A DNA stretch of 64,000 bases. It comes from Anthopleura xanthogrammica (lineage: Eukaryota; Cnidaria; Anthozoa; Actiniaria; Actiniidae). Both the position numbers and the translations under genes were made by a program. Each line of letters opens with the position of its first letter. Position 1 is the stretch's first letter. The stretch spans positions 5,220,453-5,284,452 of the forward strand of contig OZ025208.1 of the NCBI GenBank assembly GCA_964019055.1. Reading direction: 5' to 3'. This document shows, piece by piece, positions 1 through 64,000 of this stretch. The notes beneath the pieces were generated by a model. The model saw only the letters and a list, made by a program, of their open reading frames with translations, ran no database searches and had not been told where the DNA came from.

Positions 1-287
1 CCAATACCAATTTTAGGTTGACGTCTAAGGATTGGGGAATTAGGCTGTAATATTAAGCAAAAAAAAGATTGAAATGAAATGATAGTATGTGCTGTATCAC
101 GAGTATACAGTAAGGTGTAATTTGGGAAAGATGATGAATGATGGTGGTGTCAATAGCTATTCACCACTTTCCATTCATCGGTTCGCTGATCAAACACAAA
201 GCATGCAGCCGAGGCTGCAAGGTTCAAAGTTGAATAACCCTTTGAAACTACCTTGGAGCCTCGATTGACCAGTGAAGCAATGTTTGG

Positions 288-380
288 AAAATGGAGAAAA
301 ATGATGGTGGTGGTGTTGATAAGATTGATGAGAGTGATGATGATGGTGGTGTTAATGGTGGTAATGGTGGTGATGAGATT
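288..380. repeat. GATGGTGGT-like simple repeat
   Basis: Imperfect trinucleotide-type repeat built from GATGATGGTGGT words. It produces open frames on both strands that look like low-complexity protein. It lies downstream (minus strand) of the last FNIP exon I can place, so I read it as intronic sequence. Confidence 0.6.
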
Positions 381-749
381 CAGCAGTGGTTTCACAGAGT
401 GGTTCTTCTTCCAAGGCTTCTGACAGAATGCATAAATGCTGATCCGCATCATCGACTTCATTCGGTACATAAATTGCCATTTTTGCCGCATAATCGGGAA
501 AACAAATCCTGCATAATTGAACTTTTTGAACTACATTCTGTCAGAAATCCTGTTCTTCCACTGAAGAGAATATAGAAGTTGATTTTCATTTTCATGACTC
601 TGAGAAAAACCCTTGAAGCACAGAAGATAACATACAAGCAATTCTACACAGGAGTTAGGAAGTGAATCATGGGACAGACACAGTGACACTGGTCAGACCG
701 ACTCAAGCACTCCCACCACTATGCCTCATGTGCAAGCTTCAATTCTTAC

Positions 750-3700
750 CTCTTCAGAAGGCTCTTCCTGTTTCTTGTTAAATCTGCTGTCAATACTTGT
801 GATCTGACTACGATGTAACCTTCTTTGGAAACTACCACATGGAGATGATGCAGGGGTATACAAGGATGTGACACTACCATGGCAACATAAGCCTGAAACA
901 ACACACAGGTATTACTAAGTCATTTCTTTCCAATCAGAATAATAAGAGTTTTTGGGGGGAGAACTTGTGAAATATTACAAATCGAAAGTTACTCAAACGT
1001 AAGCAATCATATTAATAAACAATTATTGGAGAATGAAATGAAAATCTACATCCTGCTGATTAAAATTTTTTTTAGTGGCATTTTTTAAATATTGAAATAA
1101 ATATAAAATTAATGAAGAAAAATTCACCCACGCACTGTGCGCTCTCAATAAGAATGCACCTCAACCAATCAGATAACAGATTTGACAGTTGTTTTAGTTA
1201 ATATGTTACAGTGGTCAAGACATCCCAGGGCTCAAAATAACAGCCGTTTAACAGTCAATGTCTGGCCAAATTTGGTACTTGACCGGTCAAATAAATGAAA
1301 AAAAAAATAAGATAAAATATCATATGCCGGACATCTTGACCAGCATATGACTGGCCGTAATTTTGAGTCCTGCATCCAAACAGCACATCTGTAAAAATAC
1401 TTACTGTCCAGTGATGCAGTAAAGCCACTATCATCCTCAGGTTCAATAGTAACTGAAGGTGTTATCTGAGGCACAGCTACAGGAGTGGAAGCATTGTCCT
1501 GCACTAGATGGGAATCTTTTGGACTGTTGCTTTGTGATGATAGTGAGACACAGTCACTCTCAATCCGACTGCCATCTTCTAGGATTGAGTCAACTTGACT
1601 TGCACTGCTCATAAAACTATCTGTATTCTCACTATGAATAGAGAAAAAATTTATTATTGTCTCATCATCATCATTCATCTGCCTTTGGGAACAGAAAATA
1701 ACTCGAAAAACACAACAGAAAAGACTTGATTGCCTAGGTTTAATAAATATTTATTATTTAATGGATTTTTTGCGTCATTTCTTGCACAATTCTCTTGATT
1801 TCAAAAACTCTTGAGCCTTTATGTTACATAAATCAGTAGCTGTGATTCCACGTGCACAAACCATTATTTATAAGTTAAAATGATTTATAATTCAATTTTT
1901 TTTCTTGTGGGGTAAACAATCAGAAATTGGAATATGAGTAAGATGAAAATAATTTTTTACTGCAATACAATATTTTGAGTTCATTCCTAAAAGTTACCTG
2001 CAGTTACTTGATACAGGCATGCGAGGGCGAAGAGAGAAGACTTTGGTCATTAACAACTGATGAGGTGATCTAACGAGTACAAAGCACGCACATTAATGCT
2101 TTTTATACAAATGTAATTAGAATCAAATCAAACAATCACTAATAAGATATTTAAAAAGAAGGCGGCACCTGGTCGTTAATCACTGGGTACTTCACCTTTC
2201 ATTGCTGGATATTTCCACAATCAAATTAATCTTTAAAGGGGACTTTGACAAAAATTCTGCTGAAACTTTCCTAGATAATCTTTAAGGGTCTAATAAACAC
2301 TGGTCAAAGTTTTTTCTTGATATTCCAATGGGAAGTATTATATTTTTGCGAATCTTTAAAGTAGTCTGTGACGTCATTTACTCAAAACCAAACATCGCTC
2401 CATACATTTCTCTGTATTTTGTGATCAAAATTTCCACTAGTTTCATCCTCAGTATTGAAGAAAAGACACGACAAAATCAATTCTAATCACGAGTAATGTA
2501 AGTTAAGTCCATCAGCTTTCCTTTGGGCTTCATAGAAATTAAAAAAACAAGAAGTTATTTACAAAGAAATGTATGGAGCAATGCTTAGGAAGATTTGCAA
2601 AAATATAATACTTCCGATTCAAATATTGAGAAAAAAATTTAACCAGTGATTTTTAGACCCTTAAAGATTATTCTAGGAAAGTTTCAGCTGAATTGAATTT
2701 TGAGTGATTTTTGTCTGTCCCTTATGAGATGTACTAGTGAATGTAAACTGCTATGTGGTAATAATACCTTACGAGGTGTACTAGTGAATGTAAACTGCTA
2801 TGTGGTAATAATACCTTATGAGATGTACTAGTGAATGTAAACTGCTATGTGTTAATAATACCTTATGAGATGTACTTTGACTGTTGATCCCTTGTATGTC
2901 ATAGCTACTGATCCAAATATCATTTCTCCCAACATCGTGGAGTCACTGCTTGTTCGTCGATGCTGGAATATAGATTGGAAATAAATTTATAATTTACAAG
3001 GATTTATATTAAAATGTACACAAGCATATTCTCTTGAAACATTGCCTGATTTTATGCCAAAAAGGGTCTGGGACCTACTGTAGCTACATGTATTGTTTTC
3101 CTAGACGGAATAATGCTATGCATCAGTTACATGCATGCCAGTATATGCTTAAGAACACTATTGTATATACTGTCTTGTTTTTAAAGAAATTTACACATTA
3201 AGAAGACTCTTTATGAAATTTCAGAAAAATGTAGATCAGAATTTGTTCTAAATTTGAGATCAACCAGAAGATTGTAAATTATTAGTTAAATTAATCCTTT
3301 TGTCAGCAGTTGTTTTCACAAACAGTGCTCACTTACACAGTTCCAATGCCAAACCATTATTATTATTACTCAGTTTTATAAAACACCTGCCATTTTGGAT
3401 TTTTATCCAATCTTTCTCTCTCTGAAAACAGCTGGCAATATCCAGAATAATAATTCAAAAACATTACTTCATACCAGTTTCTTCTTGATTGGAGTACCAC
3501 TATTTCCATGGCTGTGGTCTGGTTTTCTTGGAGCAGCTTTGCCATTCACTTTATCATGCTGTTTGCCTTGGGATGTATCCTATCATAGTGAGGATAATTA
3601 TCATAAGTATGATTAAATATAATTTATTTATCTTGTAGCCCATAAACTATTAAAAATTTTCTAAAGTGCTTAACAGTCCAAAATCCTACATAATGGTAAT

Positions 3701-6107
3701 GTTAAAAGTGGTAAAATGTAGTACTTAAATAATAAAAATAATAATAATGGTCATATATGTACATGGAGTTAATATTAAGTATGTGACCAATAAAAATGAC
3801 TGTTGAGAAAACCGGTTTTGGGGGGGGGGGGGGGTACGTTTCATGTCAGTGGAAAAAAACAGCATGTGGGATAATGACAGCATGTGGGATAATGACAGCA
3901 TGGAATATTGACAAAATGCAATATTAATGCTTCAGGAACCAATCAGAACACTTGATCACAGCACTGTCTACAGTAAGTCAATACAGTAAGTCCCTTGCTA
4001 GAGAAATCTTCCCAAAAAAATACAGAAAAAAATGTATTCCTTTCTTTTGTCTTGTATTTAGTTCTTTCTCCAAGACAAAGGAATTGTATTTTTCCAAATG
4101 ATGTCCATATATATACATGTCCCTGCAGTTGGAGACTCGGGAAATCCCCTTAAAAGCATTAGTGCTAATTATAAAGCAAGTATTGCTCAAGCCAAGGTCT
4201 TATGATTTGCCATTACAAATCCCTTACATTTGGGAACTTGTAATAATGGATCTTTTAAGTTTGGGTCTAATGTTTTTCCCATTTCAGATCACATGACATT
4301 CTCTTGAGAATAAGATTCTTTGTTTGAGTTGTATCCATATTCATGTGTCTTCTCATGTGCAACCATTAAAAAAAGAAACAATATTCTTGGGAATGACATG
4401 TGATCTGAAATAGGAAAACATTATGCCCAAGCTAGAAAAAAAAAAATTTTATTGGTAGTTTTACAGTCCCACGCACAGTCCATGATTTCATCATTACCTG
4501 TGTTCTTTCTTCCTGTATCTGCTTAGCAACCTTAGAGTCATACAGCAGGGTTTTCCCTTTACGGTCACAGTCTTTAAATACCAATACTCGGATCTGGGTA
4601 GCATCTAAATCTGGGAATATCCTATTGAAATATATATACAATAAAAATATGGTCATAATACAATAAAGTAGATATTATTTTTAAAACATTCATGTTTCTT
4701 ATAAGTTCCTAGGTGATATGTCAGCAATTTAGCTTTCGCACTTATTTGGGACACTTTTCACTCACACACACGTCACTACTGATACATTCGATATTCTAAG
4801 GACTTCACAACTATGTTACTTATAATTTTCAAGGATGAATCAGAAAGGTACGTGTAGCTGTGCCTTTGAACCAAAGCTAGATGAATGGTGAGCATGCAAT
4901 GATAGACACCTTTTTATTAAACACCTTGTACAATTATTCGCATGTCTCTATCATTGCAAATGTTCGACTCCCTTCAATGCATAGGCACAGCTACCTTTCA
5001 AGATGGTGCAGGGAACTGTGAAAGGGACTATAAATGATCCCAAATTAGTATTGTTGTCTCATAAAATATAATTTTTCAATTTTTTAAATTATTTAGAGTT
5101 GTCACAAACTTTTTATTAGTCTTAATTAAAATAGATGTCAACATTTTCATTTATTTCATGTATTTTGACTTCCTGTTTATGTCATCAAAAATGAAAGTAA
5201 AAATATGACAAAAATGTCAAACACTAAACAAAGGAACTTTGAAGAAAAAGTTTTGCAGTCAAGTCCATAATAGGTAAAAAAGATTAGCATTGTAACAGTA
5301 TTACTTATAGGTAATTACAATAATAATAATGACATTTATGAAAAAGTTAGAACATTGAAAATATTTTCCTCAAAAAAACTTTCATAAAAAATAAGCATGA
5401 ACTACGATATTTTAAATTAATGTTACGAAGGTTTATATATTATTTTCTTTCCACAAGGAACTTACAGTTCCTTGTAAACTCAAATTCTACTATAAGCTTA
5501 AATCAGACAATTACAAATGCAGTACATTTGCATATTGTTATCGAATGTTTAAAGCTTGAATCATGTCCAAAAGTACGACAACGGTTAAAAAAAATATTTG
5601 TTTGCCTCAGTCAAAATATTTTCAGGAGAATTTCAAAGAGACACCAGAGCAGGGAAACCAAGGAAGGAAGAAGACTGATTTAAGGAAAGATTCATTCTTA
5701 TGTTATGAGAACGAATTGAACACGAAGTCACGAACACCCGTTAAACAGCGGACGGTTGAACTACACTAACAGAAATTCACTCTGTCATTTTTAAGATCAA
5801 AATTTGTATTTTGAAGAAGAAAATATATTTTAGGACAACAAACTTACCCTCCAGAAGTCAGTGGTAATTCTGTTCCACTGCTAAATGAAGAAAGAAATAT
5901 AATCGATTAGTATGTGGAAGACTGGAAGGTCTTTCACGTTTGCCAGCCCAGACGTTCAAGTTGAAACGATGTCACAAACCTCTTGCAATCAAAGCACATT
6001 TTAAAACAACTCGAAATCAAAAAAGCCTGAAAGTACACTTACACATCACTTTCAAGGATCTTTTTTCCAGTTTTTCGAGAATTAAAGGAAAAGATTTTCG
6101 AAAGCAT
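750..6107 (-). CDS. FNIP: Folliculin-interacting protein (FNIP1/2-like), 5' part, eight exons
   Basis: FNIP binds folliculin (FLCN) and AMPK at the lysosome; FLCN-FNIP acts as a GAP for RagC/D in mTORC1 and TFEB/TFE3 control. Coding exons on the minus strand, all with GT-AG borders and compatible phases: 6043-6107 (ATG at 6107), 5848-5880, 4498-4621, 3475-3579, 2862-2962, 1998-2069, 1405-1682, 750-892. They encode about 307 residues. Recognition rests on three blocks in the family's order: [18 protein letters not shown], then [18 protein letters not shown], then [12 protein letters not shown], followed by a basic [13 protein letters not shown] segment. The 1405-1682 exon is acidic and serine-rich and less conserved. 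The longin/DENN core and C-terminus should lie left of position 1, so the gene is partial here. I found no convincing next exon between 1 and 749. Confidence 0.93.
2235..2732. mobile_element. MITE-like inverted-repeat element in FNIP intron
   Basis: The left end AAAGGGGACTTTGACAAAAA pairs with the right end around 2707-2732, and the interior is also self-complementary (for example GAAACTTTCCTAGATAATCT against its reverse complement near 2665-2690). No ORF. It lies in the intron between exons 2862-2962 and 1998-2069; its right end abuts the tandem repeat at 2720. Confidence 0.7.
2720..2874. repeat. 47-bp tandem repeat spanning an FNIP 5' splice site
   Basis: Three 47-bp units start at 2720, 2767 and 2814; a fourth, truncated copy at 2861 is the true exon/intron border. 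On the minus strand the copies at 2767, 2814 and 2861 each carry AAG|GTATTATTA, so the donor site is present three times. The copy at 2720 has lost the GT. Confidence 0.85.
4843..5030. mobile_element. MITE-like inverted repeat (family A)
   Basis: Arms with GAAAGGTA..TAGCTGTGCCTTTGAA and its imperfect complement (TAGGCACAGCTACCTTTC) flank a short spacer, followed by GGGAACTGTGAAAGGGAC. The same family recurs at 15624-15854. Noncoding; intronic in FNIP. Confidence 0.65.
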
Positions 6108-6182
6108 GGTGATATTATCCAACCAAATTTCATCGTTTCTCTCCACTGGAACACGTACGTCTCTTGGTGTAATGGCCGACCC

Positions 6183-6250
6183 GTCACATGACGGAAGAAA
6201 ACAGAAAGAATTTACTCGCTGATTGGCTGCAGTTTGGCGCGAAAACCAAT
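6183..6250 (-). promoter_or_regulatory. FNIP promoter: CLEAR-like box, E2F site, CCAAT
   Basis: GTCACATGAC (6183-6192) is a palindromic E-box of the CLEAR/M-box type bound by MiT/TFE factors, 76 bp upstream of the FNIP ATG. TTTGGCGCGAAAA (6233-6245) is a near-perfect palindromic E2F site, with CCAAT boxes at 6222-6226 (inverted) and 6246-6250. Assigning these to FNIP rests on position and strand. Confidence 0.6.
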
Positions 6251-6960
6251 TCCTTTGATTTGATTGGCTGGTTCATTGAACCGCGTGCACATCATGTACA
6301 CGGACTAAATCTAGTGACTAGCGCGTGATTCCTAGACCAGAAGACAAGGGTGGATAGCTTTACCTTTCACGTATATCCACCTCCCTTACTTCCTCAACCA
6401 TGGTCATAAGATCTACCACCTAAAAGTAATTTATATTTTTAACCATTATTTCTGGTTTGTAGCACAACGTTTTGATCATTTTGTTTTAATAAACAGACGA
6501 CATATACATTATGGCATTAGAAAAATATTGTTTGTTAAATCGTGCCATCGTTTCTTTGTTTTAATCGTTTGTGTTCTTGAACTCTGCCCTCAGCAGTTTA
6601 TTCTTGTATTTGGCTGACAAGCTTGCGAAACTGATATTTTGTTAGGGACAAGATCACGGGACATATTTGGTCATATTAAAGTCCAATATATTGCGGAAAG
6701 TTTGATGGAGCCTTACAAATGCAAGAAAAACCTACATCTTTAGAGATAAATGCTTTATCTAAAACGGCTATTTCCGACCGTGACAATAAAAATAACGCCA
6801 CAGGGTTCTTGAACTTTTGTAGCCCAATTTTTTCCTTTCGCACCAAGGGCCACAGGACTCAAGTTTTTTAATCCAATTCAAAACTCCTACAATGCCAAGT
6901 TTTAGGTAAAAAGTAAGGGGTAAAAAGTAATTTTTTCCTTTCGCACCAAGGGCCACAGGA

Positions 6961-7022
6961 ATCGAAGGGGCGGAGGGGTGGAGGGGTGGAGGGGTGGAGG
7001 GGTGGAGGGGTGGAGGGGCGGA
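6961..7022 (+). repeat. G-rich 10-bp minisatellite
   Basis: About six copies of a GGAGGGGTGG-type unit. The runs of four G at regular spacing could form a G-quadruplex. The 6308-7496 interval between FNIP and the next gene otherwise holds only a 30-bp duplicated segment (near 6827 and 6929) and no gene I can support. Confidence 0.75.
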
Positions 7023-7496
7023 GTCAGGGTTACAACAGGGTTTAAGGTGTTAAAAATAAATTACATTCAACATAAAAGAAAATAAGGATTTTATTGTTGT
7101 AGGCAAGGGGGCAACATTTCTTTTTTTAGTTTTTGCCTGCATGCTCAGGTGTGAGCTGGTAATAATTAAAGTAATGGCACAATAAATAACTGATGACGCA
7201 GCCAATCAGAGCATGTACCTTGTTTATATACCAAAGATTGTTTATCTTCCCACTCCAATCCCACTTGAGTTTCTGCTAATTTCATAATAAATAGACACAC
7301 TTTTACGACTTTTACACAAGTTTATTAGAACTGTTATTCCTCCTTTTTTAAATTGATATAAAATTCACACATTCCCATTTTGAAACATGACATTTTTCTG
7401 TTATTTATCAAAACATTTTCTTGTGAAAATCATGTCTCTCAGGAACTTTATGAAATTTAGATTGCATGCTGTTAAGGTGCAATCTATATATTCACT

Positions 7497-10366
7497 TTAC
7501 TTGAGTTTCTTAGCCTGCAAGAAGAGAAATAACAAATATGAATTAGAGTAGAAAATTATAATAAGTAATAATAACCCCAAAGCTTATGGTGTAAGTGACA
7601 TCTAAAAAAAAAACATTCCTACCCCATGGGCTTGAATTTTTTTTAAAAGGAGAAAATATTCTGGCAATATTGTGGATGCAGAAGTCATCCGAGGGAAATC
7701 ACTGGTGGATCCAGGGGGAGGGTTGAGGGGGTTGCGATCTTCCCTATGAGAATTTAGATTATTTTTCTTATTAAACAGAATGACTGATGAAAAATTCTGA
7801 ATTATTTTGAAATTTTTCACCTGAGATGCTCATAAAGCAGTATGGTATAGACCCCTTGCAGTACGTCGGAGTAGCTCAATTTAGAGGACAAAACAATAGG
7901 TTAAGTCTCAGGAGATTGAAATTCTTTTGTTTTGACTTCCAAATTGAACTGCTTTGATGTCACATGAAAGGGGTCTATTGCACTATGCATGATAAAGAGG
8001 TTCCTGTAGTTGAAACATGTCATGTCAAAATGGGCCAAAGAGGGCCAATTTGCCATCATAAATACAACCCCCTGTTAAAAATAATACTTGATCTGCCACT
8101 GAAAATGAGTGATACTTCCCCTGATGCAACATTTTAGAGGGAGTTGGGAGGTGGTCCAGATAAACTAATATTTATCGAAGTAACAATATTTGTCAAAGAA
8201 ATATTTGTATAATGATCATCCAGGTGGATAAACTAATAAACTAATGTCGTAACATTTAAGTTGAAAGTCTGGTTCAGACACTGAATTATTGAACATGAGA
8301 AGATAATATAGAACGATCTGAAAGAAAAGGTCCCTGCCTGCCATCAGATCCTGCATCCAATGTGTAAATATTTAGCCTTATAGTATTTAAATGTGACATG
8401 TTGGCTGTACATACAAATAATAACACTAGATGATATATGATTCAAATGGTTATAAATGCATGCATATGGCCAATCTCGCCACATGGGCATAGAGGGTGAT
8501 GATGGTATAGGTCAATCAAATTAATCTTCATCCCTGTATAAATATCGAGTCTCCCTAAATGTCGAGTGTCGAGTGTCGAGGGTAGCATGTCGAGGGTCGA
8601 GGGTATGAAGTCGAGGGTCGAGGGTATGAAGTCGAGGGTAGGAATATATAGTTTGGATGATGTAAAAATATAGGAAAAATAGATAACATAATTTAGTTAA
8701 TTTAGAATTTTTACTGTATGGTATCGAAAAAATGGAGTCAAATGCAGTTAAAAAAATACTAAAATACTATATTGGAATTAATATCTTTAGTATGAATAAA
8801 AATGAATTGTTTGTGTTAAAACTATTATAATCTTGTACTGGAGATTTTTCAGGGGATCTTTTACATTACGACTGAGTATGGGAATAAGAATATATAAACT
8901 GTAAGGATGAATTTTACAACTCTCATAATTTGCTTTCTTTATTTTTGTAATTAGATTTGTTATCTGACAACCATGCAAGCAATTTGACCCAAGTCAGATA
9001 TCTGGTCTGGTATCATAAATACTGATTCCGATGAATAAACAACAAGAAAAACTACGAAATACTGTATGTAAAAGTTACAGTATTCTGTTTTAATTTTCTT
9101 ACGCTATCATTTATCACTTTTATTCAAAAGGCATGTTCTATGTTTGATTTCTTGTTTGATTCTAACTTTGATTTTATTCTGTGACAATTCCGTCATCCGG
9201 CGACGATTTAACCGTGATTGAGTCGGATAACAAATTTACGCAATCTAAGTAACACTGTAAAGTGATCGTGTTTAGAAGAGAGAGCTGGACGTGTTTCATC
9301 TTGCTCTATGGCATTTATAACTACCGTATAATAGTTCCAAGTCGAAATGTGATCTACTGTTCCATTTAAGTTAGCTTCTACGCAGCGTTCATGAATATTC
9401 TATATTTACGATCGTGACTGAGTACTTTGTCAATCAGGTTTAGTACATTGCAGAAAGGTTTGACTTTATAAATATGAAATGGTGAATCTCTGATCAAACT
9501 CGGAACTATTAGGGACACTGATCCTTTTCATATTAGTAAATTCACAAATTTCGTTTCAAGAATTGCTTTGAAGCCGTTTACTCCCAAGTGTTCGCGGCAA
9601 CTAAATGTTAGCGCGGCTGACGATAAATTCTAAATTAACTAAATTATGTTATCTATTTTTCCTATATTTTTACATTATCCAAACTATATATTCCTACCCT
9701 CGACTTCATACCCTCGACCCTCGACTTCATACCCTCGACCCTCGACATGCTACCCTCGACACTCGACACTCGACATTTAGGGAGACTCATAAATATCTTA
9801 TCTAGAACACTTTTCTTTCCTGACTACAAATATTTTTGGTATAAATCACTGAAGTCGAATTACAAGGTGTTCGTGTTTTGGAAATCAAATACTGAACTAT
9901 GATAAGCTTAATGTAAATTAAATTAACTTACAGCATTTTGAGTACAAGATTTGAATGCCTGGAATTCCTGTTCACAAACATGTTTGGTAATGTTTTGTTT
10001 TCTTGTCACACAGGCAACATAAACAGAGGCCTGAGGAAAAAATAACATCCATTTGACTAAAGTTTTAAATATAAAAGTAGGGTCTTTCTAAAGATAATAT
10101 CTCTGTTATAGTTTTCGATGAACTTTAGCGAAATTCAAGTACCAGGGATGAACCATACTGGCCAATGACCAAATCCCCAGTCAAATTTTTCCTATGCAAA
10201 ATTGTAAGCACATCCCATTTTATTATAGAACCCCAGAAAATATTTATTTAGAAAATATATTTAGAAGTTTTGCAAATACCTCCGTGCTGCACTCAGCTAA
10301 CAACCTACTGAATCCAGAAAATCTCTTCCTTGCATTCTGAAGTGATCGCAAGTTCTTTGAATTCAT
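7497..10366 (-). CDS. NDUFAF8: NDUFAF8-like complex I assembly factor (twin CX9C)
   Basis: NDUFAF8 is a small mitochondrial intermembrane-space protein that stabilises NDUFAF5 during complex I assembly. Three coding exons: 10280-10366 (29 codons from ATG), 9932-10030 (33 codons) and a tiny terminal exon 7497-7514 coding AKKLK plus stop; 67 residues in all. Borders are GAG|GTATTT, TTTTCCTCAG|GCC, GCT|GTAAGT and CTTCTTGCAG|GCT, all phase 0. The cysteines form two CX9C pairs: C-STEASVYVA-C and C-EQEFQAFKS-C, followed by basic AAKKLK. The second pair and tail match the vertebrate protein best. It is shorter at the N-terminus than a typical matrix precursor, as expected for Mia40-imported proteins. 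Intron 2 is about 2.4 kb and holds a transposon and a MITE. Confidence 0.85.
7846..7978. mobile_element. TAGACCCCTTGCA MITE, copy 1
   Basis: Ends TAGACCCCTTGCA and AAAGGGGTCTA, with inner arms around CAGCTCAATTTGGAGG-like sequence, about 133 bp, flanked by TA. Noncoding. First of at least eight copies in the window. Confidence 0.8.
8547..9788. mobile_element. Non-autonomous DNA transposon, 164-bp TIRs, 9-bp TSD
   Basis: Left arm 8547-8710 and right arm 9625-9788 are reverse complements over 164 bp with a single mismatch that I could see. Outer ends are GAGTCTCCCTAAATGTCGAG; the arms contain subterminal repeats of TCGAGGGT and TATGAAGTCGAGGGT. The element is flanked by a perfect direct repeat ATAAATATC (8538-8546, 9789-9797). 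The 0.9-kb interior is AT-rich with no transposase. Long TIRs starting GAG and a 9-bp duplication are typical of Mutator-like elements; that superfamily call is inference. It sits in intron 2 of the NDUFAF8-like gene. Confidence 0.88.
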
Positions 10367-11470
10367 TGTTATTCTTCCATTTACAAAATTTATCAACTCT
10401 CCTACGCTTCCAGCTTAGCTACAACAACCATTTCATAACGTCCGCCATCTTGATCAACTATTACATGTAAAGCATCCTGGGTATACGAGAATGAACCGGA
10501 AACAAAATTATGAAAAATCCAAAACCGGAAACAAACCCAGACATACCAATCACTCAACATTTATCTGGCTTTCGATTCATATCAGTTGAGCAAGCTGTCT
10601 TTCAAACACCTGAAGTAGGATCGCGATAAAAACGTCATATATTGCATGCAAGAAATGGCATGGTTGTAAAAATTATCACAGAAGATTTTCAAATTTACTG
10701 TCGAATTCTACCAGATCCTGAAGGACGTTTCCCTGAGTTTTCACGAGTCTGAGATGTTGTAAAGCACCCCTGCCATTTCAGACCAAGCGTAGAAAAAAGC
10801 CCGAAAAAGCTCCTCTGCATGGTTCTGGAGCCCAGTGGTGTGATTTCACACGCCATTTGTACCACCAAACGATGGTCAAAGTTCATTTGATATATAAACT
10901 CGATGTCTTTCATGATCCTTTGGTATTAGATGTCTAGATAATTTTTTTTTTTTTCATAACACAAGCAAACATTTAAAAGTCATTAACACTCGTTAACAAT
11001 TTTTTCATCATTGAATAATTGATACAAGTATTCCGTGGTTGACTCAGACCAAAATATGTATTACCAATGTTTATGAAGAAATTTTAGTTATTGTTTTTAC
11101 TGCGAGCTGATTGGTTGGATATCGACATAAGCCCCTCCCCTCGGCAATTATCGATGTGAATAGACTTGAAGTGAACACATCACAGTGTGAAAACTTGTTA
11201 TCAGCAGTGGCACTTTGTTAGAAAGAAAATTATTGTGGGACGTTTTAAGAATACCATGGCTAAATTACGGATCTGTACGGGAAGAAAATACCAAGTCAAT
11301 CGATGAATCTGAAGGAAATCATTCATTTTTTTCGTGCTGAGTCAGGGAAATCGCGAGCAAGGGAACTTTTGTTTGCCAAAGAAATTGTAAAGATTCTACA
11401 TCGTGATTACTTCGATATCTTGTGTGAAGTTTCATTATCGTAATATAACTGTACTTTGTAGTTCCAGACG
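10367..11470. other. Intergenic, probable divergent promoter region
   Basis: Separates the minus-strand NDUFAF8-like gene from the plus-strand receptor gene. I see no coding exon, tRNA or clear repeat other than short A/T runs (10941-10954). Confidence 0.5.
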
Positions 11471-14221
11471 ATGGATGTACACAAGTTCTTTGTTTTGCTG
11501 AGTGTTGATGCGGTTTTGGTATTATTTTTTTATGCTCATTCAAGCGAAGGGTTTTTATGGTGGGGTTCGAAAGAGAAGAAAATAGATGGAAAGTGGAGCG
11601 CGTGGTCTTCGTACAGTTCTTGCCAGATTCCATTGTCAAAAGACTCGTATCCTTATCGCTTTAAGCAAAGAAGTTGTACACAACCGGCTCCAAAAAACGG
11701 TGGGAAGCCATGTGCGGGTCAGTCAAGGCGTAATACACCGTGTTCTGACTGTGATACACCGCTTGGAATGGAAAGTAAGAGAATAGACGACTCACGAGTG
11801 ACAGCGTCTACATTCCACGCAGAATTTCCTCCCCATAAAGCTCGGTTAAATGGCCCTTCAGCTTGGTGCGCTGGGAATCTTGGTGGAGAGGTTTATCTTC
11901 AGGTAGATTTGCAAGGATTGTCATTAATAACTGCTGTTGCAACACAGGGGTTTTATCCTGATCCAAAGAAGCTTAGTCTACGTCTAGGAAGTGTCAGCAA
12001 GTATCGAATAACTTTTAGTGATGATGGCACCAGCTGGGAGGTACATCAAAACCGGTATAGAAATCATTCCGTTTTTAACGGCAATAAAAGAGATTCAAAA
12101 ACTGTTTTGAATATCCTTGAACCAAACATCGCAGCGAGATATGTGAGAATTGTTCCAACAGCACGGATACATTTTGCATGTATGAAACTTGAACTCTATG
12201 GTTGTAAGTTCAAGTGCGGAGGGTACCTTCCTCAAGCCCCTGGCGACCTTCTTGCTGCAAGTTGGGAAACTGAAAACATTGACTGTTTTTGGCAAGTCCA
12301 TTTACCCAAATCTACGAAGATCAATTTTGATTTTATTAACTTTGACTTGCCCTGCAGCATAGGTCAAGTAGACATACGAGGAAGTGGCTCATCATTTGGA
12401 AGGTCTCGGCTTTTGGCAAATTTATGTGACTATATCTCAGCACCTCCGCCAGTTGTATCCAATGGGAACAAAATGTGGATTCGCTTCCAGTCGAATTCCT
12501 CAGATCCCTTGATTGGATTATATGGAACATACTTTCCAAATTGTGACTATCAGTATAATTCCAGCGAGGGTGCACTAACCACTCCAAATTTTCCAAAGAA
12601 TTACAACCACAATTCATTATGCAAATGGTTGATTTCTGTACCGAAAGGGAAAGCTGTTAAGCTTACATTCTTTGATTTTGAGGTTGAGGGTGACCTAGAT
12701 GATGGCCCAAAATGTTCAAATGACTATGTCATTGTTACGGAAGGGAATGCATCAAGAACTGAAATTGGACGCTTTTGCAACACAAATAAACCTCCCAAGT
12801 ATCTCTGTAGTCATGGTAACAGGATTGAAATCCAGTTCAAGTCTGATGATATGCTATCATTTAAAGGGTTCAATGCTCTGTACAAAGCTAAGGAACCCAA
12901 TGCCCCTTGCATAGAACCTTCATCTACTATAATAACACCAAGTCCTACTATCTCCATCTTTTCATCTACCATTGCACCTCAAAATTATTCATCATCAGCA
13001 ATCTTGGGGATCATTCCAACTGCTACAGTCGCCATGTCATCAACTATCATTAGTAATTCATCCATTGGGATCCTCGGAGCAAGACCTGAACTCACTAATG
13101 TTATGGGTCAGAAGAAAAATGACGATGATGATGACAAGGAAAATGGCTTAACAACTATCATTATCATATCGGTTTTCAGTTTCATTGTTCTTGTTATGAT
13201 TATTGCAAGTGTAATCCCAAGTCTTATCCACGGCTGTGACAAGAGAAAAAGGGAGAGGGAATGGTTAGCTGCTGCAGCAGCAAGTACAGAAAAAAAGAAT
13301 TGTGTAGGAAATATATATGAAATGCAGCCCATCAAGTCTTCAGTGAATGTTGATGAAGAGAAGCCAGAACCTAATGAAACAACCGCCTTTCTTGACCCTG
13401 AACATGGTTTATCTGATAAGCACATAACAGCTAATGCAGCACCTTATCCATCTGTAGAAGAGCGGGAAGAGATAGATGGATCAGCTACTGAAGAATTTGG
13501 TTGTGATTTAGAATATGATCCTACAGATTTAAATTTGAATGTTTCATATGAAGATTTGGGTACCAGCTTTGCCACAGAAATGGCAATAATGATGAACCAC
13601 ATAAGTCCTGGAAAAGACAGGTCAGAATCCTATGCACTCCCACAAAGTGAGAATGATGACAACTCTATAGATAGGAATTCAAAGGCCCATGAGAACAAAA
13701 CTATTGAAAATAATAATGATAATGACCTAGCACCACAAGAAAAATCTTCTCAAGATACTCTGGAAAATGGAACCAGTGAAGACAATTGTGATGAACCTTC
13801 AGAGTTTGCAAGCCCAGAGGAAAAATCTATCCCAGATGATATTGACAGTGCAGAAGTTGTAGCAGGCATTGAAGAAAAAAATGACAAGCTTCAAAAAGCA
13901 CTCAATGATTTAAAAGCAACACTGACACAGGATCATTCTGACAGTGGAAGCATTCCAGAAATACACAACCCTGATACTAACAGTACTGTTTCTGTGAGTG
14001 GTTCACAGGAAATTCATAACATGCCGCCAGTTGATATTATCAACCCCATATGGGAAAGAAACACCACCAATGATCCTGGCAGAAAAAGACCACGGGAAGA
14101 AGACCATGAGAGCAAACATGGCACTGATGATAACCTTTCTGTTCCTGGAAATGATAAGGATTCTGGTCACTACTCTTCTAGCAGTGATCAGGCAACTTTG
14201 GGAACTGAAACATTTGTCTAA
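11471..14221 (+). CDS. Intronless TSP1/F5-8C/CUB/CUB membrane receptor
   Basis: A single 916-codon ORF predicting a type I membrane protein. Residues 1-27 form a hydrophobic signal peptide. A thrombospondin type-1 repeat (about 41-93, KWSAWSSYSSC, RSCTQPAPKNGGKPC) is followed by an F5/8 type C (discoidin) domain (about 94-244, ending ARYVRIVPTARI...MKLELYGC) and two CUB domains (about 248-356 and 357-478). A Ser/Thr-rich stalk (480-545) precedes one membrane helix (about 557-587) and a 330-residue acidic cytoplasmic tail. The tail ends ETFV, a class I PDZ-ligand pattern. The domains suggest extracellular ligand or matrix binding, in neuropilin-like style but in a different order. No intron borders are needed. 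The exact ortholog is unknown to me. Confidence 0.9.
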   Translation: MDVHKFFVLLSVDAVLVLFFYAHSSEGFLWWGSKEKKIDGKWSAWSSYSSCQIPLSKDSYPYRFKQRSCTQPAPKNGGKPCAGQSRRNTPCSDCDTPLGMESKRIDDSRVTASTFHAEFPPHKARLNGPSAWCAGNLGGEVYLQVDLQGLSLITAVATQGFYPDPKKLSLRLGSVSKYRITFSDDGTSWEVHQNRYRNHSVFNGNKRDSKTVLNILEPNIAARYVRIVPTARIHFACMKLELYGCKFKCGGYLPQAPGDLLAASWETENIDCFWQVHLPKSTKINFDFINFDLPCSIGQVDIRGSGSSFGRSRLLANLCDYISAPPPVVSNGNKMWIRFQSNSSDPLIGLYGTYFPNCDYQYNSSEGALTTPNFPKNYNHNSLCKWLISVPKGKAVKLTFFDFEVEGDLDDGPKCSNDYVIVTEGNASRTEIGRFCNTNKPPKYLCSHGNRIEIQFKSDDMLSFKGFNALYKAKEPNAPCIEPSSTIITPSPTISIFSSTIAPQNYSSSAILGIIPTATVAMSSTIISNSSIGILGARPELTNVMGQKKNDDDDDKENGLTTIIIISVFSFIVLVMIIASVIPSLIHGCDKRKREREWLAAAAASTEKKNCVGNIYEMQPIKSSVNVDEEKPEPNETTAFLDPEHGLSDKHITANAAPYPSVEEREEIDGSATEEFGCDLEYDPTDLNLNVSYEDLGTSFATEMAIMMNHISPGKDRSESYALPQSENDDNSIDRNSKAHENKTIENNNDNDLAPQEKSSQDTLENGTSEDNCDEPSEFASPEEKSIPDDIDSAEVVAGIEEKNDKLQKALNDLKATLTQDHSDSGSIPEIHNPDTNSTVSVSGSQEIHNMPPVDIINPIWERNTTNDPGRKRPREEDHESKHGTDDNLSVPGNDKDSGHYSSSSDQATLGTETFV

Positions 14222-14268
14222 TTATGTTTACAAGTTCAGACATTTTTGAGTAAAATATGTAGTTAAAG

Positions 14269-14567
14269 GGGCACTTGGACGAAAATCAATGAAAATTGGA
14301 AATGAATTGAAACTTGGCTTTATGGTTGCCAACCAACATATTTTCTTTACAGTCAAAAGTGGCGGATGAAAATTATCGATTTTTTTGCATCTAAATTGTG
14401 AGTAACACAACCCCATTGTTCTTTTAGCTTTTAAACCAAAATTTCTCAACTGCAAGTGGCTACCAGGCAAATATTTTCGCCAGTCTGGTTTTTCAAATTA
14501 TAATTATCAGAGTAATATTCGAATTATTCAGACTTTTGAAAATTGGGCCGTTTTCATCCAAGTGCCG
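14269..14567. mobile_element. MITE-like element, GGCACTTGGACGAAAAT ends
   Basis: Left end GGGGCACTTGGACGAAAAT and right end GTTTTCATCCAAGTGCC are inverted repeats. About 300 bp, noncoding, directly after the receptor stop codon, so it may contribute to its 3' UTR. Confidence 0.7.
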
Positions 14568-15623
14568 TTTTATATTTAACTGGGACATTTCAATTCATTA
14601 GCAAGGAGTAGAGAGAGCTGGAGAAAAATGGGAGAAGGTACTATGCATCATTTGATTTAGTCTTTAACAAGACTGATAATGAAAATGAAGGGAGACTTTG
14701 ACGGTAGGGCAGTGCATACTGTCATTTGCGGCTGCATGCTTGTGCACATCCACAACTAGTATAGTCATGCTCCCCTTTAGTTCCACCTGTAGTTATCTCA
14801 CATGCAAATTATCGACACATCGTTGTGATCCTCCTCTCTCTTTTGTTAATGATAATAGTCCTTTTATCAATGAACAATATTTTGATATTCTTTTGAAAAA
14901 AGATAACCAGAGTGCAAACACTATCCATGAAACAGTACTATATAACTAGGACTAATTCATAAGAAATAACACGAATAGAACAGAAAAAAAATTAATAGAG
15001 TGATCGCACTTAGAGTGGTTTTCATTAACCCATGAAACAAAGTGTTCTTATTAAAGTGTCATAGTCAGATAAACACAATAGAAAACAAAAGAATTAGAGT
15101 GAAGTAATGCATAATACACTAAAGTGTATTTCACAGGTTTATGAGAATCACTCTAACCGGAGCTAAAGTACTAAATAAATAGTGCACAGTAGCACTAATT
15201 AAATAATGGCAAACAAAGGATTTTGTATGATACTATTTAGATTTTAGTACTTTTGCATGGGTCAAGCTAAGTGCGATAACTATAATATTTTGTACTATCT
15301 GTTTCACAGATTAAGAGAAACTGAAATATGGCGAAAAAATATTAAGATTTTAAGTTTATTTTATAGATTTAAGAGATATTTATATTCAGTATGAACATAT
15401 ATTGTAGTGATTCAGAAGTTCATATATAATTTTCAACAGGATATACTTAATACTTGATTTATATTTAATTTATAACAGGTGCTAGTTTGATATTGAACTA
15501 TGAAATGCTAAACAATATTTTGTTTTTTTTTTGATTCAGGGAAATAAATGGGCGTTTGTTTTGTGACTACTCATTTGAAAGTTTTTTCATCCATATCATT
15601 CTTCTTCTTACTTATCTGGAATA

Positions 15624-15854
15624 GTACCTTTCACAGTTCCCTGCACCATCTTGAAAGGTATAGCTGTGCCTTTGCATCGAAGCGAGACGAGTGATGGTGA
15701 GCTTGCAATGATAGAGACCTTTCTTAAACACCTTCCACAATTATTCACATGACTCGTGTCTATCATTGCAAGCTCATTGTTGGTCTCGCTTGGATGCAAA
15801 TTAATTAAGGCACCGCTAGCTATCAAGATGGCACAGGGAACTGTGAAAGGGACT
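15624..15854. mobile_element. MITE-like inverted repeat (family A, second copy)
   Basis: Arms begin AGTACCTTTCACAGTTCCCT and end AGGGAACTGTGAAAGGGACT; the arms stay paired for about 90 bp (CTATCATTGCAAGCTCA against TGAGCTTGCAATGATAG). Same family as 4843-5030. Confidence 0.75.
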
Positions 15855-18236
15855 ACGGTAGCTACTCTACCAATGGAATTCTGGCTAATGTATTTTACTT
15901 GAAACTAATGCCTTCAGTATATTTGTGTAGGCATAATAATGCTCTACATGAAGGATAAATTTGAATTAATCTTGGTTTTTCATTTCCACTCTTCCAAAGA
16001 AAAATTAACAAAAATCCCTCTTGTGCCAAAAAAAAATCAAAAGTACTATTTGTATGGCTTGGAATAGTATGTACACTTGATAGCCGTTGAGCCTGCATTC
16101 AAACAACTTCATGATCAGTGGCCATCAGGAAAGGCATACAATCATGATCTTTAATTTAATTTTTTTTTCTTTGAGCCTTAACTTATCCAGTGTGACTTTA
16201 TCAATTAAAGCACTCAAATATAGTATACATATACTGTATATATAATTATATTGGTCAAATAAAATACAGCTCAGATCAGGTGCACTTAAATTTTTTTAAG
16301 TTTGGTTTTTAATTGCAAATTCTACTTTCCTATATACAATTTTTACACAATCCTTTATTATTATAACTAGCTATACATTTTTATACATTTTAGTAATTTA
16401 ATAATTCATTGAAAAAGAGTGATAGCATTTATTGATGAATGGTCAATCACTAAACTCTGGCTTCACCAAAAAGTTCCTCAAATTTTAAGTAATACTGTTC
16501 AACTAGTTTGTTTATACTAAAACAATAAGCCTTCTTGGCATTGGCCTCATGCTACAATTAAAATGCCCATATGGCTGCACCTTGTGGACAAATGACCCTC
16601 AGTTCATTCAGGCTGTAGATTAGACATTTTGTGTTAACTTTAGTGTTAAATACGATCACTCCATTGGATACCCTACAATACAATACCTCGGCTTAAATAT
16701 ACAGCTATTTCAAAAAGGTTGAAGGGGCGAACCATGATTGGCAATCAGTGATTGGTGAGGTAAAACTCTAACCAAGTAAAATGAGACCTTTTCAATTGAA
16801 AATTCACAAGGTAAATGAGCCATACTATTCGCCATCTAATGTCTTTGTTGAATGGTGTATCGTAGGCATCGTTTAGGTAAGAATATGAAGGAATGCTTTT
16901 CCTGAAATAGCTGTATACCGGTATTTCACATTCTAAATTGTGCTACAATCACATTATATGGCCACACAGAGATAAGTATTTCATTATTTTGACAAAATAT
17001 CTTTAGTGGGTGCATTGATCAAGTACTGTAAGATATTAACAAAAATAAATAAATTTTCTTTATCTCTGAGCGGCCATATAATACTGCCTAATAATTCTAC
17101 AGCACACCTAATCATCAATGAAAAATCTTGTTTTTCCAATTTCTTAACAAAAATTTTTTGTTGCAAAACAAAAATTAGATATACACCTGTTAAGAGGAAG
17201 ACAAAAATAGGTATTTCATTGATGATTACATATATGTACTAGAGACGTTTTTAAACTTCATTTGCTTATTATAATAAAAAAAAAATCAAACAAATCCTGT
17301 AAATAATTATTTAAAACCCTAAAAATCATTATTTTAAAAATTATGCAAAATACCATGAAAGGATGGATACTACAGCTGATACACATCAGCAGATCATAAC
17401 CTACAATCAATGTTACTGTTACTTGATGATTATATAGTGATCTATAACACCTTAAAAAGACACGAGTGAAAAACGCACTGCGCATGCTCTGAAGTTCAGC
17501 AGAAAATTCATAGACGAGTCATGTTTACAAAGAAAACCATTGGAGATTTACATGTCTTCTATTATGTGAATTTCTCTCATTATTTGACCAGGGAAAGAAA
17601 ATAACTAAACTAATGTGTCAGGAAAAAATAAGCATTAGCTTTCCATTAACAGTCTTACTAAATGCCAGTAAATCTCCAATGGTTTCTTTATAAATACAGC
17701 AAACTTCCGAGCATGTGCAGTGTGTTTTTCACTCGTGTCCCTTAAAACTTGTTTGAATGAATAACAATATTTAATGACACAGCTGGCCGTTCATCTGGCC
17801 TGTGTCATTAAGTTTTCAGTTATAAAAAATTGCTTTTTCCACTCTACCAGGAAGAATATGCAAAATTTACCAGGACTCTGAAAGTCAACACGCACTCTTG
17901 GAGACGTTCTTCTGGCTATGATAGTCCAGTTTTAAGTAATCACACCCACACACAAGTGATATACATTATTACCTATTAACAAATAATACAAAACTACACC
18001 CATATCTGCTAATTTTAAATGTGATAATGCTTAAGGTTTCATTGATAGATCAAATTCAGAGATCTTGTGTATTTTAAAACTAATATTTTTGTAAAAAAAG
18101 GTAATTCTATTAATACCTCACTAGGACAGCTGGGATGTGAAGCTGTGCAGATTTTTTTTAAATCATAATTATTTTTGATTTGTAATATGAATATTGAATT
18201 GATGATACTATGCATTCATGTACATTATTTTATTTG
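15855..18236. other. Intergenic AT-rich stretch with degenerate MITEs
   Basis: No gene seen. It holds an inverted-repeat element at about 16699-16918 (ends TACAGCTATTTCAAAAAGGTT and GAAATAGCTGTA, shared with 19277-19565) and another at about 17455-17755 (ends GACACGAGTGAAAAAC and GTTTTTCACTCGTGTC, inner AACCATTGGAGATTTAC arm). Confidence 0.6.
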
Positions 18237-18584
18237 TACCAATCCACCTTTTCGGCGATAGGCTTTCACTTGGTGACGTAGTGTTACGGTCACCAAAAAG
18301 TTCGGACATTGTTGTTGAATTGCCATACGATCGTACTAACTTTTGTACAATTTATTGACTTGATTTGTTTATTCTTTTCTCACAATTTTAGCGAAACTAT
18401 CTAAATACTTTATTCTTAAAGAAGTTTTGCTGAGATTTTGAGGACAGAATAAACGAATCAAGTAGATAAATTGTATAAAAGTTAGTACGATCGTATGGCA
18501 ATTCGACAACAATGTCCGAACTTTTTGGTGACCGTAACACTACGTCACCACGTGAAAGCCTATCGCCGAAAAGGTGGATTGGTA
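18237..18584. mobile_element. 348-bp near-perfect palindromic MITE
   Basis: TACCAATCCACCTTTTCGGC is inverted at the right end. Each arm is about 130 bp and almost identical (shared CATACGATCGTACTAACTTT), with a short AT spacer. Flanking TA may be the target duplication. It lies just 3' of the first E2F gene. Confidence 0.85.
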
Positions 18585-18597
18585 ACAGTACAGATAT

Positions 18598-18737
18598 AAA
18601 CTGTCCCTGTAGAAGAGATCAAATGCAGCTCAATTTGATGGATAAAAACAATAGGTTCCATTTCTCAGAAGATTGAAATTCTCTTGTTTTGACCTCCAAA
18701 TTGAGCTGCTCTGACATCATGTGCAAGGGGTTTATAA
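18598..18737. mobile_element. TAGACCCCTTGCA MITE, copy 2 (degenerate 5' end)
   Basis: Retains the inner arms (CAGCTCAATTTGATGG, CCTCCAAATTGAGCTGCTC) and the right end CAAGGGGTTTATA; the left end is worn. It lies about 60 bp downstream of the first E2F stop codon, so it may fall within the 3' UTR. Confidence 0.7.
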
Positions 18738-18795
18738 TCACCATGCATTCAGTCCAGCTCTGATGCAATTTTTTAGAGATATCAATGTGTGAAGC

Positions 18796-21700
18796 TCAAA
18801 AATTGATATTTGTTGGTACAGTCCCCCCAGGTAAAGTCAATTCACCTGAAATATCATAAGCATCAAACAAGTCTGCTATGCCTTCAGTATCCTGAAGGCT
18901 GAATAACTGATAGTCCTCATCTGTTAGTGAAGGTGATAATGGTACCAAGCAGTCCTCTTCAAGATCACTTGGTAGAGTGTCCCGAGTTTGGAGAAGTACA
19001 TTACTTTTCGTTGGACTGATGTCAGGAGATATGCTCTGCTTGATATGAGACAGAGGCAGTGTTTTGTCTTTTGGTACCAGCGCAGGGTTTTCACTTCTGC
19101 ATTTCTCAGGGGAAGAGGCTGGCTTTATTGGTGATAAGTTTTTCATAGGTGAAGGTGGGTCACTCTCTTTGTCATCAGGACAAAGAAACACTTCTATTGC
19201 CCCTCTAATGCTTTTCAGCCATATTTGGATACTCTGAAAGGTTAATGTTAATGTTTCATTTAGATTCTTGATTCACTTGTATACAGCTATTTCAAAAAAG
19301 GTTGGTGAATGTTTTGTTGCTTGTTGCATGCCAAGCCCAACATGCAGTGTGGGCAATGTGAATTCAAGCACCAAAAGGCCAAAACAATGTAAAGTTTTCC
19401 CAAACTTTGTCTGCAGGTTTTTCCAGCATATTTTCTTTTGTACTGATACTATTTGTATATGAATATAATACATTTCAAGCTTGGTAAGCAACATGTGACA
19501 TGCAGCATGCAACAAGCAACAAGCAACAAAACCTTCACCAACCTTTTTTGAAATAGCTGAATATGCCCAAATTACTTTTTTTGAGATGGATTTTAATATT
19601 TGAAGCATTTTGAATTCCATTGAACCCTGTATGCAATGCCTATGCAATGGCAATGTGCCATGTATTATATACCATTTTGCTCAGCTTTTGTAATTATTTA
19701 TAGTTTTCTTCAGATTGAACTGAAGACCTGTGTGTCATACATCAGAAATGGGAGAAAAGCTTTGATCATCATATCAACCTCTTGCTAAGTGCTGATCGAT
19801 GGGGACAAAAGTTGCAACAGGTTTTTAACAGCAAATAAACTACTATAAATTGTTTACCTTAAAGAATTAATTGATTGACTGAAGTATACAGTGCCAATTA
19901 AGCTGTTGCAACTTTTGTCTTGATCAATAAGTAGAATGTATAGCAGTGGTACTAACTTAAAAACCTGTCTTGCAATGCTGCTGCTAAGAGGGCCCACAGC
20001 TGGAGAACTCTTGTGAGCTGACAGCAATCTTACATACCAACCAAGGACAAGCTAGCCACATACCTATCATATTGCTAGAATAGCTTCTATAAGCAATTAT
20101 GACATCAAGCAAAACACTCTTACCTCATTGGGATCAGGTACTTCAAGTCTTGTTTCGGGTGGTGCTTTGATTGCAATCACAGTCTGATCTTTAAAGTTCT
20201 TGATGTCTCTTATGTCTCGATAAGTAACATATGCATAAGTGGAAAATGTTAAGGAAGCAAAGATAGTTATTTCAAGATAACTGCATCTATTTATATTAGA
20301 CTTTTGCAGCTGGTATTTTATGATACAATAATAATGACATGAGCAATATTAGATGAAGCACTTGGTGATAGCCAATACAAACAGTGGGATCAATTTATGG
20401 AAGTAGGTTTTAACCAGCTGTTTGATTAAGCTTAAACACAATTTTTTTTGCAAAAACATTAGGTCTAGAATTTTTCGTTAGGCAAAATTACTGGAAGAAA
20501 AATTCAACAATACAAACAAGTAAATTAAAAATGCTCACAACCAAAAACACTTTGGTATATATACCATAAATCCTCTGTTAAGTGCCCCCTATCAAATAAC
20601 CTCCCCCCCTCCCCCATCACACAAAAACTGAAATATAGGGGAAATCATATAAGCACATCATAATGCTTTAATCCTGAGTTTACTGTGTTTAAATAAAGTT
20701 ATCAAATCATATTATATCTTGATAGTGTAGATGGTACTGACTTGCTGGCACTAAATCAATAAGCCCCCCTTAAAGGTGCCTGAAATAAATAAGCCCCCCG
20801 TCTGGTGGCTTAATAGAGGATTTACGGTAATTAAATGATCCTACCAAAAATAAAGACAATAATTTTTTTGATATAATTCACCACAGCTGTGCACAGATAG
20901 ATTGTAAAATCCATATTTGTCTCCATTTTTTTTAAATTTCAATCCCCCCTCCCCTTTATCTCTCTGTCATGCTTTAGGAAATTCAAAAGACCCCACCTTT
21001 TTCAATGCCATCACAATCAAAATACCTCATATGCAGATAAGGGCATTAGCTATTGTTAAGAGACGAACATCATAATATGAAACTAAACATGAAAGGATAT
21101 TTGGCAGTGTCTTTATCTTCTGTTAGGAACTTCAGCTCTGATCGGCAGTTGTCAATAAACTGATCAAGCTGATTTTCTTTAGCTTCAAGATCGGCAATGT
21201 CTGTGTGTAAATCCATGATAAGAGGAGTTATTTCTGCTTGACTGCTGTTATGTAGACAAGCACCCCTGAATAAAGAACAACACAAAGGTTACAAAACGTT
21301 TGGTGAAAAAAAGTGCATGGAGACTTCAATTTGCTTTCTGATATGAACTGTTAAGGGGATATTTTTTACAGTGAATTTTATCAAAATTCTAAAAAATTAA
21401 GCTAATTATTAATCTTGAATTCAAAATTTTTTTGTGGCATGTTTTAATTTATTTATTATAATTTGTTCTAGGTAAATTTATGAAAGAAGTTTTGAATCCT
21501 ACTAACCCACTGGGTTTATTTAGTTGCAAAAACATTGTAATTAACTTGACGACTGACGATCAAGCACTAAGCAGAAAATACCACACCCAACTGAATCAGA
21601 ACAATAACAACCCTTTATTCCTACTAGCTAGGAGAGTCTGACCTGACCATATATGTTTATTTACACAAGTGTTTTAACTTGAATAGATAGATATACCAGA

Positions 21701-23874
21701 TCTTTTTATTAAAAAGTGGCAATAACCCCAAAAACAATTTTAAAAATGAGGAACATAGTTATTTATCATTAACTGTGAAATTCTTTTTCTCCAGCTGTGA
21801 TTGTTAAAAAGATAATCAGTTAAGTGGAAAAAAAGTGCATGCTTCACAAATGTATGCCAGATGAAATATCTGAACTGAACTGAATAGTAAGGATTGTTAT
21901 TCAATAACATGTGGTTAATTGTTAAACACTTTCAAAGCTCTTACGAGGCTTGTAATAATTATAATATGTCTATGTAAAGATAAGATGCTATCACATGAGC
22001 CATGATGACTAATAGATGCATTGATCCAGAACTGCACATGTAGTGTTAATGCAAGCATAATATATAAAATTTGCTTAGGTGCATCTGTTTATTGAAGTCT
22101 AAAAATCCTAATAACAAGAAATCTGAGAAGAAATGAAGAAAGTGTTGGTTGTTTGGTGGTTGTATTATCAGTGATATTCCCTCGCACATGCCTGTTCAAA
22201 CAAGTGGTGATCTTAGATATCTCAGTGAGCAACCAAGTGAAGAAAAAAAGCATTAATAGGAGCACTTGTGAATGCATTCTTGCAAGAAATAAGAAGCTTT
22301 AGAAAAAGAGGAAAGTGTTTTTTCATGAAAATCCTGTGTTTGAGGAACTGTCCTTTGAAGGGGGAAAATATCTTTTTTGATTATCTTACCTCCATTGTAT
22401 ATTGTTCTTGGATTTCTTTTCAATCAGGCCTATTCCCTCTAGCACATTAGTGATATCATAAATGCGACGTTTCTGTACAGACAACACATCAGCCGCATGG
22501 TTGAGGTCCAAAACTCCATCTGGAGATGCTCTGATCAGCCCAACAAACTTTTTTGTGAGGATCCCGAGCGAGGTGTCATATCTTGTTTTTTCAAGAGGAG
22601 ATGTTGCTATCACTGTTGTTTCGAAAAAAAAAAAAAAAGGAAAACTTGGATTCAACATAGGATTAAAATATTTGCATAAAGTTTGTCATTACCACTGACC
22701 CAGAAAATTATATTGTCCCATGCTAAATCTGTTCAAATTAATAAAATACAAAAAAAAACCTTGTACAACTTGAAATAAAGTGATTGTGCTGACGCAAATT
22801 CAAATTTCCAATGCGGTGTTTCAGTCTACTAACTTAAGTTAAAAAGATTACCAGTAAAAAAATCAAGATATAGGAAGTACTTGTGAAAGCTAAGGAAAAC
22901 ACAAGATAATTGTTTCCTGTTGAAACGAAATAATATTTGGAAAGAATATTTGGTTAAAGTCGAAATATTTCCCTTCAAATCTTAAAAACTACCTTTCAAA
23001 ATGATGATCAGAAGTTTATTTCGAAAGAAGAGAGGGACAAAGCGAACTTTTTTATTTCGCGCCACGAATTTAATAATTACGCGAAAAGCCCGCCAAATCC
23101 TCAATCCTTGAATAAGTAGTAAGATTTTTTGTGCACGAATGCATTAAACGGAATAAAACCCGAGAAACTAGAACAAATTGATAGAGAATCTAAGAATATT
23201 ATGTTGAAAATGGCTCAACGTGGTCTGTTATTTGAAGATCACATCAAGATAAACCCATTTGAGTGTTCAAGCCACGATAGGGAAGCCATTGTGCAGTAAA
23301 GTGTGAAGCGAATTCGGTTCTAGAAAGTTTTTGAAATCTAATTTAGCATCATAACTATTTGATTGAACAGAGAACAAGGATAAAAAGAAGGATGCAATTC
23401 ATATAAACCAATAAGTTTTGCTATACATACGTGTGGGATAAACTTCAGAATCTCGACGAAATCGTTTTTTATTACGAACTTTCGGCGTCTTGAACCCAGA
23501 TTGAAAAATCCTCGGTGATTCATCCAGATCAAGTCTACGTTTTGCCTGAAATTATATTTCAAAAATTATTTATATGCAATATAATAGTTCTCAAATACAG
23601 AATATCGCATACTTCCAGGTTTCTATATTCTAAATCAGTCAATGCGTACCTGTGGTCTTTGTTGTGTAGTCACGAATCGTTCTTTCTGTTGGCTCGAATC
23701 TGGCGTGAATGGAGTCTTTTCCTTCAAAGTTTCATGATTGCTGTCTTTGATCTTTGCTTTATTTACACCCTTCGACCCTTCTGAGGTCTTAGATAGGACA
23801 GCATTCAATTGTGATGAATTTGAACGTAAAGGATGTCGCCCATGAGATCCAGAAGAGTGTCTTCGCGTCGCCAT
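18796..23874 (-). CDS. E2F: E2F1/2/3-like transcription factor (paralog a)
   Basis: Activator-type E2F, a DP partner controlling S-phase genes and bound by Rb. Six coding exons: 23650-23874, 23431-23545, 22390-22612, 21101-21265, 20124-20238, 18796-19233; total 426 residues. Exon 2 opens with AKRRLDLD, matching the cyclin A/CDK2-binding motif of E2F1-3. The winged-helix DNA-binding domain is in exon 3 ([16 protein letters not shown]). Exon 4 is the coiled coil, exons 5-6 the marked box ([33 protein letters not shown]), and the C-terminus has the Rb-binding motif ([17 protein letters not shown]). The intron between exons 4 and 5 is U12-type: donor ATATCCTTT, branch TTCCTTAAC, acceptor CCAC. 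All junction phases agree. Confidence 0.95.
19277..19565. mobile_element. MITE-like inverted repeat in E2F intron
   Basis: Left arm ACAGCTATTTCAAAAAAGGT and right arm ACCTTTTTTGAAATAGCTGA, about 60 bp each, also containing GCAACAAGCAACAAAAC. It explains spurious open frames on both strands. Lies in the last intron of E2F paralog a. Confidence 0.75.
21093..21100 (-). other. U12-type (AT-AC) 5' splice site, E2F paralog a
   Basis: On the minus strand the exon ends GCCAA and the intron opens ATATCCTTTC. Its acceptor end at 20239-20256 reads TTCCTTAACATTTTCCAC, i.e. a consensus U12 branch site followed by AC. Splicing this way gives NYAYVT at the marked box start, as the E2F family requires. Confidence 0.92.
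23054..23098 (-). promoter_or_regulatory. Cluster of E2F sites inside the E2F gene
   Basis: Within the intron between exons 2 and 3, the minus strand carries TTTGGCGGG (about 23090-23098), TTTTCGCG (about 23080-23087) and GGCGCGAAA (about 23055-23063) within 45 bp. It could be an internal promoter or enhancer, as with the E2F-regulated intronic promoter of mammalian E2F3b. Confidence 0.55.
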
Positions 23875-24107
23875 ATTTATTCCTTCGAGGTCAGTACGAA
23901 TTATGCTCAGTAGTCCTCAAATACTCCAAGTTTAGACTGAAATACTGCCACAATTCGTAAGTATAGCAACGGTTAGCTTATCTTGCGAATTTCTGAGCCT
24001 CGATGCCTTTATAATCCGGGTAGATTCGAATGGATTCTTCAAAAAATCTTCTTCCTACGAAGCTATTGAGGGAATCCACACAAAAGACCACAACACTCAA
24101 AACAAAA

Positions 24108-24150
24108 AAGGGCGCGCTTTCAATTTTCGCGCCAGGTCTGGTCACGTGTC
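24108..24150 (-). promoter_or_regulatory. E2F paralog a promoter: E2F sites and E-box
   Basis: About 240-270 bp upstream of the ATG: GGGCGCGCTTT (about 24110-24120), TTTTCGCGCC (24124-24133, canonical E2F) and CACGTG (24143-24148). The arrangement fits autoregulation by E2F. Confidence 0.6.
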
Positions 24151-24906
24151 AACTCTTTCCTAGGCTCCTACAGCGGTAAACGGTATTTTCTCTCTTCCCC
24201 GTTGTCCATTCAAATATCCTTGAGCTTTATCTGTGTCCTTTCAAGAATTTCAGGGCTATTTTGAACCTGAGAATGTAATTTTGATTTCCCTTGGATACGA
24301 GTGTATAATGTGCAAATTTGAAATGTAATTAATTAATGTAAATATGGCTCGTCACTGTCTAATACACTCATATGGCTGCATGAGGGAAACCATCACCCCA
24401 GAAAACCGACAATATTTGATCGTCGGTGAAACTCGTGTGATCGTGGAAAACAAAAGAAATCATCCAAGTCTACTCGTGTGGTGGTATTTTTTTACTATCA
24501 AAGTGCTGATTTAATATCATAGTTTGCATTTTCTTGACAGCATATGGTTATTGGATATTTAATAAAAGCGCCAGATTCAAGTGAGCAATGATGCAAGAAG
24601 CACTTTAAGAAATGTGCTTCTTCGAGAAAGGGCGTAATGCTTTTTTCTTTTCTTTTTTCTTTCTTTCTTTTTTTCTCCCGGTATCAAATCAAAGCTGGCT
24701 ATCGTTGGCCATCGCTTGAAAATTAAATTCAAGCATGTTTCAATTTTCCATATTATTTCTCTAGATTTGGAATTACCTAGCACCCTGCAAGTTGGTGAAC
24801 ACACGCTGATAGGCTGCGCTACGCACTTTACACAAGATAATGGTTTATAGTTAACATAGTCACAATATAAACCGCATGCCGGCGTATTTTGTATGCATAG
24901 TGCATC

Positions 24907-25047
24907 TATAGACCCCTTGCACGTGACGTCAGAGCAGCTCAATTTGGAGGGCAAAACAAAAGAATTTTAATCTCCTGAGAATTTGAACCTATTCCGGTTT
25001 TGCCCTCCAAATTGAGCTGCATTCCGGCGTGCTGCAAGGGGTCTATC
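24907..25047. mobile_element. TAGACCCCTTGCA MITE, copy 3
   Basis: Full-length copy with ends TATAGACCCCTTGCACGTGA and GCAAGGGGTCTA, inner arms CAGCTCAATTTGGAGGGCAA and complement, and a TGACGTCA palindrome near the left end. Confidence 0.85.
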
Positions 25048-25149
25048 ATTCAGGTTAATCCAGGTTGCATTAGGGGTTATAAATCCAATTCCAAGTGGAA
25101 TGGCCATTCCACTTGGAATTGCAATCCATCGAAACCGCCCCTGCCCGGG

Positions 25150-25250
25150 TACGTATAGCCTTCGCAGACGTTCTTAGGGTCATCACGTTGTCACGCAACC
25201 TTGAGAAGCGTTGCGTGACGACCCTAAAAGCGTCTGCGTAGAAGGTACGT
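25150..25250. repeat. Imperfect 100-bp palindrome
   Basis: Arms GTACGTATAGCCTTCGCAGACG... and ...CGTCTGCGTAGAAGGTACGTAC share AGGGTCATCACG/CGTGACGACCCT. Probably another short foldback element. A 50-bp hairpin (CCAATTCCAAGTGGAATGGCC) sits just before it at 25085-25125. Confidence 0.6.
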
Positions 25251-25365
25251 ACGAACAGTGTGAACAGGTCCTATAAACGAATAACCGAAATCAACTTTGC
25301 GGTTACTTTTAATGCGGTTGATTATTTAGGTAAGCGGATGCGTTTTTGCTTGTAGAATACTCACT

Positions 25366-25466
25366 TCTGATGTCTCACATACGTCGCTGTCCCAAGAAAC
25401 CGACGGTGCGGCTGTTGCATGTTGTGAACCACCTGTTAGCTTTAGTTTCGGACTGACGGGATTGAC
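25366..25466 (-). CDS. Candidate isolated coding exon, unidentified
   Basis: Bounded by a good acceptor (TTTCTTTCAG|TCAATCCC) and donor (GAA|GTGAGT); the open frame reads NPVSPKLKLTGGSQHATAAP and continues to DVCETSE. I could not link it to other exons by phase or to a family. It could be an exon of a short minus-strand gene starting near 26.7 kb, or a chance open stretch. Confidence 0.3.
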
Positions 25467-26187
25467 TGAAAGAAAAAAAGGGCATTATAAGGTCAATCGG
25501 AGAACTAGATGAGAACACGGGGAATTTATCGCGTACTTCTCTAGGGTTGGGGGGGGGGGGGATTTCTTGCCCTGTCCCGGGGGTCCGGGGGGATTGGCCG
25601 GGGATGATTGCATTACGTAAACAAAATTAAAACAAGTAGGGAAAATTAGTTGTAGGTCTTGTAGTTGGGGGGGGGGGGGGGGGTCAGAAAAAAATGGGCA
25701 TTAAATAATTTCGGGGGGGGGGGAGTGAAACATTTGGACATGAAACGGGTATGCTTCGACTTGCACTGCCCCTCTCTACGTTTCCTTCCTAACAAGAGTA
25801 CAGTGGTACCTCAATTAAGAGCTCGAGCCCCCCCTTATTAAGTAGACACTAATCCTAAACGAATCTCCACTCTGCAGACACCCCTATTAAGCGGACGCGG
25901 TCACTAAAATACGAGCCCATTTGGTCGGTATTCTATACTCCGTGTTGGAGATCAATACAACAGCACTGAATAGCATCTGAATAAAATTTGTTTTTAACTT
26001 TTTAACTGTTTGGCCCCGGGGAAAACCTCACCTTGCCATTGATGGCCATGCGGCTTAGCTTGACTGCAGTAGCTCCGACCTGCCGGGGGTTCCGCTTTGC
26101 CCATACTTATTTAAAGATTGGTCGCATCTTCTAGAATCTTAATGATTCGATTCATGGCCATTGAGTTCCTTCACAAAACACACCGAC

Positions 26188-26720
26188 TTATACATTGACC
26201 TTGGCTGATCTGTTTAGCTGTAGTTTTGTCTGGAAACGAAAGCAATCATGGCGTTTCACAAAGCAGCACTTCAGTTCTCGATAGGTAAGCTTTCCCAGGT
26301 CTTGCAAGGTCAAAACTAATAAATTGGAAGAATCCTCTTTCTTCTTGACATAGTTAAGTGATATCATGGATGATACGTTGTCCACAGCGACCAATGCAAC
26401 GTGAACGGCCAAGTTCATTATTTTTTAAAGCAGTTTGAACTTCTTGTAAAACAGCTTGAAGATGTCTTGTCGCTATTCGGCCGAAAGTGGTGTCAAAAGT
26501 CATATGAATTTTCCCCAATTGTATACTTGAATTGTACATAGCATTAGCTTCATGTGTAGAAGACAACTGTGTAAAATAACTTGGGCTTTCTCATTTACTT
26601 TAAGGCAAAAAAAACATTCGCAAAGACTAATCTTCTTCTTCAAAGTCGTCGTGAAAGGAATAAAAAAGGCGCCCAACAACCAGCAATAAATCCTCTTCAA
26701 ATGCTCTCTTCTGATTGGCT
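26188..26720 (-). pseudogene. Possible broken minus-strand gene, unidentified
   Basis: Open segments in different frames follow one another: MTTANQKRAFEEDLLLVVGR from about 26728, then STHEANAMYNSSIQLGKIH and FGRIATRHLQAVLQEVQTAL (frame of 26354-26566), then NVSSMISLNYVKKKEDSS (frame of 26188-26418). The last switch is at an A6 run near 26428-26433. The amino-acid texture (amphipathic helix, hydrophobic strand) looks coding. TTTTGGCGGG (26741-26750) and an inverted CCAAT lie just upstream. It may be a pseudogene, a gene with a sequence error, or spliced. No family assigned. Confidence 0.35.
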
Positions 26721-26844
26721 GTGGTCATGGTAACTGCAAGTTTTGGCGGGCAGGATAAATCTATTAATATTTTAGGACAGTTTCGGCGGTTTGACGTTTA
26801 TTTTTGTTTTCGTGAAAGTCGTTTTTCATAATATAATATGTACT

Positions 26845-26988
26845 TATTGACTGAGTGGGAGGTCCGAACGGGAAAATATTTGGCTCGAGGTCCTGAAGTA
26901 CGGAACGAGCGCAGCGAGTTCCGTGCCAAGGACCGAGAGCCAAATATTTTCCCGTTCGGACCGACCTTAACTCAGTCAATAAGCATTT
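26845..26988. mobile_element. Foldback MITE (GGTCCGAACGGGAAAATATT)
   Basis: GAGTGGGAGGTCCGAACGGG...TTTGGCTC pairs with GAGCCAAATATTTTCCCGTTCGGACC...; the centre GAACGAGCGCAGCGAGTTCC is also palindromic. A related fragment (CGAGTCCGAACGGGAAAT) lies at about 27090-27108. Confidence 0.7.
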
Positions 26989-27109
26989 TATCATATGACC
27001 ACATATAAAAAATCGATTTCAAAGCGTTTTTAATAAATGCGAATCAAAATGCGTAGTTTTTACATGATTGACGGCAGCGAGTCCGAACGGCGAGTCCGAA
27101 CGGGAAATT

Positions 27110-28250
27110 ATTACACTTTTCGGAAAAGCGTACTTTGTTTGCTGACGACATTTTCCCCAAAGGTTTTTTTTAGAATCACGCGTACAGTGAAATACGGTCA
27201 TATGATAATATAATATATTTATATAGCGCCATTTCCAGCAGTTCAATGGCGCTGTATGCAGTATTTATTTTCAGATCATTTCAAATGCATCACGAAAAAG
27301 TAAGGTTTTGATGCCTTTTTTTAAATGTTTCAATGTTTTTTAGTCTTTTAATGTCTACTGGGATCTTTCATATGGGAAAACTATGGCCATTTGTAAGTAT
27401 TATTTATTGGAAAATAAAAAAAATAGGGGAAATGAAATTCTGGGCTCAACCTCACGGTGTGACTATACTGATAAAAAATAGCAAAAAAAAAACAAAACCA
27501 CTATTTTAGTTTATACGAATTCCTTCCGGATGATATGACTATCATAAATTTATTTATTAATTTATCCCCAGAGCATTCAGCACATTAGTTATATGCAAGA
27601 AAGCGTTTTACAATTTACGGGAAAACTTAAATTCTTCAGCTAAAAGATTACAAACATTTTTGTCTTGGAGAAAAGACGAAGGCTATATAACTTGTTTTTA
27701 TGCTTTGTTTTCCATGCTTAGACTCCATCATCTGGTAAACTAACTTTTCGCGCGCTTTTAATCCGCTGGCGCCAAAATTTGGATGCATAAAAATTATCAT
27801 ACATAAACTTCGGTTTAACGCATGCTTAGCTTTTTAAATCACTGATGCAAGAAAGCAATGAAGCGTTCATCCACGAATAAACAGCTGCTAGATGATTTTT
27901 CAACCGTAAAGTTATAGTGCATTCTCGATAATTTTTATGCTTTGAAAAAGCCCACACGTGGTCGATTGAGCCGGATAAAAACAACATTTTTTTAGAGGAA
28001 AGGTGAAATATCAAAACAGGAAACCAGAAAGGTACTCTCAATTGTAAAGCCTTTTCATGAATCCTCAAGTGTAAAGCTTTGGCATAATGAAGCCTAACCA
28101 TGAATAAAATGCACCACGTTAAGAAGAAACATTGAGTCTCAGCAAGAGAGCATAAATATTTATGTTCTCTTGGTCTCAGTTTATTGAACTGAACTCTAAT
28201 CTTCACCTCGTCCTTTCTATTAACCATATCCGATTAAACGTACGTGCTAC
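27110..28250. other. Intergenic between the two E2F genes
   Basis: No supported gene. It contains a TTTTCGCGCGC / TGGCGCCAAAATTT pair at about 27745-27780, similar to E2F sites, with no gene start I can attach to it. Confidence 0.4.
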
Positions 28251-28251
28251 A

Positions 28252-28385
28252 GACCCCTTGTATGCCATTGACGTCAAAACAGCTCAATTCGAAGGGGAAA
28301 AAAACAAAATAATTTCAATCTCCAGAGAATTAGAAACCTATTGTTTTATCCTCCAAATTGAGCTGCATTCCAAAGTACGTGCTTA
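28252..28385. mobile_element. TAGACCCCTTGCA MITE, copy 4 (diverged)
   Basis: Starts CAGACCCCTTGTATGCCATT and keeps the inner arms (CAGCTCAATTCGAAGG, CCTCCAAATTGAGCTGCATT); the right end is degenerate. Confidence 0.7.
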
Positions 28386-28666
28386 AGGGAGGAGTGGGAG
28401 GGACCTGGGAGGCAGAAAATATCAGCACAGACATATGCTGGGTCCTGCCTACTCCCCTGAGTATCGTGGATTGACATAGGTTGCATGGCAAGAAGTAGTA
28501 ATGAGCAATGATAATATACAGGTATATATACTTAATCTCCCCAATTAAAGGATTATTAATTAACATACGCACTTCTTACTAAAATAGATGAGCCTACAAT
28601 AGCTTGAGTATAAATATAAACTTGCTCCAAGTCTCGCTCCCAATTTTTTCCCCGTTTTAGTATGAG

Positions 28667-28795
28667 TATAGACCCCTTTAACGTGACATCAGAGCAGCTC
28701 AATTTGGAGGGCAAAACAAAAGACTTTTAATCTCCTGAGAATTTGAACGTATTGTTTTGCCCTCCAAATTGAGCTGCATGATATGCGATAAGGTA
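28667..28795. mobile_element. TAGACCCCTTGCA MITE, copy 5
   Basis: Starts TATAGACCCCTTTAACGTGA with intact inner arms; the right end decays after GAGCTGCATGATATG. A G-homopolymer of about 17 follows at 28812. Confidence 0.75.
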
Positions 28796-29408
28796 CGTCA
28801 CCAAAATAAAAGGGGGGGGGGGGGGGGGGTAAAAGAAAGAAAAAGAAGTCAAGCAGCATTGTAACAATAGGTCAATAGGTTAATAGGTTTCGGTTAGGTT
28901 TTGAAATGACAGTTTGAAGTCTTAGGTCTTGGGAAAAGACTCGACTAGAAATTTTACCAGGGAAAAATCCCAGGCACCCAGTATAAAAAAGCAAACCAAA
29001 AAACAGAAACCAAACGTTTTTATATATTCAAACATTAATTTCAAAAAAATTTGCCCCCCTCGCTACGCTACTGCTCCCATGCGTGTGGAATTAATTCTGA
29101 TTAAACTGATACTGGATTTGTCAATGATGATAGCAAATATACTCAGCATTTGCACGAAGAGTTTTGAAGAATTTTCAAATAACTTTTGCTAATTAATATA
29201 CAAACCACATTTGGTTCGACAGCTTCCGCATTCGAACTGAATTTCACACTCAAGGGATTTCCTTGAGAAGTACGACTGTCCTCCATAGATATACACTGTT
29301 ACAGTGTTAGTCTTACTAGTAGTGTTCAATAGAACTAACTTGGATATGTTTGATCTCAGTTGATCCTCAATAAATGAGTATAGTCAAGCTCTATAGATGC
29401 ATTTCTTA

Positions 29409-29672
29409 AAGGTGCGGTAATACGAGCAACAAAATTAATGTTGCATTGCAAGCTGCGTAGTGAATATTGCTCGTATTACCACCCCGGTGCAACAACAATA
29501 TTTTGTTGCGCGACTTTGTTATAGAAGTATAAGCTCTTTCTACTCTCTGCAACAATGAAAATTTGTTGCGCGCGGGTTGGTAATACGAACAACATTCGCT
29601 CTGCAACTTGCAATGCAGCAATGTTGTGCGACAAGTTGCACGATTTTGTTGCTTTTATTACCGCACCCTCAG
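29409..29672. mobile_element. MITE-like element (GGTGCGGTAATACGAGCAAC)
   Basis: Left end AAAGGTGCGGTAATACGAGC and right end TTTATTACCGCACCCT are inverted; the interior is rich in TTGTTGC/GCAACAA words and internally palindromic. Lies 3' of E2F paralog b. Confidence 0.75.
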
Positions 29673-29905
29673 TTATTTTTTCTTAATTCAGTTGTTATTG
29701 TTTAATACCTAAATGAAGGCATACAGTATGTGATGGCTCAGGCGAGTTAGAAGACTTGTGTTAGCTGTGACGTGATATATTGGATATATAGTCCTGTACG
29801 CATAGTTCTCCCTATAGTGAGTACTTGATGCACTGATTCAGCGATAGTTCATGACGTTTATCAATACACAGACGTGTAAACCAAACTTCAAATGGAACGT
29901 ATATG

Positions 29906-32900
29906 TTAGAAAAACTCGTTAAGGCCTTCGCTTTCCCTCATAGCAAAGTAATACATGTCGTCACTCATGACTGGCGAGAGAGGATTCAAGATGACGTCAT
30001 CGATGTCATCGAGAGGTGCATCCTGGGAACTATCAGATGGAGTCTGAGGCGTGTCTTGGACATCTGGGTTATTGGATGTGTTCACTACTTGTGCTTGGTT
30101 TGGTTGCATTGAAGAAGGTGGAAACATCGATTGTAACAGATACATTGAAATATTCTCCTCTACAATGGGGTCGAAGCCTTGCTGGGAACCGTTTGTTTTG
30201 TCTTGGAATGCCATTGGTTCAGATGGGCTCACCATCAAATCAAAAGCTAGCTCTTCAAGTGAGATCTTCTGCTTAAGATTTTCTAACTGCTCCAAGTAAC
30301 ACCTTTCTATTGACGGCTGAATATGTGATCCTTGCCGGTCTGTACTTGGCTGAAAAGAAGAGCTGTAGTCGTCGATCTGCATCGGAGGTGTGTCTTCGCC
30401 ATCTCTAACATTAAACCGCTTGTCAAGTTGAAAGGGGAATCGAGACTCTTGACGCAACGTATGCTCATCAAAAGTAAAAGCTTGTTTAGGGATCCCATCG
30501 GCCATGCGTGTTAGCATTGAGGTACCCCATGTAACGTCCACGTCCATATCCTGTTGAAACATATCCTCAGCGCTGATTGGGTCGTTCAAGTCGTATCCAT
30601 GGATACCGCTGTAAATATTACTTTGAAGCTCGCTGGTGATTATTCTATCGTTGTCTTGGTTACGGTAGATCCATTTGACTTGGGGCGGCTGTTGCGCTCC
30701 TTTAAGATATAGTTGTATTTTTTTCTGCTGAAACGAAAGAAAAATCGAGGTTTAAATATGCAACCATCCGAAAAACAGACCTTTTTCTTAAAGAAAGCCA
30801 AGGGCCATAAAAAGCAATGTTGCGTGAACATCCAATCTCATGTTCTAAAGCCGATGTTACACGAGACGATTTGCAACGACGATTTTTCGAGATACGCCGT
30901 TGCGCGAAAGGTTTATACCATGTAACATGCCAGGTAAAACGATTTTTAGAGGAACTTCGACTTCAGGCAACACGTTGCGAGTTTCTGCATGATCTGAAGT
31001 CAAAACCTCGCAACTCAAAATGACGAATTATTCGCAGTGTTGCACGAAATATTATTGCTGCAAATCGACTCGTGTAACATCGGCTTAAAGGAAAATAATA
31101 ATCATTTGTTAGCTGATAATAATCATTTGTTAGCTGATAATAATCCTTTGTTAGCTGATAATAATCATTTGTTAGCTGATAATAATCATTTGTTAGCTGA
31201 TAATAATCATTTGTTAGCTGATAATAATCGTTTGTTAGCTGATAATAATCATTTGTTAGCTGATAATAATCATTTGTTAGCTGTGTACTATTCACAACAT
31301 ACTGCATACGTACCTCTCTTGGGTGAGGCACTTCAAGCGTGGTTCCTGGAGATGCTTGAATAATGATTATGGAATCCCCATGAAAGCTTTCAATTGCTTC
31401 GATGTCATCTAGGGTCACATACGCATGTTTAGGATTAGTTAAGTTAAATAAGAAAATTTTGCTGCCGAAACGTAATCTAAATATTCTTTTGGAATAGACC
31501 CCTTGCAGCACGTTGGAATGCAGCTCCATTTGGAGGGAAAAACAATAGGTTCCAATTCTCAGGAGATTAAAATTCTTTTGTTTTGCCCTCCAAATTGAGC
31601 TGCTCTGACGTCACCTGCAAGGGGTCTATATATTTTTCCTGTTTGAAACCAAGTCATAAACTTGGATATGATAATATGCAAATCTAAGACCCATCAATAT
31701 AGTAAAATAACAAACAGGGATGGCAGGGCACAGTATGCAAATTATAAGGGAAAAAGTGGGGGACGGGGGGCTAATATTGATAAATATAAAGGAATAGTAA
31801 GAACCCCCCCCCCCCCCCCCCCACGGACCCTGGCAAAGTCCTCTTCTTCACTCCTCTCCTCTTCCACCCATAATCAATTCGAAATTCCTCTTTTGCCCCG
31901 AGAAGAATGTCACTGATCTGATAAAAGGATATTTAGCAGTGTCTGGATTCCTCGTAATAGACCTCATTTCTTCACGACAGTCTTGTATCAGCTGAGCAAG
32001 AGTCTTCTCCTGAGAATTCAGCTTTGCAATCTCTGCTCGAACACGCATCAAGTATTGACGGTTGGTTGCGAGTTTAGTGCCTTCTCTGCACACTCCTCTG
32101 AAGGTGAAAAACAACAACATACTGAATGACATAAACTAACTTGTGACTTTGTGACTGCCGGAATTGCTGGGTTTCACTTGACGTCATTTCCTGTCTCGTG
32201 CGGAATTTTCATCAGCTGAATAGCGCTTTCCACGGATGACGTCACAATGATACATTATGGGATTAAAATGCGGACAAGCCAAGCCGAAAACACATGCTAA
32301 TATGCTGCAATAATGTTTTCTTGTCTTGTTGTTTCTAATTCTGGTTCCCCTTATTCCCCTTGATACACTTCTACAGAGTCCTGTTCGTAGTTCCTTTTGT
32401 TGGCCTAGTTAAGACCATTATCTTGCGACTTCCAAAGGAGTTAAAACATTTGAATAAGAAAAATGATTCAAAGAGGATTCAAGTGGTAGTGGTATCAAGA
32501 AGTAATAAGGGGAATGGTCAATTCGTCGAAAAACCATAGTTTTTGGACTGATATTGATCTTCTTTTCCATGCCGAAGCCTTCTTTTACAATGTTTGTCCC
32601 ACAAGGCTTTGCGATATATGTATTTTTAGTAACCATAGAAAATGCTATTGACAATTGGCAGAAATAGACCTTTTTAGCTTCGTTGTTTGTTTTGTCCATT
32701 TTAGATGTGTAAATATTTTAACAAAATAACTTTTCTCATGGGAACGTCATGTGGTCTGGAATGGACAATTTGCATACGAAGCTAATATTCGAAGATGACT
32801 AAAGAAGGAAATAGACCTTTTCATCCTGGTGCATCCTGGAAAAATCGTTTACCTTTACTGCCATCTCATGAAATGAGATTAATAGCCGGGTTTCACTTGA

Positions 32901-35900
32901 CGTGAAATGTGAGGTAGCGCGTATAGGGGTCCTAATCATATCCTGATACCTTAAGGAGTCGAAACAAGTGAATGAGATCACTGCGGATGGCAATAGACCC
33001 CTTGCAGCACGTCGGAATGCAGCTCAATAGCTGGGTTTCACTAGACGTCATTTCCTGTCTCGTGCAGAATGTTCATCAGCTGAATCACAAGTTTTCAATA
33101 GAATTCTTTCTGGTTGACAGTACATGGTGGTCAGTGTTTGACCACCATTTGGAGCAGATAATGAGATTCAAAGACTTTTATCAGCTGATTGAAACCCAGC
33201 TATTAGTTTCCTCTCCAATCTGGATTTCCACCACTCCATTCTACATCAACATGCCTCACTGACAAAGGGTTATAACCTGTACTAGTGTTCTTAGACCTTA
33301 GTAAGGCCTTTGACACTTTAGACCATGATATTATGTAAGATAAATTATCCTTACTCGGAATGAATCGCTCTGCTGTCCAGTGGTTTAAGTCTTATCTGAC
33401 CATGCGCACTCAAAGTGTTTGTATAAATGGAGTTATGTCAGCACCACAGCCTATATCATTCGGGGTCCCCCAGGGTAGCGTGTTAGGCCCGCATTTATTT
33501 ATCAGCCTAAGGTAGTTCTAGGATGTAGCGTTGAGCTCTAAGCTGATTATACTCTAATTTATTTTGCAAGTAAGTCAGTTAGTGAAATCAGAACTCAGCT
33601 AAGTGCCGACTTGACCAATATCATAGGCTGGAGTTTTTAATTAGCAGTTATTCGCCGAAGGCGAAGTGATCGCAGCTCGAAGACTCGCCGCTCGGTAAAT
33701 ATTCATCGATAACCACTGAGCTTGAGGTGAATAATTGTTTTAGTATAAATAAAAAGGTGATTATTTCAAAAAAGAAAGAAGGAAACAACATTGAAAGTGA
33801 AAATATTTTATTTTTTAAAAGCGCGACGGTCACGCTGACAGCCATTTTGTCCGAAAAGGTGATTATCGGCTGATAATCCGAGATAATCAGAGCGCGCGAT
33901 TTTGTATAATCACCTTTGTATTTATACTAATACTTATTATTTAATACAATTTTTTAATACTTAATGTGAGCAAAACTAAGATCATGATAGTTGGCACGCA
34001 TCAGAGGATCGCAGCAGCTAAAAATCTTGAAATTAATATCAAAAACACGCGCCTAGAATACACCAGTTTCACATTCGATGGAAACCGCTGTTTTTAAAGA
34101 CCACAGACTCATTTACACAGGCTTAGCCTCGTTTATAAGTCAGCTATTCAACGACGTTATTAAAAGTTCATGCAGTGGAAATGAAACATGTGTTAAAACG
34201 ATTGTTAAGAATATCATCTTGTGATGCACTACACACAGACTATCAAATATGACAAGAATATGGAGAAACGAACTTTAGAATTTCAAAATATTACGTTAAT
34301 ACGACTTAGCAATTAACCACTAGCTTAATTAAGTTTCTCAACCATAAAAACTACCAATAATACAACTATGACTGTAGCATATACAGTACGTTTGTCACAA
34401 TATGCCCACACTAACGACCTTACTCGCCCATTGCCAGAAATATGGGACATGAGCCTGCTCATACATGCGCAATGATGCGTTTCAGCTTACAAAATAGCCG
34501 CCGAGTCTTATAGGAAATGTATGGGGAATATAGAGCTTCCTCTATTTACGGCGAATAGGGTTTTATTTCCTCTGAGCTCCACATCGCGACAAACAACCCA
34601 CCCTACAAGCTACTAAATAAGCGTAAAATGATCATTGAATCATGCGACATATTGGTTCCCGGACTACTTGCCTTCGAAAGGCTTCGAAAGCTCTAGATTC
34701 CATACATCGTCTATAAATCTGGCCACACTTGACCCCAAAATCGTCTTATTTGAAGTCGAAAAAATTTAAAAGTAGAAGAGCTCCACCTCGATATCACCAA
34801 ACGAGTGTTTAATAAATCCAAAACCGCTCAAAATAGACAGCATGCCTTCAGAATGTAGGTTCCCAAGAAGCTTGAAGTTAGGTTAAATTTTAAGCGATTC
34901 GACGCGTTGTTAGCTCGTAGTTACTGGGTTGCTATGGTAGCAAACCAGTCTTAAAATGAGAAGCGTTTTTCGGGCGTCAGGTATACCATAATTTCACACG
35001 TCATGATTGGTCGAGAACTTGTAAACAATGTCCAATGTCCAATGAAGTTGCCACACGACATCGATGTATTTATAGTTTTTAGTGTTGTGTCACCATTAAT
35101 TCATTCGTTCAGGGTTCGTGAAGTACTAGCTTGTCTGTAGGCATGTTGCGTACTATTGTCTTTAGGTTTTTTAACGCTACGCTTAAACTACTTACTAAAA
35201 CACACACGCCGTACGTGGTAGACCCACACTAAAAGATGTTATTGAGCGATTTTGGAACGGGTTGGTCCACATACTCAAAGAGAGAAGCCTGAGAATCTGT
35301 GAGCTATCTTTGAGAATCTATGAGCAAACTCCGGTATGAGAATCGTAGAACTAGACAAACTAGTCAAAATAGACTAAGAGAATCTATAAACTACCTAGCT
35401 ATGATCAAGCTAGATCTTACCAGATCTCAGATACAAAAAAATATACTGAGACAAACTACAGAACAAGAGACAAACTACAAAACGAGTGACAAACAAAGCT
35501 TTGATGAAAGCTGACTCCAAGAACTTGTAGAAGTCAGACGAGCTGATAGTGATCTACAAGAAAGCGAACTGCCAAGACTCCTTGTTGAATATTTCCATTT
35601 ATGAAAATACAGAAAACAAAAACTGAGGGAAAAACAAATGACCAGTTAAACACATTTTGGCTAAGAGTATTTACATTGATAAAACGTTTGTTTTGCAGCG
35701 AACAGTTTCGATACTGAAATAGATATGTTTATTTCATCAGCTAGTCTTGAAAGGTACTCTAGTAGGTCAAGTAGAAATATAATATGCGTTGACAAGTCAG
35801 TAACACAACACTAATGTCTTACTAGAATTTGAAATGTTTTTAATAAAGGGGGACTTTGAACCCAAAAGGAACACTTTGGTAAGAAATAATTAACAATTAG

Positions 35901-38429
35901 AAGACGAACTCGAGATTTCTATCGGCTGATAGTTGACGAGGGGCTCCGGCCCCGAGTCAACTATCAAAGCCGATAGAAATCGAGAGTGAGTCTTCTAATT
36001 GTTTTAGTAAAAATCTCAACTAAACTAAACTATACTATACTAAACTAAACTAAACTTCACAAAAGCGCGAAGGAAAAGCCGCCATTTTTTCAAAACAAGT
36101 CCGGCTTTCTCTACCCACTATCTATCGGCTGATAGATAGTGAGTACGTTAGCCAATCAGAATGCAGGATTTGCAATAGTATAGTAGTAGAATTTTACTAA
36201 TAGAGTATATAGGATTGGTGAGTGGGCGAGCTCTCGCACAGGCAACCCAGTGAACGCTCCAAGAGCGTCTAGTTTTCAGTTAAAATGACAAGAAACCACA
36301 GAGAACTGCTCCAAACAGCTTCAAAACTCCCTAAATATCGCCATTTTGTTTTTACAAGCTCCTATTGACTGCTGAGATACAATAAGGAAGCTTAAAGTAA
36401 CGATTTACGTTTGAAACTTGTTTCTTGTCCTTCATGGGCTTCCTGTGGTGAGGCTTATCAACAGAAAAATAATAGTTATATATTCTCACTGCATACTCAT
36501 TATCACGTCGCAGTAAGTTAAGTTATGGGTGAGATCCGCGACTGTTGTGATATGAGGTAAACAGCGAGAAGAGGAACCTGAAAAGCACCGCCACCAGGGG
36601 AGGGTGGGTGGGGCAAAACTCGACTTCTCGCGACGCTCCGAACGACGTTATGCAATAAGGCATGTATGTGGAGTTAATTTATACAGCTCCGTGCTAATTA
36701 ATTATGCAGTGAGAATAGTTGTTCTTTTGATTGTCAAGTAACTATTTTTTGGTAAGAATTGTTTTACTAACATCATAGTTAAATATAAATATGTGCTTGG
36801 AAACCATGTAGTTATATTATACGGTAGCCCTTACCATTGTTTCGAAAGTCCTTTGGCAATAAATGAAATGGATAAATACTTCGTTACTTCGTTTCCTAGG
36901 CAACCCTTCTGAGGCAAAGGCGGTCATTTTACACTAAATCGATTATCAAACCTTCTTTATGCTACGGTGTATGATGTAGGTCCGAAATAAAACAAAGCAA
37001 AGCAAAGCAAAAAACAAGGACAAGGTGAAGCACACAGCAGAAATACTTACGTCTACACTACAACTGCTGATGCATAATAAGTGTACTAGTTTCCGCATTC
37101 TATAGTCTAATTATTCACCTCATTTCATCGCTTCAAAGCAAAGAAGGCGCCGGCGACTATTGTCGTCAGTACGTCAAGTTTTAGATAGGAACTATTAGAT
37201 GGGCCAGGTGGGGGCTTATTGAAATAAATCAGGAATAAAGACGGAAAAACTGATGTGAAGTTGCGCTGTTCTAGCTGCCATTGCGGCAAAAAAAAAGCAT
37301 GTTTTTGAAATATCGCCAATGAGTTATGACAGCACTCAACCTGTTCAAAGCATAACAGGTCTAATGTTTGTTGAAGTAACACCGCGATAAATATCAACGT
37401 AGCACAAAGATCATATAAACACAAAAGCCTGAACCAAAACACGAATTAACATCTCGCTAAGCGTTACAGCACGTGTGCAACACATTATAATTAGCTGTAC
37501 AACAACCAAAGACATACAGTCACGAAAATTAAAGTCTTAAACTATCTGGCATGTGTCTTCATTGCTTGAATGCTTGCATATATGGGAGGTCGAGTCACCT
37601 CAAAGCCTTAAGCTGGGTTTTAAAATGTTGCTGTAATATTTCCTGAAAAAGGCATTTAGAAATTATCTTCTAGGATGAGGACACTAACTAACACTAACTA
37701 ACACTCGTTCTAACCCTCAGTGTAAGGTGCATGTCCAAAACCACTACTGAGAATGGTTAGTCGCATAAAGCCATTAAAAACTAGATCTAGTGTACTCTGC
37801 CAGAGGAAGCGGCCATTTCTCGTTTCAATCCTTGTATCAGTGAATTCTCGTGATTCCAAGGTAAACATTGGGGAATAAAATATATCGTCTTTTGGTCCTC
37901 AAAAATGCTCAGTATAATAAAGTTTATACTTATAATGGGCTTTTGGCACACCGGGTGTGCATCTGTAGTTCAGGTTCATGCACTCAGGAAACATGTATTG
38001 TTGGATCGTACAGGATTCTTCCTGAACTGCATAAAAGCCCATAAAAGCTCTGGCTGTGGGGGGATTCAGTTAGCTTAACCCTGAAATTGTCTTCGAGTGA
38101 ACTTACGATCTTATCAATAAAATTATGCTTAAAAGTATCAATCAGATCAATACCATGGTGGCCTTCAGTTACAATCAGGCTTACCTCCATTTGATGTGGT
38201 TTCTCGCAGTCTTTTCAACCAGGCCAATGCCTTCCAAGATGTTTGTGATATCGTAGATTCGTCTTTTTTGGACAGAGAGTTCCTCAGCTGCATAATTCAG
38301 GTCCATCGATCGGTTGGGATCTCGACGCAAAATCTCAACGAACTTTTTAGTCAAGAGACCAAGGGATGTATCATTACGAGTCTTCTCGAGAATCTCTCGC
38401 AGTAGAGCAGGAGTCCAGTTGATGCTCAT
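29906..38429 (-). CDS. E2F: E2F-family transcription factor (paralog b)
   Basis: Second E2F gene, same strand and domain plan as paralog a. Exons: 38185-38444 (start codon at 38429, but the frame is open back to an acceptor at 38445, so an upstream exon may exist), 31933-32097, 31314-31437, 29906-30727; 451 residues from that ATG. The DNA-binding domain ([16 protein letters not shown]) starts almost at the N-terminus. Then come the coiled coil, the marked box ([34 protein letters not shown]) and a long divergent C-terminus ending in an Rb-binding-like motif ([18 protein letters not shown]). No cyclin A motif is visible. The intron after 31933 starts ATATCCTTTT (U12-type). The [11 protein letters not shown] form groups it with E2F1/2/3 rather than E2F4/5. 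Confidence 0.93.
30847..31087. mobile_element. MITE-like element (AAAGCCGATGTTACACGAGA)
   Basis: Left end AAGCCGATGTTACACGAG and right end CTCGTGTAACATCGGCTT are perfect inverted repeats, about 240 bp. In the last intron of E2F paralog b. Confidence 0.8.
31090..31282. repeat. 21-bp minisatellite in E2F intron
   Basis: Nine near-identical 21-bp units (core CATTTGTTAGCTGATAATAA). Because 21 is a multiple of three, it makes repeated open frames on both strands. It starts about 30 bp inside the intron from the exon 31314-31437 donor. Confidence 0.9.
31494..31630. mobile_element. TAGACCCCTTGCA MITE, copy 6
   Basis: Full-length copy with ends ATAGACCCCTTGCAGCACGT and TGCAAGGGGTCTATA and a TGACGTCA near the right end. 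It lies inside the U12-type intron of E2F paralog b, about 55 bp from its 3' end. Confidence 0.85.
31925..31932 (-). other. U12-type 5' splice site, E2F paralog b
   Basis: The exon ends GCTAA and the intron opens ATATCCTTTT, matching the U12 consensus. The acceptor is less clear: CTTAAC|TAATCC at 31437 keeps the frame (NNPKHAYVT) and gives AT-AC termini. Confidence 0.8.
32904..33029. repeat. 126-bp segment duplicated at 61863
   Basis: GAAATGTGAGGTAGCGCG through the start of a TAGACCCC MITE (32992-33029) matches 61863-61988 nearly base for base. Here the MITE copy is cut off after CAGCTCAATA, where another element follows. Confidence 0.85.
33026..33206. mobile_element. MITE nested in a MITE
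   Basis: Ends TAGCTGGGTTTCACTAGACG and GATTGAAACCCAGCTA are inverted; it interrupts the TAGACCCC MITE copy at 33028. A diverged relative starts near 32165 (GGGTTTCACTTGACGTCATT). Confidence 0.75.
33267..34070 (+). pseudogene. LINE reverse transcriptase remnant
   Basis: Plus-strand fragments of a non-[19 protein letters not shown], then [20 protein letters not shown], then [16 protein letters not shown], then after a gap [16 protein letters not shown] (33965-34020). The catalytic aspartate box region is missing or degraded, frames shift, and an unrelated element (about 33640-33945) interrupts it. Confidence 0.8.
33640..33945. mobile_element. Inverted-repeat element inside the LINE remnant
   Basis: Contains TATTCGCCGAAGGCGAAGTG and paired GGTGATTAT / ATAATCACC blocks plus AGTATAAATA / TATTTATACT near both sides. 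Noncoding. It splits the RT remnant into two parts. Confidence 0.6.
35884..36006. mobile_element. Foldback MITE (AACAATTAGAAGACGAACTC)
   Basis: Near-perfect hairpin: CAATTAGAAGAC...GAGATTTCTATCGGCTGATAG pairs with CTATCAAAGCCGATAGAAATC...GTCTTCTAATTG around a GGGGCTCCGGCCCC centre. Confidence 0.8.
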
Positions 38430-38444
38430 GTTACCTAACGAGAT

Positions 38445-40548
38445 CTGAAGCCAAAAAAACCAGGTTAAAATACTCCAATACTAGTTTTGAGTCGATTATC
38501 GATATCGTTTTACCAAGCCAAAGTATTTGTGCATGTATAACATACTTACAAACTTTTCCAATCCAAGTTATCTATACACTGAGCAACATAACCTAGACCG
38601 CACTTGCTAAGATGCATTGAGCCCAGCACGCTTTCGTGTGAACAGTATATAAGGCATGTGGCACTCGTATTTTGAAAGTAATCATGTAGTAATATAACAA
38701 AAAAATACTACAATGAAGTGAACAGACTGTGTTTATTCCCCACAAAGGTCAACAAAGACATCGGTGGGAAAATTAGATTTTGTTGTGTTAAATTAGACGA
38801 GCGCGTCTCAAAAGGTCCAAAAGGATGCGTCGTCGGCAAATCATAGGTCAACCATGGGCAAACGTGATTCAATGAACAGAAATAATATTGATGAATGACA
38901 ATGAAGATGCTACAAACAAGCAAAAAGATGAAGCGTATACCGCAGTCCGCTACAATCACTTTCGCTTGGTTAAAAAAAATCCCTGGCATCGATTACACAA
39001 CATGTAACGGGGTAAAAAGTTACATAACGTCATTAAACTTCAGTCAGTCATAAGATATCGTATTATCCGCTCAGTCTGAGACAGTCATGCTTTTTTTTAG
39101 TTAATCTTCGGCCTTTTGATAGTTAAACTAGATGTACTGGATTGTTCCAATTATGGTGCACACGACCTCTGTCTCCATTCAGTATTTTCATGTCAGAACG
39201 CACATCCATCATCACGGCAAACCTTAACTTTATAATGTAAGAGTATAAAGATGCTGGCCTGCATTTATTACAAAATAACTCCGATATAACGTTTGCGAGG
39301 CTATTATTAGTTACACTTTATTGATAAAAATCGGCATAAACACAAGTGACGTCGTCATTATTTCATGCGTGATTTTGAGAAGAACGGAGCAGGTTTTCAA
39401 ATAATGCGCTGTTAATTAACTGAGCATAAGTAATACTCGTAGCCTGCGTAGCGGTGCATTTTTGGGGTTTTGGGGGGAGGGGGTGGGGAGCGAGAGAGGG
39501 GGACTGGGTAGGAGGAGAGAGAGAGGGAGCTCCCTCACTTTCCCTCCTCCCCAGTCTCCCTCCCCCCAAAAAAACAAAATGCGCCGCTACGCAGGCTATA
39601 ATACCCGAGGCCATGATTATGATGATATGCCCGTCGGAAATTTTGAAATGACTTCTAAAGGCTCCGACACACGGTGCAACATTGCGTGCAACATCACACT
39701 AAAATATAAAAATATGAACGCCTGTTTCAATATTTTTATGTCATTTCTATTATCCTTGTAAATTAAGCGGAAAAATCGAGATTTTCTCTGATTTGGCTGC
39801 TGAAATAGTACTGTAATGGTAATGTTGCAAGGAATGTTGCACCGTGTATCTGAGCCTTAAAAGGTACCAAAATCTCGTTCTCATAGTCATGAAAATTCGC
39901 AAATTTCACCCCCAATTGGTACGAAACGACGTTTTTCGTTTGAACACCCTAAAAGGTACCCCTTTCACATCGGAGTCCCTCCCCCCACGGGAGATGTGTA
40001 CATCCTTACACAGCCTTCATAATAACTCTTTTATGATAGCTTATGAATAGGGTAATGAGTATTAAAGCAGACAGTTTATGGTGAAGACACCCTTAGGATT
40101 GAAGCAACGCCGTCAGTCATATTACGCAGGTATGATCCTATACTAGCTCTTGGGGCATTCAGTATTAGATTAAAACCAACTGTTCCGCATCTATCGGAGT
40201 CCTACTTTACTTAAAAGGCTTTTAAGCCTTTTAAAAAAGGGCGGAAGTCTTAGCAATCTTGTAAGGATTACTCTGCCATTAACAAAACGTCCATGCACGT
40301 ACAAGATGGCCGGCATGCTTAACAGCTGCCGAAAAATAAAACGATGTTCCATACAGAGAAGAAAGACACCCCACCACTGACGACCTTTGATTTTGACGAG
40401 GTTTTTGGCCAGGAATGAAAGTTTGTGAAATGTATCCTTTGCAGCCCCTAGGCTAAATGTGCGCCAAAACCGATATATTGAACTAGGAGGAAGAAAATAT
40501 TTTGGTACAAAAAGAATTCGATTCTGAGACGAATTAAATAGACCCATT
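38445..40548. other. Upstream region of E2F paralog b
   Basis: No further E2F exon identified. It holds two MITEs: 39430-39603 (ends TAGCCTGCGTAGCGGTGCAT and ATGCGCCGCTACGCAGGCTA, with G- and C-rich middles) and 39659-39860 (ends AAGGCTCCGACACACGGTGC and GCACCGTGTATCTGAGCCTT). Confidence 0.65.
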
Positions 40549-40554
40549 CCGGAT

Positions 40555-41310
40555 AGTAGTAGGGAAATGAGAGTTCTAGGACAATGGATCTATTGTTCTT
40601 TCGGCGCCGGTCTAATTTTCGGGGGGAGGGGAGGGGTGGTTCAGGTCCAGCTATCGCGAAAAGATAAACCGACCGCCTGACCAAAAATTCCGGTCGAAAT
40701 CGGGGGGTGTTAAGACAGGGGGTGTGTTTTTAAGACAAAATTGAAAATCCTTTGTTTGAGCAACAGATGGTTTGAAGGTTAAAGTTATGAATTTTTTGTC
40801 TTCAACGATGTGACGGCAGACGTACTCCGTAGAAGAGAAAGAGTCCGAAAGATGTTCTTGCCCGATGAAATTTATTTACTCTACGAAAAATTAAGAATAT
40901 GACGATTATTGTATTTATTTTATTATGGTCTTTTGTTTAAACAGCTGGCGATTTGAAGAAAGCCGTGTTTTGAATAAATTAAAGTCGATAAACCTTCGTT
41001 TTCGTTCTGAAAATTTCTGTTACACTGACAAATGTTTTATTACTTAAACAGTAAAGTGAACATTATCGTTTCACACGGAAAAATCTTTTGTTCCAGAGGG
41101 TTTATTCAAGATAATAACTACACAGACAAGTCTTGAAAACATGTTTTATTGTTCATCGTATACTGTGTAAACATATTGTCAAAGTAGGCTGGATACAGCA
41201 AACATGAACGGTGTAAATGGTTTTGATTTGCATAGCTCATTCCAGTAAAAATCATCACGAACTAAAGCTTTTCCCACTTGGGTATTGACTTTGCGATCGC
41301 TCTCAATCGT
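40555..41310 (+). repeat. Polinton left terminal inverted repeat
   Basis: Pairs with 56912-57669. Visible differences from the right arm include GACGTACTCCGTAG versus ACGTATACTCGGTAG and CGCGAAAAGATAAACC versus CACGAAAAGACAGGCC. Its inner end carries a copy of the last codons of the ORF that ends at 56960. Confidence 0.9.
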
Positions 41311-41335
41311 CTTAGCCACTTTAAAAAAAAAAGTT

Positions 41336-42196
41336 TCATACAAGCATAGGAGGAATATGAGAGTCTGAGTTATATTCTTCGTCTATCTCTTCAGGTTTTT
41401 GAGTTATAACAAGAGGTTTTAACGTATTCGATTTTAAAGAAAGTGTATGCATTGAATCACAGTCTTTGCAACGATAAAACATTTGTTTTGTATTTTTGGT
41501 ATTAATAGCAAATGCGTTTGAGCAAACGTCACAAACGACTAATTCGTTTTGAGCACTGTGATACGCTTCATGCCAACAGCAATTCGGACATTGTGCCACG
41601 AATATCTTGGAAAACGATTTCGGTTCTTGACAAACGTGACACCCTCTTTCTTCTTCTTCTTCTTCGTCCTCACTCTCCGATTCTGAGTCCTCTTGCTCCT
41701 TACTGTCATTTTCCTCTTGGGATTCCTCAGTTTCGTTGTTACTTTCAGTTTCACTATCACTAGCATCCGTATCATAGTCATCCTCTGGCTGCCTAGTAAC
41801 CAGATCTGCCAATAGCATTTTGTTACGAATAAGATTCTTCTCCAAATCAAGCTCTGCCAATCCACTGGTAAAAGTTTTGAGCCCTCTTGGGGCCCTAACA
41901 TCTGGGTTGTAAGGCAGTAAAGCATATTCAATCAACTCTTTCATGTTGGTTACTGGAATTCTCCGCTGATGATGAGTCATTTCTCCATGGGAATTCCAAT
42001 ACAAGATATCTTTTGATGCTACCATACTATGAAGTAGATCCTGTGCTTTTTGTCGCGGTATGCTTTTAGGAAGTTGTCGTACCATTCGATTGATCTCATT
42101 CTCATCCGATTTTGAAAACAGCTCCTCCTCACCAGAGGAATCTTCGCTCAGCTCGGGTTCTGTAGATTCGTCTTCTGAAACTCTTCTTCTCTTCAT
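41336..42196 (-). CDS. Polinton accessory protein with four CxxC pairs
   Basis: 286-residue ORF of the Polinton. Residues 1-30 are charged (MKRRRVSEDESTEPELSEDS). A middle region (about 60-135) is followed by a long Glu/Ser/Asp tract (140-183) and a cysteine-rich region (about 185-250) with CHVC, CPNC, CDVC and CKDC, consistent with two zinc ribbons. The combination of an acidic tract and zinc ribbons resembles transcription-factor-like or regulatory accessory proteins, but I do not recognise the family. Its stop lies 26 bp inside the left terminal repeat's inner edge and it is transcribed toward that end. The intact frame suggests recent activity or a young copy. Confidence 0.75.
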   Translation of the reverse strand: MKRRRVSEDESTEPELSEDSSGEEELFSKSDENEINRMVRQLPKSIPRQKAQDLLHSMVASKDILYWNSHGEMTHHQRRIPVTNMKELIEYALLPYNPDVRAPRGLKTFTSGLAELDLEKNLIRNKMLLADLVTRQPEDDYDTDASDSETESNNETEESQEENDSKEQEDSESESEDEEEEEERGCHVCQEPKSFSKIFVAQCPNCCWHEAYHSAQNELVVCDVCSNAFAINTKNTKQMFYRCKDCDSMHTLSLKSNTLKPLVITQKPEEIDEEYNSDSHIPPMLV

Positions 42197-42245
42197 GATG
42201 ACCGCTACCAGTGAAATGAAGGTCTTGGAGGTTTGGCCGTGCTCT

Positions 42246-42611
42246 TTATAGCAGAAAAAGACTGAGAGCGCTCATTAGAGGAGGCAAGACCTCTCCCACG
42301 AAGCCTTCGCCTTTTTGGACCAGAATTTTTTTCTTGGTTTTGAATGGTACTGATGCATGAGCTAACGCTCTTATATTATCCTTGTGTGGCCTCAATCTTT
42401 CCTTTTGTCCTAGTGATATCGGAATTGTTCCTTGTAACAAATTATGGCATACTTCACTCATTACATGAACTTGTTCGGGAGTGGCAGTTGCAAGTAGATT
42501 CTTCCTTTGAGGTTCGGGACAGTGGGCTAAAAGATGCAAATAGCCAAAATTATCATGAAGCAATTGACTCATGTTTACTCCACTAAAGATGCATTGAAAT
42601 GAGCGTTCCAA
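42246..42611 (-). CDS. Small basic Polinton protein with hydrophobic C-terminus
   Basis: 121 residues: helical N-terminal part (LLATATPEQVHVMSEVCHNL), a basic middle (QKERLRPHKDNIRALAH, KTKKKILVQKG) and a hydrophobic tail (VLPPLMSALSLFLL). Small basic proteins with a C-terminal hydrophobic helix are common in Polintons and adintovirus-like elements, where they are thought to be virion core or membrane-active proteins. That role is inference. It is divergent in position from the zinc-finger ORF at 43391 and in series with the zinc-ribbon ORF (49 bp apart). Confidence 0.65.
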   Translation of the reverse strand: MERSFQCIFSGVNMSQLLHDNFGYLHLLAHCPEPQRKNLLATATPEQVHVMSEVCHNLLQGTIPISLGQKERLRPHKDNIRALAHASVPFKTKKKILVQKGEGFVGEVLPPLMSALSLFLL

Positions 42612-42649
42612 AGTTATACTTATGTACTTATAGTCGCGCTACTAACAGC

Positions 42650-43310
42650 CGGATACCCTAGCTATCGATAGCCAGATAGCCCAGCTATTGATAGCCTAGC
42701 TATCGATAGCCAGATACCATAGCTATCGATAGCCATATAGCCCAGCTATTGATAGCCTAGCTATCGATAGCCAGATACCCTCGCTATCGATAGCCAGAAA
42801 GCCAGATACCCTCGCTATCGATAGCCAGAATGCCAGATACCCTCGCTATCTATAGCCAGAATGCCAGATACCCTCGCTATCGATAGCCAGAAAGACAGAT
42901 ACCCTCGCTATCGATAGCCAGAATGCCAGATACCCTCGCTATCGATAGCCAGAAAGCCAGATACCCTCGCTATCGATAGCCAGATACCCTCGCTATCGAT
43001 AGCCAGAAAGCCAGATACCCTCGCTATCGATAGCCAGAATGCCAGATACCCTCGCTATCGATAGCCAGAAAGCCAGATACCCTCGCTATCGATAGCCAGA
43101 ATGCCAGATACCCTCGCTATCGATAGCCAGAAAGCCAGATATCCTAGCCATCGATAGCCAGATAGCTTGATAGTCAAGCTATTGATAGCCTGTTGATAGC
43201 CTATTTATCGATAGCCAGATACCAAGATAGCCTAGCTATCGATAGCCAGATAGCTTGATAGCCAAGCTATTGATAGCCGGATAGCTTCCTGATAGCCTAG
43301 CGTGATAGCC
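42650..43310. repeat. Palindromic minisatellite (GCTATCGATAGC)
   Basis: About 22 copies of a unit of roughly 31 bp, centred on the self-complementary GCTATCGATAGC with linkers such as CAGATACCCTC and CAGAAAGC. The outer units are shorter and more varied than the middle ones, as in unequal-exchange arrays. Confidence 0.95.
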
Positions 43311-43390
43311 ACGTTCTTATCAGTCTGGTTAACTCATGCTTAAATAGGCTTGCAACCTCCCTCTTACTTTCATTACTGAGTAGACTCGAG

Positions 43391-43642
43391 ATGGCTCGGA
43401 CGTGTTCTTTATGTCAGAAATCAGTTCAAAATTTATCATCCCACTTGAGTAGGGTCCACAAAATGAATGGTCCAGAACGCACATTTTGGTTTCAGCAAGG
43501 GAAAATATTCAAAGACGGTAACCATCTTTCTCAAAACACTGCCTCTCAGACAGGAAGCGGTCAAACAGTTCAATGTGCTAGATTTCAACTGCTGCATCCA
43601 TTTACTGCTTTAGTAGCTGGAATGACTGGATCTGCACAGTAA
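43391..43642 (+). CDS. Zinc-finger protein of the Polinton (83 aa)
   Basis: Short ORF whose N-terminus has a single C2H2-like finger: MARTCSLCQKSVQNLSSHLS followed by RVH, i.e. CxxC-x9-H-x4-H. The rest (about 30-83) is polar and ends near the start of the next repeat array. It is either a small accessory protein or the N-terminal remnant of a longer gene cut by the array; I favour a remnant because no domain follows the finger. Confidence 0.6.
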   Translation: MARTCSLCQKSVQNLSSHLSRVHKMNGPERTFWFQQGKIFKDGNHLSQNTASQTGSGQTVQCARFQLLHPFTALVAGMTGSAQ

Positions 43643-43658
43643 ATTTGATAGGGCTGAT

Positions 43659-44564
43659 TTGGCCCCACAGAGCCGTTTTGGCATTTTTAAAATAGTGCTA
43701 TTTTGGCCCAGAGATGGGTCAAAATGGAACAAAATGCTATTTTGGCCCCATGAAAGCCATTTTGGCATAGCTTTATTAGTACTGTTTTGGCCCAAGGGTA
43801 AGCCAAAAAAGAATAAGAGGCTATCTTGGCTCTACCACAGCCATTTTAGCCCTATTACATTTTGTGCTGTTTTGGCCCAAAGGCTGGCCAAAACGGGACG
43901 AGGGGCTATTTTAGTTTGCGGGAGCCATTTTGGCCTCATAACATTTAGTGCTGTTTTGGCCCAAAGGCCTACCAAAATGGGACGAGGGGCTATTTCAGTT
44001 TGCGGGAGCCATTTTGGCCTCATAACATTTAGTGCTGATTTGGCCCAAAGGCTGGCCAAAATGGGACGAGGGGCTATTTCAGTTTGCGGGAGCCATTTTG
44101 GCCTCATAACATTTAGTGCTGTTTTGGCCCAAAGGCTGACCAAAATGGGACGAGGGGCTATTTCAGTTTGCGGGAGCCATTTTGGCCTCATAACATTTAG
44201 TGCTGTTTTGGCCCAAAGGCTGGCTAAAACGGGACGAAGGGCTATTTTAGTTTGCGGGAGCCATTTTGGCCTCATAACATTTAGTGCTGTTTTGGCCCAA
44301 AGGCTGACCAAAATGGGACGAAGGGCTATTTCAGTTTGCGGGAGCCATTTTGGCCTCATAACATTTAGTGCTGTTTTGGCCCAAAGGCTGGCTAAAACGG
44401 GACGAAGGGCTATTTCAGTTTGCGGGAGCCATTTTGGCCTCATAACATTTGGTGCTGTTTTGGCCCAAAGGCTGGCCAAAATGGGACGAGGTGCAATTAT
44501 AGTTTGCGTGAGCCATTTTGGCCCTATTACATTTAGGGCTGTTTTGGCCCAAAGGGCTGTTTAA
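43659..44564. repeat. 84-bp minisatellite, about nine units
   Basis: Units contain TTTTGGCCCAAAGGCTGGCC and GCGGGAGCCATTTTGGCC. As 84 is divisible by three and the units lack stops in two frames, they give a 301-codon ORF on the plus strand and a 215-codon ORF on the minus strand, both purely repetitive (GSHFGLITFSAVLAQRLAK and its antisense). I treat neither as a gene. Confidence 0.93.
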
Positions 44565-45580
44565 GTTTACTATTTGCTAATTGGGTTACCATATAAAACA
44601 AAAGGTTAATTATAATATTATATCCTATATATAAAGCTGTTCTGGTTCTATCATGGGCTAAAATCTGTAAAATGGAAACCAAGGTGCTATTTTAGAATCC
44701 AGGGGGCCATTTTGGCTCCTTACATATCTTGTCTAAATTTGTTTTTTATTTTGAACTGATCGTGCAAATATTTTTTTGAAATATATAAATTACAAACTTT
44801 GCCGTAGCGAAAAAGCAATTTGAGTAAATATCATGTGATTGTATAGCCAATAACGTATATGAAATGCAAGCCTTCCCGAAAAAATGATCCCATAATTCAT
44901 TGCGTCCCGAAAGACCATGATTCTCAGCGGGGAAGGCATTTCAAAGCCCGCCATTTTCAAGAAGCATGGCCAACGACATGGTGAACAGTAGCTTCTTTAT
45001 GTGATTCTTTTAAACCCTTTTGGGTAAGAATATTGACTGAAACTCAGAAGAACGGCACTTAAGATGTTCAAGATCATTTTGGATCAGTTTTTTTTCCTTA
45101 AAGAAGGCTAAATTATCGGTGAGTGGATTATTTTAGCCGAACCTTTGTCCTTTGCCTTTAAAAGTTTACAACTGTAATAATAAACTTCATGGAGCTTCAA
45201 ATGTTTTTTTAGGGTTAATTTTTGATAATAGAAGCCGATGAATTGTGTAGAATTGTCTATGATTATCTGTGGTTTCGCTTTTTCAATACTTTTTAAGCTC
45301 ATGGTTTTGTTTGCTTCTACTTAGAGATGGAGATTACACATTATATATGGAGCAACAATTGACTACATACAGTCATGTAGAGTAAAGGAGTAGCAGCTAC
45401 TTGCAAGTATAAACTGATATACTCATAATATAAAGAATATACAATGTTTTCAGATAATTAGGTTTTTTTAGGTTTTTGACTAAATTGAAAATTCGCTTTT
45501 GTCTCTGATCGTGATTGCTATTTTTATTAAATCATGGTTTATACACTGTAAACAAGTCTTCAACAGTTATTTTAATATGA
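44565..45580. other. Polinton interior without recognisable gene
   Basis: AT-rich sequence with short ORFs only. In a complete Polinton, polymerase or capsid genes would occupy this region; none are detectable. Confidence 0.5.
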
Positions 45581-45599
45581 ATAAAAATGACTACACCGA

Positions 45600-46110
45600 T
45601 TATGGAGCAAAAAAGGCGATTTCCGGATCATTTAGTGGCTCTAGACATGGGATAAATTGGCCCCTATAAAATTGGGCCAAAAAACGGTCCTATTATTAAG
45701 GGCAAAAACGGCCCCGTCAAAAGAGGGCGGTATCCGGGTCAAAAATTGGCTCTAGACATGAGCTAAATTGGCCCCTATAAAATTGGGCCAAAAAACGGTC
45801 CTAATATTAAGGGCTAAAACGGCCCCGTCAAAAGAGGGCGGTATCCGGGTCAAAAATTGGCTCTAGACATTGGCTAAATTGGCCCCTATAAAATTGGGCC
45901 AAAAAACGGTCCTAATATTAAGGGCTAAAACGGCCCCGTCAAAAGAGGGCGGTATCCGGGTCAAAAATTGGCTCTAGACATTGGCTAAATTGGCCCCTAT
46001 AAAATTGGGCCAAAAAACGGTCCTAATATTAAGGGCTAAAACGGCCCCGACAAAAGAGGGCGGTATCCGGGTCAAAATTTTGGCCCCATTTTTGGGGCTG
46101 AAACGGCCCC
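45600..46110. repeat. 111-bp minisatellite, 4-5 units
   Basis: CTAGACATTGGCTAAATTGG recurs at 45641, 45752, 45863 and 45974, an exact 111-bp period; units also share GGGCCAAAAAACGGTCCT. 111 is a multiple of three, and the last unit is in frame with the ATPase ORF that follows. It shares TTGGGCCAAAA-type words with the 84-bp array. Confidence 0.93.
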
Positions 46111-46136
46111 GAACTGATTTACTGTGTGGTAAAACG

Positions 46137-46880
46137 GTTTGGGTTCAGAATCTGCTTAAGCATGCAACACAAGTTATAAGTCCGCCACCGCAGCGTATTG
46201 TATGGAGTTACTCACAATGGCAGCCAACTTACGACTACATGATGAAAACCATTCCTGGGATCGAGTTTGTGAAAGGCATACCCCATGATATTGACGAAGA
46301 TGGCTTCTTCGACCCTAGGATCAATAATGTGATTGTGATTGACGATCAAATGACCGAGACGTCCAACGACAAAAGAATCATGAATTTATTTACCAAGGGC
46401 TCTCATCATCGGAACCTCAGTGTCATTTTCCTGATGCAGAATCTTTACTTTCAAGGAAAAATCATGCGCACTCTGAGTCTAAATGCGGCATATCTTGTAC
46501 TATTCAAAAACCCAAGAGACAAGCTACAAATGATGACGCTGGGAAAACAAATGTATCCAGGCAAGTCAGAACAGTTCATTCAAAAGTACGAAGCGGCTGT
46601 ACAACGACCTTATGGATATCTTTTCGTGGACCTTAAACCCAACACACCAGAAGAATGCAGACTTCGAACTAACGTTCTCCCCGATGATCAACCTGTTTCT
46701 AAGACTAACCCACCCACAACAATATCACAGTATGGTGGACAATCAGATGTCACGCAATCTAATGCTAACTATTTCGAACGTCAAAGCTATTTGCAACTGC
46801 CTATATTAAAAACAATACAGAATTTAGAGGAGCAGATGACTAACATTCTAAGCGAACCCAATCTCCCCACAGAACTGTAA
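46137..46880 (+). pseudogene. Polinton packaging-type ATPase, C-terminal part, N-terminus lost and 3' end split
   Basis: FtsK/HerA-type (A32-like) ATPases power DNA packaging in Polintons and related viruses. The Walker B-like strand NVIVIDDQM and the downstream sensor region (IFLMQNLYFQGKIMRTLSL) are present, but no Walker A (GxxxxGKS) is found upstream: the frame instead runs into the 111-bp minisatellite. The open frame stops at 46880 only because an LTR retrotransposon begins there; the frame resumes at 56394. Both defects imply a non-functional product. Confidence 0.75.
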
Positions 46881-47155
46881 CAGGGTTCACTCAAACGTTT
46901 TATTTGATATAAAACTATACAAAATTCTCTACAAAACTAAGGGCGACAAGGCACAGTGATAGCACAAGATTGTAGTTACTTGCTCTAGGCGGTGAGCACT
47001 CCGAATGACTATTAAAATGATGCTAACTCCTGAGACCATGCGGTCTGGTTTGATTGACAGTTGTCAAATCAGCTAATGCAATTGGCTAACATACTTAAAC
47101 GATATATAATACTATATAAGCATTACAAAATGTATGCAAACTTCACTTGGCTACA
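46876..47155 (-). repeat. Gypsy 3' LTR (280 bp)
   Basis: TGTAACAGGGTTC...TTGGCTACA. Differs from the other LTR (56114-56393) at one visible position (CTATATAAGC here, CTATGTAAGC there). A purine-rich tract lies next to it at about 47156-47166 (minus strand GCAGGGGAGGC). Confidence 0.95.
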
Positions 47156-47272
47156 GCCTCCCCTGCTTATGAATTGTCGTCCTCGACAATCAGCAGTATT
47201 GGTGATGAACACCAATGAATCTATAAAAATCTGACTAGGCTAGATACCTAGATAATTGCCTAAGTATAATGC

Positions 47273-48655
47273 TTAGGAAAAGATACACTTAATTAACCAA
47301 ACTAGAATAATAATGTAAAATGTAGTGTCTCTAAATTCAGCATTCAGTTCATTAACACTCGAATTAGCTACTGTTCTTGGTTGTCTGTAAGGGTTGGGGT
47401 GCTTTCCTTTTGTTGACCTCGTAGATCTCCTTACTGTAGGTTGGACTGCAGGAGGTGTCTGTGGAACATCTGCATCAGGTTCATCTGAGCTTGAATGTAG
47501 ATCCACGTGGGAACATGGGCTGACTTGCACAAGGGGTGGGGTCTGTCGCCTGGGGTGCCTGAGAAGCAGCGTGAACTCTGTATCTGTGGAAAAAGAAGAA
47601 AAATCTGCATCCGGGTCTGCAACAGGTGTCTTCTCTGTGAGGGATCTTTTGGCGGTACTTGGTCTGTGCTGTATAACAGGCTGATTGTTGATGGGGCAGG
47701 GCTGTATTTCACGTCGGTTAACCTTTCTTGGTTGTGCTTCTCCATCTGCTCTCCTGACTGTATATGGCCCTCCATCGACGTTTGGGACTTCCTCAATGAT
47801 AAACATAGTTGGTTCCCATGCGTCCTGGATTTTGTTGCGACCCAGTACACGTTTCCTTAAGTATACCATGTCGCCAGTGTTCACCGTTGGGGCAAATAGT
47901 CTCTGATCGTGACGATCCTTCCTCTGTTGGGCAGCATGATGGGTGCGCTCCCCTGCTTTTTCCCACGCATATCTCAGACGGGTTTGATGAGCTGTGAGCC
48001 AATCGCCTACATTCTGGTTTCTGTCGTCCTCATGAGTGGTGGAATCCCCTTGATCCAACAGTATGTCGATAGGCAGTTGAGGCTCTCTTCCAAACAAGAG
48101 AGAGAAGGGACTGTAACCGGTTGACGAATGTGGTGTACAGTTGTATGCATACACCAGCTCAGGTAAGTAATCTGTCCATCGTTTCTTCTTTTCCGGAGGT
48201 AGACTTCGCAGTAGATCATGCATGGTACGGTTAAACCTTTCACATTGACCATTACCTTCAGGGTGATAGGGCGTGGTCCTACTTTTCTTTATGCTGTAAG
48301 TCTTGCATAACTCTTGGACAAGTTGACTTTCAAAATTCCGTCCCTGATCTGAGTGTATCCTCTGTGGTGCGCCATACTTTTGAAACCATTCTTTCAGCAA
48401 AACTTTAACTGTTGTAGTGGCCTTTTGGTCCTTTGTCGGTACTGCATGAGTGAACTTAGTGAAGATATCTGTCATCACCAGGACATTCTCCTTGCCGTCG
48501 CTCGATTTTTCTAAAACAGTAAAATCAATAGCAAGCACTTCAAGTGGTTTGGTGGCAATCAGTTTTCCCATGGGTACCCGTATTTTTGGTTGAGGCATCT
48601 TGGATAGTGTACAGCGGTGACAAGTTTTAATCCATGACTCGGTGTCTGCGTACAT
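47273..48655 (-). CDS. pol: Gypsy integrase part of pol (separated by LINE insertion)
   Basis: 460-codon open frame. The zinc-binding CHRC (residues 12-15) is the second half of the HHCC motif whose histidines lie across the LINE insertion. The catalytic triad is D44 (AIDFT), D103 (HSDQGRNF) and E139 (GQCERFN), giving the D-x35-E spacing of retroviral-type integrases. A GPY/F-like segment (GPYTVRRADG) follows around residue 300, then a proline-rich tail. The apparent Met start is not a true start: the frame is continuous with upstream pol and was cut by the LINE. Confidence 0.93.
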   Translation of the reverse strand: MYADTESWIKTCHRCTLSKMPQPKIRVPMGKLIATKPLEVLAIDFTVLEKSSDGKENVLVMTDIFTKFTHAVPTKDQKATTTVKVLLKEWFQKYGAPQRIHSDQGRNFESQLVQELCKTYSIKKSRTTPYHPEGNGQCERFNRTMHDLLRSLPPEKKKRWTDYLPELVYAYNCTPHSSTGYSPFSLLFGREPQLPIDILLDQGDSTTHEDDRNQNVGDWLTAHQTRLRYAWEKAGERTHHAAQQRKDRHDQRLFAPTVNTGDMVYLRKRVLGRNKIQDAWEPTMFIIEEVPNVDGGPYTVRRADGEAQPRKVNRREIQPCPINNQPVIQHRPSTAKRSLTEKTPVADPDADFSSFSTDTEFTLLLRHPRRQTPPLVQVSPCSHVDLHSSSDEPDADVPQTPPAVQPTVRRSTRSTKGKHPNPYRQPRTVANSSVNELNAEFRDTTFYIIILVWLIKCIFS

Positions 48656-48667
48656 AGCAGGCCAATA

Positions 48668-51600
48668 AGAAGAATAGGTTTATTGATCACTTTGTAAATT
48701 CGTGTGAATTTAAAAAACGTGATTTTACAACATATTATAAGAGATAATATTGAAGGATAACTATTATATACAAGTTGTAAATATGAGACATTAATCTATT
48801 GCGGTTTATCCCAGATGCTAACGCATTTAGGAATAAAACTGTTCTTATAACGTTCAGTCCTGCATTTGTACAACGGGAATTTTCGTGGATTTCTTAGACT
48901 GTAGTTGTGGGATGTGGCCAATGGAAGAAGTTTTCCAATCTTGTTATCTGGGTGTTGGTGAGATTTTTTATAAAGGATTAGGCACTGATCTTCTCTTCGT
49001 TGGTACAGTGTAGGCAGGTCAACGTGCTTCAGTGTAGCAGTATATGACGTCTGAGGAAAGGCAATCTTCAATGCACGTTTTTGAATGTGCTCGATTTGGT
49101 CAGAGAGAGTTTGTGAAAGAGAGAAGTGCCATACGGGACAAGCGTATTCTAAAATAGGGCGAATAAATGAACAAAAAACTGTTATCAGATCTTTGGCTGG
49201 GGCACCAGACCGCTTGAGAATTCTCAGAGCGTACAGCCGTTTACTTGCTTTGGTACATATGTAGTTAACGTGTGCGTTCCAGGTGAGGTTTGATGAGATT
49301 ACTACTCCCAAGAGTTTAAAATCTTCTACAATCTCAATTTCGGCACTAGTGGAAGAAAGGTTGTCAAATGCCAGGGGGTCTTTAAGGAAGGATACACGTA
49401 ATTCTTTAGTTTTAGAGACATTCAAACGCATGTTATTGCGGTCAGTCCAGTCGGTAATAGAGTCAATGTTAGCTTGAAGCGTTGAGTTCGGAGAAGATCT
49501 TGAAACGATTTCATAAACCGTACAGTCGTCGACATATTTGTATAATGGAAGATTAGTTTGCAAGTCATTGATCATCACGAGAAAGAAAAGGGGGCCAAGT
49601 TTTGTACCTTGTGGGACACCAGCGTTGATTGATCGCCAAGATGATTTATTCCGGCCAAGCTTAACACGCAAATACCGGTCATGTAAGAAATCAGCACACC
49701 AGTTCAACAAAATAGGAGGAGTATCAAGCATTTGTAACTTCCGAAGTAGAATGTTATGGTCAATGCGATCGAAGGCCTTGGAGAAATCAATCATGCAGCA
49801 TCTGATAGTTGAGCCAGGGTCGTCCAATGCTGCTAGCCATTGATGGATCAGATGGATAAGAGCATGTGTAGTAGAACAATTCTTGATATTTCCAAACTGG
49901 AAAGGGTCGATTGATGATTTGATGTGGTTAAAAAGCCAACGGAAAACAAAACCTTCTAGTAGTTTACTCAGAACAGGTGTGAGAGAGATAGGTCTGAGGT
50001 CACTGTCAACAGATTTTGGATTAGATATCTTGGGTAGAGGGAGAACATCAGCAGATTTCCAGAGTACTGGAACGCGGCTTTGTGCAATGCTAGCGTTAAA
50101 GATCGAGCATATTGGACCAGCAATCAGAGGCGCAGAAGTCTTCAGTACCCAGTTAGGGATGTCATCGGGACCGGTTGCTTTCTGAAGATTAATTTTTTCC
50201 AATTCCAATTCAACTTGACGAGGTGATATTATATATTCATCGGGAACAGAAGTGATGGGAAGCTTGTTGAACTGAAGTGGAGGCAAGCTGTTTGAGACGT
50301 TGCAAAAGGATTCTGCAATCAGATCAGCAAGTTCAGAACCTCTTTTGAACTCACCGTTATGGAAGATGCTTGAAAGAGGTTCCGATTTGGACATGCCAGA
50401 AATAGTCTTGATGTTGTTCCACCATTTTTTCGGGTTTGGTTCTCGGGTATTGAGGATTTTTTCATCGTAAAAGGACTTGCGGGCAGAATTACATAATTTT
50501 CTTACTTTGTTGCGGTAGAAGTTGTACTTAAGAGTATTACCAGTCGACCAAGCCTTTTGTCTTTTAGAGATAAGATTCTTGATATCTGCGGTAATCCAGG
50601 GTTTGTCTTTAGGATGGAACTTTATCGTGCGCAGAGGAAGATGGGTGTCAATAGCAGAGGATGTTATATTTGAGAAGAGAGCGAACTGGTCCTCTACTGC
50701 AGCTGTGTGGTAAAGGGGAGTCCAGTTGACTTTGGACAAAGTGGTAGATAGAGCTTGTCTGTTTGCAGGTCGGCAGTCTCTCTTAGTAGTGTAGACAGGA
50801 GTACACGGCGTAGGATTCTGCGTTGCAGGGCTGAGGAAAACACTTGAATGATCAGACTGACCAATACATGGGAGAATCGTGGCATCGATGTAGTGATTTG
50901 AAAGAGTAGTGTAGATTTTATCAAGGATATTACTACCACGAGTAGGTTTCTTTACCACTTGTTTAAGGTTGAAGGATGAGGTTAGGGATCCAGGGTTAAA
51001 CTTGTTGAAGTCTCCCAACAAGACAATTCCTGAATTAGGGAATTTAGCGAGAGCAATGTCTAGGGACTGGGATAGATGTTTCCTCAATTCAAGGTCGTTG
51101 TTTTGTGGAGGATGATAAACACTTGTCATTATGATTGAGTTGATTCCTCTTGGAAGTCTTTTAGGTTTTAATAAGAACCATTGTGTTTCAAATGCAGGGT
51201 CAGAGAGATCTTTTAAGTCCAGGAAGTCCAATGTATCTTTGATATAGGTACAAAGTCCACCACCACGTTGGTCGTCTGGTCGATCTTTACGAACAGAAAG
51301 AAACCCAGGAATCTTGATGAGGTCATTCGTGATATTTGATGATAGCCACGATTCTGTGATAACCGCAACATCGCAGTTATTATTAACAATGGTCGCATTG
51401 ATCTCATCTATCTTGTTAACCATTGAACGAGTGTTGCTCAAGAAAAATGTAGGAAAGTCATATGATTGTCGTGTTGTTGAAATCTTAGTTAATGACCGAG
51501 TATTTGAGAGTTGATCAGTATAGTTCCTGTGGACTTGAGATTCTGAGTCGAGTGAAGTGTAATCTTGAGTGTTTGATGAGCCAGAACGAAGATTATGCAA

Positions 51601-52017
51601 ATAAGATGTTGTTGTTGCTACGTTGGATTTCAAAGTTGAAGATTGAGATAAAGAAGTCAAATAAGACGGAGTACTTTTAGATTGGAGACTGGTTGTAGAT
51701 CGACATCCACGTCGTCCTCGAAATCGACGTAGAATTCCGAGATCTTTAATAGAGTTGAAGACTTGTGAGGTTAGCGGTCCAGTCGTTCGTGAACTGGTGA
51801 CATGGCGGGTAATTTGAAGTCCAAGCTGATCGGGAACTTTCCACCAAAGACACATTGAAAATAGAACGTTTCTTGAGTATTGTATCATATTTCATCACAC
51901 TAGGTTCTTATAAGTAATTAACTCGTAAAATAGAGTTAACTAGTCACTTGAACACGAATAAAACATTAATCTAACGGAGAGCGAAAATAAGCAGCCGATC
52001 AGTCAAGCGGCGCGTAG
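48668..52017 (-). mobile_element. LINE (non-LTR retrotransposon) nested in Gypsy pol
   Basis: About 3.35 kb between the two halves of pol. Gypsy sequence resumes at GCCAATA (ends 48667) and ATAACAACGG (from 52018), so any target duplication is at most about 3 bp. The 3' end (minus) finishes CTATTCTTCTT with no poly(A), more like CR1/L2-type elements than L1. Same orientation as the Gypsy element. Confidence 0.9.
48796..51888 (-). CDS. LINE endonuclease-reverse transcriptase
   Basis: An intact 1030-codon ORF. After a basic N-terminal region (RRFRGRRGCR near residue 55), an APE-type endonuclease runs from about 148 to 355 (ITESWL, GDFNKF, GQSDHS). The reverse transcriptase follows at about 490-830: RPISLTPVLSKLLEG, DFSKAFDRIDHNILL, GVPQGTKLGPLFFL and the catalytic box YKYVDDCTVYE near residue 780. 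The C-terminal part (RPILEYACPVWH, HIQKRALKIAF) is typical of CR1/L2/Rex-like LINEs. I see no separate ORF1. The uninterrupted frame suggests a young, possibly mobile copy; clade assignment is approximate. Confidence 0.95.
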   Translation of the reverse strand: MIQYSRNVLFSMCLWWKVPDQLGLQITRHVTSSRTTGPLTSQVFNSIKDLGILRRFRGRRGCRSTTSLQSKSTPSYLTSLSQSSTLKSNVATTTSYLHNLRSGSSNTQDYTSLDSESQVHRNYTDQLSNTRSLTKISTTRQSYDFPTFFLSNTRSMVNKIDEINATIVNNNCDVAVITESWLSSNITNDLIKIPGFLSVRKDRPDDQRGGGLCTYIKDTLDFLDLKDLSDPAFETQWFLLKPKRLPRGINSIIMTSVYHPPQNNDLELRKHLSQSLDIALAKFPNSGIVLLGDFNKFNPGSLTSSFNLKQVVKKPTRGSNILDKIYTTLSNHYIDATILPCIGQSDHSSVFLSPATQNPTPCTPVYTTKRDCRPANRQALSTTLSKVNWTPLYHTAAVEDQFALFSNITSSAIDTHLPLRTIKFHPKDKPWITADIKNLISKRQKAWSTGNTLKYNFYRNKVRKLCNSARKSFYDEKILNTREPNPKKWWNNIKTISGMSKSEPLSSIFHNGEFKRGSELADLIAESFCNVSNSLPPLQFNKLPITSVPDEYIISPRQVELELEKINLQKATGPDDIPNWVLKTSAPLIAGPICSIFNASIAQSRVPVLWKSADVLPLPKISNPKSVDSDLRPISLTPVLSKLLEGFVFRWLFNHIKSSIDPFQFGNIKNCSTTHALIHLIHQWLAALDDPGSTIRCCMIDFSKAFDRIDHNILLRKLQMLDTPPILLNWCADFLHDRYLRVKLGRNKSSWRSINAGVPQGTKLGPLFFLVMINDLQTNLPLYKYVDDCTVYEIVSRSSPNSTLQANIDSITDWTDRNNMRLNVSKTKELRVSFLKDPLAFDNLSSTSAEIEIVEDFKLLGVVISSNLTWNAHVNYICTKASKRLYALRILKRSGAPAKDLITVFCSFIRPILEYACPVWHFSLSQTLSDQIEHIQKRALKIAFPQTSYTATLKHVDLPTLYQRREDQCLILYKKSHQHPDNKIGKLLPLATSHNYSLRNPRKFPLYKCRTERYKNSFIPKCVSIWDKPQ

Positions 52018-54913
52018 TATAACAACGGTTTCTTGCAAGCTGGATGGTCCGTTCAAGTCCCTGATGTCCCATTTCATCATGAAGACTTGTGAGTACTTTG
52101 CCTTTGAGGCTTGATGGTAATACTAGTTGTTTCACTTCTTTCTGGTTATTGTCATGTGATAATCTGTACAATAAGCCATCGTGCATGGCCACCTTGTCCC
52201 ATTGTTTCAATAGTGTTTTTGCATTGGTAGATAGCTCTTTCCTCTCTTGTGAGTTTGGTTTGCGGCCTTTGTTCCAATACTGGTAAAACACTTTTATGTC
52301 TGCATCACTCTGCTGTAACGTTGCCAGGTCAGAGTTGGTGTAAGCTGGGAATGACAGGGTGGTATTTGGTCTTAGGTCATGAACATCGCGTTCCTTGACT
52401 GTTGGTGAAACTTGAGTTTGTGTTGATGATTGTACAATGTCAGGATCTGAAAGTAAGGTTTGTGGTTGAGCCGAGATGCGTAGCTGTTCTGCCACGACTT
52501 GAGGCAGTCTTGTGGTGTTGGTATGTGCACTCAGTACTTGAGCTACATGATCAGTTGACATCTCTGTGTTGTTGTCAGCTGCCTTGCGGGATAGCGCATC
52601 AGCATTGGTGTTTTCTTTACCTGGTCTGTAGTTGACTTTGAAGTTAAATGAGGCTAGTTGTGAAACCCACCGTTGTTCAACAGCTCCTAACTTAGCAGAA
52701 TTTAAATACTTAAGAGGATTGTTATCTGTATAGACCACAAACTCATTTCCTATCAGATAGCTCCTAAATTTCTCAGTCACTGCCCATTTTAGAGCAAGAA
52801 GTTCTAGCTTCATAGAGCTATAGTTCTCCATGTTTCTTTCGGGTGGCCTCAGGCGCCTACTTGCGTATGCGATAACATGTTTCTTACCCTCGTGGTTCTC
52901 CTGGGAAAGTACTGCCCCCAGTCCATGGTTGCTGGCATCTGTCTCAACTATAAATGGCTTACTGAAATCGGCATATCCTAGTACAGGTGTAGAAGTCAAC
53001 AGACATTTGAGATTGGCGAATGCGGCTTGATGTCCAGCAGCCCACCGTTCTGCAAATGGCGGACTAATGCGTTTGTTTACTTTCATGTCATGCAGGCACT
53101 TGTTCTGTAGATCATGTAGGGGTCCAGCAATCTTAGCAAAGTCTTTGATGAAGCGACGATAGTAGCTGGCAAATCCAAGAAATGAACGAAGTTCTTTCAC
53201 ACTGCATGGTACCTTCCATTCCTTAACTGCTGCAATCTTGTCTGGGTCTGTAGATACTCCTTTGTCTGAAACTGTGTATCCAAGGTAAGCAACACGCCTA
53301 CTTAGAAATGTACATTTCTCTGCCTTTATCTTAAGACCATGATGTGCAAGCCTTGTCAAAACTCTGTCTAATCTTGACAAGTGTTCTTCAAATGTCTCAG
53401 AGAAAACAATAATATCGTCGATGTACACTAAGAGAATCTGGAAGATTTGATCATTCAGGCAGCTTTGCATCAACCGTTGGAACGTTGCTGGAGCATTACA
53501 GAGCCCAAACGGCATCCGATTGTACTCAAATAATCCAAATGGAGTAATAAATGCTGTCTTCTGCTTATCTTCCTCTTCGACGGCTACTTGATTAAAGCCA
53601 CTAGCAAGATCAAGAGTTGTAAACCACTTCGCACCATTTAGAGCATCTAAGGACTCACAGATCCTTGGTAAAGGGAAACAATCTTTGACAGTTTTGGAGT
53701 TAAGCTTTCGGTAATCAACGCAAAGTCTAAGCGAGCCATTCTTTTTACGCACTAGAACTATTGGTGAGGCATAGGGGCTGTGACTTTCGCGAATAACTGA
53801 ACTGTCTATCAATTTTTGAATATGGTCCTTTACTTCCTGGTACTGTGATGGAGGTATCCGTCTGTAGGGCTGGGTCACTGGTATGTCGTCTGTTGTGCGT
53901 ATCTTGTGTCTTACTGTCTCCGTATAGCCTAGGTCGTCTGCACTGAACACTTGGGAATGTTTCCTAAGAAGCTCTGTCAAATCTTCCTTCTGTGCATGGT
54001 TAAGGTCTAGTCCTGACAGGTCACAAGGACATGTTTTAATTACTTCCTTGTCTTCTAACTCTTGTGCACCTTTGTTGGCTTTGACCTCTACCCTCGTTTC
54101 GTTTATGGACACTCTCTTAAAGTCAACATCAGAATCTATACTCTCTATACTATGTAGTACGCCTATCTTCATCCGCGGTTGAAGCCATACATCAGCATCG
54201 CTCAAGTTCGTCACCCGAACTCCAAACATACCTGCAGGTTTCACCAGGGTGTTGATAACACTCACTCTTGCATCACTAGAATTCTGGGTTGGCTCGACAA
54301 GCACCATGTCTTTGCTGTCGCTCTGACCATTCCAACCAGTCACCATCACTGTAGAGATAGAGTTTGCTGGGACGAGTACTGCCGTCTTCCCCGCAACACG
54401 TGCTGTACCTCTAACTGAGGTATTTGATTGGATGAAGGATGTTCGTAGGGCCTGGTTCCATGCTGCATCTAAGTCACCTAACTCTTTGTTTACAGCTTTG
54501 GATCTGAGCATTTTACTCAAAGGGCCAAGAACATTCATACCAACCAATCCTGGGATCTCTCTCTTCCGCTGTCTGGTTGAAAGGCTTGCTGGATCTTTGA
54601 CTACAAGAATCCCTCTCTGCTCTAGGATTACTCCTTCAACTTCAACATCCAATTCGATGTATCCTGCGTATGGAATCTCCAGTCCATTAGCAGCAGTTAA
54701 GGTTAACCAGCTACTAGCGGAAAGGAGAGTCTGTCCTTTTGGCTTGTAGTGAAGATTGAAAAACTCCTCTGTGATGGTGGTTACTTCTGAGCCAGTGTCA
54801 AGGAGGCTATTTACTGGAGTTCCACCAATCTTCACTACACTCACTGGACACTTTCCAATGGTTTTCTGACAAATATTGGAGCCAAGGTTGTCCCCTCCTG
54901 CTACCTGGCTCAA
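51971..54913 (-). CDS. pol: Gypsy pol: protease, RT, RNase H, integrase N-terminus
   Basis: 980 codons. The aspartic protease has DTGSEV near residue 39. The reverse transcriptase (about 330-560) includes LVYIDDIIVF near 496. RNase H follows (IAYASRRLRPPERN, YTDNNPLKY, about 640-760), then the start of the integrase zinc domain (EMGHQGLERTIQLARNRC). The frame then enters LINE sequence and stops, so the C-terminus is artificial. Pol is in the -1 frame relative to gag: the gag stop TGA overlaps the first pol codons and no ATG is needed, implying ribosomal frameshifting. Confidence 0.94.
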   Translation of the reverse strand: MSQVAGGDNLGSNICQKTIGKCPVSVVKIGGTPVNSLLDTGSEVTTITEEFFNLHYKPKGQTLLSASSWLTLTAANGLEIPYAGYIELDVEVEGVILEQRGILVVKDPASLSTRQRKREIPGLVGMNVLGPLSKMLRSKAVNKELGDLDAAWNQALRTSFIQSNTSVRGTARVAGKTAVLVPANSISTVMVTGWNGQSDSKDMVLVEPTQNSSDARVSVINTLVKPAGMFGVRVTNLSDADVWLQPRMKIGVLHSIESIDSDVDFKRVSINETRVEVKANKGAQELEDKEVIKTCPCDLSGLDLNHAQKEDLTELLRKHSQVFSADDLGYTETVRHKIRTTDDIPVTQPYRRIPPSQYQEVKDHIQKLIDSSVIRESHSPYASPIVLVRKKNGSLRLCVDYRKLNSKTVKDCFPLPRICESLDALNGAKWFTTLDLASGFNQVAVEEEDKQKTAFITPFGLFEYNRMPFGLCNAPATFQRLMQSCLNDQIFQILLVYIDDIIVFSETFEEHLSRLDRVLTRLAHHGLKIKAEKCTFLSRRVAYLGYTVSDKGVSTDPDKIAAVKEWKVPCSVKELRSFLGFASYYRRFIKDFAKIAGPLHDLQNKCLHDMKVNKRISPPFAERWAAGHQAAFANLKCLLTSTPVLGYADFSKPFIVETDASNHGLGAVLSQENHEGKKHVIAYASRRLRPPERNMENYSSMKLELLALKWAVTEKFRSYLIGNEFVVYTDNNPLKYLNSAKLGAVEQRWVSQLASFNFKVNYRPGKENTNADALSRKAADNNTEMSTDHVAQVLSAHTNTTRLPQVVAEQLRISAQPQTLLSDPDIVQSSTQTQVSPTVKERDVHDLRPNTTLSFPAYTNSDLATLQQSDADIKVFYQYWNKGRKPNSQERKELSTNAKTLLKQWDKVAMHDGLLYRLSHDNNQKEVKQLVLPSSLKGKVLTSLHDEMGHQGLERTIQLARNRCYTTRRLTDRLLIFALR

Positions 54914-56079
54914 GGCGACAGGGGGAGCCGGTTTGACGCTTGCTCCTGCTGGTGTGCTTCCCTGACTTGGGTTGGCTGGTCTGAAACTTGGGTGCTTTGC
55001 CTGGGGGGAGCTGGTCTTGCGTTAGGCCTCCTACTCCTGCAATCTCTGGCAATGTGGCCTTCGCGATTGCAATTGTAACAAGTGATCCTTCGTCTGCTTT
55101 GTGGCTGTGGATGTGGGTGGCGCTGTGGATGTGGCTGTGGATGTTGCTGTGGATGTGGCTGGGATGGACTGTATTGGTCTCTGAGAGCGAAAGCTGTAAG
55201 GGTTGCCGACAGTTTTTCCATGGATTTCCTTTGGTTCTCCAGCTCTTTATAGATCATGGCAAGTTTTGGGTCGTGGGCTTCCTGTGCTTCCGACGTTGCC
55301 ATGACTTCCTGCGTAGACACTGCGGCTCGTCTGTTGTTGTTCATTGGGCGCTCTTCTTCTTCGGACCATCGAAGCGCCTCCTCGCGAATTTCCAGGAATG
55401 TTGAGTCAGGTGTTGATCTTACCATTCGCTTTAGCTCTTTCCTAAGATGGCTGTCCTTTACATTGTCGGCGAATTGGTCGCGCAGTGTAGAATCTCGGTT
55501 GGCAATTGATGACGGACTTTTGCTGATTATTCTGTCCAACGATTCGGACAAGCCATGTGAGAAACCACGGAGAGTTTCGCCATCTCTCTGTCTTCTGTCG
55601 TAGAATGACCTTAGGAGTTGTGATACTGATCGCCTCTCTCCAAAAGCTGTACGTAGGAGAGCGAATAGCTTGGTCGCGTTATCTCTGTCGGTCTTGCTGT
55701 GTAACTTGATCTCTTCTTTCGCTTGGCCTTCGATCAGGGAGGTAATGAATGTCGCCTGTCCGTCCAAGGGAATTTGCCTCACTTTTATCGCAGCTTCCAC
55801 TTCTTCTATAAAGCCTTCCACTGTACTTTCTTCAGGATTGGTGCCCGTGAACGGCTTTATCTTCCGATCTCTGGATACGTAAAAAACACCGGGACTCTCT
55901 GCAGTTACCGAGGAATTTGAAGAATTCGCGTCCTTGTTTGAGGACGCGGACGTGTTGCCTGTTTTATTCTTCAATTTTTCGATTTCTAGTCTTAAACTAG
56001 CGATAACGTCTTCCATCGATTCGGCTCCCGCTCCTTGCTCTGCCGTCCCACTGGTACCATCGTCGCCCTCTGTAGACAT
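54910..56079 (-). CDS. gag: Gypsy gag with one CCHC knuckle
   Basis: 389 residues. The capsid-like central region (about 75-250) contains PFTGTNPEESTVEGFIEEVE and FGERRSVSQLLRSFYDR. A His/Pro/Gln-rich linker (PQPHPQRHPHP, about 305-325) precedes one nucleocapsid zinc knuckle CYNCNREGHIARDC (about 332-345) and basic RSRR. It starts 35 bp downstream of the 5' LTR and overlaps pol by 3-4 bases at its end. Complete and uninterrupted. Confidence 0.94.
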   Translation of the reverse strand: MSTEGDDGTSGTAEQGAGAESMEDVIASLRLEIEKLKNKTGNTSASSNKDANSSNSSVTAESPGVFYVSRDRKIKPFTGTNPEESTVEGFIEEVEAAIKVRQIPLDGQATFITSLIEGQAKEEIKLHSKTDRDNATKLFALLRTAFGERRSVSQLLRSFYDRRQRDGETLRGFSHGLSESLDRIISKSPSSIANRDSTLRDQFADNVKDSHLRKELKRMVRSTPDSTFLEIREEALRWSEEEERPMNNNRRAAVSTQEVMATSEAQEAHDPKLAMIYKELENQRKSMEKLSATLTAFALRDQYSPSQPHPQQHPQPHPQRHPHPQPQSRRRITCYNCNREGHIARDCRSRRPNARPAPPRQSTQVSDQPTQVREAHQQEQASNRLPLSP

Positions 56080-56113
56080 TTTGTTTTGTGCCCTGCTCGC
56101 AGCGCCAAAATTA

Positions 56114-56393
56114 TGTAACAGGGTTCACTCAAACGTTTTATTTGATATAAAACTATACAAAATTCTCTACAAAACTAAGGGCGACAAGGCACAGTGATAG
56201 CACAAGATTGTAGTTACTTGCTCTAGGCGGTGAGCACTCCGAATGACTATTAAAATGATGCTAACTCCTGAGACCATGCGGTCTGGTTTGATTGACAGTT
56301 GTCAAATCAGCTAATGCAATTGGCTAACATACTTAAACGATATATAATACTATGTAAGCATTACAAAATGTATGCAAACTTCACTTGGCTACA
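56114..56393 (-). repeat. Gypsy 5' LTR (280 bp)
   Basis: Transcription start side of the minus-strand element. Followed (minus) by TTTTGGCGCTGCGAGCAGGG, where TGGCGCTGCGAGC is the likely primer-binding site. Confidence 0.95.
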
Positions 56394-56960
56394 GAACTAA
56401 GAATGAAAGAATATTCGCCACTCTACAATCGATATCTCGATTTACAACAACAGATTCAAAGTGGTTCGCCCCACAGTTCAAGGCTAGGAACGGTGCAAAC
56501 CCCACAAGCACCACCATCAGCTAATCCCAGTCTTCCCACCAGTCTGAAATCTCCAGAAAATGTTTCTTCAACGAGTCTCACCAGTGATAGTGGCTACGTA
56601 ACCCCCAAAACTAAAACGCCTTCTTTCCTACAACGACTAACATCGAAAATAAGAACTCCTACTCTTGAACTCAGCAGAGCGGGAGCTTCAGCTTCAACGG
56701 GGGTACCTTCTACACCATTCAGAACCATAACTAGTCTTGATCAACCCTCTTCTACCACCTCGTTCAGCACCCCCAAAACACAATTCCCACCACCTCCGCC
56801 TGATTTTCTACCCACTCCCCCTACAAGTAAAGAAAAACCCGTGAAGTGGATTAGCTATCAAGATTCAGACAAATATCATGATAAAATCTTAAAACCTGCG
56901 CGACGATCAGAACGATTGAGAGCGATCGCAAAGTCAATACCCAAGTGGGAAAAGCTTTAG
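56394..56960 (+). pseudogene. C-terminal part of the Polinton ATPase-linked ORF
   Basis: Open frame that resumes in the same phase as the ORF interrupted at 46875. About 188 codons: a short helical start (YSPLYNRYLDLQQQIQ), then a Ser/Thr/Pro-rich low-complexity region (TSDSGYVTPKTKTPSFLQRL, PPPPPDFLPTPPTSKE) and a basic C-terminus (ARRSERLRAIAKSIPKWEKL). The last codons lie within the right terminal repeat. It may be the tail of the ATPase or a second protein fused to it. Confidence 0.65.
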
Positions 56961-57669
56961 TTCGTGATGATTTTTACTGGAATGAGCTATGCAAATCAAA
57001 ACCATTTACACCGTTCATGTTTGCTGTATCCAGCCTACTTTGACAATATGTTTACACAGTATACGATGAACAATAAAACATGTTTTCAAGACTTGTCTGT
57101 GTAGTTATTATCTTGAATAAACCCTCTGGAACAAAAGATTTTTCCGTGTGAAACGATAATGTTCACTTTACTGTTTAAGTAATAAAACATTTGTCAGTGT
57201 AACAGAAATTTTCAGAACGAAAACGAAGGTTTATCGACTTTAATTTATTCAAAACACGGCTTTCTTCAAATCGCCAGCTGTTTAAACAAAAGACCATAAT
57301 AAAATAAATACAATAATCGTCATATTCTTAATTTTTCGTAGAGTAAATAAATTTCCTCGGGCAAGAACGTCTTTTGAACTCTTTCTCTTCTACCGAGTAT
57401 ACGTTTGCCGTCACATCGTTGTAGACGAAAAATTCATAACTTTAACCTTCAAACCATCTGTTGCTCAAACAAAGGAATTTCAATTTTGTCTTAAAAACAC
57501 ACCCCCTGTATTAACACCCCCTGATTTCGATCGGAATTTTTGGTCAGGCGGTCGGCCTGTCTTTTCGTGATAGCTGGACCTGAACCACCCCTCCCCTCCC
57601 CCCGAAAATTAGACCGGCGCCGAAAGAACAATAGATCCATTGTCCTAGAACTCTCATTTCCCTACTACT
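56912..57669 (-). repeat. Polinton right terminal inverted repeat
   Basis: Reverse complement of 40555-41310 with scattered differences; ends CCCTACTACT followed by the target duplicate CCGGAT. Confidence 0.9.
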
Positions 57670-57675
57670 CCGGAT

Positions 57676-58642
57676 GTTTTCCCATTAGTGACATGACATT
57701 TTCCTAGTTGTTTCATGATTGTGTCCTCCTGTTTACTCAAAAATCGATTTCCTTGAAACTTAAGATTCTTGGTAAACATACTGCCATAATTTTGTCTGCC
57801 GATTTGGAGCAAAATCTATCGAGTACAAGTAGCTGCGCGACGAAAATAGCCCTAAAAATGAGTATAAAATAATGCATCCATAGATTTCTCCCAATTAGCT
57901 CGTAGCCACTGATGAACAAAGAAATAATATTCAATGTCTCTCTCATTCCTATTTTTTTCTTTGGGTTCCTTCCTTCAACGAAACCCAACACGCTAGATTC
58001 CAATTTGATGTGTGAGTAACTCGTGCCCTGATTTAGATAAAACTACAGTAACATTGTAGGTTTTGGAAGCTGCTGTTTTGTCCTGCGAATTGAGCATATT
58101 TACTCATAATGTTTGATCTTTATGGACTCTCGCGAAGGGGAAATCCAACGAAATATTTCTTTCTATCTTACTAAAAATTGAAAGCCTTTAATATGCAAAA
58201 CAGATAAGTTTAATATTCATTGGATTTTCATAGAACATTTTGTCATGAATTTTACATTTATATGACATTCAGATGGCATTCCAACGGGGGCTTGTGACGA
58301 GTCAGGAGCTGCAGCTATCCTGCTTTATGCGAAATCTGCTGGAGTAGCTCGATGAAGCCTCCGCCATGTGCAGTCATCGCAATGAGATAACAATCTGTAA
58401 AGTATTAGCCAGTCTCATCCAGGAGCAAACGCAGTCGTACCTCAGCATGTTGCTGTGAAGCCCTGCAATAAAAGGGTATTACAGTAATTTGTAGCCTGAG
58501 GACCCTGAGTATCACATGATCAGGGGAGAGTCTGATACTCAGGCTAAGTAATGCGTAATTGTAAAGGTCATCTAAGACTTCCTGTACGCCACATGGAGCC
58601 AATTCGAGCACCATTAGCCTATATGGACACAAGAAGTCCATG
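57676..58642. other. Intergenic, no feature seen
   Basis: AT-rich DNA between the Polinton and the 3' end of the next minus-strand gene. A short inverted repeat (GCCTGAGGACCCTGAGTATC with GATACTCAGGCTAAG, 58493-58546) is the only structure noticed. Confidence 0.5.
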
Positions 58643-61600
58643 TCAACATACGTCAAGCATGCAAACATCAATTTCATCAAACCCTGAAACAAACCGTCTG
58701 TAAGTCATCCGATGATTGGCTGCAAATCGCATCCAGGAAACCAGAACAGCAAAAATGGGCACAGCAAAAACAGCTAAATACATAAACATTACTTCTATTT
58801 ATTTACGTTATGCAATACTCCAGTTTCGAGTTTTCTATTGCTCAGTCTTAGCCTCAATTGTGCGTAAATTATTCAGCACGGACAGCATGAGAACGAGTGG
58901 AATTCTATAGCAATTTTATTGTTCATTAGTACACATTCCTCATCTCATTGCCACGGGCTGTTAATAATAGTAGAGAATATGTTACATGCTATTGAGGCTA
59001 ACACTGAACAATAGAGAACTCGAAACTGGGGTATTCCACACACATTATATACACTTACCTCTCTGACCTTATCTTTTTTCTTAGTGCTTCTAGATCACCT
59101 CGAACTGATTCCAAATCCCCAGAATTGGAGCAAAGTTTTTCGCTTTGATGCTGATATGGGAAAAAATAGTTGGACAAAATAAAAATATGGGAAGTCAGAT
59201 ATGAAAACACATATGAAGATAGTAACTAAACGGGGAAGCGGAGAAAAAGACCCAAAAAGGATAGTCAAAGATAGCATCTTCAAAGAAACAGACGGACGGA
59301 CAGACAGACAGTCGAAGGGACTGACAGTATCTTTCTGTTCACTAATACAAATGAATACCTCGTCTTCATGATAATTTTCCGCTTTCCGCTTCTTGTTGGA
59401 GGATTCGTCTACAGGACTCAATTCTTCTAGTATTTGATCAAACCTATGAATAAAGAAATAGGTAATCTATAATAGTAACCATGGCAGCGCTGGCAGGAGA
59501 ACCTCTGTAAAACCCGACAAGCTTAATTCCAATTCGATCCTTACTACCCGGGTACTCTAGCTGTCCACGAGTCTTGCATGATGCTTAATAATGCGCCATG
59601 TTACTTAGAAAAGGCTATGATAGTGTACTTTAAACAGTAAACACGTGAAAACGGACCAAAACTAAACGGTGCAAAATCTTTGAATTAGTATTCCTTCATG
59701 TGTTTATTGTTCTGTTGCCATCGAACTCGTTCCAGGCTACCTGTGTACTTGTTGCCTTGCTTCGCACAAAGCCGACCCCAGTTCGTTCTTGAGTTCATAA
59801 ATGGACTCATCGAAGGATGAGCTAGCCTCAAGTGGTTTCTGCGGTGACAAATTACTTTCATCTGAAAAATTAGGTGCGATGAAATTATTAGACATTATAG
59901 AAAATATTATAGTGTTGGGTGATGGAGGGGGTTGAGGAGTGATTATGGTGGCAGTGTTTGTAGGTGGTGATAATTAGGTAGTTTTGGGGAAAAGGAGGCG
60001 GTGATGGTGATCGTAAAGTATTGGCATTGGTAGTGCTGTAATGATGATATCATACATAGGTGGTAATGATGGTGTTGGTGATGGTGATGGTAAGGTATTG
60101 GTAGTGGTGTAATGATGATATGATACATACGCCAGTTGCAAGAAAAACAGTGGATATTCAAAGAAAACAGACGCAAGTTCTACTAGAAGTTCTACTAACT
60201 TAGTATTTTATTGAGTTCTTCTTCAACCATAATAACTGATTCATGAGCAGCTTCATTTCTAGTCTTGACAGGAAAACTAAGCTTCAACCTAAAAACAAGC
60301 ACAAAATTTGGAAATTAATTGAGAAAAAGAGAAATTGTACATTAATATATTTGTATAAACATATAAGGGCTTATATTTGTATAACCATGTACGTACTGAT
60401 TTACAGATATAACGGCTGTCAGCAGTTGAGGTTCAGTTTTGCATCACATTGACCCCTTATCCTCGCTCTTATGCAACTTCAAAACAGAAGAATATCAACT
60501 GCTAAAACAGATGTTTTGTTTTAAGGAACAAATCGCCCTTGACGTTTTCTTTAATGATTGCTGCCTATAGCAGTTTTATTATTTCCTTCGTTTGAACAAA
60601 TTTACCAGCCAAAGAGGCATCAAAGCTAAGAAGCAATAAGCTCTATATATAACTTACCGTCTTTGCTCTTCTAGGGCAGAATACTCTTGTTTAGAGGATA
60701 ACACAGCTTCCTTCCAAATTCCCGGTTGAATAAATCCTTCAAATTCGCTCTGCAGATAAAATATTCCCACTTCGGAAAGTACTGGGTTAGAGTGCAATGA
60801 CGTCATTGCTGATGAAACACAGGCTTCGATTACTTGGGTCCAGGGCACCTGGGCAGCAGTTAGCTGCGGGGAGCTGGAGAGAAAATCGATGGCTTGTAGT
60901 GAATGACGCTTGTGTTCCAGTATCCAACCAACTCTGGAAAATAATAATCAGATTAATATCAACACATAAATATTATTAATATTAGAAAACAACATTTATG
61001 ATAAATAACAGCTATCCTTCTTCCTTATTTCACTCTTATTTGGAATATTATGATTGTAAGTAAACTTAAAGCAAAGTAACAACTTTTGACATCAGTATTT
61101 CCTTCAGTTGAAGCTCAAAAGCTGCCAATGAAAGCCGACGGTGCATACTTTATCCCCCGTATCCATCATTGCTCCCTTATAGGGCTTATTTAAGGATACA
61201 CAGATTTAAGGTATCAGGATACGTTCGAGGCCATCGAGATTACTTTACGCGCGAACCAAATTTCTCGCTGCCTTTTCAATGTTAATATATAAAAGTATAC
61301 ATTTTTTGAAAGCTAAATAAACATAGTTTTCAAAAATCAATTTGAAATTTCTGTTTCGCGACACTAAAAAAGTTATTGGGTTTCTCCGCAGTTTTTGAGT
61401 GATCAAAATAACTTTCTTAAAACCTTGTAGCTCATTCGGATTACATCGGATCAAACTGAAACTTTGGATTATGATAAATCACAACGCCATCTAAAAAACG
61501 GTGTCTCAAATTTTTGAAATGTTTTTTTTTTTTTTCATTCAAAAGATATTGTCTATTTTGCGATTATGACCTCCGGATTTAACGCGTCATTGCGCGCGAT

Positions 61601-63720
61601 CTAAAAAAGATCAAAAATCTGAGACACCGTTTTGAAGCTCATTATGCACAGAGCATGCTAATGTACTTTTGATCGAAATATAATAGCGGAAATTCGGATT
61701 CTGCGGGAAGTTGTCAAATGAAGTGCGGTAGAATGTCACTTTGAATCCTATAACTATTTTTGTGTTCCAAAATGGACAATTTTAAATAGATATTCGAAAA
61801 CTACATTTATTTAGCTTTCAGAAAATGTAAAGTTTAATGGCAAAATATTGTAAAGCCCGTGCGAAATGTGAGGTAGCGCGTATTGGGGTCCTAACCATAT
61901 CCTGATACCTTAAGGAGTCGAAACAAGTGAATGAGATCACTGCGGATGGCAATAGACCCCTTGCAGCACGTCGGAATGCAGCTCAATTTGGAGAACAAAA
62001 CAATACGTTCTAATTCTCAGGAGATTGAAATTCTTTTGTTTTGCCCTCAAGATTGAGCTGCTTTGACGTCACGTGAAAGGGGTCTATAGGGATCTCTTGC
62101 ATTGCTTGCAGAGCACTCACTAAATGAGCCACATTCGCAATTTATTATCTTTGTTTCTGCTACTTCATATTGGTTTTATTTATGACTGCTAAAAGTTTCC
62201 TTACCTCTGTGCTAGGGAGCAACAATTCGCTGACAGACTTCTGACATACTCATGACAGAGTAGACTTTCTGAGTCCCATGTTCCTGTTCAATACAGACAA
62301 AGACACGTTGATATAAGTAATTCAGTTTAGTAAAGTGAAAATGCTTAGCCAGACAACGGTATTACGTGATAGTTAGAGTATTCACCACTTTCACATCTCC
62401 ATAATACTTACATAATACTGCGTTTTGGGAGGACAACAATAACGAAAATTATTTGAAAATTCCAAATTTTTTTCGTGCAAATGCTGAGTATATTTGCTAT
62501 TATCATTGAAAAATCCAGTATCAGTTTAATCAGAGTTTATTCCACACGCATGGGAGAATGAAACGTTTGGTGTTACAGACAGTGTATGGACTTACCAAGA
62601 AATGTCATGTATCTTCAAATTTCTTTCTTTTTGTTAATTCTTATAACCGCATAAGTGCTTTTCGATGTTTTTTTCTTCAATTCTTATGAATCTTCAATCA
62701 TGGTAATATTGGCAATTTAGTCTCGTTGCTGCCCTACCCCACCCCCACAAACGCAAAGCATTATGGGGATGTGAAAGTGGTTAATTCTGATAACCTTACC
62801 GTCAGCTGCACCAGGGGGTGGCGGTGGAAGACTCAACGACAAGATAACACTGCTCAAGGAACATAAATTCGCGTCTGAATTCCAGTCAGAATTCGGAAGA
62901 ACTGAAAAATAATAACATATTGAAACTTGTGCTGAACAAGAATTTGACAGATAAAAGGTTATATGCCACAGAACTACTTGAAACAGTACCTTTGTTGTCA
63001 TCGATGCAGAACTCTGTGATTGGCCAGGACACCTGACCGAGGCTTTCTGTTGACGCAACTGTTGCAAGGTGCTCGATGGCGCTGTTGTACAAACCGATGA
63101 CTGCTTCAGGAGACTAGGGCGGAAAGTTGGTATATTAGCCAATTAAATGGTGCGTAATACTGACCAATGAAATTGATGGTAGCATGGTCTTTTGATCGTT
63201 TCCATCTAAGTCGGACTGAATCTGAATATTGTCCAGCATAGATTATGAAACGAAGCATGAGCACAAATGTCATAAGTCGGCCCCAGTCCCCTCCCTGTCG
63301 GATTTTTTTTTTTTCGCTCAGCGGTCCAACGACCACCAAGGAGCGAGAACTACGACTTATGGAATCAACTCAACTTGGTTAGCTCTTTTCTAAAAGTTTT
63401 ACCTGTTCACTCAGTCGCGCCTTTTTTCTTGTTGCTATGTCTTCGTATAACGGTGTTGAAAAATACCTTTGAAGCCCTACAAAATAACCATATGATCATA
63501 TCAATACGCACTTTCCTATTTTGAAACCTTTTGAATTCAAATTTTTACTCTGTTCCCAATTTGAACCAGAAAAGATCATTTATTTGTCAGCAGGAGCCGG
63601 GTCCGACTAGATCTCGACACTGTCACAGTAGGAAATTTTACCTTCTTCTAGAAAATTCTTCAAGGAGTCTGACTCCAATTTGACTTGATGAGATTGCTGT
63701 CCAAGCCAGGTAATGATCTC
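58643..63720 (-). CDS. Unidentified multi-exon helical protein, 3' eleven exons
   Basis: Coding exons with GT-AG borders and matching phases: 63642-63720, 63403-63476, 62990-63113, 62800-62901, 62205-62283, 60658-60933, 60200-60288, 59741-59861, 59359-59443, 59059-59150 and 58643-58697 (stop). They give about 391 residues; the 5' end lies right of the window. Visible pieces: EIITWLGQQSHQVKLESDSL; YFSTPLYEDIATRKKARLSE; a proline run (LSLPPPPPGAADG); VGWILEHKRHSLQAIDFLSS; charged helices (VEEELNKIL, YELKNELGSALCEARQQVHR, LESVRGDLEALRKKI); a basic NKKRKAE patch that could be a nuclear signal. The helical, coiled-coil-like make-up suggests a structural or complex-forming protein. I do not recognise the family. 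The last exon's acceptor (GACTTACAG|ACGG) is the weakest junction. Confidence 0.7.
58815..59032. mobile_element. MITE-like element in last intron
   Basis: Left arm AATACTCCAGTTTCGAGTTT...CTATTG and right arm CAATAGAGAACTCGAAACTG...GGTATT are inverted; TTAGCCTCAAT / ATTGAGGCTAA extends the pairing. Confidence 0.75.
60934..62204. other. Intron with duplicated segment and MITE
   Basis: Contains an inverted pair around 61310-61345 and 61790-61830 (TTTTTGAAAGCTAAATAAAC with TTTATTTAGCTTTCAGAAA), the 126-bp duplicate of 32904-33029 at 61863-61988, and the MITE below. No gene. Confidence 0.7.
61952..62088. mobile_element. TAGACCCCTTGCA MITE, copy 8 (complete)
   Basis: Ends ATAGACCCCTTGCAGCACGT and GTGAAAGGGGTCTATA; inner arms intact; TGACGTCACGTGA near the right end. 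Copy 7 is the truncated one at 32992-33029. Confidence 0.85.
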
Positions 63721-64000
63721 CTGCAACTGGTATTATTGATAAGGAAAAAGTAGTTAACAAATGGCACTTTGTTGAAGGAAACAGCCTCTGGACTGATCCA
63801 AGGCAGGACATAGCTTACTGATTGAGATTAAATCTAACGTTTTGCCCATGGGTTTTGTGGAGGGAAGAAAAACCAGAGAATCTGGAGAAAATCCCTCGAA
63901 TCAAGGGAGAAAGACAACAAATTCTGGTTACGTGTTATGCTGAGTCGAGGAATTCAGACAAATAAACTGAACTATGCAAATAAACTGAACTATGAAGTAC
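63721..64000. other. Window edge, intronic
   Basis: Upstream (minus) of the first exon seen for the unidentified gene; no further exon recognised. Confidence 0.4.

What the first reader, a model, noticed from the sequence alone, without database searches (positions are those of the whole stretch)
40549..57675. Three-layer nest: LINE inside Gypsy inside Polinton
A Polinton with 756-bp terminal repeats and perfect CCGGAT 6-bp duplication carries a Gypsy element (LTRs 46876-47155 and 56114-56393, 4-bp GAAC duplication), which itself carries a LINE (about 48668-52017). The order of insertion is fixed by the nesting. LTRs differ at one visible base and the LINE ORF is intact, so the two inner events look recent.
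Basis: seen in the sequence. Interest (0 to 1): 0.8.

Follow-up and report, generated by a model that had tools for sequence, protein, structure and literature searches.

The report
Nested transposons inside a mini-Polinton
In what looks like a sea-anemone chromosome, a retrotransposon sits inside a second retrotransposon inside a small virus-like DNA element, with a fourth insertion beside them, and that small element turns out to be a short form of Polinton whose relatives have kept a packaging-type ATPase gene but not the genes for copying, inserting and coating themselves.

Summary
The nest is real. All three junctions have exact target duplications: CCGGAT for the outer element, GAAC for the Gypsy, ATAA for the LINE. 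Natural empty sites elsewhere in the same genome confirm the inner two. The LINE copy has 0 private differences in 3321 bp. The terminal repeats cannot date the outer element, because all 18 of their differences lie in one ~220-bp tract.

The outer element is not a complete Polinton. Subtracting insertions leaves 5099 bp, matching intact 4971- and 4994-bp siblings with perfect 6-bp duplications and three genes: an acidic zinc protein, a 108-aa protein and an A32-like ATPase. A second mini family (5.68 kb; ATPase frame read, small genes by DNA match) shares terminal repeats with 11.3-kb capsid/integrase elements. ATPase dN/dS between mini families is 0.11-0.16. I read these as long-lived non-autonomous Polintons mobilised in trans; whether they are true packaging satellites is open.

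The parts
40549..40554 (.). 6-bp target duplication CCGGAT, left copy of outer element
40555..41310 (+). left terminal inverted repeat of the outer mini-Polinton (756 bp, tip AGTAGTAGGGAA)
41336..42271 (-). ORF, acidic zinc-ribbon-like protein (286 aa from its first Met); the name is from reading the sequence
   Evidence: no Pfam family above cut-off
42246..42572 (-). ORF, conserved 108-aa protein; a 36%-identical homolog lies in a polymerase/capsid-bearing Polinton of the same genome
42647..43301 (.). tandem repeats (31-bp and related units) between the two gene blocks
43391..43634 (+). first part of the A32-like ATPase gene (zinc finger up to the start of Walker A), ends at insertion 4
43633..43634 (.). 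2-bp target duplication TG, left copy, of the fourth insertion
43635..46126 (+). fourth insertion: 2492-bp non-autonomous DNA transposon, ends CACAGTAAAT/ATTTACTGTG, internal 84-bp and 111-bp minisatellites; three other complete ~100% copies listed
46127..46128 (.). 2-bp target duplication TG, right copy
46127..46875 (+). middle part of the ATPase gene (Walker B region), between insertion 4 and the Gypsy
46872..46875 (.). 4-bp target duplication GAAC, left copy
46876..56393 (-). Gypsy LTR retrotransposon with the LINE inside (LTRs 46876-47155 and 56114-56393)
47276..48679 (-). Gypsy integrase ORF (rve), cut from the rest of pol by the LINE within the H2C2 zinc-binding domain
48665..48668 (.). 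LINE target duplication ATAA, left copy
48669..52018 (-). full-length LINE (endonuclease + reverse transcriptase), 3350 bp
52019..52022 (.). LINE target duplication ATAA, right copy
51974..55021 (-). Gypsy protease-RT-RNaseH part of pol
54913..56124 (-). Gypsy gag ORF with CCHC zinc knuckle
56394..56397 (.). 4-bp target duplication GAAC, right copy
56394..56957 (+). last part of the ATPase gene (fast-evolving C-terminal tail)
56912..57669 (-). right terminal inverted repeat (758 bp) with the divergent tract of about 220 bp
57670..57675 (.). 6-bp target duplication CCGGAT, right copy

Best explanation
Four successive transposon insertions in the genome of a sea anemone related to Actinia. First, a ~5.1-kb non-autonomous 'mini-Polinton' integrated with a 6-bp duplication; its replication and integration enzymes came in trans from larger Polintons with the same tip (inferred). 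Its ATPase gene was then hit twice: by a 2492-bp CACTA-like DNA transposon at the Walker-A codons and by a Gypsy element about 250 codons further on (order of these two unknown). Last, a LINE inserted, by target-primed reverse transcription (inferred), into the Gypsy pol region within the integrase zinc-binding domain. Shown: boundaries, duplications, empty sites, order, sibling copies, gene content of two siblings, and selection on the ATPase among mini forms. Inferred: which helper acts, and what the ATPase does.
For: Boundaries and duplications. Empty sites: Gypsy, 3 of 5 paralogs examined; fourth insertion, 2 of 2 paralogs read across the site, and a third is contiguous there by search; LINE, 1 of 1. 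LINE family: 4 full-length copies differing by 4-11 substitutions, and 34 of 44 listed matches (full-length ones included) reach the 3' end; window copy 0 private columns. Fourth element: three other complete copies, 2-bp duplication in 4 of 4. Outer element: 17115 minus 9522 minus 2494 = 5099 bp versus 4971 and 4994 bp in siblings; 6-bp duplication perfect in 5 of 7 family pairs with both tips, the window included; three ORFs in both siblings read through; tip identical 24/24 to a 15.6-kb polymerase- and capsid-bearing element, C18:712427-728056. ATPase dN/dS 0.11-0.16 in 5 comparisons between mini families; within the window family, core 12 synonymous versus 7 nonsynonymous changes, p=8.7e-5.
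Against: No reads were available, so assembly error at the junctions is untested. In 2 of 7 family pairs the 6-bp duplication is imperfect (C5:13.87 Mb, 5 of 6 bases) or absent (C11:8.69 Mb), and in an eighth pair (C7:12.34 Mb) one tip is missing. The fourth element's superfamily rests on its tip and duplication length alone. The ATPase tail shows no constraint (2 synonymous, 13 nonsynonymous), nor does its first part (0 and 2). Minis without the ATPase (C21:5341051, C19:8754644) also have perfect duplications, so the gene is not needed in cis for integration.
Confidence: 0.9

Rival explanations
1. The outer element is simply an eroded full-length Polinton that lost its core genes after insertion; the nest is ordinary and nothing about the element is special.
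For: Most vertebrate Mavericks are reported degraded (passages of PMC8097293), and several partial copies exist here.
Against: Two siblings at unrelated sites have the same 5-kb layout with perfect duplications and open genes, and the window copy minus its inserts has their size, so the short form itself transposed. A second short family (C12, C8, C5:10.486 Mb) repeats this.
Confidence: 0.05
2. The mini forms are recurrent deletion derivatives of full-length Polintons; the ATPase looks constrained only because it was constrained in full-length ancestors.
For: A 3.9-kb element (C21:3592930, duplication TGTGAC) has the ends and ATPase of the 11.3-kb capsid-bearing elements and room for little else, so deletion derivatives do arise. 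The closest database ATPase (P0001) and a 108-aa relative (P0188) are both listed with a 16,562-bp contig, which could be a full-length element of another species; its layout I cannot see.
Against: Two families with resolved ends share the same gene-block order directly inside the repeats, at ATPase dS near 1, and the window family's ATPase core still looks constrained after the short form existed (12 synonymous vs 7 nonsynonymous).
Confidence: 0.35
3. The nest is an assembly chimera of repeats.
For: All four families have close copies elsewhere.
Against: Each junction has an exact duplication of the length expected for its class, the left outer flank is single-copy, and each inner insertion has a matching natural empty site.
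Confidence: 0.03

Closest known systems
Polinton/Maverick elements (Polintoviruses)
   Same: 6-bp duplication, long terminal inverted repeats, AGTAGT tip (the (AGT)2 end-motif quoted in passages of PMC8097293), A32/FtsK-like ATPase
   Different: About 5 kb instead of 15-20 kb; no polymerase, integrase, protease or capsid gene
Retrotransposons nested in endogenous virophages of Cafeteria (Ngaro in EMALEs; PMC8547959, passages seen)
   Same: Retrotransposon inside an integrated Polinton-related virus, some within its genes
   Different: There the inserts are tyrosine-recombinase Ngaros in a protist; here an LTR Gypsy carrying a LINE, plus a DNA transposon, in an animal
Gypsy (Ty3-like) LTR retrotransposons
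   Same: TG...CA LTRs, gag with CCHC knuckle, protease-RT-RNaseH-integrase order, 4-bp duplication
   Different: Short 280-bp LTR; some relatives in the same genome carry about 375-420 bp more
EN-RT LINE retrotransposons
   Same: Endonuclease plus RT, 5'-truncated siblings, microsatellite-like 3' tail (ATTCT)n
   Different: Clade not determined
EnSpm/CACTA DNA transposons (recalled)
   Same: CAC tip, 2-bp duplication
   Different: No transposase in the element; superfamily not tested
Phage satellites such as P4 and PICIs (recalled, by analogy only)
   Same: Small element that lacks structural and replication genes but keeps a packaging-related gene
   Different: Animal host, Polinton ends; packaging not shown

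Membership tests
Polinton/Maverick | 6-bp target duplication | tested here: met
   window CCGGAT; perfect in 5 of 7 family pairs with both tips
Polinton/Maverick | long terminal inverted repeats with AGT-type tip | tested here: met
   756/758 bp, AGTAGTAGGGAA
Polinton/Maverick | protein-primed PolB | tested here: not met
   no such ORF or Pfam match among the outer element's ORFs; none between the repeats of the 4971/4994-bp siblings
Polinton/Maverick | RVE integrase of its own | tested here: not met
   among nine ORFs of 40555-57669 scanned, the only rve match belongs to the Gypsy
Polinton/Maverick | capsid proteins and adenovirus-type protease | tested here: not met
   no further ORF of that size in the outer element or between the siblings' repeats
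Polinton/Maverick | FtsK/A32-like packaging ATPase | tested here: met
   intact sibling ORF matches PF04665 at 23.1 bits (cut-off 22.8); in the window copy the gene is cut twice
Polinton/Maverick | 15-20 kb length | tested here: not met
   5099 bp without inserts; size range from a passage of PMC4028283
Gypsy LTR retrotransposon | LTRs, duplication, PR-RT-RH-INT order | tested here: met
LINE (EN-RT) | AP-type endonuclease and RT | tested here: met
   PF03372 and PF00078
LINE (EN-RT) | target duplication and 3'-anchored, 5'-truncated copies | tested here: met
   34 of 44 listed matches reach the 3' end
EnSpm/CACTA | CAC tip and 2-3 bp duplication (recalled) | tested here: met
   2-bp duplication in 4 of 4 complete copies
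EnSpm/CACTA | CACTA-type transposase | not tested
   element looks non-coding; no partner was sought
Packaging satellite of Polintons | shares ends with a helper that has polymerase and capsid | tested here: met
   C18 element, tip 24/24, one repeat 96% over 218 bp, the other 86% over 240 bp; polymerase and capsid-like genes by DNA match only
Packaging satellite of Polintons | DNA found in helper particles | not testable with these tools
   no particle data

The most novel reading that the evidence does not exclude
Sea anemones carry an old lineage of mini-Polintons that are true satellites of Polinton-type viruses: they keep a packaging ATPase, a 108-aa protein and an acidic zinc protein, and borrow polymerase, integrase and capsid from helpers with the same terminal repeats. 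It may go further, to a Polinton genome split over co-mobile elements: near-identical 11.3-kb elements hold capsid-like, protease and integrase genes but no polymerase in the pieces read, and share their repeats with the 5.68-kb mini elements.
Probability: 0.3. Interest if true: 0.85.

Novelty: new variant of a known kind. Interest (0 to 1): 0.55.

Why it matters
The nest itself is a clean, orderable case of four transposon families striking one locus, with internal empty sites that make most steps checkable. The larger point is the outer element. If short Polintons with a conserved packaging ATPase are a stable lineage, then Polintons have satellites or split genomes as phages do, and that gives an animal system in which to ask whether Polintons really form particles, a long-standing open question.

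Tried and rejected
Terminal-repeat dating of the outer element: rejected, because all 18 differing columns lie in one tract; 0 of 200000 random draws of the 16 substitutions gave so small a span. Long/short LTR forms as an insertion with duplication: rejected; the 4-bp overlap seen looks like alignment extension, and in the one long LTR read (L006) the extra ~420 bp has no terminal repeats by eye. C19:8754644-8755546 as a snap-back hairpin: rejected; its right arm differs from its left arm at the tip, so a simple internal deletion fits better. Calling the 108-aa protein 'PY': rejected, since PY is the predicted major capsid protein in PMC4028283 (section title and passages). A fourth mini family (C2:11198263, C3:15756635) has the same gene block but an unresolved left end, and the third (C21:9.55 Mb, C1:19.78 Mb) has unresolved tips, so only two families are claimed with resolved ends. 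No viral contigs relative of the ATPase was found. PDB sequence search of the capsid-like protein: 0 matches, and Pfam and PHROGs gave none for it; its identity as a capsid protein is recalled from gene neighbourhood and sequence look, not tested. Literature searches: 0 papers of the held library contain any of six phrases for non-autonomous or mini Polintons or Mavericks. Rfam: 0 matches in the window at gathering thresholds.
Full report
WHAT WAS CLAIMED.

OBSERVATION. Every element is there. The inverted repeats are 756 and 758 bp, begin AGTAGTAGGGAA and are flanked by CCGGAT on both sides. The LTRs are 280 bp, begin TG and end CA, are flanked by GAAC, and differ at one base; the odd base is in the left LTR, since the other window LTR and both LTRs of the second full-size Gypsy agree. 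Gag, protease, RT, RNase H and integrase domains are present on the - strand (the protease match is a little under its cut-off). The LINE occupies 48669-52018 and encodes endonuclease and RT in one open frame. It splits the Gypsy's integrase zinc-binding domain, whose two parts match on either side.

EMPTY SITES. The genome contains its own controls. Of 5 loci (the window's own left out) that match the outer element right of the Gypsy, 3 (L014, L015, L027) continue straight across the Gypsy site with exactly GAAC shared; one (L017) has a different ~870-bp insert within a few bases; one (L010) lacks the left side. The Gypsy copy at C2:10778583-10784752 lacks the LINE and reads CCAATAACAACGG at the site, which fixes the LINE duplication as ATAA. 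Its length (6170 bp) agrees with the window element minus LINE, duplication and a 6-bp length difference.

A FOURTH INSERTION. In siblings on C2 and C5 the ATPase frame runs through a Walker-A motif; in the window it breaks there, and 2492 bp begin CACAGTAAAT and end ATTTACTGTG, with TG on both sides. Three other complete copies at ~100% (rounded) identity are listed (C18, C9, C1; 40 of 71 candidates were scored), and all four complete copies have matching 2-bp flanks: AA, TG, CA, and TG in the window. Tip and duplication resemble EnSpm/CACTA elements (recalled); no transposase was sought.

AGES. The LINE family has four full-length copies that differ by 4 to 11 substitutions; 34 of the 44 listed matches, these four included, reach the same 3' end. 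The window copy has 0 private columns over 3321 bp; by a Poisson bound that is under 0.09% divergence since insertion. The LTR difference is 1 of 280. For the outer element, the two repeats differ at 16 substitutions and one 2-bp gap, all within alignment columns 106-325, and are identical in the rest. Of the 18 right-hand states in that tract, 15 occur in other family members and 3 are private. So a tract was most likely exchanged, and the rest gives no sign that the outer insertion is much older than the inner ones. Mutation rate and calendar age are unknown.

WHAT THE OUTER ELEMENT IS. Its length without the Gypsy and the fourth insertion is 5099 bp. Siblings at C2:14036586-14041556 (4971 bp, ATTTTA) and C5:15880774-15885767 (4994 bp, GGGGGC) have the same layout. 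Between their repeats they contain three open genes: an acidic zinc-ribbon-like protein (275/272 aa), a 108-aa protein, and an ATPase of about 500 aa with Walker A and B. The ATPase matches PF04665 just above the cut-off (23.1 vs 22.8 bits) and has 2766 relatives at E <= 0.001 in the database (120 listed), the best named ones from the anemone Actinostola (searched with the window's C-terminal part). A host gene in the window is 84% identical to one of Actinia tenebrosa (97% to an unnamed record), so the host is probably an actiniid anemone. In the outer family, 5 of 7 element pairs with both tips have a perfect 6-bp duplication, one has 5 of 6 bases and one none; in an eighth (C7) a tip is missing.

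RELATIVES IN THE SAME GENOME. A second mini family has 1169-bp repeats and 5675-5677-bp copies at C12:2120537 (AACGGA), C8:6854669 (GTCGAC) and C5:10486019 (CAGGGA). Its ATPase frame was read in the C12 copy; its small genes are inferred from DNA matches of 66-67% to the window's block, not read. The first 600 bp of its repeats are 99-100% identical to those of 11.3-kb elements at C5:10889200 (CGTAGG), C9:12118825 (CACGAA) and C100 (CCTCTT). Of the eight elements with this repeat whose ends I read, seven have perfect duplications; in C12:9734338 the tip was not found. Pieces of the C5 11.3-kb element encode an ATPase 36-37% identical to the mini ones, a protein that by reading resembles the 108-aa one, an adenovirus-type protease (PF00770, E 6e-4, just under the cut-off), two capsid-like proteins (recalled, untested) and an integrase with chromodomain (PF00665 E 9e-15). 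No polymerase was seen; apart from the end repeats the unread gaps are 300-450 bp each. The split is not clean everywhere: the 11.2-kb element C12:9734338-9745532 does contain matches to the mini gene block. A 3.9-kb element with the same repeats (C21:3592930, TGTGAC) holds the ATPase of the 11.3-kb kind. Polymerase-bearing elements exist: C3:5511962-5529607 (CAGGGT; phage DNA-polymerase profile E 3.6e-8) and, by 97% DNA match, C18:712427-728056 (TTCAAC); the C18 tip equals the window tip in 24 of 24 bases. DNA searches miss diverged genes, so the counts of polymerase and capsid loci are lower bounds.

SELECTION. Between mini families the ATPase has dN/dS 0.11-0.16 at dS about 1 in the 5 between-family comparisons (0.15-0.16 for the two families with resolved ends; the third family's ends are unresolved). 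Within the window family (three copies; the first stretch in two), the core has 12 synonymous and 7 nonsynonymous changes (p=8.7e-5), the tail 2 and 13, the first stretch 0 and 2, and the whole 14 and 22 (p=0.02). I read this as constraint on the ATPase core in elements that were already short. Against it: counts are small, ATPase-free minis with perfect duplications exist, and unseen full-length relatives could carry the constraint.

MECHANISM. Polymerase and integrase supplied in trans by larger Polintons copy and insert the mini element (inferred from shared tips and duplications). A CACTA-like element and a Gypsy then hit its ATPase gene independently; their order is not resolved. The LINE entered the Gypsy last. 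This window copy therefore should not make the intact ATPase or the intact Gypsy polyprotein (inferred).

COMPARISON AND NOVELTY. Nested transposons are common knowledge. Retrotransposons inside Polinton-related viruses are reported for Ngaro in endogenous virophages (PMC8547959, passages). A different Gypsy also sits inside the C3 Polinton here (71-bp LTR and TGGCC duplication by reading), so the combination recurs. Length 15-20 kb and gene set of Polintons are from passages of PMC4028283; end motif, 6-bp duplication and size range in vertebrates are from passages of PMC8097293. I found no account of a stable three-gene mini-Polinton in the ten paper searches named in Tried and rejected, which I judged by their listings and a few passages; most subscription journals are not in that library, and Repbase was not searched.

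Noticed in passing
C21:5341051-5343802 (L019, L020): 2.75-kb left-left palindromic derivative: both arms carry the left repeat plus the same left-end sequence and the same internal deletion; 2 mismatches in the first ~1.2 kb of the arms; duplication GGCGTG. Suggests end-duplication during replication.
   Followed up: partly
C19:8754644-8755546 (L018): 903-bp element: one full repeat plus 150 bp of the other, perfect CTCACT duplication; a minimal mobile form.
   Followed up: partly
C5:13871997-13878868 (L017): A different ~870-bp element with inverted ends sits within a few bases of the position where the Gypsy sits in the window copy.
   Followed up: partly
C3:5512200-5517200 (L061): A second Gypsy family (about 71-bp LTRs, TGGCC duplication, by reading) inserted near the end of a polymerase-bearing Polinton.
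   Followed up: partly
C3:5511962-5529607 and C3:5668578-5686219: Same 6-bp duplication and nearly the same length 157 kb apart: a segmental duplication or assembly duplicate carrying the Polinton.
   Followed up: no
L005-L008 versus window 46876-47155: Five LTR relatives (C9, C3 twice, C1, C10) have 375-420 bp more between their two matching parts than the window and C2 copies; only one (L006) was read.
   Followed up: partly
C5:10889200-10900492, C9:12118825-12130088, C100:9626-20921: Three near-identical 11.3-kb Polintons; pieces read from the C5 copy hold capsid-like, protease and integrase genes but no polymerase.
   Followed up: partly
C8:4950153-4954211, C5:10218349-10222407, C9:7271129-7279786, C6:11251106-11259767: Inverted pairs of a zinc-finger stretch spanning about 4.06 kb (C8, C5) and 8.66 kb (C9, C6), the longer pairs enclosing polymerase-like matches: further Polinton families.
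   Followed up: no
C2:11195900-11201400, C3:15754400-15759600: Fourth family with the same gene block plus an extra 275-codon ORF; its left end as aligned lacks the AGTAGT tip.
   Followed up: partly
window 11462-14221: Single long host ORF; closest homologs carry F5/8-type C and CUB domains, 84% identical to one of Actinia tenebrosa.
   Followed up: partly
window 39651-39865: 47-bp imperfect inverted repeat just outside the outer element.
   Followed up: no
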